NCBI GenBank assembly: GCA_003162935.1
Contig: PLUW01000116.1
Coordinates: 1 to 57,059, forward strand
From: Acidobacteriaceae bacterium
GTDB taxonomy: Bacteria; Acidobacteriota; Terriglobia; Terriglobales; Acidobacteriaceae
Length of the DNA: 57,059 bases
Reading direction: 5' to 3'
Shown here: one piece after another, positions 1 to 57,059 of the stretch
Layout: each line of letters starts with the position of its first letter
Position numbering within the stretch: position 1 is the first letter of the stretch
Program-made: the position numbers and the translations under genes
Notes under the pieces: model-generated
Seen by the model: only the letters and a program-made list of their open reading frames with translations
Databases searched by the model: none
What the model was told of the DNA's origin: nothing

Positions 1-22
1 GGGAGAAGGTGGCCACCCGCCA
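1..22. repeat. 22-bp inverted repeat, left copy
   Basis: Positions 1-22 are the exact reverse complement of 1832-1853. The copy contains the self-complementary core GGTGGCCACC. Identity stops at base 23 on the inner side; the outer side cannot be seen because the window begins here. Confidence 0.85.
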
Positions 23-417
23 GGCAACGCGCTGCCGCAGCCGTCGCATAGGAGCGTATGGAACTCCTGGGGAACGGGGCCGCTCGGATAGACGAAGGCA
101 GAGTTGGTGAAGCGCGAGACTCTTCCTGAGCTAAAAGACACTTCGATCACCCGTGGCCCCTGCCACTTCACGGATAGTCCGTCGAAGTCATAGCCGCTCA
201 GGAAGCACTGAACTTTCTTATCGGGGAAGCCAGGACTGGAAGTATTCGCCACACAGACATCCACATTCCGAGTGCCTGAGTGGCTGATTTCTTGAGTGCG
301 AACCACGACCTTAAAAGCACCATCTGGCGTTTCAGAAAGAGTTTGCTCCGTGACCCTCTTGCATGATTGCAAGAGGATCAACGAGCAGCAAGTAACGAAG
401 ATTAGAAGTTTTTGCAT
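1..417 (-). CDS. partial lipoprotein-like ORF downstream of RHS gene
   Basis: An open frame of 139 codons starts at ATG 417 and runs off the left edge without a stop, so its C-terminus is unknown. It begins MQKLLIFVTCCSLILLQSCK, a lipoprotein signal peptide with a lipobox-like LLQSC (Cys19). The rest has paired hydrophilic and aromatic segments and Cys-containing stretches near residues 49, 62 and 127-130. Its start overlaps the end of the RHS frame by 16 nt, so it would be translationally coupled to it. A small ORF directly after an RHS C-terminal region is often the cognate immunity protein. That role is an inference from position only; I do not recognise the family. The last visible codons are encoded by one copy of the 22-bp inverted repeat, so the true 3' end may be disturbed. 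Confidence 0.5.
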   Translation of the reverse strand, partial: MQKLLIFVTCCSLILLQSCKRVTEQTLSETPDGAFKVVVRTQEISHSGTRNVDVCVANTSSPGFPDKKVQCFLSGYDFDGLSVKWQGPRVIEVSFSSGRVSRFTNSAFVYPSGPVPQEFHTLLCDGCGSALPGGWPPSP

Positions 418-1796
418 CCTGCACCGTACCCCGCCGGAATTTGTGCTGTCGCGCTGGCATCCATGAAGTACGATCCGTTAGCGTCGCTGTGTCCGGCCCA
501 CAAAGCGTACCCGCCAGCGACCGCTTCCACTGCAAACAACGGAATTCCTATGTTTGCTGAGACCGCTGCATAAGCAAAGTTCCCAGCATCCCCAAGAAAA
601 GCGGCATTGCCTTGACCACGGAAGTTGATCTTGAAATTGGTCTGCGAGTACACCTGACCAGGAACGGACAGAGGACTATATCCCGGTGCATAGCTTGCCG
701 AAGGACCGTACGGCGTAGAAGTGCTTTGAGGCGCGTTGTTGATCGTGTTTGAGAGTTGATTCACATAGCTGCCCACGGTTCGTCCGTTCGGAAGAACCGT
801 GCCGCATGTGATCTTGTTCGGCATACGTTTATTTGGGGCAGCGCAGATATAAATGTAATTGCAGCCGTTGTTTGCGGCGCTTTGGATTCCGTTAGGGAAC
901 AGTAATCCAAACAACTGCTGGGGAACAATGGCACCTTCTCCCCCATTGACGTTGGCAGTGTTTTGCGGGTCAAAGGGAACGTGGGTCGGCGCTGGATCGC
1001 TCGCCAATACTGAAATCCCATCAAGGATACCTGGAACGCAGTCAACATTCTTGTTGGCGCACCCATCGATTGAACTGTCATCCAGCCCCATTCGATCGAT
1101 GTTCGACAGCGGGTTGTTCGCCACATACGCATAGCGATTCCAGGATTGGGGATTGTTCGGGTCCGCCGCACTCAAGCCTGACGGGTCCGGAGAAATCCAG
1201 CGCCCCTGCGAGGAACTGTTCTCGCGGTACAGAAAGTCATACAACCCACTGACCGTGTCCGAGTTCTGACCCGTAAAAGACGGGTCGGATGTATCCGTCA
1301 CCGCATACTGCTCCCCGAACGGCGCATAGGCCGAGATCGAGTAGATTGCTCGTCCCTGTGTGGAAGTAAGGCGCGAACTGCCCTGCCAGTCGGCGTGCCG
1401 ATAGTAGTCAAGGCCCGACGAGTCGTAGATCGCTGCCCCGCCACCTGGCAGTTGAATGAACGCCTTCGCTAGATTCTGTGCGCTCGCCAATGCCAGCTTC
1501 TGCCCGTCTGGGCCGTAAACGATCTGGCCCTGGCTTGGCGTCGATGTTATGCAAATGTGAATCGCGCACTCACGGAACGAGTCATCTTGTTCCACCATGC
1601 GCCCCAGAGCATCATAAACCAGCCCATACACGGAATCGTTGCCCCCCATTTGGTTCGTGACGCTGCTAGGATTGCCGAAATTCGGGTCCCATGTGTACGA
1701 ATACAGATTATCAGTCAGCAAATTTCCGTTGGCGTCGTATGCGACATTCGCCCCGGTTAAGGTGAATTGATTGGTGGCTGGTGAATAGGTCGGCAA
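402..1796 (-). CDS. RHS repeat-associated core domain protein, C-terminal fragment
   Basis: The frame encodes the end of a YD/RHS-repeat protein. YD-type strings (VAYDANGNLL, YTWDPN) are followed by an RHS core-like tail with GRWISPDPSG and RYAYVANNPLSNIDRMGL; the usual DPLGL is here DRMGL. About 230 variable residues follow, in the position where RHS proteins carry a polymorphic toxin domain. I cannot assign that domain. Full RHS proteins exceed 1000 residues, so this 464-residue piece is 5'-truncated. RHS-like sequence continues upstream of the TTG at 1796 to about 1830, then meets the 22-bp repeat and an in-frame stop at 1863-1865. It may therefore be a displaced tip cassette or a pseudogene. 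No start signal supports independent expression. Confidence 0.75.
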   Translation of the reverse strand: MPTYSPATNQFTLTGANVAYDANGNLLTDNLYSYTWDPNFGNPSSVTNQMGGNDSVYGLVYDALGRMVEQDDSFRECAIHICITSTPSQGQIVYGPDGQKLALASAQNLAKAFIQLPGGGAAIYDSSGLDYYRHADWQGSSRLTSTQGRAIYSISAYAPFGEQYAVTDTSDPSFTGQNSDTVSGLYDFLYRENSSSQGRWISPDPSGLSAADPNNPQSWNRYAYVANNPLSNIDRMGLDDSSIDGCANKNVDCVPGILDGISVLASDPAPTHVPFDPQNTANVNGGEGAIVPQQLFGLLFPNGIQSAANNGCNYIYICAAPNKRMPNKITCGTVLPNGRTVGSYVNQLSNTINNAPQSTSTPYGPSASYAPGYSPLSVPGQVYSQTNFKINFRGQGNAAFLGDAGNFAYAAVSANIGIPLFAVEAVAGGYALWAGHSDANGSYFMDASATAQIPAGYGAGCKNF

Positions 1797-1831
1797 AAAC
1801 GATCCGCCCGGGTTTCCAGTCTTACTGATAT

Positions 1832-1853
1832 TGGCGGGTGGCCACCTTCTCCC
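1832..1853. repeat. 22-bp inverted repeat, right copy
   Basis: This is the exact inverse of positions 1-22. It lies where the RHS-like reading frame stops resembling RHS sequence, so the RHS fragment and its partner ORF sit exactly between the two copies. Confidence 0.85.
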
Positions 1854-1862
1854 AGGGTGCGA

Positions 1863-2116
1863 TTAATATGCGGCTCGTCTTTCAACTCTGACCAATGCGA
1901 AACGGGGGTGCCCCACTTCTCGCGCTTTTCGAGAAGTGGGCTGTCGCGCCGCCGGCGGCGGAGCTTTTCCCCAATTCTACGCCGCCGGCGGTCGTATCTT
2001 CATCTTCAACACTTCCCAAGCACTGAACTTTACGCTCCCCGCTTCGCCGAGAGAGTAAGCTCCTTTCTCACGGTGTAGCAGTTTTCCCATGTCTGTAGCT
2101 ATCCCCCCCCGCACGT
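1863..2116. other. non-coding spacer with hairpins
   Basis: No credible gene is visible. The spacer has a perfect 11-bp stem (1912-1922 with 1930-1940, 7-nt loop) of the type CCCACTTCTCG/CGAGAAGTGGG, followed by two copies of a GCCGCCGGCGG palindrome near 1950 and 1982. A 73-codon + strand frame across it looks like chance. The hairpins resemble decayed repetitive palindromes. Confidence 0.6.
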
Positions 2117-2146
2117 TTGACCCTTCTTTTCTTGCGCCTGTAAGAT
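2117..2146 (+). promoter_or_regulatory. predicted sigma70-type promoter of valS
   Basis: TTGACC at 2117-2122 and TAAGAT at 2141-2146 are separated by 18 bp. Transcription would start near 2153, giving a leader of about 100 nt before the valS ATG. Confidence 0.45.
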
Positions 2147-2183
2147 CAAAGATTCCCTGCTGCTGACGGAAAATCTGCCGAGG

Positions 2184-2235
2184 TTTGCTCGGCTGGGACG
2201 GGTTCCGAGCAAAGTCGGAGGAATGCGTCCGTCCC
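2184..2235 (+). promoter_or_regulatory. possible pseudoknot in the valS leader
   Basis: TTTGCTCGG (2184-2192) pairs with CCGAGCAAA (2205-2213), leaving a 12-nt loop. Loop bases GGGACGG (2195-2201) are complementary to CCGTCCC (2229-2235), 18 nt before the valS start. A purine-rich CGGAGG (2216-2221) lies between the two stems. An H-type pseudoknot can be drawn. There is no T-box consensus. Function is unproven. Confidence 0.3.
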
Positions 2236-2253
2236 GACGCGAGCCACTCAAAT

Positions 2254-5037
2254 ATGCCGCACGAATTGCCAAAAGCTTACGAACCGGGCGCGATTGAAGC
2301 GCGGTGGGCCGAGTATTGGGTCCGGGAAAAACTGTTTCATGTGGAGACTCCGGCGGAGGGAGATACACGGCCAGTGTTTACGTTGCTGTTGCCGCCTCCG
2401 AATGTGACGGGGCGGTTGCACATGGGACACATGCTCAATCAGACGCAGATGGATATTGTCGCGCGCTGGCATCGCATGCGGGGGTTCGTGTCGCTTTGGC
2501 TTCCGGGGACGGATCACGCGGGCATTGCCACGCAGATGATGGTGGAGCGCCAGCTTTTGAAAGAAGGCAAGAAGCGGCGCGAGATGGGTCGCGAAAAGTT
2601 CATTGAGCGCGTATGGGAATGGCGGCGCGAGTATGGCGGGGCGATCCTCGACCAGATGAAGCGGCTGGGCGCGTCGGTGGATTGGGGGCGCGAATACTTC
2701 ACCATGGACGACAACCTGTCGCACGCGGTGAAGGAAGTGTTTGTGCGGCTGTATGAAGACGGGTTAATTTATCGCGGGAAGTACATCGTGAACTGGTGTT
2801 CGGACTGCGGGACGGCGATCTCGGATCTGGAAGTGAAGCACGAGGATGTGGCGGGGAAGCTTTACGAGATACGGTATCCGGTGGTGGGTGGCGTTGCTGG
2901 GAAGGAGGAATTTATCACCGTGGCGACGACGCGTCCGGAGACGATGCTGGGCGATACGGCGGTTGCGGTGAATCCGAAGGACGAGCGTTATCTGCATCTG
3001 CATGGGAAGAATGTGATGCTGCCGCTGATGAAGCGGGAGATTCCGATTATTGCGGATGAGCTGGCGCAGCCGGAGTTTGGGACGGGCGCGGTGAAGGTGA
3101 CGCCGGCGCATGATCCGAATGATTTTGAGGCGGGACTGCGGCACAACCTGCCGCAGATTGAAGTGATTGACGAGCACTCGAAGATGAATGCGAATGCGGG
3201 TCCATACGCTGGGCAGGATCGCTTTGCGGCGCGCGCGCATGTGATCGAGGACCTGGCGGAACAAGGCTTCCTGGTGGGGACGAAGGATTACACGATTGCG
3301 CTCGGCAAGTGCGACCGCTCGGGGACGATTGTGGAGCCGCGGCTTTCGACACAGTGGTTTGTGAAGATTGCGCCTTTGGCGGCGCGGGCGATTGAGGTGG
3401 TGGAGAAGGGATACATACGGTTCACGCCGGAAAATTACGGGCAGATTTATTTGAACTGGATGCGGAACATCCACGACTGGTGCATCTCGCGGCAGTTGTG
3501 GTGGGGACACCGGATTCCGGCGTGGTACTGCACGAATCAAGACTGCAAGGAAGTGGTGGTGGCACGCGAGGCTCCGGCGGCGTGTGCGAAGTGCGGCGGG
3601 AAGCTGGAGCAGGATACCGACGTTCTCGATACGTGGTTCTCGTCGGGCCTCTTGCCGTTCACGACGTTGGGCTGGCCGGAGGCGACGCGCGATCTGGATG
3701 TGTTCTATCCCAATTCGCTGATGATTACCGGGTTCGACATTTTGTTTTTCTGGGTGGCGCGGATGATCATGCTGGGGTGCTGGTTCATGATGCCGCCGCA
3801 TAAGCCCGGAGCGAGCGCGGGATCGGAAGAAGATGCGCTGCGGGCCAGTGTTCCCTTCCGCGAGGTTTATATTCACGCGTTGGTGCGCGATGCGGACCGG
3901 CAGAAGATGTCGAAGACCAAAGGGAATGTGCTCGATCCGATCGAAGTGATTGGGCAGTATGGGACGGATGCGACGCGGTTTACTTTGGCGGCGATGGCGG
4001 CTCCGGGGACCGATATTGCGTTCAGCGAGAGCCGGACGGCGGGGTATCGGAATTTCGCCAACAAGATTTGGAACGCGGCGCGGTTCATGTTCATGAACGT
4101 GGACCGGGTGGACTCGGGCCTGCGGCCCGGAGGCGGGCAGGAATGCCCGCCCCACACGAGCCACGGAGTGGCCGGGTTCCAGGCTGTGTCGCTGGAGGAC
4201 CGGTGGATTCTCTCGAGGTTTAACCGGGCGGCGGCGGATGTGAATGCGTCGTTGCAGAATTACCGGTTCGATGAGGCGGCCACGCGGATTTACGATTTTT
4301 TCTGGGGCGAGTTTTGCGACTGGTATCTGGAGCTGATCAAGCCGCGGTTGAATTTCGAGGAAGGCGCGGATACGGCTGCGGCACGGGTGGCGTGCGCGAA
4401 TCTGGTGAATCTGTTTGAGGCGTCGTTGCGGCTGCTGCATCCGGTGATGCCGTTTATTACGGAGGAAATCTGGCATGCGATGTATGACGGGAAGCCTCCG
4501 CTGAAGTCGATTGCTTTGGCGGCGTATCCAGCGGCGGATGAAAAGCAGATCGATCTGGGCGTGGAGACGGAGATGGCGATCCTACAGGATTTGATCGTCA
4601 GCGTGCGGAATTTGCGGGCGGAATTAAAAGTCGAGCCCAAGGTGAAGGTGCCGATCGAGGTATGTGCGCACGAGCCGGAGATTCGCGCGATGCTGGAAAG
4701 AAATCTCAGCTCGGTGCTGATGGATCGTCCGGCGAATGTGGAGAAGATCACGTTTGTGGAACGCTCGCTGGCGAACTTGCCGGGTGCGCGCAGCACTTCG
4801 CGGTTCGATGTTCATGCCATCTATGAAAAAAAGATCGATGTGGCGGCCGAGCGCGAGCGTCTAACCAAAGAGTTGGAGAAGATCGAGAAAGAACAGGCTA
4901 ACGGGCAGCGGCAGCTTTCAAACGAGCAGTTTCTGGCCAAAGCACCGGCGAAAGTCGTCGAGGGACTGAAAGCACGCGCAGAAGAGTTGCGGGTGTTGCA
5001 GGAGAAGACGGTGGGGAAATTGAAAGAGTTGGGATAG
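2254..5037 (+). CDS. valS: valyl-tRNA synthetase
   Basis: Charges tRNA-Val with valine in the cytosol and edits mischarged threonine. The class I signatures are present: HMGH (residues 56-59) and KMSKT (551-555). Two Cys-rich zinc-type segments follow the WCSDC and CTNQDC...CAKCGG patterns (the latter near 425-448), then an anticodon-binding region and a C-terminal coiled coil (about 855-927). ATG 2254 is chosen because the protein then begins MPHELPKAYEPG, a normal start for the family; the frame is open upstream to a TTG at 2185. The length (927 residues) is typical. Odd feature: residues 621-639 (SGLRPGGGQECPPHTSHGV) are encoded by consecutive hairpins and look like an insertion between the catalytic and anticodon-binding parts. 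Confidence 0.97.
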   Translation: MPHELPKAYEPGAIEARWAEYWVREKLFHVETPAEGDTRPVFTLLLPPPNVTGRLHMGHMLNQTQMDIVARWHRMRGFVSLWLPGTDHAGIATQMMVERQLLKEGKKRREMGREKFIERVWEWRREYGGAILDQMKRLGASVDWGREYFTMDDNLSHAVKEVFVRLYEDGLIYRGKYIVNWCSDCGTAISDLEVKHEDVAGKLYEIRYPVVGGVAGKEEFITVATTRPETMLGDTAVAVNPKDERYLHLHGKNVMLPLMKREIPIIADELAQPEFGTGAVKVTPAHDPNDFEAGLRHNLPQIEVIDEHSKMNANAGPYAGQDRFAARAHVIEDLAEQGFLVGTKDYTIALGKCDRSGTIVEPRLSTQWFVKIAPLAARAIEVVEKGYIRFTPENYGQIYLNWMRNIHDWCISRQLWWGHRIPAWYCTNQDCKEVVVAREAPAACAKCGGKLEQDTDVLDTWFSSGLLPFTTLGWPEATRDLDVFYPNSLMITGFDILFFWVARMIMLGCWFMMPPHKPGASAGSEEDALRASVPFREVYIHALVRDADRQKMSKTKGNVLDPIEVIGQYGTDATRFTLAAMAAPGTDIAFSESRTAGYRNFANKIWNAARFMFMNVDRVDSGLRPGGGQECPPHTSHGVAGFQAVSLEDRWILSRFNRAAADVNASLQNYRFDEAATRIYDFFWGEFCDWYLELIKPRLNFEEGADTAAARVACANLVNLFEASLRLLHPVMPFITEEIWHAMYDGKPPLKSIALAAYPAADEKQIDLGVETEMAILQDLIVSVRNLRAELKVEPKVKVPIEVCAHEPEIRAMLERNLSSVLMDRPANVEKITFVERSLANLPGARSTSRFDVHAIYEKKIDVAAERERLTKELEKIEKEQANGQRQLSNEQFLAKAPAKVVEGLKARAEELRVLQEKTVGKLKELG
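4115..4175 (+). repeat. hairpin-rich in-frame insertion within valS
   Basis: Two back-to-back perfect stems occur inside the coding sequence: CGGGCC/GGCCCG (4115-4120 with 4124-4129) and GGCGGGCA/TGCCCGCC (4132-4139 with 4144-4151, loop GGAA). A weaker CCAC/GTGG hairpin follows. The reading frame is kept. The encoded Gly/Pro-rich stretch does not look like the flanking conserved ValS sequence. Confidence 0.65.
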
Positions 5038-5055
5038 GGATGCGGCACCGCAGGG

Positions 5056-5096
5056 GCGGCTCTTCGAGCCGCATGGACGGGCGAGGGCGCCCGTCC
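5056..5096. repeat. double palindrome between valS and nadC
   Basis: Two perfect stems stand close together: GCGGCT/AGCCGC (5056-5061 with 5067-5072) and GGACGGGCG/CGCCCGTCC (5075-5083 with 5088-5096). They could act as a transcription barrier after valS but have no T-run. They look like a dispersed palindromic element. Confidence 0.6.
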
Positions 5097-5115
5097 CTAC
5101 ACGAACTGAGCGAAT

Positions 5116-5994
5116 ATGGACTGGAATTCACGACGGATTACGGCGATTCTTGAGAACGCGCTCAACGAAGATCGCGCCACGAGCGATGCGACCAGCTACG
5201 CGTGTATCGATCCCAACCAGCGCGCTTCGGCGACGATCATTGCCAACGAAGAGTGCATCCTGGCCGGGCTCGGATGCGTGCCGCGGATTCTCGACGTGTA
5301 TGCAGCGCTGGACGGGGCGGTTACTTCGCATTACGAGGTGACGAGCCATCCTTCGATTTTCGACGGAATCCGAGTGAGGGCGGGGCAACAGATGGCGGTG
5401 ATCCGGCATAACGCGCGGGTGGTTCTGTCGTGCGAGCGGGTGATTTTGAATTTTCTGCGGCGCATGGCGGGGATCGCGACCACCACGCGGCAGTATGTGG
5501 ATGCGGTGGAGGGGACACACGCGCGAATTCTGGATACGCGGAAGACCGCGCCGGGGCTGCGGGTGATTGACAAGTACGCGGTACGCTGCGGGGGCGGACA
5601 AAATCACCGGCTGGATCTTTCCGATGGAGTGCTGATCAAGAACAATCACATTGTGCTGGCTGGGGGCGCGGTGCAGGCGCTGGAGCGCGCCATCCACAAC
5701 CGTCGTGGGCGGCAGCCGATCGAGATTGAAGTGCGGTCGCTCGAGGAGTTGCAGCAGGCGCTGGACCACGGGACAGAGGCGATCCTGCTGGACCATATGA
5801 GCGTTCCGGATGTGCGCAAGGCGGTCGAAATTTGTGCGCGGCAATCGCGGAGGATTCCGCTGGAGTGCGCGGGCGGAATCACGCTGCAGAACGTGCGGTC
5901 CTACGCGGAGGCTGGCGTGGATTTCATATCGGTGGCGGCGCTGACGCTGTCGGCGGCGGCGGTGGATATGAGTTTGCGGGTTACGGCAGCGTAG
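5116..5994 (+). CDS. nadC: nicotinate-nucleotide diphosphorylase (carboxylating)
   Basis: Converts quinolinate plus PRPP to nicotinate mononucleotide, CO2 and PPi in de novo NAD synthesis. The 292-residue length fits the family. The active-site signature DTRKTAPGLR begins at residue 140 and is followed by KYAVRCGGGQNHR (substrate-binding Lys, Arg and His) and DGVLIKNNHI. The C-terminal barrel strands IEIEVRSLEE and AILLDHM carry the usual acidic residues, and the phosphate-binding end GGITLQNVRSYAEAGVDFIS is intact. The start MDWNSRRI has no clear Shine-Dalgarno; the ATG lies 78 nt after the valS stop. nadA and nadB are not in this window. Confidence 0.96.
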   Translation: MDWNSRRITAILENALNEDRATSDATSYACIDPNQRASATIIANEECILAGLGCVPRILDVYAALDGAVTSHYEVTSHPSIFDGIRVRAGQQMAVIRHNARVVLSCERVILNFLRRMAGIATTTRQYVDAVEGTHARILDTRKTAPGLRVIDKYAVRCGGGQNHRLDLSDGVLIKNNHIVLAGGAVQALERAIHNRRGRQPIEIEVRSLEELQQALDHGTEAILLDHMSVPDVRKAVEICARQSRRIPLECAGGITLQNVRSYAEAGVDFISVAALTLSAAAVDMSLRVTAA

Positions 5995-5999
5995 GAAGC

Positions 6000-6111
6000 A
6001 GTCGTTGGTCGCTAGTCGTTGGTCGCTCGCTCGGCGGGATACCTGCGCTGCTTCTCTATTCTCCCAGGGATTGGTTTTGCCAACGAATGACGACTAGCGA
6101 CCAGCGACTGG
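6000..6111. repeat. inverted repeat with tandemly iterated arms (GTCGTTGGTCGCTA type)
   Basis: The left arm (6000-6028) holds two tandem copies of a 14-bp word, AGTCGTTGGTCGCT. The right arm (6081-6111) is its imperfect inverse. About 52 bp lie between them. The element starts 5 nt after the nadC stop and ends next to the TATAAT of birA. Confidence 0.75.
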
Positions 6112-7196
6112 TTATAATTCCCTCCATCACAGATTCCAGCAAAACTCGCAGCCTGCCAGCGGCGCACAAGGCGACCGACGTTCGCCTGGGCCGCATTGTG
6201 CGGCTGCTGATGGGCTACGCGACGGTTGTGGTGAGCGGCACGAAGATTGCGGAAGAGATGGGGACGACGCGGTCGGAAGTTTGGCGGCTGATTCAGCAAC
6301 TGCGCGGGCTGGGTGTGGATGTGGCGGGGCATCCGGCGACGGGGTATCAACTGCGCTCGGTGCCGGATTTGCTCTTGCCGGAGATGTTGGCGGGGGCGTT
6401 GAAGGGCACGGTCTTCGGTATGCAATCGGGCGCGAACTCCGGCAAGCAAATTCATCATTATTACAAGATCGGGTCGACCAATTCGGAGGCGATGCATGCC
6501 GCCTCCGAGGGCGCTCCCGAAGGCAGCGTGTTTCTTGCCGAAGAGCAACTCGCGGGGCGGGGACGCGGCGCGCACTCGTGGCATTCGGCGCGGTCTTCGG
6601 GGATTTATTGTTCGGTGATTCTGCGTCCGGCGATGCCGCCTTCGGATGCTTTGATTTTTTCGTTGGCGGCGGGGCTGGCGGTGCGGGCGGCGGTGGAGGA
6701 GATTGCTCCGCAGCTAGCAGTCGACCTGAAATGGCCGAACGACCTGCTGCTCGGCGGCAAGAAATTCTGCGGCATTCTCACGGAAATGAATGCCGAGGCC
6801 ACGCGGGTCCGGCATCTGGTGGTGGGTGTGGGAATCAACGTGAACCAGGTGAAGTTTGCGGCGGAGTTGCGCGAGATTGCGACTTCGCTGCGGATCGAGA
6901 CGGGCACGGAGTGGTCGCGGGTGGAGCTTTGCGCGGCTTTGCTAAAATCGCTCGACCGGGAGTATCGCAGCTTGGTCCACGATGTGGGAGCGCGAGATGC
7001 GATCCTGCGGCGATTCGAGGAGAGTTCGTCGTCGGTGCGCGGCAGGAAAGTAACGATCGAAGTAAACACCGACGAAAACGGCGGTCTGGCGGGAGTTACC
7101 GAGGGATTGGATGAACGCGGATTTTTGCGGGTGAGAACGGCGGAGGGGTTGCAGACAGTGGTGAGCGGGACGGTGCGACTGATTGGTAATTTGTGA
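6087..7196 (+). CDS. birA: biotin--[acetyl-CoA-carboxylase] ligase / biotin repressor
   Basis: Activates biotin as biotinyl-AMP and attaches it to the carrier protein of acetyl-CoA carboxylase. The N-terminal winged-helix region (SGTKIAEEMGTTRSEVWRLI) suggests a bifunctional ligase/repressor. The catalytic domain shows GSTNSEA, the biotin-binding loop GRGRGAHSWHS, SGIYCSVILRP, and KWPNDLLLGGKKFCGILTEM. A C-terminal SH3-like domain ends at IGNL. The start is uncertain. ATG 6087 lies in the repeat arm and upstream of a TATAAT, so GTG 6198 (giving MRLLMGYATVVVSG) or ATG 6210 is more likely biologically; the frame is open back to 5832. The last codons lie inside the next inverted repeat. Confidence 0.9.
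   Translation: MTTSDQRLVIIPSITDSSKTRSLPAAHKATDVRLGRIVRLLMGYATVVVSGTKIAEEMGTTRSEVWRLIQQLRGLGVDVAGHPATGYQLRSVPDLLLPEMLAGALKGTVFGMQSGANSGKQIHHYYKIGSTNSEAMHAASEGAPEGSVFLAEEQLAGRGRGAHSWHSARSSGIYCSVILRPAMPPSDALIFSLAAGLAVRAAVEEIAPQLAVDLKWPNDLLLGGKKFCGILTEMNAEATRVRHLVVGVGINVNQVKFAAELREIATSLRIETGTEWSRVELCAALLKSLDREYRSLVHDVGARDAILRRFEESSSSVRGRKVTIEVNTDENGGLAGVTEGLDERGFLRVRTAEGLQTVVSGTVRLIGNL
6113..6118 (+). promoter_or_regulatory. -10 box (TATAAT) upstream of birA
   Basis: A perfect TATAAT directly follows the inverted repeat. A transcription start near 6125 would exclude the ATG at 6087 as the birA start and favour GTG 6198 or ATG 6210. No good -35 is visible at 16-18 bp. Confidence 0.4.
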
Positions 7197-7256
7197 TTTG
7201 TAATTGGTAAACGAGCCGTTCTTAAATTGCCAATTACAAATTACCAATTACAAATC
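7182..7256. repeat. inverted repeat of AATTAC/ATTTGTAATT words
   Basis: A perfect 16-bp stem (7195-7210 with 7241-7256, GATTTGTAATTGGTAA and its inverse) is flanked by further copies of the same AT-rich words. It overlaps the birA stop codon and ends 2 nt before the coaX start. It could hinder read-through or hide the coaX start in RNA. Confidence 0.8.
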
Positions 7257-7258
7257 TT

Positions 7259-8170
7259 ATGCTTCTAGTGATCGATGTCGGCAATACGAATACGGTGCTC
7301 GGCGTGTTTGAGCGGGTGGCGCATCGTCCGGGCGAGGATGTGACCGGAACGGAAGCGGCGCGCTACGAGCGGTTGGTGGCGAACTGGCGCGTCGGGTCGC
7401 ATCTGGGCCGAACCGTGGACGAGTACGGGGTGATTTTCCGCAACCTCTTCTCCATGGAAAATCTCGAAGTCTCGGACGTGCATGGGATTGTGATTTCGTC
7501 GGTGGTGCCTCCGCTCGATGCGGTGCTGCGGCAGGTGTGCGAGCGCTATTTCAACACCAAGCCGCTGTTTATTGAGCCGGGTGTGAAGACGGGGATGCAG
7601 GTGTTGTACGACAATCCCGCGGAAGTGGGGGCCGACCGCATCGTGAATGCGGTGGCGGCGTTTGAGAAATACGGCGGCCCGTGCGTGATCGTGGACTTTG
7701 GCACGGCGACGACGTTCGACTGCGTTTCGAAGAAGGGCGAGTACATGGGCGGCGTGATTTGTCCGGGGATTGGGATTTCGGCGGATGCGCTGTTTCAGCG
7801 CACGGCGCGGCTGCCGCGAGTAGAGATTCGCAAACCGGCGCGCGTGATTGGAACGAATACGGTGGGGAGTTTGCAGTCCGGGCTTTACTACGGTTATCTC
7901 GGTCTGGTGGACGGCATTCTGGAGCGACTGGTGGATGAGCTGGGCGCGGAGACGCGCGTGATTGCCACCGGCGGCCTGGGAGTGCTGATTGGCACGGCTT
8001 CGCACTTCATTAGGGATGTGGATGAGTTTCTTACGCTGGACGGGCTGCGGATTATTTGGGATCGGAACCAGTCGTTTCGGCGGGAAGCGGCGGCGAAGAC
8101 GAAAACGGCAACGATGCCCGCCGCGGATGCGAAGCCGTGGCCGACGCCGAAGAGCCCTAAAGCGAAATAA
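7259..8170 (+). CDS. coaX: type III pantothenate kinase
   Basis: Phosphorylates pantothenate, the first step of coenzyme A synthesis, using the ASKHA-fold type III enzyme. It begins MLLVIDVGNTNTVLGVF, with Asp6 and the phosphate-1 loop. EVGADRIVNAV, the phosphate-2 motif IVDFGTATTFDCV and GGVICPGIGISADALF follow, all typical. Near residues 20-35 it carries a short insertion (HRPGEDVTGTEAARYE) before the conserved NWRVGSH. The C-terminal 25 residues are Lys/Pro/Ala-rich and probably disordered. The order birA-coaX joins biotin and CoA supply to acyl metabolism. There is no Shine-Dalgarno, because the upstream 16 bp are repeat arm. Confidence 0.96.
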   Translation: MLLVIDVGNTNTVLGVFERVAHRPGEDVTGTEAARYERLVANWRVGSHLGRTVDEYGVIFRNLFSMENLEVSDVHGIVISSVVPPLDAVLRQVCERYFNTKPLFIEPGVKTGMQVLYDNPAEVGADRIVNAVAAFEKYGGPCVIVDFGTATTFDCVSKKGEYMGGVICPGIGISADALFQRTARLPRVEIRKPARVIGTNTVGSLQSGLYYGYLGLVDGILERLVDELGAETRVIATGGLGVLIGTASHFIRDVDEFLTLDGLRIIWDRNQSFRREAAAKTKTATMPAADAKPWPTPKSPKAK

Positions 8171-8302
8171 GAGGTCAGAAGTAAGAGGTTAGATGGCAGA
8201 GGTGAAAGGCTCTCAATGTTTGGGTTTTCACCTCTGCAATCTGCTTCTTACCTCTGCTATCGTTTTTTACTTCTGCAATCTGACCTCTGACCTCTTACCT
8301 CC
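8170..8302. repeat. inverted repeat, GAGGTCAG/GCAGAGGT family, copy 1
   Basis: The left arm (8170-8207) iterates words such as GAGGTCAGAAGTAAGAGG. A first right arm (8225-8256) and a second (8267-8302) are inverse copies with CCTCTGCAATCTG. The element begins at the coaX stop and ends 8 nt before the next start. Two other loci in the window share the same words (27.2 kb and 54.9-55.2 kb). Confidence 0.8.
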
Positions 8303-8310
8303 CCAGTGTC

Positions 8311-9021
8311 GTGGAAAATTACTTCAATTACTTCACGGAAATCGAAGAGCACTTTCAGCGAAGGCGCGGCGGAATTCTGCTGCTTTCCACGCTGGATTGG
8401 GCCCTGATTGAGACGTGGAAAAGCGCGGGGGTGCCGCTGGAGGCGGTGTTGCGCGGGATTGACGATGCTTTCGATAAATATGATCAGCGTCCGTCGAAAT
8501 CGAAGAAAGTGAACAGCCTGGCCTATTGCTCGCAGGCCGTATTGGCTGCAGCGGAAGATATGAAGGAAGCGGCGGTCGGCGCCTCCGGCGAAGAAAAAGT
8601 GTCGCGCGAACCGGGGTTTGAAGCGGCGCAGATTTCGGCGTTCCTGCGCGAGAATGCTGAAAAGCTCGAAAAAGCCAAGTTGCCGGAGCGCGTGGGATTT
8701 GCCACGGGAGCGCTGGCGCGGGAAGAAGCTGCGTCGTTGCGTGGGATGGCGGACGAGATCGAGAGCAGCGGCAAGCTTCCGCGGCTGGAAGATTTGGAGC
8801 GGCGGCTGACGGTGCTCGAGGAGAAGCTGTTTGCAGTGCTGATGGCGGCGACTCCGGATGATGAGCTGGTTAGTGTGCGGGCGGAGGCGGATCGGGATAT
8901 CGCTCCGTACCGGAGGAACATGACTACGGCGCAAGTCGAGCAACTGCATAAGCAGTATGTGCACAAGCGGCTGCTGGAGCGTTGCGGCGTGCCGCGGTTG
9001 AGTTTGTTTTATATGCACTAG
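8311..9021 (+). CDS. conserved-looking protein of unknown function
   Basis: A 236-residue soluble protein with no signal peptide or membrane segment; I do not recognise the family. It starts at GTG 8311 (MENYFNYFTEIEEHFQRRRG), 8 nt after the inverted repeat. The middle (about residues 80-190) is rich in Glu, Ala, Leu and Lys and predicted helical, including ENAEKLEKAKLPERVGFATG and LEDLERRLTVLEEKLFAVL, the latter probably a short coiled coil. The C-terminus is basic and His/Tyr-rich (QLHKQYVHKRLLERCGVPRL). It follows coaX in the same direction and precedes an RNA methyltransferase gene. Codon use matches the neighbours, so it is an ordinary resident gene. Confidence 0.8.
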   Translation: MENYFNYFTEIEEHFQRRRGGILLLSTLDWALIETWKSAGVPLEAVLRGIDDAFDKYDQRPSKSKKVNSLAYCSQAVLAAAEDMKEAAVGASGEEKVSREPGFEAAQISAFLRENAEKLEKAKLPERVGFATGALAREEAASLRGMADEIESSGKLPRLEDLERRLTVLEEKLFAVLMAATPDDELVSVRAEADRDIAPYRRNMTTAQVEQLHKQYVHKRLLERCGVPRLSLFYMH

Positions 9022-9113
9022 CATTGCTCCGAAGAGTTCCAACCTGCTGTTCGCGGGGAGAGGCAGGTCCTTCGCTTCGCTCAGGATGACAAACTCCCTC
9101 TAGTGGCGCGAAA
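9022..9113. other. spacer with degenerate repeat words
   Basis: A short non-coding spacer. The segment 9066-9091 (GTCCTTCGCTTCGCTCAGG) is a mini-palindromic word of the kind repeated in the spacers of such genomes. No promoter is convincing. Confidence 0.3.
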
Positions 9114-10490
9114 TTGCGATCGTTCGCGCGCTACACTTACGACTTGCTGCTTTCCATCGAAAAACTGATCTACGGCGGCGAAGGTCTGGCCCGCACGGCG
9201 CCTGGGCCTGATGGCCGCAGCATGACGGTCTTTGTTCCGTTTGTTTTACCGGGGGAAAAGGTTGAGGCGGACATCCGGCAAGAGAAGCCGGGCTTCGCGC
9301 GCGGCTCGGTGACTCAACTGGTCGAGGCTTCGCCCGATCGCATCGAGGCGCGCTGTCCTTACTTCCGGCAATGCGGCGGATGCCATTACCAGCACATTCC
9401 TTATGAGCGACAGTTGGAGTTCAAGGCTGGAATCCTGCGCGAGACTTTGCGGCGGATTGCGAAAATTGAGGTGACCTCCGAGATTCGGCTGCATGCTTCG
9501 CCGCCGTGGAACTATCGCAACCGGACGCGATTGCAGGTACGCACTGCACCGGAGTTCCCACCCCAGACCGGCAAAACCGGCCGTTGTGGGGACCCTGGGT
9601 TCGCCTTGGGCTACTTCCGGTTTGGCTCGCACGAATTTCTTCCGGTACGCGAATGTCCCATCAGTTCTCCGCTGATCAATCGGGTGATGGCGCGGCTGCT
9701 GGATTTGGGCGGGTTGAATTGCCCTCCGGCGGTGGAAGAGCTTGAGCTGTTCGCGGACGCGGCGGATGAGAATTTGCTGGTTTGGGCCTTTTGCGGACGA
9801 GAGGCCAGCCAGGTGGATTTGGTGCGCTGGGCGCAGGCGCTGACGCGCGAGTTGCCGGAAATTGGGGGGACGACGTTTTTTGCCTCGCGGAGGAGGCTCG
9901 AAGACGAAGCTCCCATGGATGCGAAGCCGCTGGCGCAATTCGGCGCGACGGCAATCCGATATCGCACCCAACAGCACGAGTATCGGGTAAGCGGGGGGGC
10001 TTTCTTCCAGGTAAATCGCCATCTGATCGACGAGCTGATCTGGGTGGTGACGGGCAATGTCGGCGGAGATCTTGCTCTCGATCTCTACGCCGGAGGAGGG
10101 CTGTTTTCGGCGGCGCTGGCCAAAAGCTATTGTCACATTTTTGCTGTAGAGGCGTCACAGACATCGTATGGCGATCTTGTGCAGAATGTGCCTGCGAACG
10201 TGAAAGCGGTCGGCGCCCGAACCGAGGACTATCTGGGAGGCCGGCTGGTGCGACAACGTCCCGACTTGGTTGTCATGGACCCTCCCCGCACTGGCGCAGG
10301 CAAGACGGTGACTCGCTCTCTGGTGGAACTCGGAGCGCGCGGTATCCGATATGTTTCGTGCGATCCGGCTACGTTGGCCAGAGATATCACCCCTCTGCTG
10401 GCCGCCGGTTATGGCATCGAGGAAGTGCACTTGTTCGATCTCTTCCCCGAGACGTTTCACATCGAAACGGTGGTACTGCTGACGCGCTGA
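9114..10490 (+). CDS. class I SAM-dependent RNA m5U methyltransferase (RlmD/TrmA family)
   Basis: Probably makes 5-methyluridine in 23S rRNA or tRNA; which one cannot be told from sequence alone. An N-terminal TRAM-like domain (LIYGGEGLAR...FVPFVLPGEKV) is followed by Fe-S cysteines C81, C87 and C90 (CPYFRQCGGCHYQH) and a fourth at C181 (RECPIS). The methyltransferase fold has LDLYAGGGLFS (SAM loop), VVMDPPRTGAG and the catalytic-Cys motif YVSCDPATLARD. The length of 458 is normal. The start is a TTG at 9114 with no strong ribosome site; TTG 9144 is an alternative. Residues 149-162 (PPQTGKTGRCGDPG) are encoded by a palindrome and look inserted between two conserved stretches. Confidence 0.92.
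   Translation: MRSFARYTYDLLLSIEKLIYGGEGLARTAPGPDGRSMTVFVPFVLPGEKVEADIRQEKPGFARGSVTQLVEASPDRIEARCPYFRQCGGCHYQHIPYERQLEFKAGILRETLRRIAKIEVTSEIRLHASPPWNYRNRTRLQVRTAPEFPPQTGKTGRCGDPGFALGYFRFGSHEFLPVRECPISSPLINRVMARLLDLGGLNCPPAVEELELFADAADENLLVWAFCGREASQVDLVRWAQALTRELPEIGGTTFFASRRRLEDEAPMDAKPLAQFGATAIRYRTQQHEYRVSGGAFFQVNRHLIDELIWVVTGNVGGDLALDLYAGGGLFSAALAKSYCHIFAVEASQTSYGDLVQNVPANVKAVGARTEDYLGGRLVRQRPDLVVMDPPRTGAGKTVTRSLVELGARGIRYVSCDPATLARDITPLLAAGYGIEEVHLFDLFPETFHIETVVLLTR
9556..9600 (+). repeat. palindromic in-frame insertion within the RNA methyltransferase gene
   Basis: The outer pair CCCCA/TGGGG and inner CCGG-CAAAA-CCGG form a hairpin inside the coding frame. It encodes about 14 Gly/Pro/Thr-rich residues that break the otherwise conserved VRTAPEF...ALGYFRF segment. 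This is the same kind of event as in valS, with a different palindrome. Confidence 0.6.
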
Positions 10491-10677
10491 CCGCTTTCAC
10501 GCCGTCCAAGTTCCTCGTGGACGACGGGCGGAGATGGAGGGCCCTGGCACGGAGCGAGACCCGCGCTGGGGCCTGCTCGTCGTTGCGCGCAACGCAACGT
10601 AGCTTACCGGTGAACCTCTTATAGTTTTCACCCGCTTTGTTGAAAAGGGCAAATGAAAGCCGCTAAACGTCAGATTC

Positions 10678-11313
10678 ATGCCCAAATCCAAGCAACCCGC
10701 CAAGAGCCTCACCGACGCCCGACCGGTGGAGTCGCTGATCCGCGTCATCCGCGGCCAGAAGGTCATCCTCGATGCCGACTTGGCCGCGCTGTACCGGGTG
10801 GAGACCAGAATCCTCAACCAGGCCGTACGCCGCAACATGGATCGGTTTCCGGAAGACTTCATGTTCCGGCTCTCCGTCAAGGAAGCGGGATCTTTGAGAT
10901 CACAAATTGTGATCTCAGGCGTTGGGCGCATTGGGCGCGGTGGACGCAGGTATCTGCCGTACGCTTTCAGCGAACACGGCGTGGTGATGCTTTCCTCTGT
11001 GTTGAAGAGCGCGCGTGCCGTGCAGATGAACATCTTTATCGCGAGGACGTTCGTCCGCCTGCGGGAAATCATCGCCAGCAACAAAGACCTGGCCACCCGC
11101 ATCGAGAACTTGGAGCGCGGCCAAGATGGTGCGGCCTCGGTGATCGAGGTGCTGGTCGAGGACATCGACCGGCTTGCCGGTGAGGTGAAACAGATGCAGG
11201 CGCTCCCGTCTGTACCCGAGCGCCGGATCGGATTCCGCCCAGGGAACCGGGACGACTTCAAGAACTCTTCTACCCCAGGCGGAAGCGGCCCTCTTGCATC
11301 GAGCGGCGAATGA
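10678..11313 (+). CDS. ORF6N domain-containing protein
   Basis: A 211-residue protein with an ORF6N domain (residues about 13-110). It has VESLIRVIRGQKVILDADLA, LYRVETRILNQAVRRNMDRFPEDFMFRLS, and the family ending YAFSEHGVVMLSSVLKS. The domain is a DNA-binding module of phage antirepressors (KilA-N/ORF6N group) and is also common as a lone chromosomal gene. A helical segment (about 135-180) follows, then a basic tail. The stop overlaps the comEC start (ATGA), so the two genes are translationally linked. Whether it regulates DNA uptake is speculation. The 187-nt spacer before it has the inverted GGTGAA...TTCACC around 10611-10633, a possible operator. Confidence 0.85.
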   Translation: MPKSKQPAKSLTDARPVESLIRVIRGQKVILDADLAALYRVETRILNQAVRRNMDRFPEDFMFRLSVKEAGSLRSQIVISGVGRIGRGGRRYLPYAFSEHGVVMLSSVLKSARAVQMNIFIARTFVRLREIIASNKDLATRIENLERGQDGAASVIEVLVEDIDRLAGEVKQMQALPSVPERRIGFRPGNRDDFKNSSTPGGSGPLASSGE

Positions 11314-13967
11314 CCCACGACCCCAAGCCTCCGCGGCAGCCATTGTTTTGGGCGGCGGTGGCATTTTCGCTCGGGCTATGGGTGGGGGTGCGAGCGTGGC
11401 GTCCGCCATTGTGGTGGGTGATCGCGGTTGCGGTGTTTGTTTTCGCGGCGTCATGGTTCCTGCGGAAACGCGCGTGGCTAGCCAAGGCGCTCTCTTTGGG
11501 CGCATGGGTTCTGCTGGGAGCGCTCTTGATTCAAGTGCGCGGGCAGAGGCCGGACGAACCTTCGCAGGATGGCGCGCGACTCTTTGCTCTGGCGGATGGG
11601 CGTCCCGTTGTGCTCACTGCGCGTGTAATGCGCGAAGGATATGCGCGGGCGGAGGGACCGCGTTCGATTCGCGAGTCGATTGATGTGGAGACGGAGGAGA
11701 TCGCGAGTGCGGGCGAACGCTGGCCGGTACGGGCCGGGGTGCGGCTGTCGATTTATGAAAAGGTGGAAGATCGGGCCAGCGGGCGATTGGGCGATCGGGT
11801 GATCTTAGATGATCCGATGACACGAGCACCCGATCCCCCGATCCCCTTCGCCTATGGCACGCGGCTGCGCATTCGCGCCAAGCTGCACCCGGCGCGCAAT
11901 TACCGCAATCCTGGAGCTTTCGACTATGAGGGTTACCTGCGCGACAACGGCATAAGCGTGCTGGGGTCGGCGGAGGCGGCGGAGATTGAGCGGCTTCCTG
12001 GATTTTCCGGCAGCCGGATGGAACTGTGGCGGACGCGGGTCCACGCCAGCATCATCGCCAAGATTCACGAGCTGTGGCCGGCGGAGCAGGCCTCTCTGAT
12101 GGACGCCATGGTGCTGGGCGAGGAATCGTTTCTGCGCAACGCCACGCGCACCGAATACCAGCGCTCGGGCACCTATCACGTACTGGTGGTTTCGGGAATG
12201 AACCTGAGCATTTTGGCGGTTGCAATTTTTTGGGCACTGCGCCAGGTGCGGGTCGATCCGGCGGTCGCGGCTGTCGTAACGGTTGTGGTTTCGTTCGCGT
12301 ATGCGTTTGTGGTGGGAGTCGGCCCTCCGGTGTGGCGGGCGGCGCTGATGCTGGCGACGTATCTGGGTGCACGGTTGCTGTATCGCGAGCGCAACATGAT
12401 GAACGCCATCGGGGCGGCGGCGCTGGGAGTTTTGATCGTCGATCCGCGGGCGTTGTTCGGCGCGAGTTTTCAGCTGACGTTTCTGGCGGTCTTTATCATC
12501 GCGGGCATCGGCTCACCGATTTTGGAGCGGACGACGTTGCCCTACGCGCGCGGCTTACGGCTGTTGCGCGCCGCGAGTTACGATTTGCGCGTTGCTCCCG
12601 AGGTAGCCCAGTTCCGGCTCGATTTGAGGTTGATCGGGGGAAGACTGCGGAGATTTATCGGCTCGCATCTCGGTTTGGCTTTGCCAGCGATTTTTCTCCG
12701 CGTGACGATCGCGGCGGGCGAATTGATTTTTATTTCCGCACTGATGCAGGCGGGGCTGGCGCTGCTGATGGCGTATCACTTTCATCGCGCCACCACCATG
12801 GGAATGCCGGCCAACCTGGCGGTGATTCCGCTGACGCAGGTGTTGATGCCGGCGGCCGCCGCCGCGGTTGGCCTGGGATACATCTCGACCGCCCTGGCCC
12901 GGCCCGCTGCCTGGGTTGCCGGGGTTGCGCTGGAAGGGATCGCAGGCACAGTGCATTGGTTGGGCGGTACGCAGTTGGCGGGAACATCGGTCGCCGACTT
13001 GCGCGTGGCGATGCCTACGCTGGCCATGATCCTGGTATCGGTGGCCGCGCTGGTAATGGCTATGCTCGCGACGCAGATCCGTCGAACGCGCTGGGTTGCG
13101 TTCGGTTCGGTGGCGCTGCTGTTTGGAGTTGCGGCCTGGATTGCGTTTGTACCATCGCGACCTCACGTGCGCTCCGGCGTGATGGAGATGACGACGATTG
13201 ATGTGGGACAGGGCGATTCCATTCTGCTGGTGACGCCCGAGGGTCGCACATTGCTGATCGATGCCGGAGGGCTGCCGCAATGGATGCATTCGGATTTCGA
13301 TCTTGGCGAGCAGGTGGTGTCTTCTTATCTTTGGAATCGCGGCATCGATCGTCTGGACGCGGTTGCGATCACGCATCCTCACGCCGATCATTACGGCGGA
13401 ATGCCGGCGGTGATGGCCAATTTTCATCCGCGAGAACTCTGGCTGAGCATCGACAGGCCGATGGGCGATTTCGCGGCGGTCGTGGCGCAGGCCGAACGCG
13501 CGGGGATGAAACTCTCGGTAAAGAAGGAAGGCGATGAGTTCGATTACGGCGGAGCGCATATGCGTGTGCTCGCTCCGGGGCGCGACCAGGTTACCGGGTC
13601 GGTGCGTCCGAACGACGATTGCCTGGTGTTTACAGCCGCGTTTGGCGGGACGGCGGCGTTGCTGGAGGGGGATGCGGAGCGTCCGGCGGAGCGGCGCGTG
13701 GTGGAGGAGCATGCGGAGGCAATGCTGCTGAAAGTGGCGCATCATGGGAGCGCGAGCGGAACGTCCGCAGATCTGCTGGCGACGGTTCGTCCCCGGTATG
13801 CGGTGATTTCGGTGGGGGCGCGGAATGTGTATGGGCATCCGCGGCGCGAGGTGCTGGAACGGTTGCAGGCGGCGGGCGTGAAAACCTACCGGACGGATGA
13901 GGAGGGGGCGGTCAGTTTTTATCTGGATGGGAAGTCGGTGACGGCGGAGGTTGGAATTTTGCACTGA
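11310..13967 (+). CDS. comEC: ComEC/Rec2 family DNA internalisation protein
   Basis: Polytopic inner-membrane channel for single-stranded DNA uptake in natural transformation. The order is complete: N-terminal membrane helices with a DUF4131-type soluble domain (about 1-240), the Competence membrane domain (YHVLVVSGMNLSILAVAIFW at about 290, then many helices to about 620), and a C-terminal metallo-beta-lactamase-like domain with VGQGDSILLVTPEG, ITHPHADHYGGM and LLKVAHHGSASGTS. At 885 residues it is full length. It overlaps the ORF6N gene by 4 nt. No other competence or pilus genes are in the window. A hairpin-rich repeat copy follows directly and may end transcription. Confidence 0.95.
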   Translation: MTHDPKPPRQPLFWAAVAFSLGLWVGVRAWRPPLWWVIAVAVFVFAASWFLRKRAWLAKALSLGAWVLLGALLIQVRGQRPDEPSQDGARLFALADGRPVVLTARVMREGYARAEGPRSIRESIDVETEEIASAGERWPVRAGVRLSIYEKVEDRASGRLGDRVILDDPMTRAPDPPIPFAYGTRLRIRAKLHPARNYRNPGAFDYEGYLRDNGISVLGSAEAAEIERLPGFSGSRMELWRTRVHASIIAKIHELWPAEQASLMDAMVLGEESFLRNATRTEYQRSGTYHVLVVSGMNLSILAVAIFWALRQVRVDPAVAAVVTVVVSFAYAFVVGVGPPVWRAALMLATYLGARLLYRERNMMNAIGAAALGVLIVDPRALFGASFQLTFLAVFIIAGIGSPILERTTLPYARGLRLLRAASYDLRVAPEVAQFRLDLRLIGGRLRRFIGSHLGLALPAIFLRVTIAAGELIFISALMQAGLALLMAYHFHRATTMGMPANLAVIPLTQVLMPAAAAAVGLGYISTALARPAAWVAGVALEGIAGTVHWLGGTQLAGTSVADLRVAMPTLAMILVSVAALVMAMLATQIRRTRWVAFGSVALLFGVAAWIAFVPSRPHVRSGVMEMTTIDVGQGDSILLVTPEGRTLLIDAGGLPQWMHSDFDLGEQVVSSYLWNRGIDRLDAVAITHPHADHYGGMPAVMANFHPRELWLSIDRPMGDFAAVVAQAERAGMKLSVKKEGDEFDYGGAHMRVLAPGRDQVTGSVRPNDDCLVFTAAFGGTAALLEGDAERPAERRVVEEHAEAMLLKVAHHGSASGTSADLLATVRPRYAVISVGARNVYGHPRREVLERLQAAGVKTYRTDEEGAVSFYLDGKSVTAEVGILH

Positions 13968-13969
13968 GT

Positions 13970-14057
13970 GGTGCGGTCCCTTGCGGGACTCGACCCGTCT
14001 CGATTCGGCTTCCCGGCACTCACGTGCCGGGCTTTCCTGTGGTGCCGCTTCGCGGCC
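13970..14057 (+). repeat. triple-hairpin intergenic element, copy 1
   Basis: One of four related copies in the window. Order: GTGCGGTCCC...GGGACTCG hairpin, a variable stretch of about 20 bp, CCCGGCAC...GTGCCGGG hairpin with CACGT in the loop side, GCTTTCCTGT, then CCGCTTCGCGG. It begins 3 nt after the comEC stop. Confidence 0.85.
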
Positions 14058-14156
14058 GGAGGGGTGGCGTGTTCAAGCGAGTGCGCGCCGTGGAGTGCGC
14101 GCCTTGCACGCTCACTCGGGATGTCGCCGGTCGCGGTGATCCGGCGGACTGCACGC

Positions 14157-14444
14157 TCACCTGGTGATATCGGCGGTCTCGTCGTCGAGAGGCGGCAAGT
14201 TGCGGTAGGCTTCGATAATTTTCTCCGCTTCGGGGGCGTCTTCTTCACGAACTAAAAGGAGCGTGCCGCCGACGCCGGGATACACGCTCTGGACGGCGTC
14301 GATGGATCTCAGGTCGCAGTCGATGCCGGCGGATTCGAGTAGGCCCTGCACGACGATGGCTTCGTTCTCCTGCTCGGTATCGAAAATCTTGACCAGCTTT
14401 TCGTTGGGCTCGGGTTGGGGCAAAGAACTTGCGGGCTCGGGCAT
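14157..14444 (-). CDS. DUF2007-domain protein (putative signal-transducing protein)
   Basis: A small soluble protein of 95 residues. The domain core is KLVKIFDTEQENEAIVVQGL, then LLESAGIDC and LLVREEDAPEAEKIIEA, the ferredoxin-like DUF2007 pattern often tied to nutrient or signal roles but without a proven activity. A Pro-rich leader (residues 1-14) precedes it. It runs against comEC, with the triple-hairpin element between them. Its upstream region toward 14630 is shared with the divergent small gene. Confidence 0.85.
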   Translation of the reverse strand: MPEPASSLPQPEPNEKLVKIFDTEQENEAIVVQGLLESAGIDCDLRSIDAVQSVYPGVGGTLLLVREEDAPEAEKIIEAYRNLPPLDDETADITR

Positions 14445-14629
14445 GCGTCCTCCGTGAAGCTGTCTGATAACAGATTACGGCAGTCACGGCAGGTTTGTCT
14501 TGCGGGTACTTGGCTGATCCCAAAGGTGGGAAGCCAACGGCAGCTTGCTTCTCCGGCGGAAGGTGGCACAATGGCGATTGGGGCGCAACGCTGGGGGCGC
14601 GGTCAACATCCAATCAGAACGGGGTCGCT

Positions 14630-14896
14630 ATGGACGTGCAGCGAAGCGGACAACCACGCGAGGAACACGAGCGGGCCGAAGAAGCTCGAAGACTGCGGCG
14701 GCTGCAGGTGATGATGAGCATGGTGATGTCGGTGCTCAGCCAGGATCCGGACCTGACGCTGGAAGAGGCGGCAGAAATGGCCGCGAATGCCCGGCGGGCG
14801 GCTTTGAACATGTTCCCCGGTAAAGAGCTTGCTTACGACCTGATCTACCGGCCGCGGCTGCAGCGGCTGATGAATGAACGGTTTCGGCTGCAGTAG
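14630..14896 (+). CDS. small helical protein of unknown function
   Basis: An 88-residue protein. ATG 14630 gives MDVQRSGQPREEHERAEEAR; the longer frame back to 14495 starts in what looks like the promoter region of two divergent genes and has low-complexity content. The body is almost entirely amphipathic helix with a Met-rich stretch (LQVMMSMVMSVLSQ), then an acidic helix (LTLEEAAEMAANARRAAL) and a basic end (RPRLQRLMNERFRLQ). I do not recognise the family. Coding bias looks genuine. It could be a small structural or regulatory protein. Confidence 0.65.
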   Translation: MDVQRSGQPREEHERAEEARRLRRLQVMMSMVMSVLSQDPDLTLEEAAEMAANARRAALNMFPGKELAYDLIYRPRLQRLMNERFRLQ

Positions 14897-14972
14897 AAGT
14901 ATCCCGGACGCCATTGTGTCTCTGTCTTGATCCCACATCAACTCGGCGAGTAGACTCCATCCGGGGTGCTCC

Positions 14973-16589
14973 ATGCACAAATTGATTTGGATTCTGTGGA
15001 TTGCGGCGGCATTTTCGGGTGCGGCGATTGCTGACGATGAACATCATCACGAAGAGCTTACGCAGGACCAACTGGGCACGGTGCATTTTCCCGTGTCTTG
15101 CACTCCCGAGGCGCAGGCGACATTTTTAAAGGGAGTGGCGCTGCTGCATTCGTTTTGGTACGAAGAGGCGGAGAAAACTTTTCGCGACGTCGAGCAGCAG
15201 GACCCGAAGTGCGCGATGGCGCATTGGGGCATGGCGATGAGTTTGTGGCACCAGCTTTGGAATCATCCCAACGCGGCGACCATCAAGCGGGCTTCGGCGG
15301 AGTTGAAGGCAGCCGACAAGGCGAAGGCTCCTACTGAACGCGAGCGCGATTACATCCAGGCGCTGGAAGCGTTCTTTTCCAATAGCAAGAAGGCGGATAA
15401 CGACGCGCGCGCGCGGGCGTACTCCGCAGCCATGGAGAAGGTTTACGCGAAGTATCCAGAGGACCACGAGGCGGCGGCTTTTTATGCGCTCTCGCTGCTG
15501 GGGGCGGAGCCGGATGACGATACCACATTCGTCAACCGGAAGAAGGCGGGCGCGATTCTGGAGAAGCTGTTTGCCTTGGAGCCCAACCATCCGGGGATTG
15601 CGCATTATTTGATCCACACCTACGACAAGCCGCAACTGGCGCAGCTTGGATTGCCGGCGGCTCGCCGGTATGCGCAGATTGCGCCGGTGGCTCCGCATGC
15701 GCTGCACATGCCGTCGCATATTTTTGCGCGGCTCGGTTTGTGGCAGGACGACATTCAATCGAATCTGGCTTCGATTGCGGCGACGCGCAAGGCCACCGAG
15801 ATGCATATGGGCGGCGAAGGGCACCAGTTCCACGCCATGGATTATCTGGTGTACGCCTACATGCAGAGCGGGCGCGAGGCGGACGCGCTGAAGGTGATTG
15901 AGGAAGTGAAAGCCATGCCGCCGATGAAAGACATGTATGACATGGGATACGATCCTCGGACGTATGCGCTGGTGGCATTTCCCGCGCGCTATGCACTCGA
16001 GATGCACCACTGGGCGGAAGCGGCGGCTTTGACTCCGAATGCCGATGCGACGAGCGGGGATGGGTCGATTACGTATTGGGCGCGGTCGATTGGGGCGGCG
16101 CGCAGCGGCAACGCGGCGCAGGCGCGCTCCGATATCGAGCACATCGACGCCATTCACAAAACGCTTCTCGCTAAAAAGAAAAAAGGGCCGGCCGAGGCGG
16201 TGGAGCAGGATCGCAAGGAAGCGGCGGCGTGGCTCGATCACGCGGAAGGCAGAAACGACGCAGCCATCGCGGCGTTGCGGGCGATCGCCGAGAAGCAGGA
16301 AGCGTCCGGAGATGAATCCGATTACGAAATACCGGCCCGCGAAATGCTGGCGGACATGCTGCTGGAGATGAAGCATGCGGACGAGGCTCTCGCGGAATAC
16401 AAGACGAGTTTGAAATCTTTTCCGAATCGCTTCGACAGTCTGTACGGTGCGGCGCAGGCGGCGGAGATGGCGGGGTTCGCTTCGCAGGCCACGGAGTATT
16501 ACGCGACGCTGGTTAAGACTTGCGACGGCGGAAGTTCGACGCGGCCAGAACTGGCGCGTGCGAAGCAGGCGGTGGTGGCGGAGAAGTAA
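14973..16589 (+). CDS. secreted tetratricopeptide-repeat protein
   Basis: A 538-residue exported protein. The N-terminus MHKLIWILWIAAAFSGAAIA is a signal peptide followed by the His-rich DDEHHHEE. Conserved blocks include HFPVSCTPEAQATFLKGVAL, FWYEEAEKTFRDVEQQDPKC and MAHWGMAMSLWHQLWN, a pattern seen in a family of TPR lipid- or surface-associated proteins of unknown activity. Further helical repeats run through residue 520. Probably periplasmic. The substrate is unknown. The gene stands alone, with a triple-hairpin repeat copy immediately after its stop. Confidence 0.85.
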   Translation: MHKLIWILWIAAAFSGAAIADDEHHHEELTQDQLGTVHFPVSCTPEAQATFLKGVALLHSFWYEEAEKTFRDVEQQDPKCAMAHWGMAMSLWHQLWNHPNAATIKRASAELKAADKAKAPTERERDYIQALEAFFSNSKKADNDARARAYSAAMEKVYAKYPEDHEAAAFYALSLLGAEPDDDTTFVNRKKAGAILEKLFALEPNHPGIAHYLIHTYDKPQLAQLGLPAARRYAQIAPVAPHALHMPSHIFARLGLWQDDIQSNLASIAATRKATEMHMGGEGHQFHAMDYLVYAYMQSGREADALKVIEEVKAMPPMKDMYDMGYDPRTYALVAFPARYALEMHHWAEAAALTPNADATSGDGSITYWARSIGAARSGNAAQARSDIEHIDAIHKTLLAKKKKGPAEAVEQDRKEAAAWLDHAEGRNDAAIAALRAIAEKQEASGDESDYEIPAREMLADMLLEMKHADEALAEYKTSLKSFPNRFDSLYGAAQAAEMAGFASQATEYYATLVKTCDGGSSTRPELARAKQAVVAEK

Positions 16590-16590
16590 G

Positions 16591-16680
16591 GTGCCGTCCC
16601 TTACGGGACTCGGGTTTTTCTGTCTCACCTACCCGGCACTTACGTGCGGGCTTTCCGGTTGCGCCACTTCGTGGCTGGCG
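16591..16680 (+). repeat. triple-hairpin intergenic element, copy 2
   Basis: It starts 1 nt after the TPR gene stop with GTGCCGTCCCTTACGGGAC, then ACCCGGCACTTACGTGCGGG (second stem imperfect), CTTTCCGGTT, then GCCACTTCGTGGC, a compensated version of the third hairpin. It lies between converging genes. Confidence 0.85.
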
Positions 16681-16743
16681 AGCGGGCCTCTCCACGGCTG
16701 GAGCGGCGGTGACAAGCGGTGTCTCTTCGAACTGATTCGTGCA

Positions 16744-18033
16744 TCACTTCTTGTAGACCACGCCGCCCTTCATCACAAAGCTGACGTTCTGCAAGGTTCC
16801 GATATCCTGCAGGGGATCGCCTGCAACGGCGATCACGTCCGCGAAGTAGCCTGCTTCCAGCGAGCCGATTTGTCCTTCCCAGCCCAGCAGTTTCGCTCCG
16901 TTCAATAGATCCGCTTGCAGCGCCTGGAGCGGCGTCATGCCGAATTTCACCATCAGCACGAGTTCGAGCGCCTGCGTGCCATGCGGGAATGGGCCAACGT
17001 CCGACCCCACCGCCATTGGAACACCGGCCGCGAGTTGCTTCTTGAATTCCTGGACGTGGAGATCGATCTCGCTGCGTTCGCGCGCGGCGAACTCGGGCGT
17101 GGATTCGTGATCGGCAGAGTATTCGGAGATGGCAAAAGTTGGGACGGCAGGAATTTGCTTTTCGCGCATCAGCCGCATGGTTTCGTCGCTGAGCTGGTAG
17201 GCGTGATCGATCGAAGCCACACCCGCCTGCGCGGCATACAGCGTTCCGGGTTCACCGATGGCGTGCACGGCAACCTTTCTCCCTTGGCGCGCGGCCTCGC
17301 GCACGGCCGACTCAAGCTCGGCTTCCGTATATTGATAAGGCGTATGGAACTTGCCGTCGCGCACCGAGTCCGCCCCGGTCTCATAGATCTTGATGAAGTC
17401 CGCGCCTTCCTTGAGCTGGCGGCGCATGACGGCGATGAGTTCGTCCGCGTTATTCGCGTAGTCGGCATTGGGTAGAACGCGCTGCTCGGGGTTGTAACCG
17501 ATCGCGTCCTCATGACCGCCCAGGACGCTGATGGCATTGCCGCTGATGCGCAGCCGCGGCCCGGGAATGCGGCCCGCATCGATCGCATCGCGCACGGCAG
17601 TGTCGGCAGAGCCTGCGCCTTCGGTTCCCATGTCGCGTTCGGCGGTGAATCCGCCCATCAGGTCGTCGCGCGCCGCCAGCAACGCCCCGATGGTGCGCTG
17701 CGGCACGGATTCCTGCACCGTCTGTAGATCTTCCGCGCCGGGGTGGAGGAACAGGTGGACGTGCGCGTCGATCAGGCCCGGCAGCAGCGTGCGATCTCCC
17801 AGATCGATCACTTCGGCTCCCGCAGGATGCTTCACCGAGGTTCCCGCTTCGACAATGCGCTCGCCCTGCACCAGAACTTCGCCGGGCTTCAGGATGCGTC
17901 CGGTCTTGATGTCGAGCAGCCGCGCGGCGCGCAGCACGATGGGCTGCGGTGGCGCATTCTGGGCTTCGGCGGTGGCCAGGAAGGCGAGCAGCAGAAGTGA
18001 AGCGGGCACAAAAACGCGACGTAGTTTGGTCAT
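16744..18033 (-). CDS. exported amidohydrolase-family protein
   Basis: A 429-residue metal-dependent hydrolase of the imidazolonepropionase/prolidase-like amidohydrolase group. A signal peptide (MTKLRRVFVPASLLLLAFLA...AEAQ) indicates export. The metal ligands are visible: HVH in LIDAHVHLFLHPG (about residues 90-93), the bridging Lys in DFIKIYETG, His in KVAVHAIGEPG, His in SIDHAYQL, and Asp in VGSDVGPFPHGTQ. The substrate is unknown; relatives act on dipeptides or cyclic amides. A TATACT hexamer lies 9 nt upstream of the ATG (18043-18048). The 3' end faces the TPR gene. Confidence 0.88.
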   Translation of the reverse strand: MTKLRRVFVPASLLLLAFLATAEAQNAPPQPIVLRAARLLDIKTGRILKPGEVLVQGERIVEAGTSVKHPAGAEVIDLGDRTLLPGLIDAHVHLFLHPGAEDLQTVQESVPQRTIGALLAARDDLMGGFTAERDMGTEGAGSADTAVRDAIDAGRIPGPRLRISGNAISVLGGHEDAIGYNPEQRVLPNADYANNADELIAVMRRQLKEGADFIKIYETGADSVRDGKFHTPYQYTEAELESAVREAARQGRKVAVHAIGEPGTLYAAQAGVASIDHAYQLSDETMRLMREKQIPAVPTFAISEYSADHESTPEFAARERSEIDLHVQEFKKQLAAGVPMAVGSDVGPFPHGTQALELVLMVKFGMTPLQALQADLLNGAKLLGWEGQIGSLEAGYFADVIAVAGDPLQDIGTLQNVSFVMKGGVVYKK

Positions 18034-18212
18034 GATGGTCCGAGTATAGTCCGGCGGGCGGAAGCCATGCCATGACCGCGACTGGCGCGGCGCGACAAGG
18101 TCAGAGTGGCTTCAAGGAAACTCTGATTCAGTGTCGACAGAAAGCGTAAACCACAGGGTGCACGGGGGCGCACGGGGGAAACCGGGGCTTAGTCAGCTCC
18201 CTAATGCGGGGG
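18034..18212. other. spacer with G-rich repeat words
   Basis: No gene is visible. Around 18150-18180 it carries iterated CACGGGGG/CACAGGG words, similar to the CACAGAGGGGCACGGGG words at 24810-24830, suggesting a further degenerate repeat type. Confidence 0.35.
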
Positions 18213-19082
18213 TTACTTCTCGATCCGCTGCAACCGGAACAGCAGCGTGCCCCATCCCAGCTTGACGCGCATTTGCACCGGCGTGTGGGTTGCGTCCTCG
18301 GAATACCACACCCAGACTTTGCCTTTGGACTGCAACGGCCCGGAGGTGGCTTCGGCCGTGACCATCACGGATGGGAATGTTCCGGCAGGCACTTTGATCA
18401 CTTCGCGCTTCTCGACGGTGGCGTGAACGATGGTTGTCTTCCCGTCGCTGATGGGAAATTCGTATTGGGCGCCGGGTTGCAGCGGCAAGGACTGGAGGTA
18501 GTAGAAGCCGGTGATGACATCGGTGGCGCAGCCAGCCAGGTCGTTTTCGACGTGCTTGGTTTCTCCGGTCTTGAGATTCTTCTCGTCGAGCGTGCTCTTC
18601 TTGCGCGCGTAGTCGAATTGGATTGAGGTCTCGCGTTTGTGCGCGCCTTCTTCGCTGTGCTTGAAGATCGAAAGCGAGCAGAAGGTGCGGGGATCGAAGC
18701 GAGACTCGAAGCGGTCGCGCACGGGAAAAATTACGTTGACGGCTCCGGAAGATTCGGCGGTCGCGGTGACTTTGCGCTCGCTGCCGGCAACGTCCATGCG
18801 GACTTCGCCAATTCCGGCGGTGATCAAATGCCACTCGGCGGAATAGACGTAGCTGCGTCCATCTGGAAACAGATAGTTGGGACGCGGGCGGTCGATCTGC
18901 ACGGGCGCGGCACCGATGGTGTCCGTGGACGGCGATTGCTGCGCCGACAAGACGGCCGCGATCAGGACGATGAGACCGCTGAGCAGCGAACTATACAGCG
19001 GAAGTTTCGCAAGACTGGAAGCCGCCCCACGCGCGCTGTTGGACTCCTGATGCAATCGGCTCCTGCTCCCAAGATAGCGCAA
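18213..19082 (-). CDS. DUF3108-domain exported protein
   Basis: A 289-residue protein with an N-terminal membrane or signal segment (YSSLLSGLIVLIAAVLSAQQ). The DUF3108 beta-rich domain (about residues 75-289) includes GRSYVYSAEWHLITAGIGEV, TATAESSGAVNVIFPVRDRF, CATDVITGFYYLQSLPLQPG and KVWVWYSEDATHTPVQMRVK. The family is periplasmic and its activity is not established; the fold resembles lipid-binding beta barrels. It follows the ICMT-like and LPS genes on the same strand, so a cell-envelope role is plausible but inferred. Confidence 0.85.
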   Translation of the reverse strand: MRYLGSRSRLHQESNSARGAASSLAKLPLYSSLLSGLIVLIAAVLSAQQSPSTDTIGAAPVQIDRPRPNYLFPDGRSYVYSAEWHLITAGIGEVRMDVAGSERKVTATAESSGAVNVIFPVRDRFESRFDPRTFCSLSIFKHSEEGAHKRETSIQFDYARKKSTLDEKNLKTGETKHVENDLAGCATDVITGFYYLQSLPLQPGAQYEFPISDGKTTIVHATVEKREVIKVPAGTFPSVMVTAEATSGPLQSKGKVWVWYSEDATHTPVQMRVKLGWGTLLFRLQRIEK

Positions 19083-19147
19083 AGGTGTGTTGCCGCTTTC
19101 CGCGACCGCCCCACGGCGGTCACTGCGAGTAACGGCAGACTACCACA

Positions 19148-19735
19148 TCAACGGGCCAGCATCAGCTTGGCGACGAGGACGGCGAGGACGACGGCGCAGC
19201 CAAGGCTGGCCTGATATTCACGGTGCTTCCAATAGCGCGCGGAGGAGTAGGCGCTCCGCTGGCTGCCGTAAGGTGTAAGGCGCGGGAAAAAACGCGGCAC
19301 CCGGCGGGCATAGTCGTCGTAATCGGGGAAGGTTTGGCGCAAGTAACGCTCTTCGCCGGCGATGACGGGAACGTAAATCGCGGCGAACATCAGGAGCATG
19401 ATGGCGACGATCCACGGACTGCGGGCTGCAATGGCGAAGCCAGCGGCCAGCAGGAGGGATCCGAGATAAAGAGGATTGCGCGTGTATGCGTAGGGGCCGC
19501 TGGTGGTGAGTTGCTTGTCTTTTTGCACGTGGCCGGAAGCGAGGCCGCGCAAGACAAGTCCGGGGATCAGCACCAGGGCGCCGACGATGAGCGAGGTTGG
19601 CGTTGGCTTTGCCAGCATCACGAAGACGACGGCAAAAATGAATCCCAGAGGCACGCGGATGCGGCGGGCCACGCGCGACCAGGTGTAGCGGGTGGCTGGC
19701 GGGGGTTGGGTTCCGGGTTGTGCGGCTTCGCTCAC
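19148..19735 (-). CDS. isoprenylcysteine carboxyl methyltransferase-like membrane protein
   Basis: A 195-residue integral membrane protein with about five helices. The signature GPYAYTRNPLYLGSLLLAAG, then EERYLRQTFPDYDDYARRVPRFFP, marks the ICMT/phospholipid N-methyltransferase superfamily (SAM bound between the helices and the C-terminal motif). The bacterial substrate is unknown. It is followed after 65 nt by DUF3108 and preceded without a gap by waaC on the same strand (waaC stop at 19736), so it is probably part of the LPS transcription unit. Confidence 0.87.
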   Translation of the reverse strand: MSEAAQPGTQPPPATRYTWSRVARRIRVPLGFIFAVVFVMLAKPTPTSLIVGALVLIPGLVLRGLASGHVQKDKQLTTSGPYAYTRNPLYLGSLLLAAGFAIAARSPWIVAIMLLMFAAIYVPVIAGEERYLRQTFPDYDDYARRVPRFFPRLTPYGSQRSAYSSARYWKHREYQASLGCAVVLAVLVAKLMLAR

Positions 19736-20809
19736 TTAGATTTGTAAAATGCCCCGGGCGGCGGCGACTACCTCGCTGACGCCGATTTCGAGCAAACCTT
19801 GTTCCGGCGCCTGATGCCGGGTGTGATCGGTTCTGCTGGCGGGGCTTCGCAGGACGATCGATCGGGTGCCGAAGGGGCCGTTGCGCGCTGGATCTGTCGG
19901 ACCAAAGATCGCCACCACCGGAATTTTCAGAGCGGCCGCGAGGTGCATCGGCCCGGTATCGCCGCCGATGAACAGGCGCGCGCGGCGCGTGAGCGCGATC
20001 AATTCAGAGATCGAGCAGGAAACACTTCGCGCCGCACCCTCGCTTGCGGCTTCCACCGCAGCGGCGAGCGGTTCCTCTCCGGGGCCGTGGTTGATGAGCG
20101 AACATAATCCATCTTTTGCCAGTTCCCGGGCAACTTGGGCGTAGCGTTCGGCTGGCCACATCTTCGCTCCCCAGCCTGCGCCGGGGTTGAGAATTGCGAA
20201 GCCGTTCTTGTCATTATTATTATTATTATTGATGAGGCTTGCGACCTTGGTCTCCGCATCGGGGTCGACCGGGAATTCCGCCTGCGCTTGCGGTTGTGGA
20301 ACGATGGAAGCCGTGACGGACTGGGCCAGCGCCAATGCTTGCTCGACGACATGCGTGCCATTCGCGGGCAAAAGCACGTTGCGCGTGTAAAACATGCTGG
20401 CGGCATTTTCGCGCGGTTGCTCGCTGCCATAGGCGATCGGCGCTCCCGACCAGCGGGCCAGCAATGCGGAGCGGACTGCGCCCTGAAAATCAATCACCGC
20501 GTCGTATTGGATTCCGCGCAAATCGCTCAGCCCCACGGCCATCTGCTGCCAGGTGTTGAAGGAGAAGATTGCCCGCCGCCATTCTTTCAGGTTGACGGAA
20601 TGGACGCGGTCGACGAGCGGGCGCTGCGGAGAGGGTGGTCCGGATCGCGGATAGCGCAGCGTGCAGAGCAGTTCGGCCCAGCGTTCTTCGATAAGCCATC
20701 CCAAGGTGGCGTGCGGAAAAGCCAAGCGCAGCGCGGCCACGGCAGGCAAGGTGTGGATGATGTCGCCCATGGCGCTGAGGCGCACGATGAGCAGGCGGTG
20801 GAATCTCAC
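19736..20809 (-). CDS. waaC: LPS heptosyltransferase I-type glycosyltransferase (GT9)
   Basis: Transfers L-glycero-D-manno-heptose to Kdo of the LPS inner core at the cytoplasmic face. The N-terminus [20 protein letters not shown] and the C-terminal nucleotide-sugar site [33 protein letters not shown] are diagnostic for GT9 and fit WaaC better than WaaF. The 357-residue length is normal. It overlaps the upstream adenylyltransferase gene by 4 nt, consistent with the heptose pathway. Odd feature: a run of six Asn ([13 protein letters not shown]) at the domain junction is encoded by a trinucleotide microsatellite. Confidence 0.9.
20213..20230. repeat. (ATT)6 microsatellite inside waaC
   Basis: Six perfect ATT units on the + strand, AAT on the coding strand, encode Asn6. 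Changes in unit number keep the frame, so they would vary linker length, not switch the gene off. Confidence 0.95.
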
Positions 20810-21297
20810 GATTGGCGCGGCTCCCGCCGCGAGCGGATGATTTCTGTGGCGGAGTGGTTCTTGGGATCGCCTACGATGACGACGCGGCCTCCGCAGGCTT
20901 CGACCTCGGCGCGCTCGGGGACGGTGTCGGCGGTGTAGTCGGTGCCCTTGGCGTGAAAGTCGGGATGGATTTCGCGAATGATGGCGCGCACATCCGGTTC
21001 TGGAAAAACCAAGACTGCGTCGACATCTTCCAGCGACGCGAGAATCTCCGCGCGCTCGGCGGCGGGCATCACAGGACGGCCTTCACCTTTTAGGGCGCGC
21101 ACGGAAGCGTCGGCGTTGACCGCGACAATCAGTTTGCCGCCAAGTTCGCGCGCGGCGTGCAGGTAGCGCACGTGGCCGACATGCAACACGTCGAAGCAGC
21201 CGTTGGCCAGCGTGATGCGATCGCCGGCGCGCCGCCAATCTGCCACGCGGTTGCGAAGTTCGTCGCGCGAAAGAATCTTTGAATGGAGTGTGGTCAA
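20806..21297 (-). CDS. rfaE2: D-glycero-beta-D-manno-heptose 1-phosphate adenylyltransferase
   Basis: Makes ADP-heptose from heptose 1-phosphate and ATP. It is the C-terminal half of Escherichia coli HldE, here a separate 163-residue protein. The nucleotidyltransferase motif [17 protein letters not shown] (HVGH at 39-42), [19 protein letters not shown] and [15 protein letters not shown] are typical. It ends in a 4-nt overlap with waaC, whose donor substrate it supplies. The partner kinase gene lies upstream on the same strand, separated by a triple-hairpin repeat copy. Confidence 0.94.
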
Positions 21298-21299
21298 AG

Positions 21300-21389
21300 G
21301 TGCCGTCCCTAGCGGGACTCGAATCGTCCCCCTTCCGCTTTCCCGGCACTTACGTACCGGGTTTTCCTGTTTCGCCGCTTCGCGGCGCG
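21300..21389 (+). repeat. triple-hairpin intergenic element, copy 3
   Basis: It lies between the heptose kinase gene and the adenylyltransferase gene, on the opposite strand to their reading direction. The three stems are conserved: GTGCCGTCCCTAGCGGGAC, CCCGGCACTTACGTACCGGG (one stem substitution) and CGCCGCTTCGCGGCG. Confidence 0.85.
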
Positions 21390-21410
21390 GCCACTTAATG
21401 CGACAGAGGG

Positions 21411-22457
21411 CTAATGTTCCCGATCCTCTGGCGGCGTCTTCTCGTTATTCAACGCTTCGAGCAATTCCTGCTGGGTTACGGTGGCGGTGCCGCGCTTCAT
21501 CACCACGATACCGCCGGCGTAGTTGGCCAGATGAGCGGCCTCTTCGGCGGTTGCACCCGCAGCCAGGGCAGCGGTGAAGGTTGCGATTACGGTATCGCCC
21601 GCGCCGGTTACGTCGGCGACCTCATCGCTGCCGTAGATGGGGATATCCACGGGCTTGTGACGCCGCGGAAAGACCACCATGCCGTCCTTGCCACGCGTGA
21701 TCAGCAGAGATTCCAAATTCATCTCGCCGGCGATCTGGTCTCCGGCGGCGATTAGGCGTTCCCAGTCGTTGCCAATGCGGATGCCGAGAACCTGTTCGAC
21801 CTCGGACTCGTTCGGAGTGGCGGCGGTGACTCCGGAAAATTCAAGCATGCGATGGCGCGAGTCGAGGGTTACGGGAACTTTGTCGAGGCCGCGCTTTTCG
21901 CGAATCAAATTGAGCAAGGCCGGGGTTGCGGCGCCGTATCCGTAATCGGAAACAAGCAAGGCATCGGAGGCGCGGGCATACTCGCGGGCGGCGAGTATGA
22001 TCTCGCGGCGCAAGTGTGAATTGGGCCCTTCTGCGGGCTCGCGGTCGAGACGCACGACCTGTTGACCGGCGGTGTGCGCGAATCCAGCGAGGATGCGGGT
22101 CTTGGTCACAGTGGTGTAGCTCTTATCTTTGAATACTCCGCTGACCGGAATGCGTTTGTGGCGAAAGGCGCGCAACAGCAGCTTGCCGGGTTCGTCGTCG
22201 CCGAGGACGCCAACCGGCAAGACGTTGACTCCCAGGTCGGCGAGATTGTAGATGGCGTTGGCGCCGCCGCCTGGGACTACTTTGCGGTCGCAGTGCCTCA
22301 GGATCAGCACGGGCGCTTCGCGCGAGACGCGGGAGATTTCTCCGAACACGAATTCGTCGGCGACCAGGTCCGCGAGGACGGTGACCGTGAGCTTGGGAAA
22401 GGACTCAACGATCTTTCGCAGGCGCAGGCGGCCGTTGTCTTTACTATGTTTTGTCAT
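21411..22457 (-). CDS. rfaE1: D-glycero-beta-D-manno-heptose-7-phosphate kinase
   Basis: Phosphorylates heptose 7-phosphate at C1 for ADP-heptose synthesis. It is the separate N-terminal half of HldE, with a PfkB/ribokinase fold of 348 residues. Motifs: [17 protein letters not shown] (substrate glycines), TPNESEVEQ, and the anion-hole/catalytic Asp motif [20 protein letters not shown] near residue 285. The C-terminal 15 residues are charged. It is cotranscribed in direction with lpxK and waaA upstream and rfaE2-waaC downstream, though the repeat copy in between could attenuate read-through. Confidence 0.93.
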
Positions 22458-22493
22458 CGATCCGGTTCGTCACGTGGCGCAACCAAGATTTTC

Positions 22494-23435
22494 TCACGAG
22501 CGGAGCTTCCGTTTCGCGATTCTTGCCAAAATGGCGTTTACGACGGCAGTGGGATCTTCGAGGGTGAGCTTGAGTTGGGCGACGGCGAGTGGTTCGAGGT
22601 TGACCTGTAACGATCCCAGATTCACAGCGTCTTTTTCCGTTGTCAGGAAGCCGCTGGCTCCGAGCTTGTTGCGCATGGCTTGCAGACGGTCGATGTCGCT
22701 CTTTGGGTAAGGGTGGTGATCGCGAAACGTTACCTGTTTCGCGGGCGCGATCCCGGCGGCTCGAATCTGGGCGAAAAACTGTTCCGGGCGCGCGATGCCG
22801 CAGAAGACGACTGGCGCGGCGGGCAGGTTGGGCAGGACGAGTTCGCGGTTGATTCGCCAGATGGGCTTTTGAGTCAGCGCCGGGTCCACCGCCAAGCCTG
22901 CGGGCAGCACGACTGCGTCTGCGCGCGTGAGCGACGATAGCGGCTCGCGCAGGCGACCGGAGGGCAGCAGCCGGTCGTCGAAGTCGCTGGCTGTCACGAG
23001 TACGATATCGAAATCGCGCGCCAGCGATCGGTGCTGAAAGCCATCGTCGAGGATGTGCAATTGCGGCTGGAATTTCTGCTCGGCGACTTGGCCAGCCTGG
23101 TAACGGCTTTCGCCGACGATCACGGGAACGCCCAGCCGCCGCGCGATCAGCAGCGGCTCATCGCCGAAGTCGGCAGCGCTGCCATCGGGTTCGACTACGA
23201 GGACTCCGCGAGTTTTGCGGCGGTATCCGCGGCTGAGCACGTCGAAGCGAATGCCACGTGCTTGCAGGAGTTCGCCGAGCGCGATGACGAACGGGGTCTT
23301 GCCGGAACCACCGGCGGACAGGTTGCCGACGCTGACTACGGGCTGCTGTAAGCGGCGCGAAGAGAGTGCGCCCCGATCGTACAACGTATTGCGCAGGGCA
23401 GTGGCGGCTCCGTAAATGCCCGTGAGTGGATTCAT
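22494..23435 (-). CDS. lpxK: tetraacyldisaccharide 4'-kinase
   Basis: Adds the 4'-phosphate to the lipid A disaccharide precursor at the inner membrane. The Walker A motif SAGGSGKTPFVIALGELL lies near residues 41-58, preceded by VVSVGNL. HILDDGFQHRSLARDFDIVL (the DDGFQH signature) and TFRDHHPY with TEKDAVNL complete the family pattern. The 313-residue length is slightly short but complete. Its first codons overlap the waaA stop by 4 nt (ATGA), so the two are translationally coupled. Confidence 0.95.
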   Translation of the reverse strand: MNPLTGIYGAATALRNTLYDRGALSSRRLQQPVVSVGNLSAGGSGKTPFVIALGELLQARGIRFDVLSRGYRRKTRGVLVVEPDGSAADFGDEPLLIARRLGVPVIVGESRYQAGQVAEQKFQPQLHILDDGFQHRSLARDFDIVLVTASDFDDRLLPSGRLREPLSSLTRADAVVLPAGLAVDPALTQKPIWRINRELVLPNLPAAPVVFCGIARPEQFFAQIRAAGIAPAKQVTFRDHHPYPKSDIDRLQAMRNKLGASGFLTTEKDAVNLGSLQVNLEPLAVAQLKLTLEDPTAVVNAILARIAKRKLRS

Positions 23436-24736
23436 GCGGAGCCGCCTGACTGCACGCTCATCAACTTGAGCAGAGCCGCTACGGTTCTGTCCGTTGCGCC
23501 GCGCTGCGATTCCAGCGCGGCCAGTGCATTCCGGCCGAGCGTTGCGCGTTCTTCTTTGTTCTCGATCAGCTCCATCAACACGAGCGGGAGTTCGGCAAGC
23601 CCGACGATACGAACGGCGTTGCGGCTGGCAAAGAAATTGACGATGTCGCGGAAGTTCTCGTAGTGGTTGCCGGTGACGATGGGAACGCCATACAGAGCGG
23701 GTTCCAGGATGTTGTGTCCGCCGCGCGGCACGAGGCTGCCGCCGACGAAGGCGACAGTGGCCACCGAATAGAGCGAGGCCAGCTCTCCAATGCTATCGAC
23801 CAGGAAGACGCCGCCAGCGAGCGGTTCGCCGCTCCACAGGGATCGTTGCGACATGCGGAAGCCGAGTTTTCCCACGAGGTCCGCGACTTCCGCAAAGCGC
23901 TCGGGATGGCGGGGCGCAAGGATCATCACCGCCTTGGGATGATTGGCGAGAACGTTGCGAAACGCGGAAAGCAGGGCGCCTTCTTCATCTTCCAGCGTGC
24001 TGCCGCAAACCAGAATTGGGCCGGATGCGGAGTTTCCGAAGTTCTCGCGGAGACTGGCAACGATCGCTGGCGCGGGCGGCGGGGCCATGTCGAATTTGAG
24101 GTTGCCGGCGATGGCGATCTTCGATTCTGGCGCACCAATCTCAATCAGCCGGCGGCGGTCTTCGTCGGTTTGCGGCAGAAAAAGATCGACGTTGGCGAGA
24201 GTCTGCTCCAGCAATCTCGGCAACCAGAAGCGGAAACGCTTGTAGCCGGGCAGGGAGCGGTCGGAAATACGGCAGTTGATGACAGCGATGCGGGCTCCGC
24301 CTTGTTTGGCTAGACGGAGGAAATTCGGCCAGAATTCCGTTTCCGCAACGACCACAAGTTCCGGACGCAAAGCATCGAGATAGGGCTGGATGGCGAAGGC
24401 GAAATCGAGCGGGAAGTAGAAAACGTTTTCCGCGCCGAATCTTTGCGCGGCGAGTTTCTGGCCGGTGCTGGTGGTTGTCGAAATCAACACGCGATGGGAT
24501 GGGAACTTCTCTGGCAGCGCTCGAATGACCGCGCTTGACGCCACTACCTCACCCACTGAAACCGCGTGGATCCAGATTCGGGGCCGCTGGTCTTGCTTCA
24601 CCAGCGCGCGAGGAACCGCACCGAACCTCTGACGCAATCCCGCGCGGTATTTGCCATGCCGCATCATCTGCAGCAGCCAGTAGGGCAGCGTCAGGAGCAG
24701 GGACAAAGTCAGCAGCGCACTGTAGAGCGCGTACAT
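23432..24736 (-). CDS. waaA: 3-deoxy-D-manno-octulosonic acid (Kdo) transferase
   Basis: Transfers Kdo from CMP-Kdo to lipid IVA, a membrane-anchored GT30 enzyme. The N-terminal helix (LYSALLTLSLLLTLPYWLLQ) is the anchor. IWIHAVSVGEVVASSAVIRA contains the catalytic Glu. FVGGSLVPRGGHNILEPALYGVPIVTG is the CMP-binding signature. The length of 434 is normal. It is first in the -strand LPS run waaA-lpxK-rfaE1-rfaE2-waaC. A TAGAAT hexamer 12 nt upstream of the start (24749-24754, - strand) may be its -10 box. Confidence 0.95.
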   Translation of the reverse strand: MYALYSALLTLSLLLTLPYWLLQMMRHGKYRAGLRQRFGAVPRALVKQDQRPRIWIHAVSVGEVVASSAVIRALPEKFPSHRVLISTTTSTGQKLAAQRFGAENVFYFPLDFAFAIQPYLDALRPELVVVAETEFWPNFLRLAKQGGARIAVINCRISDRSLPGYKRFRFWLPRLLEQTLANVDLFLPQTDEDRRRLIEIGAPESKIAIAGNLKFDMAPPPAPAIVASLRENFGNSASGPILVCGSTLEDEEGALLSAFRNVLANHPKAVMILAPRHPERFAEVADLVGKLGFRMSQRSLWSGEPLAGGVFLVDSIGELASLYSVATVAFVGGSLVPRGGHNILEPALYGVPIVTGNHYENFRDIVNFFASRNAVRIVGLAELPLVLMELIENKEERATLGRNALAALESQRGATDRTVAALLKLMSVQSGGSA

Positions 24737-24864
24737 GAGGGAAGGTCCATTCTATTGTGGTTTCAGTGAAAGTGTAGCCGCGCGAGTGCGACAACTTGAA
24801 CCACCGAGGACACAGAGGGGCACGGGGTAAACCTTGCGCTATCGGCACGACCGGATTCGCATCC

Positions 24865-24870
24865 TATAAT
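24865..24870 (+). promoter_or_regulatory. -10 box (TATAAT), leaderless arrangement
   Basis: A perfect TATAAT ends 6 nt before ATG 24877. Transcription would begin at or next to the start codon. Confidence 0.5.
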
Positions 24871-24876
24871 TCACAT

Positions 24877-25566
24877 ATGCAAAAGGCTGGGTTGCGGGAA
24901 TTACGCTGTGCGCCGATGGCGCGGGGCGGAGTGGTGTGCGCTTTTATATTGCTCGGTTGCCTGGGCGCGATTGCGGCGAAGGAATTTGTCATGCCAAGGG
25001 CGCAGTCCGCGCGCACGTATCCGGCGCACGACGAGCATCCTTTGGAGAAGGTCACGGTCGCAGTCGATCCGTACGACGTCGAGGACAAGGCTTCGATCTT
25101 CAGCGTCAACTATCGCAACAACGGCTACATGCCGGTCTTCTTCGTCATCACGAATGACGGCGATCAGCCTGTTTCTCTGGTGGACATGAAGGCGCAGTTG
25201 AATACCAAAGATCGCAGCAAGCTCTACCCCGCTTCCATGGACGACCTGCTGCGGCGGCTGTCGCATCCAACGCGAAATGACCGGCAGAATACGCTGCCGA
25301 TTCCGCTGCCGAAAAAAGAGGTCAAGGGCGGCGTCAGCCGCAAGACATGGGACGAGATCGAGGCGGCGCAGTTTGGCGCCAAGGCCGTGGAACCGCACTC
25401 CTCGGTGCGCGGCTTTCTGTTTTTCGATGTGCAGGATATCTCGAATCCGCTGGCCGGCGCCAGCTTCTTTCTGATGGGAGTGCAGGACGCGAAGGGTACT
25501 GAGCTGATGTATTTTGAAATTCCGATGGAGAAGTATTTGAGCGCGCCGGAAGTGAAGAAGCCGTAG
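24877..25566 (+). CDS. exported protein of unknown function
   Basis: A 230-residue protein. ATG 24877 is preferred over the frame opening at 24796 because a TATAAT lies 6 nt upstream. A membrane or signal segment (VVCAFILLGCLGAIAAKEF) is followed by a beta-rich domain with VTVAVDPYDVEDKASIFSVN, YMPVFFVITNDGDQPVSLVD and VEPHSSVRGFLFFDVQDISN, resembling an immunoglobulin-like or DUF4352-type extracellular fold. I cannot name the family. It is divergent from waaA and followed by gatB. Periplasmic or lipid-anchored location is likely from the N-terminus. Confidence 0.8.
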   Translation: MQKAGLRELRCAPMARGGVVCAFILLGCLGAIAAKEFVMPRAQSARTYPAHDEHPLEKVTVAVDPYDVEDKASIFSVNYRNNGYMPVFFVITNDGDQPVSLVDMKAQLNTKDRSKLYPASMDDLLRRLSHPTRNDRQNTLPIPLPKKEVKGGVSRKTWDEIEAAQFGAKAVEPHSSVRGFLFFDVQDISNPLAGASFFLMGVQDAKGTELMYFEIPMEKYLSAPEVKKP

Positions 25567-25679
25567 CGCGGCGTCGTAGCGTGAAATGCCGTCGCGTCCC
25601 TGGTAGTTCCTGCGAGAGTGCGAATCGCTGCCGGCACGCGAACAAGAGTGTCCGCGCTACACGGGTATCGTATCCAATT

Positions 25680-25685
25680 TATAAT
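25680..25685 (+). promoter_or_regulatory. -10 box (TATAAT) of gatB
   Basis: A TATAAT ends 8 nt before the gatB ATG, so the transcript would have essentially no leader. Confidence 0.5.
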
Positions 25686-25693
25686 TTGCTGAT

Positions 25694-27172
25694 ATGGCTT
25701 CCACTCCTACAGTTTCCGGAGACATTCTCGCGAAATACGAGCCGGTTATTGGACTCGAAGTCCACGTACAGCTGCTGACCGCGTCGAAAATCTTTTGTTC
25801 GTGCTCGACGCGGTTTGGCGATTCTCCGAATACGAATGTGTGTCCAGTTTGTCTGGGACTTCCCGGCGCTTTGCCGGTGCTCAACCGGAAAGCGGTGGAA
25901 TTCGCGGCGTTGGCGGCGATGGCGTTGGAGTGCCGCGTCAATCGAGTCTCTATCTTTGCCCGGAAGAATTATTTTTATCCCGACCTGCCGAAGGGGTACC
26001 AGATTTCGCAGTATGACAAGCCGCTGGCGGAGTTTGGATTTATCGACATCGATGTGAATGGGGGCAAGAAGAAAATCGGCATTACGCGTTTGCACCTGGA
26101 AGAAGACGCGGGCAAAAGCCTGCACGAGGGGTTTGCCGATTCCGCGCACAAGACGGCGATTGATTTGAACCGGACCGGCGTGCCGCTGGCCGAAATCGTC
26201 AGCGAGCCGGACATGCGATCGGCGGAGGAAGCTTACGAATATCTCACGCGGCTCAAGGAAATCATCCTTTATACGGGTGTCAGCGATTGCAACATGGAGG
26301 AGGGTTCGTTGCGCTGCGACGCAAATATCAGCGTGCGGCCGCGGGGGCAGAAGGAATTTGGGACGAAGACGGAAGTTAAGAACGTCAATTCGTTTCGCTT
26401 CGTCAAGCAGGCGCTGGAGTATGAAATCGAGCGGCACATCGAAGTCCTCGAATCGGGCGGCAAGATCGCGCAGGAATCGCGGCTCTATAACTCACACGAA
26501 GGCCGGACTTACGGTATGCGCTCGAAAGAGCAGGCGCACGACTACCGGTATTTTCCAGAGCCGGATTTGCTTCCGTTGGTGGTGGATGAAAAATGGCAAG
26601 CTGCGATTCGCGCGAGTTTGCCGGAGCTTCCCGAAGCGCGCCGCCAGCGCATGATCAAGGAGTATGGCATCACGGCCGGCGATGCCCACACGCTGACTTT
26701 GACGCGGGCGATGGCCGATCAGTTCGAGTCGGCGGCGCGCGGGGCGAAAAATCCCAAGCGCGTTGCGAACCTTGTGCAGAGTGAATTGCTGGGACGGCTG
26801 AAGGCTCAGGGGCTGGAGTTGGATCAGTCGCCAATTTCGATGGCGGGAGTTACGACCTCGGCCGATCTGGTCGAGTCGGGTGCGATATCCGGGAAAATGC
26901 TGAAGGATCTATATGACCTTTGCTTCGATCGCGCGCAGGACTTCGCTGCCGTTTATGAAGCCGAGGGGCGTCCCGAGCAATCGCGGGACACGTCTTCTTT
27001 GGAGAAACTTGCAGATGAGTTGATCGCGGCGAATCCGAAACAGGTGGAGCAATATCGGGCGGGCAAGAAAACCATGATCGGATTTTTCGTCGGCCAGGTG
27101 ATGAAGGCGTCGAAGGGGCAGGCGAATCCGCAGTTGGTGAATGAGATTTTGACGAAGAAGCTGGAAGGGTGA
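25694..27172 (+). CDS. gatB: aspartyl/glutamyl-tRNA amidotransferase subunit B
   Basis: Part of GatCAB, which converts Glu-tRNA-Gln (and Asp-tRNA-Asn) to the amide form. Subunit B carries the kinase/transamidation site. It begins with YEPVIGLEVHVQLLTASKIF, then the zinc cysteines CSCS and CPVCLGLPGALPVLN, FYPDLPKGYQISQYDKP, and DCNMEEGSLRCDANISVRP. A helical tail domain (GatB/YqeY type, about 345-490) ends KLEG. The length of 492 is usual. gatA and gatC are not adjacent. The inverted repeat that follows probably separates it from the converging foldase gene. Confidence 0.97.
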   Translation: MASTPTVSGDILAKYEPVIGLEVHVQLLTASKIFCSCSTRFGDSPNTNVCPVCLGLPGALPVLNRKAVEFAALAAMALECRVNRVSIFARKNYFYPDLPKGYQISQYDKPLAEFGFIDIDVNGGKKKIGITRLHLEEDAGKSLHEGFADSAHKTAIDLNRTGVPLAEIVSEPDMRSAEEAYEYLTRLKEIILYTGVSDCNMEEGSLRCDANISVRPRGQKEFGTKTEVKNVNSFRFVKQALEYEIERHIEVLESGGKIAQESRLYNSHEGRTYGMRSKEQAHDYRYFPEPDLLPLVVDEKWQAAIRASLPELPEARRQRMIKEYGITAGDAHTLTLTRAMADQFESAARGAKNPKRVANLVQSELLGRLKAQGLELDQSPISMAGVTTSADLVESGAISGKMLKDLYDLCFDRAQDFAAVYEAEGRPEQSRDTSSLEKLADELIAANPKQVEQYRAGKKTMIGFFVGQVMKASKGQANPQLVNEILTKKLEG

Positions 27173-27178
27173 AAACGA

Positions 27179-27276
27179 AGGTCAGAGGTGAGAGGTCAGA
27201 TTGCAGAAGTAAAACCCCAAGGGATATGTTTTTGTTTTTACCTCTGCAATCTGACCTATCACCTCTGACCTGACCT
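27179..27276. repeat. inverted repeat, GAGGTCAG/GCAGAGGT family, copy 2
   Basis: The left arm 27179-27214 and right arm 27235-27276 are near-perfect inverses of about 36 bp, with a 20-bp loop, built from GAGGTCAG and TTGCAGA words. It lies between converging gatB and the foldase gene and contains the stop codon of the latter. It is long enough to act as a bidirectional transcription stop. Confidence 0.85.
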
Positions 27277-28354
27277 ATTTCGCGGCTCCCAAATTCTTCA
27301 ACACTTCGTCGGCGTAGTAATTCGTGACTTTGGCGTCGTCGCGCAGGCTCTCGTAATATGCGGCTTTCAGCAACTGCTCGCGGCGATCGCGCAATTGCTG
27401 GCGGATGGCTTGCTGCACGCGTGGGTCGTTTAAGTCCCTTTGGCCTGCCGGCTCCTTCGCAATCAGCTTGACGATCATGTACGCGCCGGGCTGATGCGTG
27501 GCCGGGTTGATAATCGGAATCACGGGCGTGTACTGGCCGGGTTTTAGCTTCATGACGGCGTCGCGAGTGGCCGGGTCGGCGGTTTTGAGCGCGGATTCGG
27601 GGGCCATCCCCAAGTCGCCGCCGTTGTTGCTGGTCTCCGGATCCTCGGAATAATTCATGGCCAGGGTGGCGAAGTCGTCGCCGCTATCGAGGTGGTTGGC
27701 GATCATCTCGATTTTCTTGTGCGCTTCGGCCTCGTTCTGCGCCTTGCTGTTCTGGAGGTTATGAACCTGGGGATTCGCGATTCCAGAAACCATGATCTTG
27801 GCCAGGTGGTATTGGGCTTCGATCAGGTTGAACTCGGCCTTGTGTTCGTTGTAATAATTGCTCACGTCCTGGTCGGTGATATTGATGCGCGAGGTGATTT
27901 CCTTGTTCAGCACCTTGTCGCGGGTGAGGGAGCGGCGCAGGTCGCGCTTGAAGTCGTCGAGCGAGATTTTCTTGTCCTGCAGGCGCTTGTTGAATTCCTC
28001 GGCGGTGTAGGGGGACTTGATTTCGTTGAGCTTGCGATCCACTTCTTCGTCGGTGGCCAGCAAACCGAGCTTTTCGGCGCGCTGCATCAGGATTTCAGTT
28101 TCAATCAGCTCGTTGAGGATGCTGAGGCGAAGGCTCACCGCCTGCTCGCCGGCCGGCTGCTGATCGGAGCCGGCCGTCTGGTTGGCGTAATACTTATCGA
28201 CTTCCGTGCGATAGATCTTGTGTCCGTTGACCGAAGCCATCACGTCGCCGACGGTAGTTGGCCGGGCACATGCCGCCAGCGCAAGCAACAGAAGGGCGGC
28301 GACCGCGAGCAGGCCAGCGTGTTTCAAGCAATTACGATTCTTCAAAGCTTTCAT
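27275..28354 (-). CDS. SurA/PpiC-type peptidyl-prolyl isomerase lipoprotein
   Basis: A periplasmic foldase for outer-membrane or exported proteins. ATG 28354 gives MKALKNRNCLKHAGLLAV with a lipobox LALAAC (Cys about 28); the frame can also start 24 nt upstream. A SurA-like N-domain (VMASVNGHKIYRTEVDKYYA to about 200, with ILNELIETEILMQRAEKLG) is followed by a parvulin-like rotamase domain (HLAKIMVSG...FATLAMNYSEDPETSNNGGD...GQYTPVI). A charged C-terminal helix follows. It sits beside a DsbA-like gene and two genes from lptD, consistent with envelope biogenesis. Confidence 0.9.
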   Translation of the reverse strand: MKALKNRNCLKHAGLLAVAALLLLALAACARPTTVGDVMASVNGHKIYRTEVDKYYANQTAGSDQQPAGEQAVSLRLSILNELIETEILMQRAEKLGLLATDEEVDRKLNEIKSPYTAEEFNKRLQDKKISLDDFKRDLRRSLTRDKVLNKEITSRINITDQDVSNYYNEHKAEFNLIEAQYHLAKIMVSGIANPQVHNLQNSKAQNEAEAHKKIEMIANHLDSGDDFATLAMNYSEDPETSNNGGDLGMAPESALKTADPATRDAVMKLKPGQYTPVIPIINPATHQPGAYMIVKLIAKEPAGQRDLNDPRVQQAIRQQLRDRREQLLKAAYYESLRDDAKVTNYYADEVLKNLGAAK

Positions 28355-28386
28355 TCCTCCGCGTCGACGGCGATGCATGCGGTAGA

Positions 28387-28474
28387 GTGCCGTCCCTAGC
28401 GGGACTCGATTTGTCCCGCTTCTGCCTTCCCGGCACTTACGAGCCGGGCTTTCTTGTTCCGCTGCTGCGCGGCT
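28387..28474 (+). repeat. triple-hairpin intergenic element, copy 4
   Basis: The same three-stem order: GTGCCGTCCCTAGCGGGAC, CCCGGCACTTACGAGCCGGG (imperfect stem), GCTTTCTTGT, CCGCTGCTGCGCGG. It lies between the DsbA-like gene and the foldase gene, both on the - strand. Confidence 0.85.
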
Positions 28475-28524
28475 GTAAGCCTTGTCCTCCCGAAATCGAT
28501 TGCGATTCGGAGAGCGATGTCAAC

Positions 28525-29502
28525 TTACTTCGATGGCGCAGTTGCTTCCGTGGCCGGCTTGTGGTCGGGCGGGGCCACACCGGCGTCCTTCAATGCCTGG
28601 TCGAGCGCGAGCCGCACGTCCTCGGCGGGCACGGCTCCATCCAGTTTCTGTCCGTTCACGAAGATCACGGGAGTCGCTTCCACTCCCACCGTTTCCCCTT
28701 CACGCATCGAGGCGCGCACAGCTTGCTCATCCTGAGCCTTGAGACATGCCTGCAGCTTCGGAACGTCGAGATTATGTTTCTCAGCCTGCAAGCTGGCGAG
28801 TTTATCGAGTTCCGCATTCTGCCCGTCGCGGCCACGTTCACTGCCGACGGCACGCTGATTGGCGTGCAGGTAATCGGCATAATCCCAGTAGGCGTCGTTG
28901 TTCTGCGCGCTCAGGCAATTGGCGTCGATGGCGGCGTGCATCGCCCAGGGGTGAATTTCTTCGATCGGGTAATCCTTATAGATGAAAACGACGCGATCCC
29001 CGTATTCCTTCAGCAGTCCGGGGAAAAGCTCCTGGTGCATGCGGGAACAGAACGGGCACTCGAAGTCGTCGTAGCTGACGACTTTCACTTTGGCATCCTT
29101 GTTGCCGCGCGCCGGTCGCCCGCTAACGTCGATCTTCTTCATGATCTCCGTATAGGGATCGCTGGTCAGATCGAACTTGGTGGTGCGCATGAGCGTCTTA
29201 TGGTCATGGGAAAGTAGGAAGTCGAATTCCTGTTTCTTATTGGGCCCAACAAAGGAGACGTTCAGCGCGTCATAATTCGCAAACTCGCTCGACCGGAGCG
29301 GCCCGACGACCACTTTCACGCTGGCCGGGAGGGAATAGTACGCCCGAACCTGCCGCTCGACCGCGTGCACGATATCCGGCGGAGGGGGAGGCGCGGCGCC
29401 CGAATTCGCCGAGGGTGGGGACTGGGCCGAGCAGCCGAGACAGATCAGCAAGAGAGACAGGAACGCGCGCCGCACAATCATCAATCGAAACCACCTGAAC
29501 AT
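28525..29502 (-). CDS. DsbA-like thioredoxin-fold protein
   Basis: A 325-residue exported thiol-disulfide protein. The N-terminus RRAFLSLLLICLGCSAQSPP is a signal with a lipobox-like LGC. The first domain (about 40-130) is unassigned. The DsbA/thioredoxin domain has the active site DFECPFCSRMHQELFPGLL (CPFC), YKDYPIEEIHPWAMHAA, and the cis-Pro loop GVEATPVIFVNGQKLDG. This architecture matches the DsbA-family proteins used to oxidise or carry reducing power in the periplasm. The C-terminus is disordered (PPDHKPATEATAPSK). Likely in one unit with the foldase gene. Confidence 0.9.
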   Translation of the reverse strand: MFRWFRLMIVRRAFLSLLLICLGCSAQSPPSANSGAAPPPPPDIVHAVERQVRAYYSLPASVKVVVGPLRSSEFANYDALNVSFVGPNKKQEFDFLLSHDHKTLMRTTKFDLTSDPYTEIMKKIDVSGRPARGNKDAKVKVVSYDDFECPFCSRMHQELFPGLLKEYGDRVVFIYKDYPIEEIHPWAMHAAIDANCLSAQNNDAYWDYADYLHANQRAVGSERGRDGQNAELDKLASLQAEKHNLDVPKLQACLKAQDEQAVRASMREGETVGVEATPVIFVNGQKLDGAVPAEDVRLALDQALKDAGVAPPDHKPATEATAPSK

Positions 29503-29591
29503 GAGCTAGACGCTGATTATCTCATGGCGGCAGGCCTTGCGCCGGGCACTAGCAGGCTGCGGAAAGTGTTTGTCCGGCGCGGCATTCCCCC

Positions 29592-29691
29592 AGCGGCTGG
29601 AAGCCGCTATTGATTCCGCGGCAGTTACGGCACGAGTGGAACTCGTGCCCTTCCCAAAACGTGCTTGAGGCGGGGTTTTTTCCGCAAGCAC
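29592..29691. repeat. palindrome cluster between the DsbA-like gene and larE
   Basis: Stems AGCGGCT/AGCCGCT (29592-29598 with 29602-29608), GGCACGAGT/ACTCGTGCC (29629-29637 with 29641-29649) and GTGCTTG/CAAGCAC (29661-29667 with 29685-29691) stand in a row. No ORF is visible. They resemble the double palindrome at 5056-5096 in layout, not in sequence. Confidence 0.6.
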
Positions 29692-29692
29692 G

Positions 29693-30550
29693 CTACGGGA
29701 GCTTGCCGCGCAGCAACTCTTCGGCGGTCAGCAGTTGGTTCATCGAGCCGGAGCGGAACCCCTCCAGGTCGAGTGTGACGAACTTGAATCCCAGAGCTTT
29801 GAAGACGGCGGTGAACTCGCGGGCCATGTCGGCGGACAAGGCGCGAGGGAGTTCTTCGGGGGCAATCTCGATGCGTACGATTTCGCCGTGATGGCGCACG
29901 CGAAACTGGCGGAAGCCGAGGGCGCGCAACGCGTCTTCGCCGCGCTCGATCACGCTCAATGCTTCCGGGGTAACGGCGCGGCCATATTCCATGCGCGAGG
30001 AAAGACAGGCGGAGGCGGGTTTATCCCACACCCGCAGATCCGCCTGCCTTGCCAAATGCCGAATTTCCGCTTTGGTCAGGCGGGCTTCCAGCAGAGGGGC
30101 GAGAACGCGATGTTGGCGCGCGGCCTGCTGACCGGGGCGAAAATCGCCCTCGTCGTCGGCGTTGACTCCGTAGGCGATGGCGTCGAATTCGTGGGCCTCG
30201 CGGTAACGTTCGAGGACGGTGAACAGTTCATCTTTGCAATGGAAACAGCGCATGGCATCGTTGCGGATGTAGGCGGGGTTTTCCAGTTCCTGCGTTTCCA
30301 CCACTTCGACGGGGATTCCGCGCTCACGCGCGAAGGCGAGTGCGTCTTCGAGGTGGTTTCGCGCCAGGCTGGCGGAATCGGCAATCACGGCGCACATCTG
30401 GGCGCCGAGCGCTTGATGCGCGGCGAAGGCGAGAAAAGCGGAGTCCACGCCGCCGGAGTAGGCGACGATGAGGCGACCGCTGCCAGCGAGGATCTGGCGC
30501 AGGCGGTCGGCTTTCTCATCGAGCGTGGGCGCTGTGTTCAGAATCTCCAT
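29693..30550 (-). CDS. larE: ATP-dependent sacrificial sulfur transferase LarE
   Basis: Adds sulfur, taken from its own cysteine, to the pyridinium dinucleotide precursor of the nickel-pincer cofactor of lactate racemase-type enzymes. The PP-loop motif LIVAYSGGVDSAFLAFAAH lies near residues 27-45, followed by ADSASLARNHLEDALAFARE and the cysteine-bearing RCFHCKDELF. The 285-residue length is right. larA, larB and larC are not in this window, so the target enzyme is elsewhere or different. The 3' side faces a palindrome cluster; the start is 28 nt from the lptD 3' end. Confidence 0.92.
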   Translation of the reverse strand: MEILNTAPTLDEKADRLRQILAGSGRLIVAYSGGVDSAFLAFAAHQALGAQMCAVIADSASLARNHLEDALAFARERGIPVEVVETQELENPAYIRNDAMRCFHCKDELFTVLERYREAHEFDAIAYGVNADDEGDFRPGQQAARQHRVLAPLLEARLTKAEIRHLARQADLRVWDKPASACLSSRMEYGRAVTPEALSVIERGEDALRALGFRQFRVRHHGEIVRIEIAPEELPRALSADMAREFTAVFKALGFKFVTLDLEGFRSGSMNQLLTAEELLRGKLP

Positions 30551-30578
30551 TATCCTCGAAAAGTCTCTTCATACCCGG

Positions 30579-33128
30579 CTAATACAGCCGCTCCTGCCTC
30601 TTGAGGTTGCCGAATGCGCCAATGTTGGCCAGGGTAAAGGAGAAACGGTATTCATTCTCGTTCCGAACGGTTCCCAAGGCGAAGCGGCGGTATTCCAGGC
30701 TCAGGCCGCAACAATCCCAGTTGTAGCTGGTTTGCGCGGTGGCATACTGCAACGAACCGAGGTTCGCGTCGAAACCGAAACTGGTGGCGGCACTGAGGCC
30801 GCGCTTGTTGAGCTGGCCGTAGCCGAGCAGCACGCGGAACTGGTCGAACTTGCAGCCGCTGGCGCTTGTTGTCTGCGCGTGCAGAGCGCAGTTGGTCGAA
30901 TTCTCGCCTGCTGCCGTATCGATGACGCGCAGGAAAGCATCGCCTCCGCCAATGGTAAACGGGCCGTAGTGGTAGTTCACCAGCGCCAGGCTGGAGTTGA
31001 TTTGGCCGGTCCTGATGTCGTAGTCGACGTCCCATTCGGTGTTGGTACGGGGACTGGTTTCAATGCGCAGACGGGAAATGATGGGAGCGAAGCGGCGCTC
31101 GGCATCGAGAAAGGCGACGCCTGTGAAATCCGCGGTGGCCGTAAACACGTTGCGCTGACCGGACACCAGAGCGTTGCCGAAGGTGGGATCGAAAAAATAT
31201 TTCTGTCCGACTTCCCAGCTCAAAACCTCGCGCGGGCCCGAGGCGCAGGTGCCCGTGTTGAGCGCGGGCAGTTCCCAGGGCACGGCACCGACCTGCGGGA
31301 CGCCTCCGATGGTGAGCGTGCTCATGTTCTGCGGGTCGCAGTCTTTTACATTGGGATCCATGTGCCGGGAATAGATACGATTCACGATCGAGTACTCGAC
31401 TTCGTTGGTGTTGGTCAGCACGTCGGCGGCGTCGAAACGCAGAATATCGGCGAAATTATTGACGCCGGTGACATAGTCGTAGCGGATGCGGGGCTCGATC
31501 ACGTGCTTCCATTTGCGTCCCAGCCAGGGATGATCGAAGACGCGCGACAAGGAGGGCGGACGCAACTCGATGGAAGCTTCCAGCGATTTGCGATTCAGAA
31601 TGTCGTCGGCAGCTTTGCCGGTCGCATTGGCGAATGTGGCATTGAACTCCTCGGTGTAAAACGTGTCGCGCAGAATAAGAGCGGGACGGAATGACCATCC
31701 CTGCCATTGCAAAGGCATCGAGAGCGTCGGCGCGAGATCGAATCTGCCCACCAGATCGGCGTTCCGAAGACCCAGCGGCAACTGCGATCCTGCGGGAATT
31801 TCGCGACGCTGCAAGCCTTCGGCGGCGCTCTCGAACGACCAGTACAGGGGCGTGTTGCCCAGTTGCCGCTCCTCGCCGGAGATGAATACGCTGGGCGTGT
31901 GCAAAATCCGGACCAGCTCCGTCTGGGTGATGTAAACCGGGCACACGGTCGGCTCGGTGCTCGGGCTGCAGATATCGAAGTTCTGGTAGCGTTCCGCCAG
32001 GGCATTGAAGTGAAATCCGTTGGTGGTGTTGGAGAGAAAAATCTGCGAGCGCACCTCCGAGTCCACTGCCTGGGAGTAGACGTCGGTGAAGGCGATGCGG
32101 AAAATGAACGAACTCAGATAGTCGATATTGGCGACGCCGCGGAAGGTTCCGAAAGGACGCTCGGCTCGAAAGAGCGCGTCTTCGCCGCCCTGATTCTGCG
32201 GCGGGCTGCCAATGCCGCGGTCCACCATTCCCTGATAGTTGAAATAGAGATAGGACGTGTCGCTGGGCCGGACGCGCAGCTCTCCGCGTTCAAACCAGCC
32301 GCGCTTCGAGAAGTATTCGGCGCCCATGGTAACGTCCGTGCTTCGATTCGGAACCCAGTAAATGGAGTCGCCGACGATCAGGCCTTTTGTCGATGAGTTG
32401 CCGAAACTCGGGATCAGCAGGCCGGTCTGGCGTTGGTCTTTCTGAACGGGGTGGGTGACGAAGGGAAAATAGAATACGGGCATGCCCAACAACTCGAAAT
32501 CGCTGTTGTAGATCTTGGCGGTGCCATCCACTTCGATCCACATGCGCTTGGCGTTGAATCGCCACATGGGATGCGGCAGATCGCAGGTGGTAACCGTTCC
32601 CTGGCGCACCAGATAGTGTTCGGGGCCGTGCTTCTCGACAATTTTTCCGGTGAAGGCGAATGGATTCTGGCTGGTGAGGACGTACCGGGAATAGCGCATG
32701 CGAAATCCGACGGTCCCGATCACGCTATAAAAGGTACCGACCTGGGTGCGGATGTTGTAGGCGCCGTGACTGGATTCGACGTGCTCGTCGTAGGGGCCGC
32801 CGTCGAGCACGACGTGGCCTTCGAGTTCGCTGTCTCCCGTGTCGGCGTGATAGGTGATCTGATCGGCGCGCAGGACGTAGGTGCGATAGTCGATCTCCGC
32901 GTGGCCCCGCAGGTGATAGATGGTTCCTTCTTTTTCCTGTTCGACCGCTCGCATGGTAACCGGGACCTCGGTCTCGCCGGCCGGGGCGGTTGGCAGAGTG
33001 GAAGCGGTTGCGGGAGCACGATCGGGAGCGGCGGCGAGGGGCAGCGTCTGGCTGGTTACTATCGCGGAAGCGAGAAGCAGATGACAGACCCAGGCGGCCG
33101 TGATAAAGATTCGAGAGCGGCTGATCAT
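30579..33128 (-). CDS. lptD: LPS-assembly outer-membrane protein LptD
   Basis: Inserts LPS into the outer leaflet of the outer membrane. ATG 33128 gives MISRSRIFITAAWVCHLLLA, a signal peptide; the frame is open 222 nt further but that part is basic and unlikely. An OstA/LptA-like jellyroll (residues about 55-170: GTIYHLRGHAEIDYRTYVLR, GDSELEGHVVLDGGPYDEHV) is followed by a large beta-barrel ending YRFSFTLANIGAFGNLKRQE, with alternating aromatic strands and a C-terminal aromatic residue. 849 residues is typical. LptE is not visible. Divergent from the RDD gene across about 250 bp. Confidence 0.93.
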   Translation of the reverse strand: MISRSRIFITAAWVCHLLLASAIVTSQTLPLAAAPDRAPATASTLPTAPAGETEVPVTMRAVEQEKEGTIYHLRGHAEIDYRTYVLRADQITYHADTGDSELEGHVVLDGGPYDEHVESSHGAYNIRTQVGTFYSVIGTVGFRMRYSRYVLTSQNPFAFTGKIVEKHGPEHYLVRQGTVTTCDLPHPMWRFNAKRMWIEVDGTAKIYNSDFELLGMPVFYFPFVTHPVQKDQRQTGLLIPSFGNSSTKGLIVGDSIYWVPNRSTDVTMGAEYFSKRGWFERGELRVRPSDTSYLYFNYQGMVDRGIGSPPQNQGGEDALFRAERPFGTFRGVANIDYLSSFIFRIAFTDVYSQAVDSEVRSQIFLSNTTNGFHFNALAERYQNFDICSPSTEPTVCPVYITQTELVRILHTPSVFISGEERQLGNTPLYWSFESAAEGLQRREIPAGSQLPLGLRNADLVGRFDLAPTLSMPLQWQGWSFRPALILRDTFYTEEFNATFANATGKAADDILNRKSLEASIELRPPSLSRVFDHPWLGRKWKHVIEPRIRYDYVTGVNNFADILRFDAADVLTNTNEVEYSIVNRIYSRHMDPNVKDCDPQNMSTLTIGGVPQVGAVPWELPALNTGTCASGPREVLSWEVGQKYFFDPTFGNALVSGQRNVFTATADFTGVAFLDAERRFAPIISRLRIETSPRTNTEWDVDYDIRTGQINSSLALVNYHYGPFTIGGGDAFLRVIDTAAGENSTNCALHAQTTSASGCKFDQFRVLLGYGQLNKRGLSAATSFGFDANLGSLQYATAQTSYNWDCCGLSLEYRRFALGTVRNENEYRFSFTLANIGAFGNLKRQERLY

Positions 33129-33376
33129 TAACAGATGACCATGAACGGGTGACCACCGGCGAGTGATCTGTAAGCGCGCGTTTCGCCAACGGTCTGCCAA
33201 CGGGAATGAGTTGACCTTAGCACGCGAGCGGCAGGCGAAGCAAAGCTGCGCGATTACGGTGCGCGTGTCGGGTGATCCCGGCTTGGTGACTGGCCTGGCT
33301 GCGGCGGTTGGCATTCTTCGCGACTTGCATCCTACGACTTGAGTTGCCATTCACGCGCCGACATAGAGCGGATAAG

Positions 33377-34525
33377 ATGACGGAAGTGGCGACGACGGAG
33401 CCGATGACGACCGGATCGAACAACTGTTTGCGCGACGCGAATCATACGATCGAGGATTCCGCCGTCGAAACGACGCCTGACGCCGAAGCCGCGGCCTTGC
33501 CGCCGAACGTCCCTCCTGCCGCGGAGGCGAATGCCGGCGATGCCAACATCCAGGCTGACTCATGGCGCGTCGAAGTCGCCGCTCGGCTGGAGCGGTATCG
33601 CACGCGGCGCAAGCCCCGGAGTCCGCGGTATCCATCGCTGATGCTGCCGTTTGATGCGCCGGAAAGCTGGTCACGGCCCACTGCGGGTAGTGTATCGGGG
33701 GCGCTGGCGACGCACTCGGCGCAGCCCGTTAGCGATTTCGCGTTCGCAACCGATGCAGCGACAGCGGAAGATCCAGAGCCGGATTTCGCAGGACTTAACG
33801 TCGCCGGATCTGGCGAAGTGTCGGAGCCCAGGCCAGAGCCTCGACCGCCGCGGTATCCGGAGCCATCGGAGCAACCTGGCAAGGTCATCGAATTTCCGCG
33901 TTCCGCGGCCATTCCCGTTTTTCACACGAGCGATCTGGCCGATCCCGTTTTTGATCGGGCGCGACCGCGAATTGTGGAAGCTCCAGAGATTCTGCCGCCG
34001 CCGCCCGCGCTCGGTGGAATGTTGATCGAACCCGCAGATCGAGAAGGCGGCGACAAGCTACTCGGCGCGGAATCGCTGTTCCCATCGAAGGCCGCATCGG
34101 CATCGATTGGCCGCCGCGCGCTGGCCGCCCTGGTGGATGGCGCGATTCTGGCCACGGCTCTCGCCGGGTTCGCCGCGATTTTTTTCCGCCTGAATCCGGT
34201 TCGCGAAGCGCTGCCGCAGTTTAGCTGGAAACCGCTGGCCGCCGCGTTCGCTGGGGTCGCCTTTGCACTCTGGGCGGGGTATGAATTTTTGTTCGCGGTT
34301 TACACGGGCTCGACTCCGGGACTTCGCGCGGCGCGGTTGCAACTGGCGTCGTTCGATGGTGCGCCAGTCCCCCGGCGATTGCGCCGGTGGCGGGTGCTGG
34401 CGTCGTTTCTGTCGGCGGTTTCCCTTGGACTCGGCTATCTGTGGTGTCTGCTCGATCAGGACGGATTGTGCTGGCACGACCGCATCACGCGCACTTACGT
34501 CCAATCGGAGCGTCGCGCAGAATAA
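33377..34525 (+). CDS. RDD-family membrane protein
   Basis: A 382-residue protein. ATG 33377 is chosen; the ORF could begin 69 nt earlier. Residues 1-245 are mostly disordered, Pro/Ala/Glu-rich, with short conserved basic words (WRVEVAARLERYRTRRKPRS). The C-terminal RDD domain (about 250-382) has ASIGRRALAALVDGAILATA (the Arg and Asp signature), a second helix, and GSTPGLRAARLQLASFDGAP. Three or four membrane helices are predicted. Function is unknown, possibly ion or small-solute handling. Divergent from lptD. Confidence 0.85.
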   Translation: MTEVATTEPMTTGSNNCLRDANHTIEDSAVETTPDAEAAALPPNVPPAAEANAGDANIQADSWRVEVAARLERYRTRRKPRSPRYPSLMLPFDAPESWSRPTAGSVSGALATHSAQPVSDFAFATDAATAEDPEPDFAGLNVAGSGEVSEPRPEPRPPRYPEPSEQPGKVIEFPRSAAIPVFHTSDLADPVFDRARPRIVEAPEILPPPPALGGMLIEPADREGGDKLLGAESLFPSKAASASIGRRALAALVDGAILATALAGFAAIFFRLNPVREALPQFSWKPLAAAFAGVAFALWAGYEFLFAVYTGSTPGLRAARLQLASFDGAPVPRRLRRWRVLASFLSAVSLGLGYLWCLLDQDGLCWHDRITRTYVQSERRAE

Positions 34526-34575
34526 GAAAGCCCCGGTCAGCGTGCGACCGGGGCGTTCGTGGAAGCGGGTTTGAA

Positions 34576-34971
34576 CTAGCTGCCTACCGGTGTGTGCTCT
34601 GGGCGCTGGCACTGATCGCCGCAACAGCCCATGGCGGTTTTGTCGCCCTTGCCTCCGCTGCAGCTCTTGCCGTCTTTACAGCAGCCGTTGTTCTTGCATT
34701 CCTTCATGGCTGCCTTCATGTCCTTGCCGGTGCAACAAGACTTGCCGTCTTTCATTTCACACTTGTCTTTGCCGCAACAGGCTGCTGCATCCTGGGCATC
34801 GGCGTGATGGCAGCAATCCTTGCCGTCTTTCATGCCAGCCATGTTGTGATGACAACATGCCTTGGTTTGCGAGGCGGGAGTCGAGTTGGGTGCAGACGGA
34901 GCTGCGGGTGTCTCCTGCGCCCAAGCAACCAGCGACAGGCACAGGATCAAAGCAAACAATCTGAATTTCAT
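34576..34971 (-). CDS. secreted cysteine-rich, metallothionein-like protein
   Basis: A 131-residue protein with a clear signal peptide (MKFRLFALILCLSLVAWAQE). The mature part of about 110 residues holds 16 cysteines, including six adjacent CC pairs (KACCHH, KDCCHH, AACCGK, KSCCTG, NGCCKD, MGCCGD), many His, Lys and Asp, and an internal repeat MKDGK(D/S)CC. This suggests binding of copper, zinc or another soft metal outside the cytoplasm; no family name can be given from sequence. The next gene, 90 nt upstream on the same strand, is also a small secreted His/Met/Cys-rich protein, so the two probably work together. Confidence 0.8.
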   Translation of the reverse strand: MKFRLFALILCLSLVAWAQETPAAPSAPNSTPASQTKACCHHNMAGMKDGKDCCHHADAQDAAACCGKDKCEMKDGKSCCTGKDMKAAMKECKNNGCCKDGKSCSGGKGDKTAMGCCGDQCQRPEHTPVGS

Positions 34972-35061
34972 AAGAACTCCTTTATCAAAGTTATGAGAAC
35001 AGTGGAGTCGTGCGGCTCACTTGCGGCCGCAGAAAGAAGTATCAAAAAAAAGCAAAGGAGT

Positions 35062-35511
35062 CTAGACGCGAAGAATCATTCCCAGCAGAGCGGGTGGAGG
35101 ACCAGGCGTAACCGCGGTTGCCTGGGAAGCGTAAGGCTCCGCGCGAGGCGGGATGAGTTCGGCAACTTCCGCCGGGGCGATGTCTCGTGAAAATCTGTGT
35201 CCGGCATTCAAGGGTGCGGGTACGTTTAGCGGCCCTTGCCGGAAGCAGCAGCGATGTTCATCCTGGCATGGCAAACTGCCGGCGGCGAACTCGATTGGAG
35301 CCGTGTTCTCGGTTTTACTCAGTCCAGGGCAGCACGGATGGCCGGCGGGCATGGCGTGGTGGTGCGCGGCCATGGCCTCAGCCATGGGCCCAGCCATTGC
35401 ACCGGCTGTATGAACGTGCCCGGCATGCATGACGAGCATCGGAGCCAGGGCCATCTCTGCCCATGCCACCATGGTCACAAGAAGGGCCACAGAAATGTAC
35501 TTCTTCAACAT
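35062..35511 (-). CDS. secreted His/Met/Cys-rich small protein
   Basis: A 149-residue protein with a signal peptide (MLKKYISVALLVTMVAWAEM). The segment just after it is rich in His and Met (MHAGHVHTAGAMAGPM, MAAHHHAMPAGHPCCPG), a pattern of copper-binding exported proteins. A CQDEHRCCF stretch follows. The C-terminal third is Pro/Ala-rich (EVAELIPPRAEPYASQ) and hydrophobic at the very end. I do not recognise the family. It lies 90 nt upstream of the Cys-rich protein gene on the same strand. A TAGACT hexamer lies 10 nt before its start (35522-35527). Confidence 0.7.
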   Translation of the reverse strand: MLKKYISVALLVTMVAWAEMALAPMLVMHAGHVHTAGAMAGPMAEAMAAHHHAMPAGHPCCPGLSKTENTAPIEFAAGSLPCQDEHRCCFRQGPLNVPAPLNAGHRFSRDIAPAEVAELIPPRAEPYASQATAVTPGPPPALLGMILRV

Positions 35512-35676
35512 CTCACTTATGAGTCTAGCAGGCCAAGAACCGGCATGCCGTGATAGTGGTCACGCCTCTTGGGTGGGTAGGGCGAACCCCACTTACAAGG
35601 AATGGGAGTCAACGTGTCATCTCTTTTATAATCTGCTCGATACATAAATATGGCGATTCGATGCCTCGCAATGGGA

Positions 35677-35705
35677 TTGATTTATGGGTCGACCCACATT
35701 ATCAT
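35677..35705 (+). promoter_or_regulatory. promoter with embedded operator of the AbrB-PIN pair
   Basis: TTGATT (35677-35682) and TATCAT (35700-35705) are separated by exactly 17 bp. The spacer contains the perfect 12-bp palindrome TGGGTCGACCCA (35685-35696), well placed for an autorepressor to block RNA polymerase. The ATG follows the -10 by 6 nt. Confidence 0.65.
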
Positions 35706-35711
35706 ACCAAT

Positions 35712-36023
35712 ATGAACACACGTCTCGTCATGGACAAAACTGGCCGCGTCGTCATCCCCAAACCTCTGCGGGACGAGCTGCATTTGGAACCCGGCGACAC
35801 GTTGGAAATGGAGAGCGCCGGTGAGCATCTCACTTTGCGTCCGGTTCGTGGGACAGGGCCTCTCTCCAAGGAGCAAGGGGTTTGGGTATTTCGAACCGGA
35901 AAGCCCCTGCCTGCCTGCGCCACCGATGAGTTACTGGAGCGAATCCGGGAGGAACGCGACTTCGCCCACCTCGGCGAGAGCTCCGGCAAGAGCCCCGGCA
36001 AGAGCCCCGTCAAGGACCAATGA
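35712..36023 (+). CDS. AbrB/MazE-type antitoxin
   Basis: A 103-residue protein. The N-terminal swapped-hairpin AbrB domain reads LVMDKTGRVVIPKPLRDELH, then LEPGDTLEMESAGEHLTLRP. The C-terminal half would bind and neutralise the toxin; the last residues carry a short repeat (GKSPGKSPVK). ATG 35712 is set by the promoter and palindrome directly upstream; the frame is open back to 35550. It overlaps the toxin start by 4 nt. AbrB-type antitoxins usually bind the palindrome in their own promoter, which fits the 12-bp dyad here. Confidence 0.88.
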   Translation: MNTRLVMDKTGRVVIPKPLRDELHLEPGDTLEMESAGEHLTLRPVRGTGPLSKEQGVWVFRTGKPLPACATDELLERIREERDFAHLGESSGKSPGKSPVKDQ

Positions 36024-36445
36024 AAGCCTTCTTCGATACCTCGGTCCTGGTCCCCGTGTTTTATGGAGATCACGTCCACCATCGCGCCAGTCTGGAACTG
36101 TTTGTCCAATTTGACAAGTCCACGGGCTGCTGTGGAGCGCATAGCCTGGCGGAAGTTTACGCCACGCTGACGCGGATGCCGGGCAAACACCGCATTAGCG
36201 GCGAGCAGGCCATGCTGTTTCTCGGCAGCATTCGCGAGCGACTGGCCATCATTGCCTTAAGCGCCGATGAATACGCCGACGCCCTCGAAGCTTCGGCTGC
36301 CCTCGGGATTGTCGGCGGCGGCATCTACGATGCCATGCTGGCGCAGTGCGCTTTCAAAGCCAAAGCGGAAGCGATCTATACGTGGAATGCGCGTCACTAT
36401 CACCTATGCGGACGTGAGATTGTTGGGCGGATCCGCAATCCTTAA
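36020..36445 (+). CDS. PIN-domain ribonuclease toxin (VapC-like)
   Basis: A 141-residue PIN-domain protein, probably a tRNA- or mRNA-cleaving toxin. Acidic residues fit the active site: Asp6 in KAFFDTSVLVPVFYGDH, Glu in HSLAEVYATLTRMPG, Asp in GGGIYDAMLAQCAF, and a final TWNARHY in place of the usual TxDxxF, which lacks the last Asp. This C-terminal change (N for D) is a known variant. The ATGA overlap with the AbrB gene makes production coupled. It is followed by Rel. Confidence 0.88.
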   Translation: MKAFFDTSVLVPVFYGDHVHHRASLELFVQFDKSTGCCGAHSLAEVYATLTRMPGKHRISGEQAMLFLGSIRERLAIIALSADEYADALEASAALGIVGGGIYDAMLAQCAFKAKAEAIYTWNARHYHLCGREIVGRIRNP

Positions 36446-36501
36446 GGAGTTGGCGGCCGGATCGGCTGGCGGTCCCAATCCTCCAGGTTCTTCCGCTGCG
36501 T

Positions 36502-36507
36502 TAGAAT
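36502..36507 (+). promoter_or_regulatory. -10 box (TAGAAT) of rel
   Basis: TAGAAT ends 5 nt before ATG 36513, giving a leaderless layout. It lies after the PIN gene, so rel may have its own promoter apart from the toxin pair. Confidence 0.45.
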
Positions 36508-36512
36508 CAAAC

Positions 36513-38723
36513 ATGGCGACGTTGCGTCAACAGATTGCGACCAACGTGCTCACGGTGACCCGGTTCCGCGAGCTGATGAAAAAGCTGCGCGAGAACCGTC
36601 CCAACGACGACCTGAACCTGGTCAAGAAAGCCTACGAATTTTCCCAGAAGCATCATGCCGGGCAGACCCGCGCCTCGGGCGAGCCCTACCTGGTGCACCC
36701 CCTCGAAGTCGGCAACGTGCTGGCCGACATGAAGATGGATTCCGTTTCGATTGCCGCGGGGCTGCTGCACGATTCCGTCGAAGACACATCAGTCACGACG
36801 GTTGAAATCAAACAGGAATTCGGCGAGCAGGTTGCGCACATCGTCGAAGGCGTCACGAAGATCAGCAAAATCGATTTCTCATCGAAAGAAGAAGCGCAGG
36901 CAGAGAACCTGCGCAAGATGATGCTGGCGATGGTCGACGACATCCGCGTCGTGCTGATCAAGCTTGCCGACCGGCTGCACAACATGCGGACGCTGGAACA
37001 TCTCGATCCCGAACGGCAGCAGAAGATCGCCCGCGAGACGCTCGAAATCTACGCGCCCATCGCGCACCGTCTGGGCATGGGCAAGATTCGCGGCGAACTG
37101 GAGGATCTGGGGTTTAAGTACCTCGATCCGATTGGGTTTGAACAAGTCCGTGTCGCTGTCGAGTCGCGCCGCAAAGAGGGTGAAGCCTTTATGGCGCGGG
37201 TGGAAGGCGTGCTGCGCGACGGCCTCAAAGAGGCAGGCATCACCGGGCGCGTCGAGAGCCGCGTCAAGCGGCTATACAGCATCCACAAGAAATTGCAGCG
37301 GCAGCGCATTAGCGTCGACCAGGTTTACGACCTCTACGCGATGCGCGTGATCACCAACTCGGTGCAGGACTGCTACGCCGTTCTCGGCATCATCCACAAC
37401 TTGTGGCGGCCGGTGCCGGGCCGCATTAAAGATTTCATCGCCATGCCCCGGCCCAATCTTTATCAGTCGCTGCACACGTCGGTTATCACCGAGACGGGCG
37501 AGACTTTCGAGATCCAGATTCGCACGGAAGAAATGCACAAGATGTGCGAGGAAGGCATCGCGGCGCACTGGAAATACAAAGATGGCCCCGTCTCCGCCGA
37601 AGACGAGCAGCGGTTGGCCTGGCTCCGGCAGGTGGTGGAGTGGCAGCGCGACGTTTCCGATCCCAATGAATTTTTGTCCACGCTGAAAGTCGATCTCTAC
37701 CCGGAAGAGGTTTACACCTTCACGCCCAAGGGCAAGGTGCTGGTTCTGCCGCGCGAGTCGACTCCGATCGACTTCGCCTACTCCATTCACACCGAGGTCG
37801 GGCACAGTTGCACCGGCGCGAAGGTCAACGGACGCATGGTTCCGCTGCGCCACAAGCTGCATTCCGGCGACATCGTCGAAGTGATCACCCAGCCCGGACA
37901 CAAGCCGAGCCGCGACTGGTTGGGGGTGGTCAAGTCGTCGCGCGCGCGCAATAAGATCAAGCACTGGCTCAACGTGCACCAGCGCGAGCGCGCGATTGAA
38001 ATCGGAAAGAAGCTGCTGGAAAAAGAGGCGCGCAAATACCGCATTTCGCTGAAGGAAATCAAGGAAGCCGATCTGCAGCGCGCGGCCAGCGAATATGGGC
38101 TGGGGCGTCCCGACGATTTGATGGCGGGCATCGGGTACGGCAAGTACTCGGCGCGACAGGTGCTGGCGAAGTTCGCGCCCGCCGGCGCGCAGCCGATGTC
38201 CGATGCCGAAGAGCAGACCGCAGCCCAGGGCTTCACCAGCGCAGTGCGGCGAGTTTTTGGCGGGGACAGCAACGCCATCGTGGTACGAGGCTCCGGCGAT
38301 TTGCTCGTGTATCGTGCCCGCTGTTGCAACCCGATTCGCGGCGAATCGATCATCGGCTACGTTACGCGCGGCAAAGGCGTTGCCGTTCACTCCATCAACT
38401 GTCCGAACGTCACCAATCTTCTCTACGAGCCGGATCGACGCATCGACGTGCTGTGGGCCGGAGACAAGGACGGGCAGCCGGTTTCCTATCCCGTCAAGCT
38501 CACGCTTCTCTGCGACGACCGCTGGGGCATGCTCAAACAAATCACCGCCGTCATCAGCGACACCAAAACCAACATCCGCAGCATGGAATCGCGTAGCCAG
38601 AACGGGCAGGCGTGCGTGGATGTGGTGCTTGAAATCGCCGACCTGAAGCACCTGCAAAAAATCACGGACGGAGTGCGCCAGATTCCCGGAGTGCACGACG
38701 TGCAGCGGCTGCAGAAGATTTGA
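36513..38723 (+). CDS. relA: bifunctional (p)ppGpp synthetase/hydrolase
   Basis: Makes and degrades the stringent-response nucleotides. ATG 36513 gives MATLRQQIATNVLTVTRFRE (736 residues); the frame opens earlier at 36267 but overlaps the toxin. An HD hydrolase domain (His62, HDSVED 86-91) is followed by a synthetase domain with RIKDFIAMPRPNLYQSLHTS near residues 303-322. The RxKD loop is the bifunctional type, unlike the acidic EXDD of synthetase-only RelA. A TGS domain (about 403-465) and a C-terminal ACT domain follow. Hydrolase and synthetase both look intact. Confidence 0.96.
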   Translation: MATLRQQIATNVLTVTRFRELMKKLRENRPNDDLNLVKKAYEFSQKHHAGQTRASGEPYLVHPLEVGNVLADMKMDSVSIAAGLLHDSVEDTSVTTVEIKQEFGEQVAHIVEGVTKISKIDFSSKEEAQAENLRKMMLAMVDDIRVVLIKLADRLHNMRTLEHLDPERQQKIARETLEIYAPIAHRLGMGKIRGELEDLGFKYLDPIGFEQVRVAVESRRKEGEAFMARVEGVLRDGLKEAGITGRVESRVKRLYSIHKKLQRQRISVDQVYDLYAMRVITNSVQDCYAVLGIIHNLWRPVPGRIKDFIAMPRPNLYQSLHTSVITETGETFEIQIRTEEMHKMCEEGIAAHWKYKDGPVSAEDEQRLAWLRQVVEWQRDVSDPNEFLSTLKVDLYPEEVYTFTPKGKVLVLPRESTPIDFAYSIHTEVGHSCTGAKVNGRMVPLRHKLHSGDIVEVITQPGHKPSRDWLGVVKSSRARNKIKHWLNVHQRERAIEIGKKLLEKEARKYRISLKEIKEADLQRAASEYGLGRPDDLMAGIGYGKYSARQVLAKFAPAGAQPMSDAEEQTAAQGFTSAVRRVFGGDSNAIVVRGSGDLLVYRARCCNPIRGESIIGYVTRGKGVAVHSINCPNVTNLLYEPDRRIDVLWAGDKDGQPVSYPVKLTLLCDDRWGMLKQITAVISDTKTNIRSMESRSQNGQACVDVVLEIADLKHLQKITDGVRQIPGVHDVQRLQKI

Positions 38724-38728
38724 GATTG

Positions 38729-40549
38729 TTATCGATTGCCCGTGATGGCTTTGAGCCGGAGTTGGGCTTGCTGAAATCCTGGGGCGAGCGCCAGCGTTTT
38801 GCGATAGGCGTCGGCGGCCTGCTGGAACTTGCGTTGTTCTTCCAGCGCCGAGCCCAGGGAGAAATAGGCCAAGGCATCCGGCGCAGTCTTTACAGCTTCT
38901 TCGTACTGCACAATCGCCTCTTCGTACCTGCCTTGTTTTGCCAGGAGCCAGCCGAAAGCTACGCGATGGCGAGCGGAACTGGGATCGAGGGCAACCGATT
39001 CTTGGAAATCCTTCTCCGCATCGGCCAGCGACCCTTGCTGCATTTCGAGCACCGCCAGATTGTTGTGGATCTGCGCCGAGGTTCGCGCTTCTCCGGGATA
39101 GCGCAGCGCCTGCCGATAATAAAATTCGGCTTCGTCGAATTTCTTCTGCTGCAGGTTGATGGTGCCAATCTCGAAAAGCGCGGTGTCGGTCGGGTGAATC
39201 TGGAGCGAGCGCGTCAGATGCTCCAGCGCTGCGTCGATGCGCCCTTGGTTGTAATATGCCTCGCCCAGCGCTCTTTCCATCAGGCAGTTCGGTCCAGTGA
39301 CCGCGAGGGCATGCTCGGAAACGCGGATGCCGTCATGCCAATAAGAAATATCGCGGGCGGTCGCCGAGGCCAGCGCCACGACCGCCAATCCCGCGCCAGT
39401 GAGCAGCGGATAACGCAGAGTGGGAATGCGCGAGCTTAGCTCCGCGGCTCCCCACACGATGGCGACGAACACTCCCACCAGCGGAACATAAGTGTAACGA
39501 TCGGCGTGAGCGATATCTCCCACATGCACTAAGCCCACTACTGGCACCAGTGTCCCCAAGTACCAGAACCAGCCCACCGCAAGATAGGGACGCTTCTTGA
39601 TTTGCCAGACTGCCAGTGCCGTGATCAGGCAGATGGATGCCAGCGAAGCCAGCACTGCCGTGGAGAAGATCGATCGGTCGCGATATGGATAGAAGATCGC
39701 GAGCTTGGCGGGCCATAGCATCTGCCACAGGTAGGTTGCGTAGGAAAGCAGGGCGTTCGCTAGTCTTGACGGCCAGGGCACAACCTTGATTTCCGTATCG
39801 AGCGCCTGGGCCTTCAGGGTTAGGATGGCGCTTCCCGCGGCCAACAGCAGCAGCGGCAGCTTCTCTGTGCATCTGCGGAAGAAGACAGCCGTGCCATCTA
39901 CGACGTTGGTTGATTTCCGCGCAAATCCCAAGCGCCCGAGCGGCCAGTAGTCGAGCAAGAGCAGCGCAAAGGGCAGGGTCACCAGCATGGGTTTCGACAT
40001 CAGTCCGAGCGCGAAGAAAAACGCCACCAGCAGATAGCGGAGCAACCCCGGCTTGCGGGCGTATCCGGTATACGTCCACAGCGTTAGCAATAAGAACAGC
40101 GTGGAGAGCACGTTTTTCCGTTCCGCAATCCAGGCCACCGATTCCAGGGCCAGCGGATGCACGGCGAAGAGCGCGGCCACCAGCGCGCTTTTCCAAAGCG
40201 CACCGGTCAGGCGGCGAAGGCACAGGAACAGGAGAATCACATTCAGCGCATGGATGACCAGGCTGGTGGCGTGGTGGCCGCCGGGATTGCGGCCGAAAAG
40301 CGTCACGTCCAGCATGTGGGAGAGCCAGGTTACTGGATGCCAGTTGGCAGCCTCGAGCGCCGTCAGTGCCCAGGCTGCATTATGCCAGGACAAACCTTGC
40401 TGCACATGATCGTTGGCGGCGACGTAGACGCCGTCATCTACGTTGATGAACTGAAACGAGACGACGGGAGCGAAAACCGCCAGCGTCATGCCGGCGAGCA
40501 GAACTGCCAATAGCACCACGCGGCGGTCGAGATGGAGGCATTTTCCCAT
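38729..40549 (-). CDS. TMTC-like polytopic membrane protein with C-terminal TPR repeats
   Basis: A 606-residue protein. The first about 400 residues hold 10-12 membrane helices with the GT-C-type early motif (VSFQFINVDDGVYV, an acidic pair) and RNPGGHHATSLVIHALNVIL, matching bacterial relatives of the O-mannosyltransferase TMTC group. The C-terminal 200 residues carry about five TPR units (FEIGTINLQQKKFDEAEFYY, HNNLAVLEMQQGSLADAEKD). The activity is a lipid-linked glycosyl transfer by inference only. It ends 6 nt from the rel stop, converging with it without a visible terminator. Confidence 0.82.
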   Translation of the reverse strand: MGKCLHLDRRVVLLAVLLAGMTLAVFAPVVSFQFINVDDGVYVAANDHVQQGLSWHNAAWALTALEAANWHPVTWLSHMLDVTLFGRNPGGHHATSLVIHALNVILLFLCLRRLTGALWKSALVAALFAVHPLALESVAWIAERKNVLSTLFLLLTLWTYTGYARKPGLLRYLLVAFFFALGLMSKPMLVTLPFALLLLDYWPLGRLGFARKSTNVVDGTAVFFRRCTEKLPLLLLAAGSAILTLKAQALDTEIKVVPWPSRLANALLSYATYLWQMLWPAKLAIFYPYRDRSIFSTAVLASLASICLITALAVWQIKKRPYLAVGWFWYLGTLVPVVGLVHVGDIAHADRYTYVPLVGVFVAIVWGAAELSSRIPTLRYPLLTGAGLAVVALASATARDISYWHDGIRVSEHALAVTGPNCLMERALGEAYYNQGRIDAALEHLTRSLQIHPTDTALFEIGTINLQQKKFDEAEFYYRQALRYPGEARTSAQIHNNLAVLEMQQGSLADAEKDFQESVALDPSSARHRVAFGWLLAKQGRYEEAIVQYEEAVKTAPDALAYFSLGSALEEQRKFQQAADAYRKTLALAPGFQQAQLRLKAITGNR

Positions 40550-40750
40550 TGCGAATCGTGGGGTTCCCGCCCTGACACTGCATCGGGCAGACTTGAATAA
40601 TTGTCGCTGGCAGACGGTCGGAAAGGCCAGATAACAACGGTAATGCGGGCGCTCCGAGACTGTGTCTGCTAGCGCGAACAGAATCGTGGCCGTGCGGGGA
40701 CGCTGGGCGCTCTACCAGCCTTGTTCAGTCGGTACAATGATTGAAATCCC

Positions 40751-41404
40751 ATGGAAATCAAACTGACGGAAAACGAAATTCGCGTGCTGGGGGCGCTGAT
40801 CGAAAAGGACATCACCACGCCCGAGTACTATCCGCTGTCGCTGAACGCGCTGGTGAATGCCTGCAATCAGAAAACGAATCGCGATCCGGTGATGCAGTTG
40901 GACGAGGACGCGGTGCGCGACGCGCTGGAAGGCTTGCAGCAGCAGCGCATGGCCGGCCCCGCGCGCGGAGCCGATAGCCGCGTGACCAAATATGAGCAGC
41001 GTTTGCAGGAGGTGTTTAACTTCACGCGCGCGGAGATTGCGGTGCTGTGCGTGCTGCTGCTGCGCGGTCCGCAGACGCCGGGCGAGTTGCGAGGACGCTC
41101 CGAGCGCCTGCACCGTTTCGAGGCGCTGGAGGATGTGCAATCGGCGATACAGAAATTGATGCAGCGCGAGCCGCCGCTGGCGAGGGTTCTGGCTCGACAG
41201 CCGGGAACGAAGGAATCGCGGTATGCGCACTTGCTGGCGGGGGACTTATGGGGAGAGGAAGCCCCGGCGCAGGTTGCGGCGGTTTCGCGCCATTCGGAGG
41301 ATGCGGAGCGCATTGCGCGTCTTGAAGAAGAAATGGCGGAACTGCGCCGGGAGCTTTCGGACATTAAGGATCAGATGGAGAGGTTTCGGAAGCAGTTTGA
41401 GTGA
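40751..41404 (+). CDS. YceH family protein (DUF480)
   Basis: A 217-residue soluble protein of the YceH/UPF0502 family, with two winged-helix-like domains. Sequence markers are LTENEIRVLGALIEKDITTP, EYYPLSLNALVNACNQKTNR and CVLLLRGPQTPGELRGRSER, then SRYAHLLAG. A C-terminal coiled coil (EDAERIARLEEEMAELRREL) is typical. DNA binding is expected from the fold but the biological role is not known. A TACAAT (40733-40738) lies 12 nt upstream of the ATG. Confidence 0.92.
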   Translation: MEIKLTENEIRVLGALIEKDITTPEYYPLSLNALVNACNQKTNRDPVMQLDEDAVRDALEGLQQQRMAGPARGADSRVTKYEQRLQEVFNFTRAEIAVLCVLLLRGPQTPGELRGRSERLHRFEALEDVQSAIQKLMQREPPLARVLARQPGTKESRYAHLLAGDLWGEEAPAQVAAVSRHSEDAERIARLEEEMAELRRELSDIKDQMERFRKQFE

Positions 41405-41457
41405 GTTTACGCTATCTGCTTGAGGCTGGCGGACAAAAGTGACCACCCTCCACGAGC

Positions 41458-42678
41458 TTACAGCACTCTTTCCTGCGTATATCCCGCCGCGCCCAAAGCG
41501 GAGATTATTTCGGCAATATGGTCGGGCCCGCGGGTTTCCATCGTGATTTCGATCGCGGTTTCGCCGAGCCCCACGCCGTGGTAGGCGCGGTCGTAGTCGG
41601 TCTCGACGATGTTGGCGCGATGCTGCGCGAGAATCGAAGTTAGGCGATTGAGCGCTCCGGGGTAGTCAGGCAGGTGGACGCGCAGGCGCACGAGGCGTCC
41701 GTCTTTGACGAGGCCGCGTTCGATGATGCGCGAGAGCAGCGTTACGTCGATGTTTCCGCCGCAGACGAGCACGGCAACCTTCTTTCCGACCAAGGGAAGT
41801 TTGCGGTTGACCAGGGCGGCGATGGCGGCCGCTCCCGCGCCTTCGGCCAGAGTTTTTTCTCGTTCGAGCAGCAGCAGGATGGCGTTGGCGATTTCTTCTT
41901 CTTCGACGGTTACGATATCGTCCACGTATTTCTGAACCAGCGGCAGGGTGCGCTCGCCAGCACGGCGGACGGCGATGCCATCGGCGATGGTGGAGGCGGC
42001 TGCGAGTGTCACGGGCTTGCCTTCGGCGACCGCAACTTTCATCGACGGCAGACGCGACGGCTGAACTCCGAAGACTTGAATTTTTCGATTCGAATGGGCC
42101 CTTGATTCTTTGAGCGCGCAGGCGATGCCGCCAATCAGGCCTCCGCCGCCGATGGGGACGACGACGGCTTCGAGGTCGGGGTGCTGTTCGAGGAGTTCCA
42201 GCCCGATGGTGCCTTGCCCCGCGATGACGGCATCGTCATCGAAGGCATGCACGAAGGTGAGGTGCTCGGCCTGGCTGCGGCGCAGGGACTCTTCGTACGC
42301 TTCGTCGTAGTTTGCGCCGTGCAGAATCACATCGGCTCCATACCCACGCGTCGCCGAAACCTTGATGAGCGGCGTGGTCAGCGGCATGCAAATCTGGGCG
42401 CGGATGCCGAGCTTGCCGGCGTGATAGGCGACGCCCTGCGCGTGGTTTCCGGCTGAGGCCGCGATCACGCCTTGGGCGCGTTCTGCGGGGCTGAGCGAGA
42501 GCAATTTATTCAGCGCGCCGCGTTCTTTGAAAGCGCCGGTCCGTTGCAGGTTGTCGAGCTTCAAATAGACCTGGTTGGCGGTGGATTCGGAAAACGTCGC
42601 CGAGAGGGCGCAGGGCGAAAGATAGATGGAGGCGCGAATACGGCCAAGGGCTGACTGGATGTCGTTTAAAGTAATCAT
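41458..42678 (-). CDS. ilvA: threonine ammonia-lyase with ACT domain
   Basis: A PLP enzyme turning threonine to 2-oxobutanoate, for isoleucine synthesis or threonine catabolism. The PLP lysine is Lys51 in [15 protein letters not shown]; the phosphate-binding glycines are [24 protein letters not shown] and [17 protein letters not shown] follow. A C-terminal ACT-type domain (about 325-406: [20 protein letters not shown]) marks the regulated form. The single ACT domain and length of 406 suggest the TdcB/IlvA intermediate type found in many soil bacteria. It faces YceH at the 3' end and diverges from the PilZ gene. Confidence 0.93.
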
Positions 42679-42862
42679 CTTCCGGTTACGGCGGATAACT
42701 ATAAGGTTGGCAACATCTTACCTGAGGCAAACGAAGGGAGCAGGGGCGACGCGTGCAGGTACTACTTCCGTCACCGCCCATTTGGAAGACATCTAGGCCC
42801 TTTGGAAACCTATGCGAGCTTGAGAAGGCGCGTCAGAATGGGGTTTCAGAGGAGTTCATCCA

Positions 42863-43582
42863 TTGGGACTTACGTCTGGTTCGACCGGCGCCGTACTTGC
42901 CGCCTTCCCTGCCCATCGAAAAACGACCGCTCGCGTCGCCATGTTTGACTTGAGCGAAGCGTCGGCTCAACTGGTGACAGATTGCTTTCGGCAATATGGA
43001 ATCGAAACGGTTCCGATTGCACGCGAGCGCGTGGATCGCCTGCAACACGAAAAGTTCGAGGCCTGCGTTCTGCCCCTGGGTGAGAGCGCCGGCAGCATTA
43101 TCGAACTGGCGCGAAGTTCGGCTTCCAACAGCCGGATCATTATTTTCGGGCTGGGCGGGACGGCGCAGGATGCCATGCGGTATTCGAAATTGTGCATCAA
43201 CGCAATCTTCCACGAACCGCTGGAGAGGTCGGCGGCGATGAAGCTGGTGCGCTCGACGCAGATGCTGGTGCTGCACGAATTCCAGCGTTACGTGCGGATC
43301 CCGGTGATGACCGAGGTTGGGGTCGTCTCGATCGACGGTAGCCGCATCACCGCCACCAGCCTGGAGATCAGCTCGGGCGGAATGTCGCTGAAGGGTAATC
43401 GCATGCCGGAACGCGACAGCCATGTGGAGGTGTCGTTTTCCCTGCTAACGCTGCCCCGAGTCTGGATCCGCGGGCAGGTTACATGGGAGAAGCCGAACAA
43501 GATCTTCGGAATCCGCTTTGACGCCAGCGACGAACGCCGGCAGCGGCTGAAAGAGTGGATCGTCGCCTATCTGGAAGGGTAG
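42863..43582 (+). CDS. PilZ-domain protein with receiver-like N-terminal region
   Basis: A 239-residue protein. A TTG start at 42863 follows AGAGGAG (about 8 nt upstream). Residues 30-135 resemble a response-regulator fold (VAMFDLSEASAQLVTDCFRQ...FEACVLPLGE...SRIIIFGLGG) but lack the phosphoacceptor Asp pattern. The C-terminal PilZ domain (about 140-239) has FQRYVRIPVMTEV and SLEISSGGMSLKG. The second box has Glu in the place of the usual Asp/Asn, so c-di-GMP binding may be weak. Probably signals to surface or motility systems. A single arm of a CAGTT-word repeat lies just after the gene. Confidence 0.8.
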   Translation: MGLTSGSTGAVLAAFPAHRKTTARVAMFDLSEASAQLVTDCFRQYGIETVPIARERVDRLQHEKFEACVLPLGESAGSIIELARSSASNSRIIIFGLGGTAQDAMRYSKLCINAIFHEPLERSAAMKLVRSTQMLVLHEFQRYVRIPVMTEVGVVSIDGSRITATSLEISSGGMSLKGNRMPERDSHVEVSFSLLTLPRVWIRGQVTWEKPNKIFGIRFDASDERRQRLKEWIVAYLEG

Positions 43583-43591
43583 AAGACCGGT

Positions 43592-43621
43592 CCTCAGTTT
43601 TCAGTTCTCAGCTTTCAGTTA
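43592..43621. repeat. CAGTT-word repeat, single arm
   Basis: Iterated heptamer-like TCAGTTT/TCAGTTC/TCAGCTT words, the same family as the inverted repeat at 56431-56502, but without a matching inverse arm here. It starts 10 nt after the PilZ gene. Confidence 0.7.
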
Positions 43622-43638
43622 AACCGTTCCTTCCCGGC

Positions 43639-43644
43639 TACAAT
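43639..43644 (+). promoter_or_regulatory. -10 box (TACAAT) of the DUF374 gene
   Basis: TACAAT ends 6 nt before GTG 43651, consistent with a leaderless transcript. Confidence 0.45.
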
Positions 43645-43650
43645 ATCGGC

Positions 43651-44406
43651 GTGAGTTCTCCCTCTGCCGCCGTCGCGCCTGAGCCGCCTTCCGTTTCGAT
43701 AACGCACCGGTTTTCGCTGCGGGAGAGAATCTCCTTGTGGTTCATCAGCTGGGCTGGATATCTGGCCATTTCTTTGATTGGTCCGACGGTGCGGTATTCG
43801 ATCTCGTGGGAGGAGCCGCCTTCGCCTCCCGGCGCGACTTACGAAAAGCCGGTGATCTACTCGTTTTGGCATCGCGCCGTTTTCGCCAGCGCCTGGCTAT
43901 GGAGAGAGATCGGGTTCGCGGTGATGGTGAGCCGCAGCTTCGACGGGGAATACATCGCGCGGACGATTGAAAAACTTGGTTTTGTCGCGGTGCGCGGTTC
44001 GAGCAGCCGCGGCGGCGCAACCGGGTTGCTGGGATTGAAAAGCCAGTTGGAAAAAGGCAATTCGGTGGCGTTCACGATCGACGGTCCGCGCGGGCCGAAG
44101 AACGTGGCCAAGCCGGGACCGGTGTTGCTGGCGCGGGCCAGCGCCTTGCCGATGGCGGCATTCTACGTGGCGTTGAACGACGCCTGGGTGCTGAATACGT
44201 GGGATGCGATGATGATTCCGAAACCGTTTTCAAAGGCGCTGGTGCGCGTGAGCGCAAAGATTCGAGTTCCCGCCGGCGCGGACGATGCGGCGATGAGCGA
44301 GTTTCACCGGCAATTGCAGGAGGCGCTCGAACGCGTCACGGGCTACGCCGAGGAACACGTTGCGCAGGTGGGATCGGCGGAGTTTCCCATCCTCAAGAAC
44401 TCGTAG
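43651..44406 (+). CDS. DUF374 lysophospholipid acyltransferase-like protein
   Basis: A 251-residue membrane-associated protein of the DUF374/LPLAT group. GTG 43651 is selected, with TACAAT upstream; the longer frame has repeat-derived residues. Membrane segment: ISLWFISWAGYLAISLIG. Family blocks: YSFWHRAVFASAW (the His region), MVSRSFDGEYIARTIEKLGF, VRGSSSRGGATGLLGLKSQL, FTIDGPRGPKNVAKPGPVLL. These match proteins thought to acylate lipid A or a related lipid. Probable envelope lipid modification. The cobalamin riboswitch region follows. Confidence 0.88.
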   Translation: MSSPSAAVAPEPPSVSITHRFSLRERISLWFISWAGYLAISLIGPTVRYSISWEEPPSPPGATYEKPVIYSFWHRAVFASAWLWREIGFAVMVSRSFDGEYIARTIEKLGFVAVRGSSSRGGATGLLGLKSQLEKGNSVAFTIDGPRGPKNVAKPGPVLLARASALPMAAFYVALNDAWVLNTWDAMMIPKPFSKALVRVSAKIRVPAGADDAAMSEFHRQLQEALERVTGYAEEHVAQVGSAEFPILKNS

Positions 44407-44432
44407 TGAAGAGCCCGACGCGCTCCGCACGT

Positions 44433-44462
44433 TTGACTTTGTGCTGGCGCGCCCAGTAGATT
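44433..44462 (+). promoter_or_regulatory. promoter of the cobalamin-controlled btuB transcript
   Basis: TTGACT (44433-44438) and TAGATT (44457-44462) are 18 bp apart, with the transcript starting near 44469 just upstream of the riboswitch. Confidence 0.6.
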
Positions 44463-44504
44463 GGCGGGGCTGCTGTTTTTGTTCTTTCTCAAATTGGGTT
44501 CGCG

Positions 44505-44715
44505 CATGATCGTAGGCCGGCGACACGCCGGCGCTATGGGAAGCGGGTGAAAATCCCGCGCTGCCGCGCAACTGTAAGCGAGGACAACGCAATCGGTCAC
44601 TGGGGATCTCTAGAAGGCCCTGGGAAGGCCGGTTGCAGTAAGCGGATGTTGAGTGAAAGCTCACTGAGAGCAAGCTCACATTCTGACTCGCGAAGCCAGG
44701 AGACCGGCGTGAACC
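44505..44715 (+). ncRNA. cobalamin (AdoCbl) riboswitch
   Basis: The core elements are clear: GGGAAGCGGGTGAAAATCCC (44538-44557), then GCGCAACTGTAAGCG (from 44566), GGTCACTGGGGAT, CCTGGGAAGGCCGG (peripheral stem), and the B12-box-like AAGCCAGGAGACCGGC (44693-44708). It lies in the leader of a TonB receptor gene and should turn it down when cobalamin is plentiful, by hiding the ribosome site AAAGGAG (44741-44747). The 5' part contains GGCCGGCGACACGCCGGCG, itself a palindrome that may double as a stem of the aptamer. Confidence 0.93.
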
Positions 44716-44754
44716 GTCCACTACAACCCTTTCGCGTGATAAAGGAGACGTGTC

Positions 44755-46992
44755 ATGCCGCTTACCCGTGTTTTCGCTACATTTCTTTTTCCGCTCGTCG
44801 TTGTTCTTTGCGTGATCAGTCTCGCGCCCAGCGCTTCCGCCGAAATTAAAATCAAAGTGATAGACCCTTCGGAGGCCGCCGTCGCGGGCGCGCAGGTGCA
44901 GTTGCTCAAGGTGGGCAAGTCCGCACCAGTGGCTGCGCTGAGCACGTCGGCGGAAGGGATCGTAATTTTTCGCGAAGCGATAGGCAGCGGGTACCGGGTT
45001 CTGGTATTGGCTCCGGGCTTCGCGGTGGAAGCGGCGGATCTCTCTTTCAAGGATCTTCCAACCGAGGGTATCACCACCATCAAGCTTCGCCTGGCAACGG
45101 CGGCGGAAACCGTGGTCGTGACCGCGACCCGCACTCCGGTTCCGAGCGAGGCGGCGGGCGCCGATGTTGACACCCTGAGCGGCGGGCAGTTGGAAGCGAT
45201 GAACCCGGCTGCGGCCGATGATGCCATGCGCTTTCTACCCGGCGCGGTCGTGAATACTGCGGGGCAACTTGGCGGAATTTCATCTCTGTTTGTGCGCGGC
45301 GGGGAGTCTACATACAACAAAATGATTGTCGATGGGGTCTACATCAGTGAAGCGGGCGAAACGTTTGATTTTGGAACGCTGCCGCTGGCGCAAGCCGATC
45401 GCCTGGAATTTGTGCGGGGCGCGCAGAGCACGTTGTACGGCTCCGATGCCATGACCAGCGTCGTGCAGGTTTGGACGCGCACCGGAAGCACTTCGGTCCC
45501 TGAACTCCGTTTTGGCGCCGATGGAGGAAACTTCGGGACGGCCAACGGCTACGCGTCTCTGGCTGGAACCCACGGACGTTTCGACTACAACTTTTTTGGC
45601 GACCAGTTCAACAGCAACGGACAGGGCGTAAACGACGCCTACTCGGATTCGCTGCAGGGGGCGAATGCCGGCGCGGCCATTACTGACCGGGTTGGACTGC
45701 GCGTGCGTGTGCGCCACTCCAACAGTCATACGGGGCTCCCGGGGGAGTGGGATTTCAACGGCGATGCGCCCGTTCCGCCACTTTCAGTTGGGGACTCGCA
45801 GACCAACACTCTGCTGGGAAGCGCCGAACTTACCGTCGCCGCTCCCTCGGGCTGGCAACATCGCCTCACGGCATCCGATTATTTCTATCGCTATAACGAC
45901 AACAGTCCGGAGGGAAATACCTACAACTTTGCCTCTCTCTACGACGAGCACGTCAATCACATGGCGCTCGAATATCAGGGCGACTACTCGGAGCGCGCCT
46001 GGGCGCACACAACCTTGGGATATCGCATCGAAAACGAAAACGCATTAGTCAATTACCCTACCTATTTCTCGGAAACCAATGGCACGCGCCTCGACCAGAA
46101 CGCGTACCTGCAACAGCAGTTCACGCTGGGCAGGCTGTCCGTCATTGCGGGCGGGCGTTTCGTTCACAGCAGTACCTTCGGCAACACGGGCGTACCACGG
46201 GTCGCCCTGACTCTGTTGGCGCTGCGAGGCGGGGATTTCTTTTCTGGAACCCGCTTGCGTTTTTCCTATGCCACGGCGTTCATGGAACCGGATTTCCAGG
46301 AGACCTTCGCCAATCTTGGATCGGGCTACGTCCCGAACCCCGGTCTTTTGCCGGTGCGCACGCGGGCGTTCGAAGCCGGATTCCAGCAGAGCTTGCTGGC
46401 CGGCCGTTGGGCTCTAAATGCCACCTACTTCAACAACCTCTTCCACGATCAGATTGAATATGGGACCAATACCGTGGAGTACATGGGCAACCCTCCGGGC
46501 ACCCTGTATCAGTTTTTCAATCTGCAGCAATCTCTTGCCCACGGCGCCGAGGTTCAATTGCAAGGAAGAATCTGGAAAAGACTGTCGCTGAACACGGCTT
46601 ATACCTATACCTCGACGCAGATTCTGCAGGCTCCGCTCTGCACTGCGGCGAACTATTGCAATCCTGTATTTGACACGGGAAGTCCTTTGCTTCGGCGCCC
46701 CAAGCATTCCGCCACGACGCTCCTCAGCTATCTCGGAACGCGCTGGGGCGCGAATCTGGGAGGAAGCTTCGTAGGCCGGCGTCCGGATTCCGATTTTGTC
46801 GACACCCTCGTCAACCACGCCGCCGGCTATGCGCGCGTCGATCTCGGCGGGTGGTACGCGGTCAATTCGCGAATTACGGCCTACGCGAATGTCGATAACG
46901 CGCTCAACGATCATTACAACGAGGTGGTGGGATATCCGGCGCTGGGGGTGAATTTTCGCGCGGGCGTGAGGTTTCGGATCGGCGGGGAGTAA
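44755..46992 (+). CDS. btuB: TonB-dependent vitamin B12 receptor with carboxypeptidase-like N-domain
   Basis: Outer-membrane uptake of cobalamin, 745 residues. A signal peptide (ending SLAPSASA) is followed by a carboxypeptidase-regulatory-like domain (about 30-115), a feature common in Acidobacteriota receptors. A TonB box-like ETVVVTATR lies at 118-126. The plug has GGISSLFVRGGESTYNKMIV and LEFVRGAQSTLYGSDAM. The barrel has many alternating strands and ends VNFRAGVRFRIGG. The riboswitch directly upstream gives the substrate call; btuCDF are not in the window. AAAGGAG lies 7 nt before ATG. Confidence 0.92.
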   Translation: MPLTRVFATFLFPLVVVLCVISLAPSASAEIKIKVIDPSEAAVAGAQVQLLKVGKSAPVAALSTSAEGIVIFREAIGSGYRVLVLAPGFAVEAADLSFKDLPTEGITTIKLRLATAAETVVVTATRTPVPSEAAGADVDTLSGGQLEAMNPAAADDAMRFLPGAVVNTAGQLGGISSLFVRGGESTYNKMIVDGVYISEAGETFDFGTLPLAQADRLEFVRGAQSTLYGSDAMTSVVQVWTRTGSTSVPELRFGADGGNFGTANGYASLAGTHGRFDYNFFGDQFNSNGQGVNDAYSDSLQGANAGAAITDRVGLRVRVRHSNSHTGLPGEWDFNGDAPVPPLSVGDSQTNTLLGSAELTVAAPSGWQHRLTASDYFYRYNDNSPEGNTYNFASLYDEHVNHMALEYQGDYSERAWAHTTLGYRIENENALVNYPTYFSETNGTRLDQNAYLQQQFTLGRLSVIAGGRFVHSSTFGNTGVPRVALTLLALRGGDFFSGTRLRFSYATAFMEPDFQETFANLGSGYVPNPGLLPVRTRAFEAGFQQSLLAGRWALNATYFNNLFHDQIEYGTNTVEYMGNPPGTLYQFFNLQQSLAHGAEVQLQGRIWKRLSLNTAYTYTSTQILQAPLCTAANYCNPVFDTGSPLLRRPKHSATTLLSYLGTRWGANLGGSFVGRRPDSDFVDTLVNHAAGYARVDLGGWYAVNSRITAYANVDNALNDHYNEVVGYPALGVNFRAGVRFRIGGE

Positions 46993-46993
46993 C

Positions 46994-47740
46994 CTACCGG
47001 CGGCTGCCGGTTGTTTCCTTCGGTTCTCCGTCGGATTCCAGACTGTCCGATTGCAGAATATCCGCCGCCACAGGCCTGCGGCGCGGGGTTGGTATGGATC
47101 CGCCGTTGTAGCGGTGGCGTACTTGGTGGAGCTTCTCCACTTCTTTTTCGCCGAGCGGCTGCTCGTTGCCGAGCAGGTGTGTGACCAGGGCGATCTTGGC
47201 GAAGTGCTCGACCGTTTCCATTTTCATGTAGGCACTTTCGACCGAGGAGCCAAACGTCACCACGCCGTGATTCGCCATCAGAATGGCATCATGGTGCGGG
47301 ATCAGAGGCTCGAGGGCATCGGTCAGCTCGGGTGTGCCCGGAGTGCCATAGCGGGCCAGCGGGATTGAGCCCAGTCCGACGACCACCTCGCAGACCAGCG
47401 GACGGTTGAGATCATAGCCGGAAGCGGCAAATCCGGTGGCCGTTGGCGGGTGGGCGTGGACGATGCCATGCACGTCGGGGCGCAGACGATAGATCAGCAG
47501 GTGCATCGCAAGTTCGCTTGAAACTCGACGCTTGCCGGCGAGGCGTTTGCCGTCCATGTCAACGATTACCATGTCCGAAGCGCGCATCCTGCCCTTGCTG
47601 ATGCAAGTAGGAGTGACCAGGAGGCGATGTTCATCGAGGCGAACGGAAAGGTTCCCGTCGGTGGCGGCAACAAATCCGTTTTCGTGCAGCATGCGGCCGA
47701 ACTGCACAATCGCAAGCCGATTTTGGCGGTCACTGGCCAT
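46994..47740 (-). CDS. class II aldolase/adducin family protein
   Basis: A zinc-dependent aldolase of the L-fuculose-phosphate/ribulose-phosphate group. ATG 47740 gives MASDRQNRLAIVQFGRMLHE; an in-frame GTG lies 27 nt upstream. ATDGNLSVRLDEHRLLVTPT, SSELAMHLLIYRLRPDVHGI with zinc ligands in VHAHPPTATGFA, and HHDAILMANHGVVTFGSS with the third His. Substrate unclear; no sugar operon is nearby. The C-terminal 40 residues are polar. Its end is only 2 nt from the btuB stop, so the two converge. Confidence 0.88.
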   Translation of the reverse strand: MASDRQNRLAIVQFGRMLHENGFVAATDGNLSVRLDEHRLLVTPTCISKGRMRASDMVIVDMDGKRLAGKRRVSSELAMHLLIYRLRPDVHGIVHAHPPTATGFAASGYDLNRPLVCEVVVGLGSIPLARYGTPGTPELTDALEPLIPHHDAILMANHGVVTFGSSVESAYMKMETVEHFAKIALVTHLLGNEQPLGEKEVEKLHQVRHRYNGGSIPTPRRRPVAADILQSDSLESDGEPKETTGSRR

Positions 47741-47920
47741 GGGAACCTTGCGGCTATGGTACAGCACGTCTCGGAATCCTTACAAGAACAAGCTGTTTCG
47801 CGCAAAGTGGGGACAATGTCCCGGTTCCGGCGCTCCTAATTGTAATCAGAAGCACGTCTGACTGTGATCTCGCGCACAGCCACCGGGCAACCGACTGCGT
47901 TATCTGAGAGGGCAGCTTTT

Positions 47921-48442
47921 ATGAATGCCTTCAAAGATGCCGGACACATCTTCCGCTTAGCCGCTGTTTTCGTCTGCGGCATCCTCGTGTTTGTGGGAGT
48001 GCGCGCGGTTCTTGTGCCGAAGAGCTTCGGCCAGTATGGCCATTACCGCGGAGACGCCCTGGCCGAGATCGCTGCTCGCCCGGTGAATTTTGCCGGCCAC
48101 CAGGCCTGTGAAGACTGCCACAGCGACGTCCTCGACAAGAAGAAGGCCGGCAAGCACGTACACGTCAACTGCGAGGCATGCCACGGCGCACAGGCGAAAC
48201 ACGCCGAGGACCCGGCCTCGGTGCAGCCCGCCAAACTGGATACGGCCGTGCTCTGCGTTCGCTGTCACGAAGCCAACATCGCCAAACCGAAGAGTTTCCC
48301 GCAGGTCGCTTCGGCCGACCACTCCTCCGGGCTACCCTGCGATACCTGCCACCAGCCGCACAGTCCGGCCATTGACACCGGAGAGACGGCCCAGGCGACG
48401 ACCCCGGCGACGACTAAAGTTGCGCCCGGAGGGACGAAATGA
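47921..48442 (+). CDS. membrane-anchored tetraheme c-type cytochrome
   Basis: A 173-residue periplasmic cytochrome held by an N-terminal helix (FRLAAVFVCGILVFVGVRAV). Four CxxCH motifs: CEDCH (63-67), CEACH (84-88), CVRCH (112-116), CDTCH (140-144), with extra His for the distal heme ligands. ATG 47921 is selected, with GAGAGGG upstream. It overlaps the ferredoxin gene by 4 nt. With the FeS and NrfD genes it forms an electron-transfer module resembling the Geobacter CbcSTU/Qrc-type sets, taking electrons from or giving them to the quinone pool. Confidence 0.9.
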   Translation: MNAFKDAGHIFRLAAVFVCGILVFVGVRAVLVPKSFGQYGHYRGDALAEIAARPVNFAGHQACEDCHSDVLDKKKAGKHVHVNCEACHGAQAKHAEDPASVQPAKLDTAVLCVRCHEANIAKPKSFPQVASADHSSGLPCDTCHQPHSPAIDTGETAQATTPATTKVAPGGTK

Positions 48443-49170
48443 ACGTTACCCGGCGCCACATGCTGCTTCTGCTGCCGGCGGCGGCAATTGCCTGGAAACA
48501 CGTCCTGGCCGGAACCCCGGAAGCGGCCCCCAATTACAAATTGTCCGAGCACTGGTGGAGCATGCTGATCGACCTCCCCAAATGCATCGGCTGCGGCAAC
48601 TGCGTGCGAGCGTGCCAGACCGAAAACGATGTGCCCGACGGATACTTCCGCACCTGGGTGGAACGCTACCACGTAACGGACTACGACATTGAGAATCCTC
48701 ACGTCGATTCGCCCGACGGCGGTAAGAAGGGATTTCCTCCGTCCAAGGAAGAAGGCGGAAAGAACTTCTTCGTGCCCAAGCTGTGCAACCACTGTGCGGA
48801 TTCACCCTGCACGCAGGTTTGTCCGGTGGGCGCGACCTTCATCAGCCCCGACGGCGTCGTGCTCGTGGACAAGAAGTATTGCCTCGGCTGCCGTTACTGT
48901 GTTCAGGCGTGCCCCTACGGTTGCCGTTTCATCAACCCGGCAACTGAGACCGCTGAGAAGTGCACGCTCTGCTATCACCGGATCACCAAGGGGCTGACCA
49001 CGGCTTGTTGCGAATCCTGCCCGACCGGGGCGCGTCAGTTGGCGGACTTGAAGAATCCCAACGACCCGATTCATGAGTTCCTGAAGACCCACAGCATTCA
49101 GGTTTTGAAACCCTACATGGCGACCCACGCCAAGGTCTTCTACAACGGCCTGGATGGTTCGGTGAGATGA
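48439..49170 (+). CDS. periplasmic 4x[4Fe-4S] ferredoxin-type subunit (DmsB/NrfC-like)
   Basis: A 243-residue iron-sulfur electron carrier. A twin-arginine-like leader (VTRRHMLLLLPAAAIAW) suggests Tat export. Cysteine sets: CIGCGNCVRAC (from 49), CNHCADSPCTQVC, CLGCRYCVQACPYGC and CTLCYHR...CCESC, enough for four [4Fe-4S] clusters. It sits between the tetraheme cytochrome and the NrfD subunit. No molybdopterin or nitrite-reductase catalytic subunit is adjacent, so its partner is more likely the quinone pool and a cytochrome than a terminal reductase. Its last codons are in a 15-bp tandem repeat. Confidence 0.93.
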   Translation: MNVTRRHMLLLLPAAAIAWKHVLAGTPEAAPNYKLSEHWWSMLIDLPKCIGCGNCVRACQTENDVPDGYFRTWVERYHVTDYDIENPHVDSPDGGKKGFPPSKEEGGKNFFVPKLCNHCADSPCTQVCPVGATFISPDGVVLVDKKYCLGCRYCVQACPYGCRFINPATETAEKCTLCYHRITKGLTTACCESCPTGARQLADLKNPNDPIHEFLKTHSIQVLKPYMATHAKVFYNGLDGSVR

Positions 49171-49215
49171 CGTTCCGTGCGATGAGGTTCGGTGCAATGA
49201 AGCTTGGTGCGATAA
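49156..49215 (+). repeat. 15-bp tandem repeat, four units, over the ferredoxin stop
   Basis: Four degenerate 15-bp units (GGTTCGGTGAGATGA, CGTTCCGTGCGATGA, GGTTCGGTGCAATGA, AGCTTGGTGCGATAA). The first carries the gene's stop and every unit ends in a stop in the same frame. Directly followed by AAGGAG (49214-49219). Confidence 0.85.
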
Positions 49216-49233
49216 GGAGACCGTTGACCGTTT

Positions 49234-50421
49234 ATGCCTGGCGTTGAAGGCTTCATGTATCCAAACGAAATCGAGCTCCAGTGGAGCGTGCTGATCGTGT
49301 TGTACCCGTTTCTCACGGGGTTGGTCGCGGGCGCATTCATATTGGCTTCGTTGGAACGCGTCTTCCAGGTGCAGGAGGTCAAGCCCACCTACCGACTGGC
49401 GTTGCTGACGGCCCTCGCTTTCCTGCTGGTGGCGCCGCTGCCGCTGCAACTGCACCTTGGACATCCGGAACGTTCGTATGAGATGTACCTGACGCCGCAC
49501 AAGACCTCCGCGATGGCCATGTTCGGTTTCGTGTACCTGTGGTACCTGATGGCGGTTCTGGTGTTCGAAATCTGGCTCGACTACCGGCGCGACATCGTGG
49601 TGCTGTCGCAATCCACCACCGGCTGGAAGCGCATGATTTATCGCGTCATGACACTGGGATCGAACAACATCAGTGAGCACGCGCTCCACGTGGACGAACG
49701 CGTGGGCTGGGTGATAACCCTCATCGGCATCCCTTCGGCGTTTCTGCTGCACGGCTACGTCGGGTTCATTTTCGGTTCGATCAAGGCGAACCCGTGGTGG
49801 TCGTCGCCGCTCATGCCGGTGGTGTTTATTTTCTCGGCCATGGTGTCGGGCATCGCGACGGTAATGCTGATCTACATGTTTGTGACGTGGGCGCGCAAAG
49901 AGACGATCGATATGCGCTGCGTGGACACGATAGCGCGTTACCTGCTCTACACCTTCATCATCGACTTCGGTCTGGAAATGCTCGACCTGATTCACCGCAT
50001 CTACGAATCCGATGAAAGCTTCCGCAGCCTGGATTTCATGGTCCATACCAAGCTGTACGTGTCGCACATCGTAGTCCAGATATTGCTGGGCACGGTTACT
50101 CCGATCACGCTGCTCGCCTTGACACAGGTGGTGCGGCTCGGCGAAATGGCCCGCAAGCGCATTTACGCTCTCGCCGGATGCCTGACGCTGATGGGTATTT
50201 TCGCCATGCGCTGGAATGTCGTGATCGGGGGGCAGCTGTTTTCGAAGAGCTTTCTGGGATACACGACGTACAAGATGGGCCTAGTCACGCGCGAAGGTCT
50301 GCTGATGGCCATTGTGCTCACCATTCTGCCATTGATCATTTTGTGGGGGCTGGTGAAGCTTCTGCCTCCGTGGCCGGAGAAAAATGCTGGGTCGCTGGCC
50401 GGCGCGGCACCGGCGCGCTGA
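49234..50421 (+). CDS. NrfD/PsrC-type quinone-interacting membrane subunit
   Basis: A 395-residue polytopic protein, about nine or ten helices. Early pattern WSVLIVLYPFLTGLVAGAFI, LVAPLPLQLHLGHPERSYEM and TSAMAMFGFVYLWYLM match the NrfD family, which exchanges electrons with menaquinol and may move protons. It follows the FeS gene with a 15-bp tandem repeat between. An AAGGAG lies 14 nt before the ATG (rather far); a second start at ATG 49255 is possible. The length is full for the family. Confidence 0.92.
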   Translation: MPGVEGFMYPNEIELQWSVLIVLYPFLTGLVAGAFILASLERVFQVQEVKPTYRLALLTALAFLLVAPLPLQLHLGHPERSYEMYLTPHKTSAMAMFGFVYLWYLMAVLVFEIWLDYRRDIVVLSQSTTGWKRMIYRVMTLGSNNISEHALHVDERVGWVITLIGIPSAFLLHGYVGFIFGSIKANPWWSSPLMPVVFIFSAMVSGIATVMLIYMFVTWARKETIDMRCVDTIARYLLYTFIIDFGLEMLDLIHRIYESDESFRSLDFMVHTKLYVSHIVVQILLGTVTPITLLALTQVVRLGEMARKRIYALAGCLTLMGIFAMRWNVVIGGQLFSKSFLGYTTYKMGLVTREGLLMAIVLTILPLIILWGLVKLLPPWPEKNAGSLAGAAPAR

Positions 50422-50520
50422 TTTCCGCGCAACGCCATACGAGCTACATCTACACGTTTTGAGCACCGGCGTTCGGCGCACGAGGTTCGACCGGCAATTT
50501 GTTGTTTAGCCTCAAAGCGA

Positions 50521-52242
50521 GTGGAGATTATGGACGATCTCGACGCTTTTGCACGGCTCACCGCACGCGTTGAGGAACTGGAACGCCGCATCTCCGCGCT
50601 CGAACGCCCCTCCGAAGCGGCAGTGTTGGTAGCCGCCGAACCGGACACTCCGGTCTCGGTGCAGCCAACCGCCGCATTGTCGTTTGCACCAGAAGGCGGA
50701 GTGTTCTCGGTGCTGGGCAAAGCTATGCTCGGAATCGCCGGCGCCTATCTGCTTCGGGCCGTGGCCGAATCGGGCTCGTTGCCAAAGTTGGCCGTGGTGG
50801 TGCTGGCGCTTGCCTATGCGGGGATGTGGCTGGTCTGGGCGTCGCGAATGCCTTCAACGGCGCGCTTTGCGAGTGCTGTTTATGCGACCACCGCGGCCTT
50901 GATCCTGGCTCCCATGCTCTGGGAACTGACCTTGCGCTTCGAGGTCTTGCCAACCTCGGCGGCCGCCGGCATCGTCGGCGTCTTCGCGGTGGCGGCATAC
51001 GCGCTGGCCTGGAAGCGCGGGTTGGCCATGGTGGTGTGGGTGGCCAATGTCGCTGCGGTTCTCACCGCCCTCGGGTTGCTGATCGCGACACGCGATCTGA
51101 CGCCTTTCATTTCAGCGCTGCTGCTCATGGCAGCGGCCAGCGAAGTGGCGGCGGGGAGCAACCGCTGGCTCTGGCTCAGGCCGCCGGTAGCGGCCGCGGC
51201 GGATCTTGCCATTTTGATTTTGCTCTATCTTTACTCCGGCCAGGGGAGTCCTCCCTCGGACTATAAGAGCATCGCAACGCCGGTATTGCTGGCGCTGGGG
51301 TGCATTCTGTTTCTGGTTTATGGAACGAGCATCGTTTTCCGGACGATGCGGCAGCGGCAGAAGATCGGATTTTTCGAGATCGGGCAAGCCGTCGTTGTGT
51401 TCCTGCTGGCTGCTTTCAGCGTGCTGCGCTTCGGCGGAACGGCCGCTGCGCCAATCCTGGGCGTAATCTGCCTACTGTTCTCGGCAGCGTGTTATGCGCT
51501 TGCCTATCGCCATTTCGACCGCTACCACGAAGAACGGAACTACCACGTGTATGCCACATGGAGTGGCGCTCTTATCCTGACGGGCAGTTCTCTCTGTCTC
51601 CCGACAATGCCGCTGGCGTTGTGCCTGAGCGTGGCTGCGATCGTGGCCACGCTGCTCGGCGTGCGGGCATCTCGACTGACGCTCGAATTCCATGGCCTGT
51701 TGTTTCTGGCTGCGGCGGCGTACGCATCCGGACTGCTGGGTTATGCCGCGGGAGCGCTGGCCGGGACGTTCCCAGCTGTGCCGGGATGGATCGTCTGGAT
51801 CGTTGCCGCCTCGGCGGTTGCGTGTTACGCGGTCGGAGGCCGCTTCCGCACGGATCGCTGGAACCAGCGGCTCCTGCAAACGCTCTCGGCAATTCTGGCG
51901 GTCGCTGCCGTGATCATCTTCCTGGTTTCTGCATTGGTGTGGCTGGCCGCGATTGGAATGACTCTCGGCGCATCGCACGTGGCCGTCATCCGCACACTGA
52001 TTACCTGCGTGGTCGCGCTCGCGCTGGCGTTCAGCGGTTCCCGTTGGCAGCGGACAGAACTGATCTGGATCGCGTACGGCACGCTGGCGTTGGTCACGGC
52101 GAAGCTATTGTTCGAAGACCTGCAACATGGGCACCCGGGATCCACGGCCGTGTCGATCTTCCTGTACGCGGTGACTTTGATTCTCGTTCCTCGCATGGCG
52201 CGGGTCGGGCGCCGGCTTGTCACGGCCTCTGATGCAGCGTGA
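50521..52242 (+). CDS. polytopic membrane protein, DUF2339-like
   Basis: A 573-residue protein with a short N-terminal coiled coil (LTARVEELERRISALERPSE) followed by a flexible linker and about 14-16 hydrophobic helices, the layout of DUF2339-like proteins. Typical strings: GKAMLGIAGAYLLRAVAESG and IWIAYGTLALVTAKLLFEDL. No enzymatic motif is apparent. The start codon at 50521 (GTG, MEIMDDLD) lies 99 nt after the NrfD gene; ATG 50530 is an alternative. Whether it belongs to the NrfD operon is unclear. Confidence 0.75.
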   Translation: MEIMDDLDAFARLTARVEELERRISALERPSEAAVLVAAEPDTPVSVQPTAALSFAPEGGVFSVLGKAMLGIAGAYLLRAVAESGSLPKLAVVVLALAYAGMWLVWASRMPSTARFASAVYATTAALILAPMLWELTLRFEVLPTSAAAGIVGVFAVAAYALAWKRGLAMVVWVANVAAVLTALGLLIATRDLTPFISALLLMAAASEVAAGSNRWLWLRPPVAAAADLAILILLYLYSGQGSPPSDYKSIATPVLLALGCILFLVYGTSIVFRTMRQRQKIGFFEIGQAVVVFLLAAFSVLRFGGTAAAPILGVICLLFSAACYALAYRHFDRYHEERNYHVYATWSGALILTGSSLCLPTMPLALCLSVAAIVATLLGVRASRLTLEFHGLLFLAAAAYASGLLGYAAGALAGTFPAVPGWIVWIVAASAVACYAVGGRFRTDRWNQRLLQTLSAILAVAAVIIFLVSALVWLAAIGMTLGASHVAVIRTLITCVVALALAFSGSRWQRTELIWIAYGTLALVTAKLLFEDLQHGHPGSTAVSIFLYAVTLILVPRMARVGRRLVTASDAA

Positions 52243-52330
52243 GGCCTGGCGAGGCTGCTCGTCCGTCCCCCGTTTTTGGCTTGACGCCTGTCTTTCTTCC
52301 CTGCGAATCCGTTATGCTGAATGAAGACCT

Positions 52331-52777
52331 ATGACCCTGCTCGACGCTCCACTCTACGACCCCGCGAAAGCCCGACGGCGCAAGATTGCGATTGCGGCGA
52401 CGATTGGCGCCGTCATCCTCTTGGCTGCGCTTGGCTGGTTCTATCGCAATTGGCCTCAAGAGCACGCCGTTGACAAGTTCTTCACCGCGCTGCAGCAGCA
52501 ACATTACGAGGTCGCCTACGGAATTTACTTCAACGATCCCGGCTGGCTGCAACATCGAGAAAAATATTCTCAGTACACGTACGCCGATTTCTATCGCGAT
52601 TGGGGGCCGGGCGGCGAGTGGGGCCTGATCAAATCGCACAGCATCTACGGCTCGGCCAACACCAAAGGTCTTGGCGGCGGAGGCGTGGTGGTCGAAGTCA
52701 TCGTCAACGAACGCGCCGAACACGCCCGCATGTTCGTGGAGAAAGCGGATAAGACACTGACGGTGTATCCGTACTGA
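52331..52777 (+). CDS. small membrane-anchored protein of unknown function
   Basis: A 148-residue protein with a basic stretch (KARRRK), a single helix (IAIAATIGAVILLAALGWFY) and a soluble C-terminal domain (about 50-148; HAVDKFFTALQQQHYEVAYG, GEWGLIKSHSIYG, KADKTLTVYPY) that resembles NTF2/DUF4878-type lipoprotein domains but I cannot be sure. Probably periplasmic-facing. A TATGCT 12 nt upstream may be its -10 box. The genes around it are unrelated. Confidence 0.7.
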   Translation: MTLLDAPLYDPAKARRRKIAIAATIGAVILLAALGWFYRNWPQEHAVDKFFTALQQQHYEVAYGIYFNDPGWLQHREKYSQYTYADFYRDWGPGGEWGLIKSHSIYGSANTKGLGGGGVVVEVIVNERAEHARMFVEKADKTLTVYPY

Positions 52778-52832
52778 AAGGCTTACTTCCCCGGCGTTGC
52801 GGGCCTTGGTTCATCCTGTGGTAGATCAGTGC

Positions 52833-52838
52833 TATACT
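52833..52838 (+). promoter_or_regulatory. -10 box (TATACT) of the DUF433 gene
   Basis: TATACT ends 7 nt before GTG 52846, so the transcript would be nearly leaderless. No clear -35 is visible. Confidence 0.45.
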
Positions 52839-52845
52839 CCGCTTC

Positions 52846-53559
52846 GTGAAGGGGAAACACAGCTTCTACGGGAATCACGACCCTCGCTACATGCCGGTGT
52901 ATAGCGTGCCCGAAGCCTCGCACTATCTCCTTGCGCCTACGGCAACTGTGAGATCGTGGGTGCTGGGCAGGCCATACCCCACCAAGGCGGGTAGCAGATT
53001 CTTCAAACCAATTATAGAGGTGCCCGACACGGCCCGCCGTTCGCTGTCCTTCATCAACCTGGTCGAAGTCCACGTCCTAGATGCTTTACGCCGCAATCAT
53101 CAGGTGCCTCTAGACAAGATTCGCAACGCTTTGGACTATTTGCGGAAAGAGTTTGATTCCAGGCATCCATTGGCGGAAGAGAGATTTGCCACGGATGGAC
53201 TCGACCTCTTCGTACAGAAGTATGGACAGCTGATCAATGCGAGTCGAGCCGGGCAGTTGGGGATGAAAGAACTTCTCGAGACCTATTTGAAACGAGTTGA
53301 AAGAGACGCCAAGGGTATTGCGTTGCGCCTGTATCCCTTCACGAGGAAACGGGCCTCGGAAGAGCCAAGGTCCGTCGTCATCGATCCCTTCGTATCTTTT
53401 GGAAAACCCGTGCTGGCAGGTACGGGAATTCCAACCGCGATTGTTGCGGAGAGGTACAAGGCTGGAGAATCCGTGGGCCAGTTATCCGCTGACTACGGTC
53501 GTTTGGACCTGGACATCGAAGAAGCGATCCGGTGCGAATTAGAACTTGAAGCTGCCTGA
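52846..53559 (+). CDS. DUF433-domain antitoxin-like protein
   Basis: A 237-residue protein starting at GTG 52846. The N-terminal half (about 15-150) has a MerR-like helix-turn-helix feel (YSVPEASHYLLAPTATVRSW, RNHQVPLDKIRNALDYLRKE). The C-terminal DUF433 domain (about 180-237) is FGKPVLAGTGIPTAIVAERY, then YGRLDLDIEEAIRCELELEA. This two-domain layout matches VapB45-type antitoxins. It overlaps the next gene by 14 nt. Probably represses its own promoter. Confidence 0.8.
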   Translation: MKGKHSFYGNHDPRYMPVYSVPEASHYLLAPTATVRSWVLGRPYPTKAGSRFFKPIIEVPDTARRSLSFINLVEVHVLDALRRNHQVPLDKIRNALDYLRKEFDSRHPLAEERFATDGLDLFVQKYGQLINASRAGQLGMKELLETYLKRVERDAKGIALRLYPFTRKRASEEPRSVVIDPFVSFGKPVLAGTGIPTAIVAERYKAGESVGQLSADYGRLDLDIEEAIRCELELEAA

Positions 53560-53944
53560 ACAATTGGTCCTTTTCATCGACCGCTCGCTTGGCAAGCAGA
53601 TCCTAGCTTCCGCGCTGCGGAACGCCGGTCACAGCGTAGCAGTCCATGACGACTATTTTCCGCCGGACGCGCCAGACAACCTGTGGCTGTCGGAGGTTAG
53701 CCGTCGCGGGTGGGTTGTGCTAACCAAGGACAAAAGGATTCGATACCGCGCATCGGAGCTTGCTGCTGTCAGCACCACAAAGGCACGGGTATTCACGCTG
53801 ACGGCTGGTAGTATCCAAGCGCGGGAGATGGCCGATATCTTCATCCTTGCGATGCCGAAGGTTCAAGCCTTCGTAGCAAGAAACTCCCCACCATACATTG
53901 TGACGATTAGCAGATCGGGGTTGCTGTCGAAAGTGTATCCCTGA
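53546..53944 (+). CDS. PIN-like toxin (VapC45/DUF5615-like)
   Basis: A 132-residue protein starting at TTG 53546 inside the end of the antitoxin gene. LVLFIDRSLGKQILASALRN (Asp near residue 11), VHDDYFPPDAPDNLWLSEVS and GWVVLTKDKRIRYRASE match the PIN-like family, with Asp residues at the expected positions. Predicted to cut RNA. With DUF433 it makes the second toxin-antitoxin pair in the window. Converges on fabD with 2 nt between stop codons. Confidence 0.82.
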   Translation: MKLPEQLVLFIDRSLGKQILASALRNAGHSVAVHDDYFPPDAPDNLWLSEVSRRGWVVLTKDKRIRYRASELAAVSTTKARVFTLTAGSIQAREMADIFILAMPKVQAFVARNSPPYIVTISRSGLLSKVYP

Positions 53945-53946
53945 CG

Positions 53947-54921
53947 CTACTCCCTCACCAGTTGTCCTAGTGCCTTCGCCAGGGACGCCTCGTCTCCCAC
54001 GGTCACGCAGGTTTTTGAGCGGTCAATCTGCCGCATCAGTCCCCACAGAACTTTTCCTGGACCGACTTCAACAAATAGACTGACACCCTTGTCGATCAAT
54101 AGTCGCACCGACGGCGCCCACTGTACCGTGCCGGTCACCTGGCGAATCAGCGCTTCGCGTGCGGCCTCCGCGGAAGTGATCACCGCGGCATCGACATTGC
54201 AGACAACTGGGCACGACGGATTCTGAAAAATCAACGCCCCGAGATCTATCGCCAGACGATCCTGCGCGGGTTGCATCAGCGCACAATGGAAAGGCGCGCT
54301 CACCGGCAGGCTCACGGCCTTCTTCGCTCCGCGTTCGGTGGCGAGTTGGATGGCGCGCTCGACGGCACCGGCGTGCCCTGAAATCACGATTTGCTCGGGA
54401 GAATTGATGTTGGCTGCCTGGCAGACTTCTCGCTGTGCCGCGCCGTTCGCAGCATCGCCCGCAGCTTCGGCAGCAATTGCGCTGACTTGGTCGAGCGGCA
54501 TTCCCAGAATTGCCGCCATCGCGCCCACGCCGACGGGCACGGCTTCCTGCATATACCTGCCGCGCTTGCGCACCGTCCGCACCGCATCGGCAAACGTCAA
54601 CGTGCCCGCGGCCACATGGGCCGAATACTCGCCCAGACTGTGCCCGGCGACGAAATCCGGCTGCAGGCCTCGCTCCTGAAGCACGCGCCATGCCGCCACC
54701 GACGCCGTCAGAATCGCTGGCTGCGTGATCTCGGTCAGTTTCAGTTTTTCTTCCGGACCCTCAAAGCAAAGCGCGGAGAGCTTGTAACCGAGCGCGTCGT
54801 CGGCTTCTTCGAAGGTTCGACGCGCCACCGGGTATTTGTCGGAGAGTTCTTTTCCCATGCCAACGGCTTGCGAACCCTGACCGGGAAAGAGAAAGGCAAT
54901 TCGAGAAGAATTGTGCGTCAT
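53947..54921 (-). CDS. fabD: malonyl-CoA:ACP transacylase
   Basis: Transfers malonyl from CoA to acyl carrier protein for fatty acid synthesis. ATG 54921 gives MTHNSSRIAFLFPGQGSQAV; the frame upstream is repeat sequence. GQGSQ (14-18), the active-site GHSLGEYSAH (Ser95), QREVCQAANINSPEQIVISG and SAPFHCALM (catalytic His) are present. The 324-residue length is normal. In the usual cluster it follows plsX directly; here about 280 bp with inverted-repeat arms and a small ORF lies between. fabG and acpP are not in view. Confidence 0.95.
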   Translation of the reverse strand: MTHNSSRIAFLFPGQGSQAVGMGKELSDKYPVARRTFEEADDALGYKLSALCFEGPEEKLKLTEITQPAILTASVAAWRVLQERGLQPDFVAGHSLGEYSAHVAAGTLTFADAVRTVRKRGRYMQEAVPVGVGAMAAILGMPLDQVSAIAAEAAGDAANGAAQREVCQAANINSPEQIVISGHAGAVERAIQLATERGAKKAVSLPVSAPFHCALMQPAQDRLAIDLGALIFQNPSCPVVCNVDAAVITSAEAAREALIRQVTGTVQWAPSVRLLIDKGVSLFVEVGPGKVLWGLMRQIDRSKTCVTVGDEASLAKALGQLVRE

Positions 54922-54930
54922 AAGTAATAA

Positions 54931-54966
54931 GGTCCAGAGGTAAGAGGTCAGATTGCAGAGGTTAAA
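54931..54966. repeat. inverted repeat arm, GAGGTCAG/GCAGAGGT family, copy 3 left
   Basis: Words GAGGTAAGAGGTCAGATTGC... as at 8170 and 27179; its inverse is at 55164-55199. The interval between the arms is about 197 bp, unlike about 20 bp in the other copies, and holds a small ORF. Confidence 0.8.
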
Positions 54967-54987
54967 ATCCAAGAGCCGTCAGATCGA

Positions 54988-55155
54988 TCAGTCGCAAGTT
55001 CCCTCCCGTTTTCCTCGCTGCCAACGCTCCAGTAGTTCGGTTTTCCAACCCTTCGGCGGTGGCCAAGGCACTCCCCATTTGGCAAGTTGCTCCCCCGTCC
55101 ACCCACCACGCTCTGTCTTGGCTGCCTCGACTTCCTCCGGTGAAGGCGTTCTCAT
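54988..55155 (-). CDS. small 55-residue protein between repeat arms
   Basis: A short ORF, ATG 55155 to TGA 54988. It begins MRTPSPEEVEAAKTERGGWT and contains LAKWGVPWPPPKGWKTELL, a Trp/Pro-rich motif that recurs in unrelated small proteins, then a charged end (ERWQRGKREGTCD). No membrane segment. Function unknown. It lies inside the gap of the third inverted repeat of its family, between plsX and fabD. Codon pattern and the Trp/Pro motif favour a real gene over chance. Confidence 0.6.
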   Translation of the reverse strand: MRTPSPEEVEAAKTERGGWTGEQLAKWGVPWPPPKGWKTELLERWQRGKREGTCD

Positions 55156-55163
55156 CGCGGGAT

Positions 55164-55199
55164 ATTACCTCTGCAATCTGACCTCTCACCTCTGACCTT
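55164..55199. repeat. inverted repeat arm, GAGGTCAG/GCAGAGGT family, copy 3 right
   Basis: The inverse of 54931-54966 (ATTACCTCTGCAATCTG, then CCTCTCACCTCTGACC). It ends 2 nt from the plsX stop. Confidence 0.8.
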
Positions 55200-55201
55200 C
55201 C

Positions 55202-56218
55202 CTACGTTGCAACCGCCGCGCTCAACTGCGCCAGTTCCCGCTCAATGGCTTCGTTGACCTTGCCCTCGGCGAACTCCGCGGCCACTCGCACCGCGTTCTT
55301 GATGGCATTCGTATTCGACGATCCGTGCGTAATGATGCACACGCCTTTGATTCCCAACAGCGGAGCGCCGCCATACTCGGTGTGATCGAGCCGCTTCTTA
55401 AAATCGGAAAAAGCGTTGCGAGAAATATAGGCGCCGACCTGCCGCGTGATCGTCGACTTCAAGGTCTCTTTCAACACGGCGCGCACCAGCCGGGCCACGC
55501 CTTCCGAGGTCTTCAGGGCAACGTTGCCGACAAATCCGTCGGCCACGATTACGTCCACGTGGCCGTTGTATAAATCGCGGCCTTCGACGTTGCCAATGAA
55601 ATTGATGGGAAGCCGTTTGAGCAGTTGAAACGCTTCGCGCGTCAGATTGTTGCCCTTGCCTTCTTCTTCGCCAATCGAAAGCAGGCCGACCCGCGGATGC
55701 TCCATGCCGAAAATCGAGCGGCAATAAATGTCGCCCATCACCGCGAACTGCTCGAGATTGACGGCCGTGCAATCGACATTCGCGCCAACGTCTAACAGAA
55801 CGGCAGCCGTGTTCAGCACGGTGGGAAACGCGGCCGCCAGCGCCGGACGATCCACGCCGGGCAGCGCTCCGAGCACGACTTTGGCGGTGGCCATGGCTGC
55901 GCCGGTGTTGCCGGCGGTCACGAAGCCGGCAGCGCGGCCCTCGCGCACCAGTCGCAGTCCGACGCGGATCGACGAATCGCGCTTGGCGCGAATCGCATCC
56001 ACTTTGTCGTCCATGGTGATGACTTCGCTGGCGTGGACTACGTCCACCGGCAGCCGCCGCGCGCCGGGAAAGCGCGCCAGTTCGGCCCGCAGCCGCGCTT
56101 CAGGACCAACTAGAAGCACGCGCACGCCGTGATGGCGCGCCGCTTGCAACGCGCCTTCAATCTCCGGCTTCGGCGCCTTGTCGGACCCCATCGCATCCAG
56201 TGCGATTACGGTAGGCAT
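55202..56218 (-). CDS. plsX: phosphate acyltransferase PlsX
   Basis: Forms acyl-phosphate from acyl-ACP for the PlsY step of phospholipid synthesis. The protein begins [20 protein letters not shown], with [59 protein letters not shown], and [17 protein letters not shown], all family hallmarks. The 338-residue length is right. It follows rpmF by 12 nt and is in the standard yceD-rpmF-plsX-fabD order, apart from the inserted repeat/ORF segment. Confidence 0.96.
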
Positions 56219-56230
56219 GGAAGAGAGGAA

Positions 56231-56416
56231 CTAGGACTTTTCTTCGACCTCAACAATTTCGCGGCCCTTGTAGGTTCCGCATTTCGGGCAGGCGCGGTGC
56301 GGCATCTTCCGCTCATGGCAGTTCGGACACTCCGACAGCGAGTGCTTGGAGAGCGAGTCATGGGCACGCCGCGTTGCGGTGCGCTTCTGTGAATGTCTGC
56401 GTTTCGGATTGGGCAT
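56231..56416 (-). CDS. rpmF: 50S ribosomal protein L32
   Basis: A 61-residue ribosomal protein of the large subunit. MPNPKRRHSQKRTATRRAHD, then the zinc ribbon CPNCHERKMPHRACPKCG with four cysteines and a C-terminal GREIVEV. A zinc-containing L32 of usual size. It sits between yceD (DUF177) and plsX, the near-universal arrangement, and is probably cotranscribed with both, although a CAGTT-word inverted repeat lies upstream. Confidence 0.98.
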   Translation of the reverse strand: MPNPKRRHSQKRTATRRAHDSLSKHSLSECPNCHERKMPHRACPKCGTYKGREIVEVEEKS

Positions 56417-56430
56417 GATATTCCTTTTTT

Positions 56431-56502
56431 GTTCTCAGTTGTCAGTTCTCAGTTTTCAGTCAACCCGTTTTTACTGACAACTGACAACTGATAACTGACA
56501 AC
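56431..56502. repeat. inverted repeat of CAGTT words between yceD and rpmF
   Basis: The left arm 56431-56460 (TCAGTTGTCAGTTCTCAG with further units) and right arm from about 56472 to 56502 (CTGACAACTGACAACTG with further units) are inverse copies of iterated heptamers. About 11 bp separate them. A hairpin this long may partly end transcription before rpmF or stabilise its RNA. Confidence 0.85.
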
Positions 56503-56505
56503 GTC

Positions 56506-57057
56506 CTACTGACTCAACTTGTCTCTTATCTCTTTCAGCGCCGACCAGCGAGGATCTTCGACCGCATCCACGCACGAGCACTGCACTTCATTCAAATTCT
56601 TGCCGCAGTGCGCGCATAAACCCTTGCAATCCTCGCGGCAAATCGTCTTCAACGGCAGAGCCAGCAGCACCTGCTCGCGCAATGCGTCTTCGAGCAACAG
56701 GCCTTCGCCTTCGTAATACCCGATCTCAGCCTCGGCGTCGGTCACCGAAAGCTCCGCGTGGCCGGAGTCGATTCCCAGCGGCCGGTACAGAAGATCGAAA
56801 CTGCGCTCCACCTGGTGCACGACCGGATCGAGGCAGCGCGCGCAAGGCACTTCCAGGCTGGTCTCCAGCTTGCCTTTAACCCGGATGTCCCGCACCACCT
56901 GGTGCTTGCCGTGATGCTCTTCGACCAGATCCACGCGACCCGAGGTGCAGAGCGGCGACCGCTGCCGCACTTCTTCGCCCAGATCGATCAGACCGGGGCT
57001 GAACTCCTCCCGGAAATCGACCGGGTTTATTTCCAGATCCTTAATTTCGATGAACAT
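56506..57057 (-). CDS. YceD/DUF177 family protein
   Basis: A 183-residue protein of the family linked to 23S rRNA maturation and large-subunit assembly (E. coli YceD). Middle and C-terminal cysteines: VPCARCLDPVVHQVERSFDL, then TICREDCKGLCAHCGKNL and VQCSCVDAVEDPRWSALKEI, where a zinc-binding cluster is likely. The start MFIEIKDLEINPVDFREEF is 2 nt from the right window edge, so the upstream region is out of view. First gene of yceD-rpmF-plsX-fabD. Confidence 0.93.
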   Translation of the reverse strand: MFIEIKDLEINPVDFREEFSPGLIDLGEEVRQRSPLCTSGRVDLVEEHHGKHQVVRDIRVKGKLETSLEVPCARCLDPVVHQVERSFDLLYRPLGIDSGHAELSVTDAEAEIGYYEGEGLLLEDALREQVLLALPLKTICREDCKGLCAHCGKNLNEVQCSCVDAVEDPRWSALKEIRDKLSQ

Positions 57058-57059
57058 GG

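Follow-up and report, generated by a model that had tools for sequence, protein, structure and literature searches.

The window that we analyzed is a stretch of 57,059 nt, contig PLUW01000116.1 (forward strand) of the Acidobacteriaceae bacterium assembly GCA_003162935.1, which is 83% complete. An earlier, sequence-only reading had singled out seven places in it where the arms of repeats are tandems of short words, and all seven are present as described. Six consist of an arm, a loop and the inverse arm, as it had said of places where a second arm is present; the seventh is a single arm. Features with two arms are given without a strand.

Three hairpins flank birA and coaX. The first (5999-6110, words AGTCGTT/GGTCGCT, RNA fold z-score -6.6) lies between birA and ORF 5116-5994, which we take by its look to be nadC-like. 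The second (7181-7256, TTGTAAT/TGGTAAT, z-score -7.6), with orthologues in six congeners, holds the birA stop codon in its left arm (ORF end 7196), and its right arm reaches to within 2 nt of coaX. The third (8164-8301, AGGTNAG with an ATTGCAG variant, z-score -7.3) forms two nested or branched stems. Its arm starts with the coaX stop TAA (8168-8170), and it is missing in 6 of 12 congeners.

A further AGGTNAG hairpin (27179-27271, z-score -12.0) lies between convergent genes, 6 nt from the stop of a gatB-like gene and 3 nt from that of a SurA/PpiC-like foldase gene (27275-28378, minus strand). The repeats had been said to include the stop codons of birA and of the foldase gene. This holds for birA, but the foldase stop lies 3 nt outside the arm, which ends at 27271. 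In the genus members G008 (99% complete) and G003 this spacer holds other elements. The single arm (43590-43620, plus strand, CAGTTNT/CAGCTTT) lies 7 nt past the stop of ORF 42941-43582. Two inverted AGGTNAG arms at 54935-55198 enclose a loop of 204 nt, and 3 nt separate the right arm from the stop codon of a PlsX-like gene (55202-56218, minus strand). The last hairpin (56431-56502, GTTNTCA, z-score -6.2) has a 1x1 mismatch between stem blocks every 7 nt, and the stop codon of a YceD-like gene (56506-57057, minus strand) ends 3 nt away from it. The z-scores of the five heptad hairpins, with 54935-55198 left out, range from -6.2 to -12.0. An Rfam 15 scan of the window gave three matches above the gathering score, none of them on a heptad hairpin.

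There is one exception to exact 7-nt units. An inverted repeat of 8-bp units (GATCGGGC/T, 11769-11846), missing from the earlier list, lies inside ORF 11310-13967 and has a z-score of only -2.4. Further octads occur in G008, and a different palindrome in G009, G003 and G004.

Families of different sequence had been thought to share one architecture, and the common feature is a 7-base period, which becomes 14 in arms with two alternating word variants. Across 457 kb of the window's own genome, 24 inverted repeats score at least 16, compared to none in an order-3 Markov copy. Among these 24, left-arm autocorrelation of at least 0.7 is found at lag 7 in 12 and at lag 14 in nine, and at the remaining lags between 4 and 13 in none. 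Over 831 kb of the genus, period 7 is found in 22 of the 23 inverted repeats with strongly periodic arms. The period also occurs in 17 of 24 such repeats from cross-phylum loci and 24 of 26 from viral loci, counted after the searched word had been dropped.

Many different heptad words are found within one genus. One word family has 83+74 sites in the genome (at most two mismatches), compared to 4+1 for the backwards pattern. Polarity is fixed across families, with the word in the 5' arm. GGG tracts are present in some words of phage contigs and in none of the window's words. The build is the same throughout: directly past stop codons, a degenerate 7-base word forms two inverted arrays, with a short and mostly unique centre between them. 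At most centres examined in the genus we find an AAAACC…GGTTTT-like inner edge, a post hoc observation, seen before it was counted. Outside the genus a shared inner edge is absent (8/80 vs 4/80).

By the gene calls of our own, unvalidated script, 35 of 35 hairpins lie mostly outside called genes. For 32 of them a gene's 3' end faces the hairpin, and 27 of these 32 begin within -16 to +8 nt of a stop codon. In tandem spacers post-stop placement is found for 25/29 heptad hairpins but only 4/19 non-heptad palindromes, and for 23 of 28 hairpins the stop is closer than the start codon. A stop codon lies at most 6 nt away from 32 of 61 cross-phylum hairpins and within -16 to +8 nt of 18 of 33 viral ones. 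Heptad elements lie within co-directional gene runs. Spacers into which a 3' end points are not significantly preferred (32/35 vs 396/508, p = 0.08). For annotation it matters that a repeat can supply a stop codon (coaX) or contain one (birA).

Hairpins are also lost and replaced. At three spacers, compared in up to 13 species, orthologues differ in presence, word family and word number, which supports the dynamic process that had been suggested. Orthologous arms differ in length by 7 or 14 nt between species, one word or palindrome is rapidly swapped for another at the same spacer, and in two species a TTGTAAT hairpin lies inside the remnants of a GTCG hairpin. Since spacers gain, lose and swap hairpins and arms shift by 7 or 14 nt, we do not see the pattern named as evidence against such a process, namely the same arms with normal point-mutation divergence and no change in word number. 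Near-identical arms of AGGTNAG hairpins enclose differing loops, although these are not wholly unlike (similarity of 6.4 vs 5.4 shuffled for 15 centres, a slight likeness). Two near-identical Trichormus plasmids agree in proteins and spacing, a comparison of tables and not of DNA, and overlapping phage contigs are identical or nearly so in the overlap. We read the heptad hairpins as fast-turnover stem-loops past stop codons, a variant of the loosely described heptad repeats.

The CAGTTNT hairpin occurs in records of at least nine phyla (among the matches listed, with phyla provisionally assigned by record title), in phage contigs and in 6 of 199 genomes of a phylum sample. The contig scan found at least 115 stretches, the best 80 of which were looked at, and no full distribution is implied; many of the records are MAGs and may be misbinned. 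Granulicella and Fischerella are among the matches listed. The free position has the same place in words of many phyla (26/14/30/30%, compared to 67-96% at fixed positions, a range inflated by picking words that match at four or more of the six fixed positions). The hits also include Enterobacter and Pantoea plasmids.

The same period, polarity and post-stop site, and within the genus the inner edge (post hoc), support the earlier proposal of one process behind several families. Of the two processes it named, slippage plus inversion is unsupported; a common factor remains a candidate. Polymerase slippage would multiply a short word, and the array would be copied into the other strand. Arm lengths that differ among species by 7 and 14 nt are consistent with this model, earlier authors suggested that slippage favors heptads (cited in excerpts of PMC4679880 and PMC4692102), and in the cross-phylum set the free base N of one arm pairs with N' of the other in 44 of 80 hairpins where 22 are expected. 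But fresh slippage predicts identical neighbours and inversion predicts matching arms, and G151, a genome with 16 hairpins, shows neither. Of 73 pairs of neighbouring words in it, 18 agree at the degenerate base (shuffling gives 19.0), and at this base opposite arms resemble each other no more than arms taken from different hairpins (18 vs 17.8, p = 0.55). With the same word also recurring across phyla, we consider slippage very unlikely. Arm-to-arm copying is weakened, as the pairing excess is not found in G151; we read the cross-phylum excess as probable species word preference. A test for pairing selection at the RNA level gave 23 G-U against 14 A-C pairs (p = 0.19). Independence of words and arms at the free position within G151, together with the constant place of that position across phyla, favors arrays of binding sites. 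A nucleic-acid-binding protein would read each word (six fixed positions, one free), words would differ by protein, and arrays would be kept where binding helps. Such a role was proposed before for TAACTGA repeats and Geobacter heptads (excerpts of PMC4679880 and PMC2700814). It is rather unlikely here: one genus contains many different words, words or palindromes are quickly replaced at the same spacer, and placement follows the stop codon, not the downstream promoter.

Inverted arrays around a unique centre would also arise if both ends of a break in the spacer were extended with the same short word, either by an enzyme that carries its own template or through repetitive extension, and then joined through filler. 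Such a process would account for the polarity, for arms that vary independently, for centres that are unique and for single arms. Of the single arms in the genus that can be scored, 12 of 14 point away from the gene closest to them, and one of these 12 is the far arm at 54935-55198. The rule did not survive as a general one, with 7 of 10 single arms in cross-phylum and 8 of 18 in viral loci; the counts of all three groups leave aside 12 of 54 arrays that lie within an ORF or at a distance from any gene. We have no candidate enzyme, and Ku was rejected as a requirement because it was not detected in G008 despite many elements. End writing is doubtful. Nonautonomous transposons of the MITE or REP type, mobilized by a Y1/RAYT or DDE transposase, would likewise leave many dispersed, intergenic, palindromic copies whose presence varies by species, and 9 of 9 other genus members tested contain Y1_Tnp genes. 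Yet Y1_Tnp is found in 124 of the 199 genomes of the phylum sample, compared to 6 for the CAGTTNT hairpin, and no heptad array lies within 700-800 nt of two congeneric Y1 genes, where there are other palindromes. Both points weaken mobilization by Y1/RAYT. Y1_Tnp has no match in the window's assembly (83% complete). Inspection by eye showed no GTAG or CGTC tag at the base of the palindromes, as REP/RAYT elements have. A MITE with target duplication is not supported, since 48 hairpins show no direct duplication (3.02 vs 3.08 shuffled), and AGGTNAG copies lack the common interior of MITE copies, their centres being only slightly alike. Transposition, examined here for Y1 transposases, is a very improbable origin. 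Finally, the hairpins could be ordinary bidirectional transcription terminators with flanks that are repetitive by chance. Bacteria often have inverted repeats past their stop codons (excerpt of PMC13155455), and the edges of genus centres follow one pattern at 40/68, A-tract 5' and T-tract 3', with the opposite at 2/68. Outside the genus, however, the opposite orientation prevails (18 vs 30 of 160 edges). A terminator scan of 5900-8400 found none at the three hairpins there, elements sit inside co-directional runs, and perfect inverted repeats peak 50-80 bp past stops, not at 0-8 (excerpt of PMC13155455). We regard this explanation as very unlikely.

Our tentative preference, held with less than even confidence, is a single class of inverted heptad arrays past stop codons, with a putative REP-like intercistronic role and arms that are renewed word by word. 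Once the upstream gene is transcribed, the arms would fold into a long stem just past the stop. Xanthomonas heptads are transcribed (excerpt of PMC4692102). The stem would probably act like REP-type intercistronic hairpins and shape the 3' end, the decay or the spacing of the upstream message. Hairpins would be tolerated at gene ends because elsewhere they would break promoters, ribosome sites or reading frames. The arms would be renewed from other genomic copies by copying at the opened hairpin, with the loop as the likely entry place of new sequence. Such renewal would leave near-identical arms with differing loops, and a TTGTAAT hairpin inside GTCG remnants. Periodic arms pair in any register, so that gains or losses of 7 nt leave the stem unbroken. 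Neutral renewal alone falls short of explaining the word consensus across phyla. Heptads could possibly be written on both sides of gene-end junctions by an enzyme whose short internal template leaves one position untemplated, which we think improbable. If true, an unrecognised, horizontally widespread mechanism would exist in many phyla and phages, and the heptad curiosities in print would be its products.

Heptad repeats have so far been reported singly, for one word in one genome, and described as simple repeats, as formers of quadruplexes, as regulator sites or as stems in an intron. Our data join these reports through one period, one polarity, one post-stop site and one word common to records of at least nine phyla and phage contigs. 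The degenerate base, independent between words and arms in the one genome tested, speaks against plain slippage. Why the unit is seven becomes a directly testable question.

Cyanobacterial STRR comprise several heptad words per genome. The elements described here resemble them in this respect, a comparison by words alone.

Other relatives are compared through excerpts of the cited papers. Closest in form are Xanthomonas GGGNATC and Nostoc GGGGA(C/T)T, dispersed intergenic heptads with one variable position (PMC4692102, which also mentions Calothrix STRR heptads). GGGNATC forms 70 and 75 inverted pairs, always one per strand, lies nearer the upstream ORF (mean 28 nt) and varies in length and sequence between species. 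Unlike our elements, it is one G-rich, quadruplex-forming word, and quadruplexes are that paper's focus; here we find many words and a shared inner edge. TAACTGA, the 3'-arm form of our CAGTTNT, is likewise intergenic and scattered over phyla (Beggiatoaceae, Cyanobacteria and Bacteroidetes), with 7-nt indels between two Cyanothece strains. In contrast to the arrays here, TAACTGA forms direct repeats, with a single indirect one in the main genome, and usually lies immediately before start codons (PMC4679880). The P6b stem of the Nostoc trnL intron also consists of degenerate heptads (TDNGATT or NNTGAGT) that vary in length, one repeat class replacing another, but it is a single site within a group I intron (PMC4476775). 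Geobacter metallireducens has multi-copy tandem heptads or octads, both intergenic and intragenic, some drawn as strand-switching loops, with suggested roles as putative regulatory RNAs or as sites for global regulators; their words differ from ours and they are interpreted as binding sites (PMC2700814). REP/RAYT and TIR/TIRYT elements, finally, are dispersed intergenic palindromes that can fold as RNA, like the hairpins here, but they are tied to Y1 transposases and, in the excerpt, lack heptad arms (PMC3733652).

All seven places at which a sequence-only reading had noted inverted repeats with iterated arms are present in the window, six as inverted pairs and one as a single arm (43590-43620). 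Each arm is, as that reading held, a tandem of one short word; the word has seven bases, one or two of them variable. We call an inverted pair of such arms a heptad hairpin. The words in the window are AGTCGTT/GGTCGCT, TTGTAAT/TGGTAAT, AGGTNAG (with an ATTGCAG variant) and GTTNTCA, and the genus uses further ones (CAGGTNT, TAGCTCT/TGGCTCT, CAGTACC, TTCGTCG/TTCGCTG and others). An eighth pair, at 11769-11846 inside ORF 11310-13967, is an octad inverted repeat with an eight-base word. In 457 kb of sequence from the genome that holds the window, a score of 16 or more is reached by 24 inverted repeats, and by none in an order-3 Markov copy. Left-arm autocorrelation reaches at least 0.7 at lag 7 in 12 of these 24 and at lag 14 in nine, and at other lags from 4 to 13 in none. 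A single word family has 83 + 74 sites in this genome (up to two mismatches) versus 4 + 1 for the backwards pattern. The same genome carries a non-heptad palindrome family, TTGTCATCCTGAGCGAAGCGAAGGA, on its contigs C86 (37552-37633, 69782-69857) and C32 (108419-108503). The window also holds a Cobalamin riboswitch (RF00174) at 44489-44726 (+), just 5' of ORF 44755-46992.

The hairpins have a polarity: whichever strand is read, the 5' arm holds the word. The pattern CAGTTNTCAGTT…AACTGANAACTG matched at least 115 stretches of bacterial genome contigs, and the matches listed come, by record title, from nine phyla (Acidobacteriota, Planctomycetota, Cyanobacteriota, Bacteroidota, Poribacteria, Chloroflexota, Pseudomonadota, Desulfobacterota and Patescibacteria). 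We examined the 80 loci listed among these matches. The swapped arm arrangement has no match in them versus 102 overlapping forward matches, the loci having been picked by the forward pattern. Viral contigs, searched with a slightly shorter pattern, gave 37 forward stretches versus six swapped, five of the latter being one near-identical sequence. Period-7 segments without the searched word are also present in 33 of the 80 loci. Among 245 words outward of the searched core, selected for at least four of six fixed-position matches, A, G and T at positions 2-4 are conserved at 90-96% and position 6 is free (26/14/30/30%). Folded as RNA, the GTTNTCA hairpin at 56431-56502 forms a ladder of mostly 6-bp blocks with a 1x1 mismatch each 7 nt. 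A GAAAACC-like inner edge, noticed first and counted afterwards, occurs in 46 of 66 genus hairpins of several word families versus 9 of 66 when these strings are reversed; it was not found outside the genus (8/80 versus 4/80 backwards). In four Poribacteria loci (L100, L124, L159, L160) CAGTTNT hairpins adjoin an outer GGTTTTT…GAAAAACC-type palindrome, and the two together look like a larger multi-copy element.

All 35 genus hairpins in 831 kb are mostly extragenic (gene calls from our own codon-usage script), and most of them sit at the ends of genes. The nearest facing stop codon lies at -16 to +8 nt for 27 of 32 hairpins; three have no facing 3' end. In tandem spacers the stop is nearer than the next start for 23 of 28 hairpins, one tie excluded (p 0.0009), and 25 of 29 heptad hairpins fall within -16 to +8 nt of the stop. 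Non-heptad palindromes of the same stretches, counted in any spacer type, do so in 4 of 19 cases. Among the 80 listed loci from other bacteria, crude ORF calls place five hairpins inside ORFs, and of the 61 hairpins that have a facing stop 32 are at most 6 nt from it. On viral contigs longer than 9 kb the range -16 to +8 holds 18 of 33 hairpins, a few counted twice because two contigs overlap. Called stops on the viral contig L231 precede three hairpins by 3-4 nt; a fourth hairpin has its start right at the ORF 1268-1858 stop, and a fifth is found 21 nt past a stop. L238 and L250, also viral, have several different words each. Phage Mic1 has four CAGTTAT arrays beginning 4, 5, 9 and 12 nt past annotated stops. 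Inverted repeats after bacterial stop codons are known generally, perfect ones peaking 50-80 bp downstream (PMC13155455). On the viral contigs L231, L238, L246 and L250 hairpins follow several consecutive genes, and up to about four different words occur in 14 kb.

Three spacers were compared with 12 congeners (G001, G002 and so on), whose coaX is 75-89% identical to the window's: nadC-birA (nadC labelled by resemblance only), birA-coaX and coaX-next. Between birA and coaX, seven species, the window's included, have a TTGTAAT hairpin; G001, G004 and G010 have a GTAGGGACAGCC-type palindrome, G003 other sequence and G002 15 nt only, and G012 is uncovered. The coaX-next spacer has an AGGTNAG hairpin in five species, is short and without hairpin in six, and has other content in two. 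In nadC-birA the word is GTCG in four species, TTCG in G008 and G011, and TTGCTGG in G001 and G010. Remnants of another heptad hairpin enclose a TTGTAAT hairpin in G006 and G009, G002 retains 48 nt, and G004 and G012 are incompletely covered. One spacer with different elements per species is found elsewhere in the window too. The octad site at 11769-11846 has more octads in G008 and a different palindrome in G009, G003 and G004; hence turnover involves a coding region too. A search of 14 genomes for an exact TTGTAAT hairpin pattern found it in six, all from this genus. Aligned birA-coaX hairpins differ by arm gaps of 7 and 14 nt, with small gaps also in loop and flank. The dynamic process proposed from the sequence alone, which unchanged word numbers would have spoken against, therefore survives, because orthologous spacers differ both in content and by these gaps. 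Genus spacers have been refilled repeatedly, and a given spacer may have its own small palindrome, heptad or not, in each species (27168-27275, 7178-7258, 13967-14152, 21290-21410 and others).

Slippage plus inversion, one of two processes that the same reading named, fares less well. Agreement between words would be expected to rise after recent slippage and likewise after inverted copying. In G151, a genome from another family of the phylum with 38 pattern matches in 16 hairpins, neighbouring words agree at the free position in 18 of 73 cases versus 19.0 when shuffled, and opposite arms are no more alike than arms of different hairpins (18 versus 17.8, p 0.55). Agreement is thus at chance in this single genome and small sample, which disfavours this route. 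Over all phyla the free positions of the two arms (N and N') are paired more often than by chance (44 of 80 versus 22 expected), an excess that probably reflects a species-level preference for one word.

A known transposon is an unlikely mover, as judged from Y1 transposases and from the flanks and centres of the hairpins. Y1 genes are present in all nine other genus members tested, and Y1_Tnp occurs in 124 of 199 genomes of a phylum sample, the CAGTTNT hairpin in only 6 of 199. The window's own assembly (83% complete) has no Y1_Tnp match. The two Y1 genes with readable flanks, those of G008 and G009, are adjoined by other palindromes, and the nearest 700-800 nt contain no heptad array. No direct duplication was seen in the flanks of 48 hairpins, and AGGTNAG hairpins have long arms in common, their centres being mostly different with slight similarity only. 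Ku was not found in G008, a genome rich in elements, which means that joining by Ku is no prerequisite. Matches to Acido-Lenti-1 (Rfam 'sRNA') are non-heptad palindromes, in the window at 14012-14057 and 28429-28474 and on contig L074 of G008 at 12771-12816 (-), 13340-13385 (+) and 13580-13625 (-). Two of them, inverted relative to each other, flank a Y1 transposase gene of G008 (L074 12952-13284) like terminal repeats. Acido-Lenti-1 may therefore not be an sRNA but a repeat that a Y1 (TIRYT-type) transposase mobilises. Together with ribosomal genes similar to those of a record titled Acidobacteriaceae (79% over 382 bases), the Acido-Lenti-1 matches suggest that the window comes from an acidobacterium.

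As the most likely working we propose a post-stop stem-loop whose arms are renewed word by word. Position, turnover, word steps and stems are shown by the data above, and we infer what the stem-loop does as RNA and how it is renewed. In a count bearing on selection for RNA pairing, G-U combinations numbered 23 and A-C 14 (p 0.19). The stem-loops would be transcribed directly 3' of stop codons and, by analogy with REP-type intercistronic hairpins, could affect message ends and stability. The arms would be renewed on DNA, one word at a time, from other copies, and the hairpin centre may be the entry point of new sequence.

Searching the literature by title and abstract opening, a scope outside which most subscription papers fall, we found neither a description of heptad hairpins in Acidobacteriota nor their cross-phylum post-stop position. 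Relatives elsewhere have been published. Xanthomonas has GGGNATC inverted heptads (70 and 75 pairs), closer to the upstream ORF and variable between species (PMC4692102). Stems of Nostoc trnL P6b are built of TDNGATT or NNTGAGT heptads (PMC4476775), and Geobacter elements of heptads and octads are further relatives (PMC2700814). A CAGTTNT-type hairpin is also found on a Scytonema plasmid and on a Hymenobacter plasmid. TAACTGA arrays are reported from Beggiatoaceae, Cyanobacteria and Bacteroidetes (PMC4679880); this heptad is the form that the CAGTTNT word seen here takes in the 3' arm.
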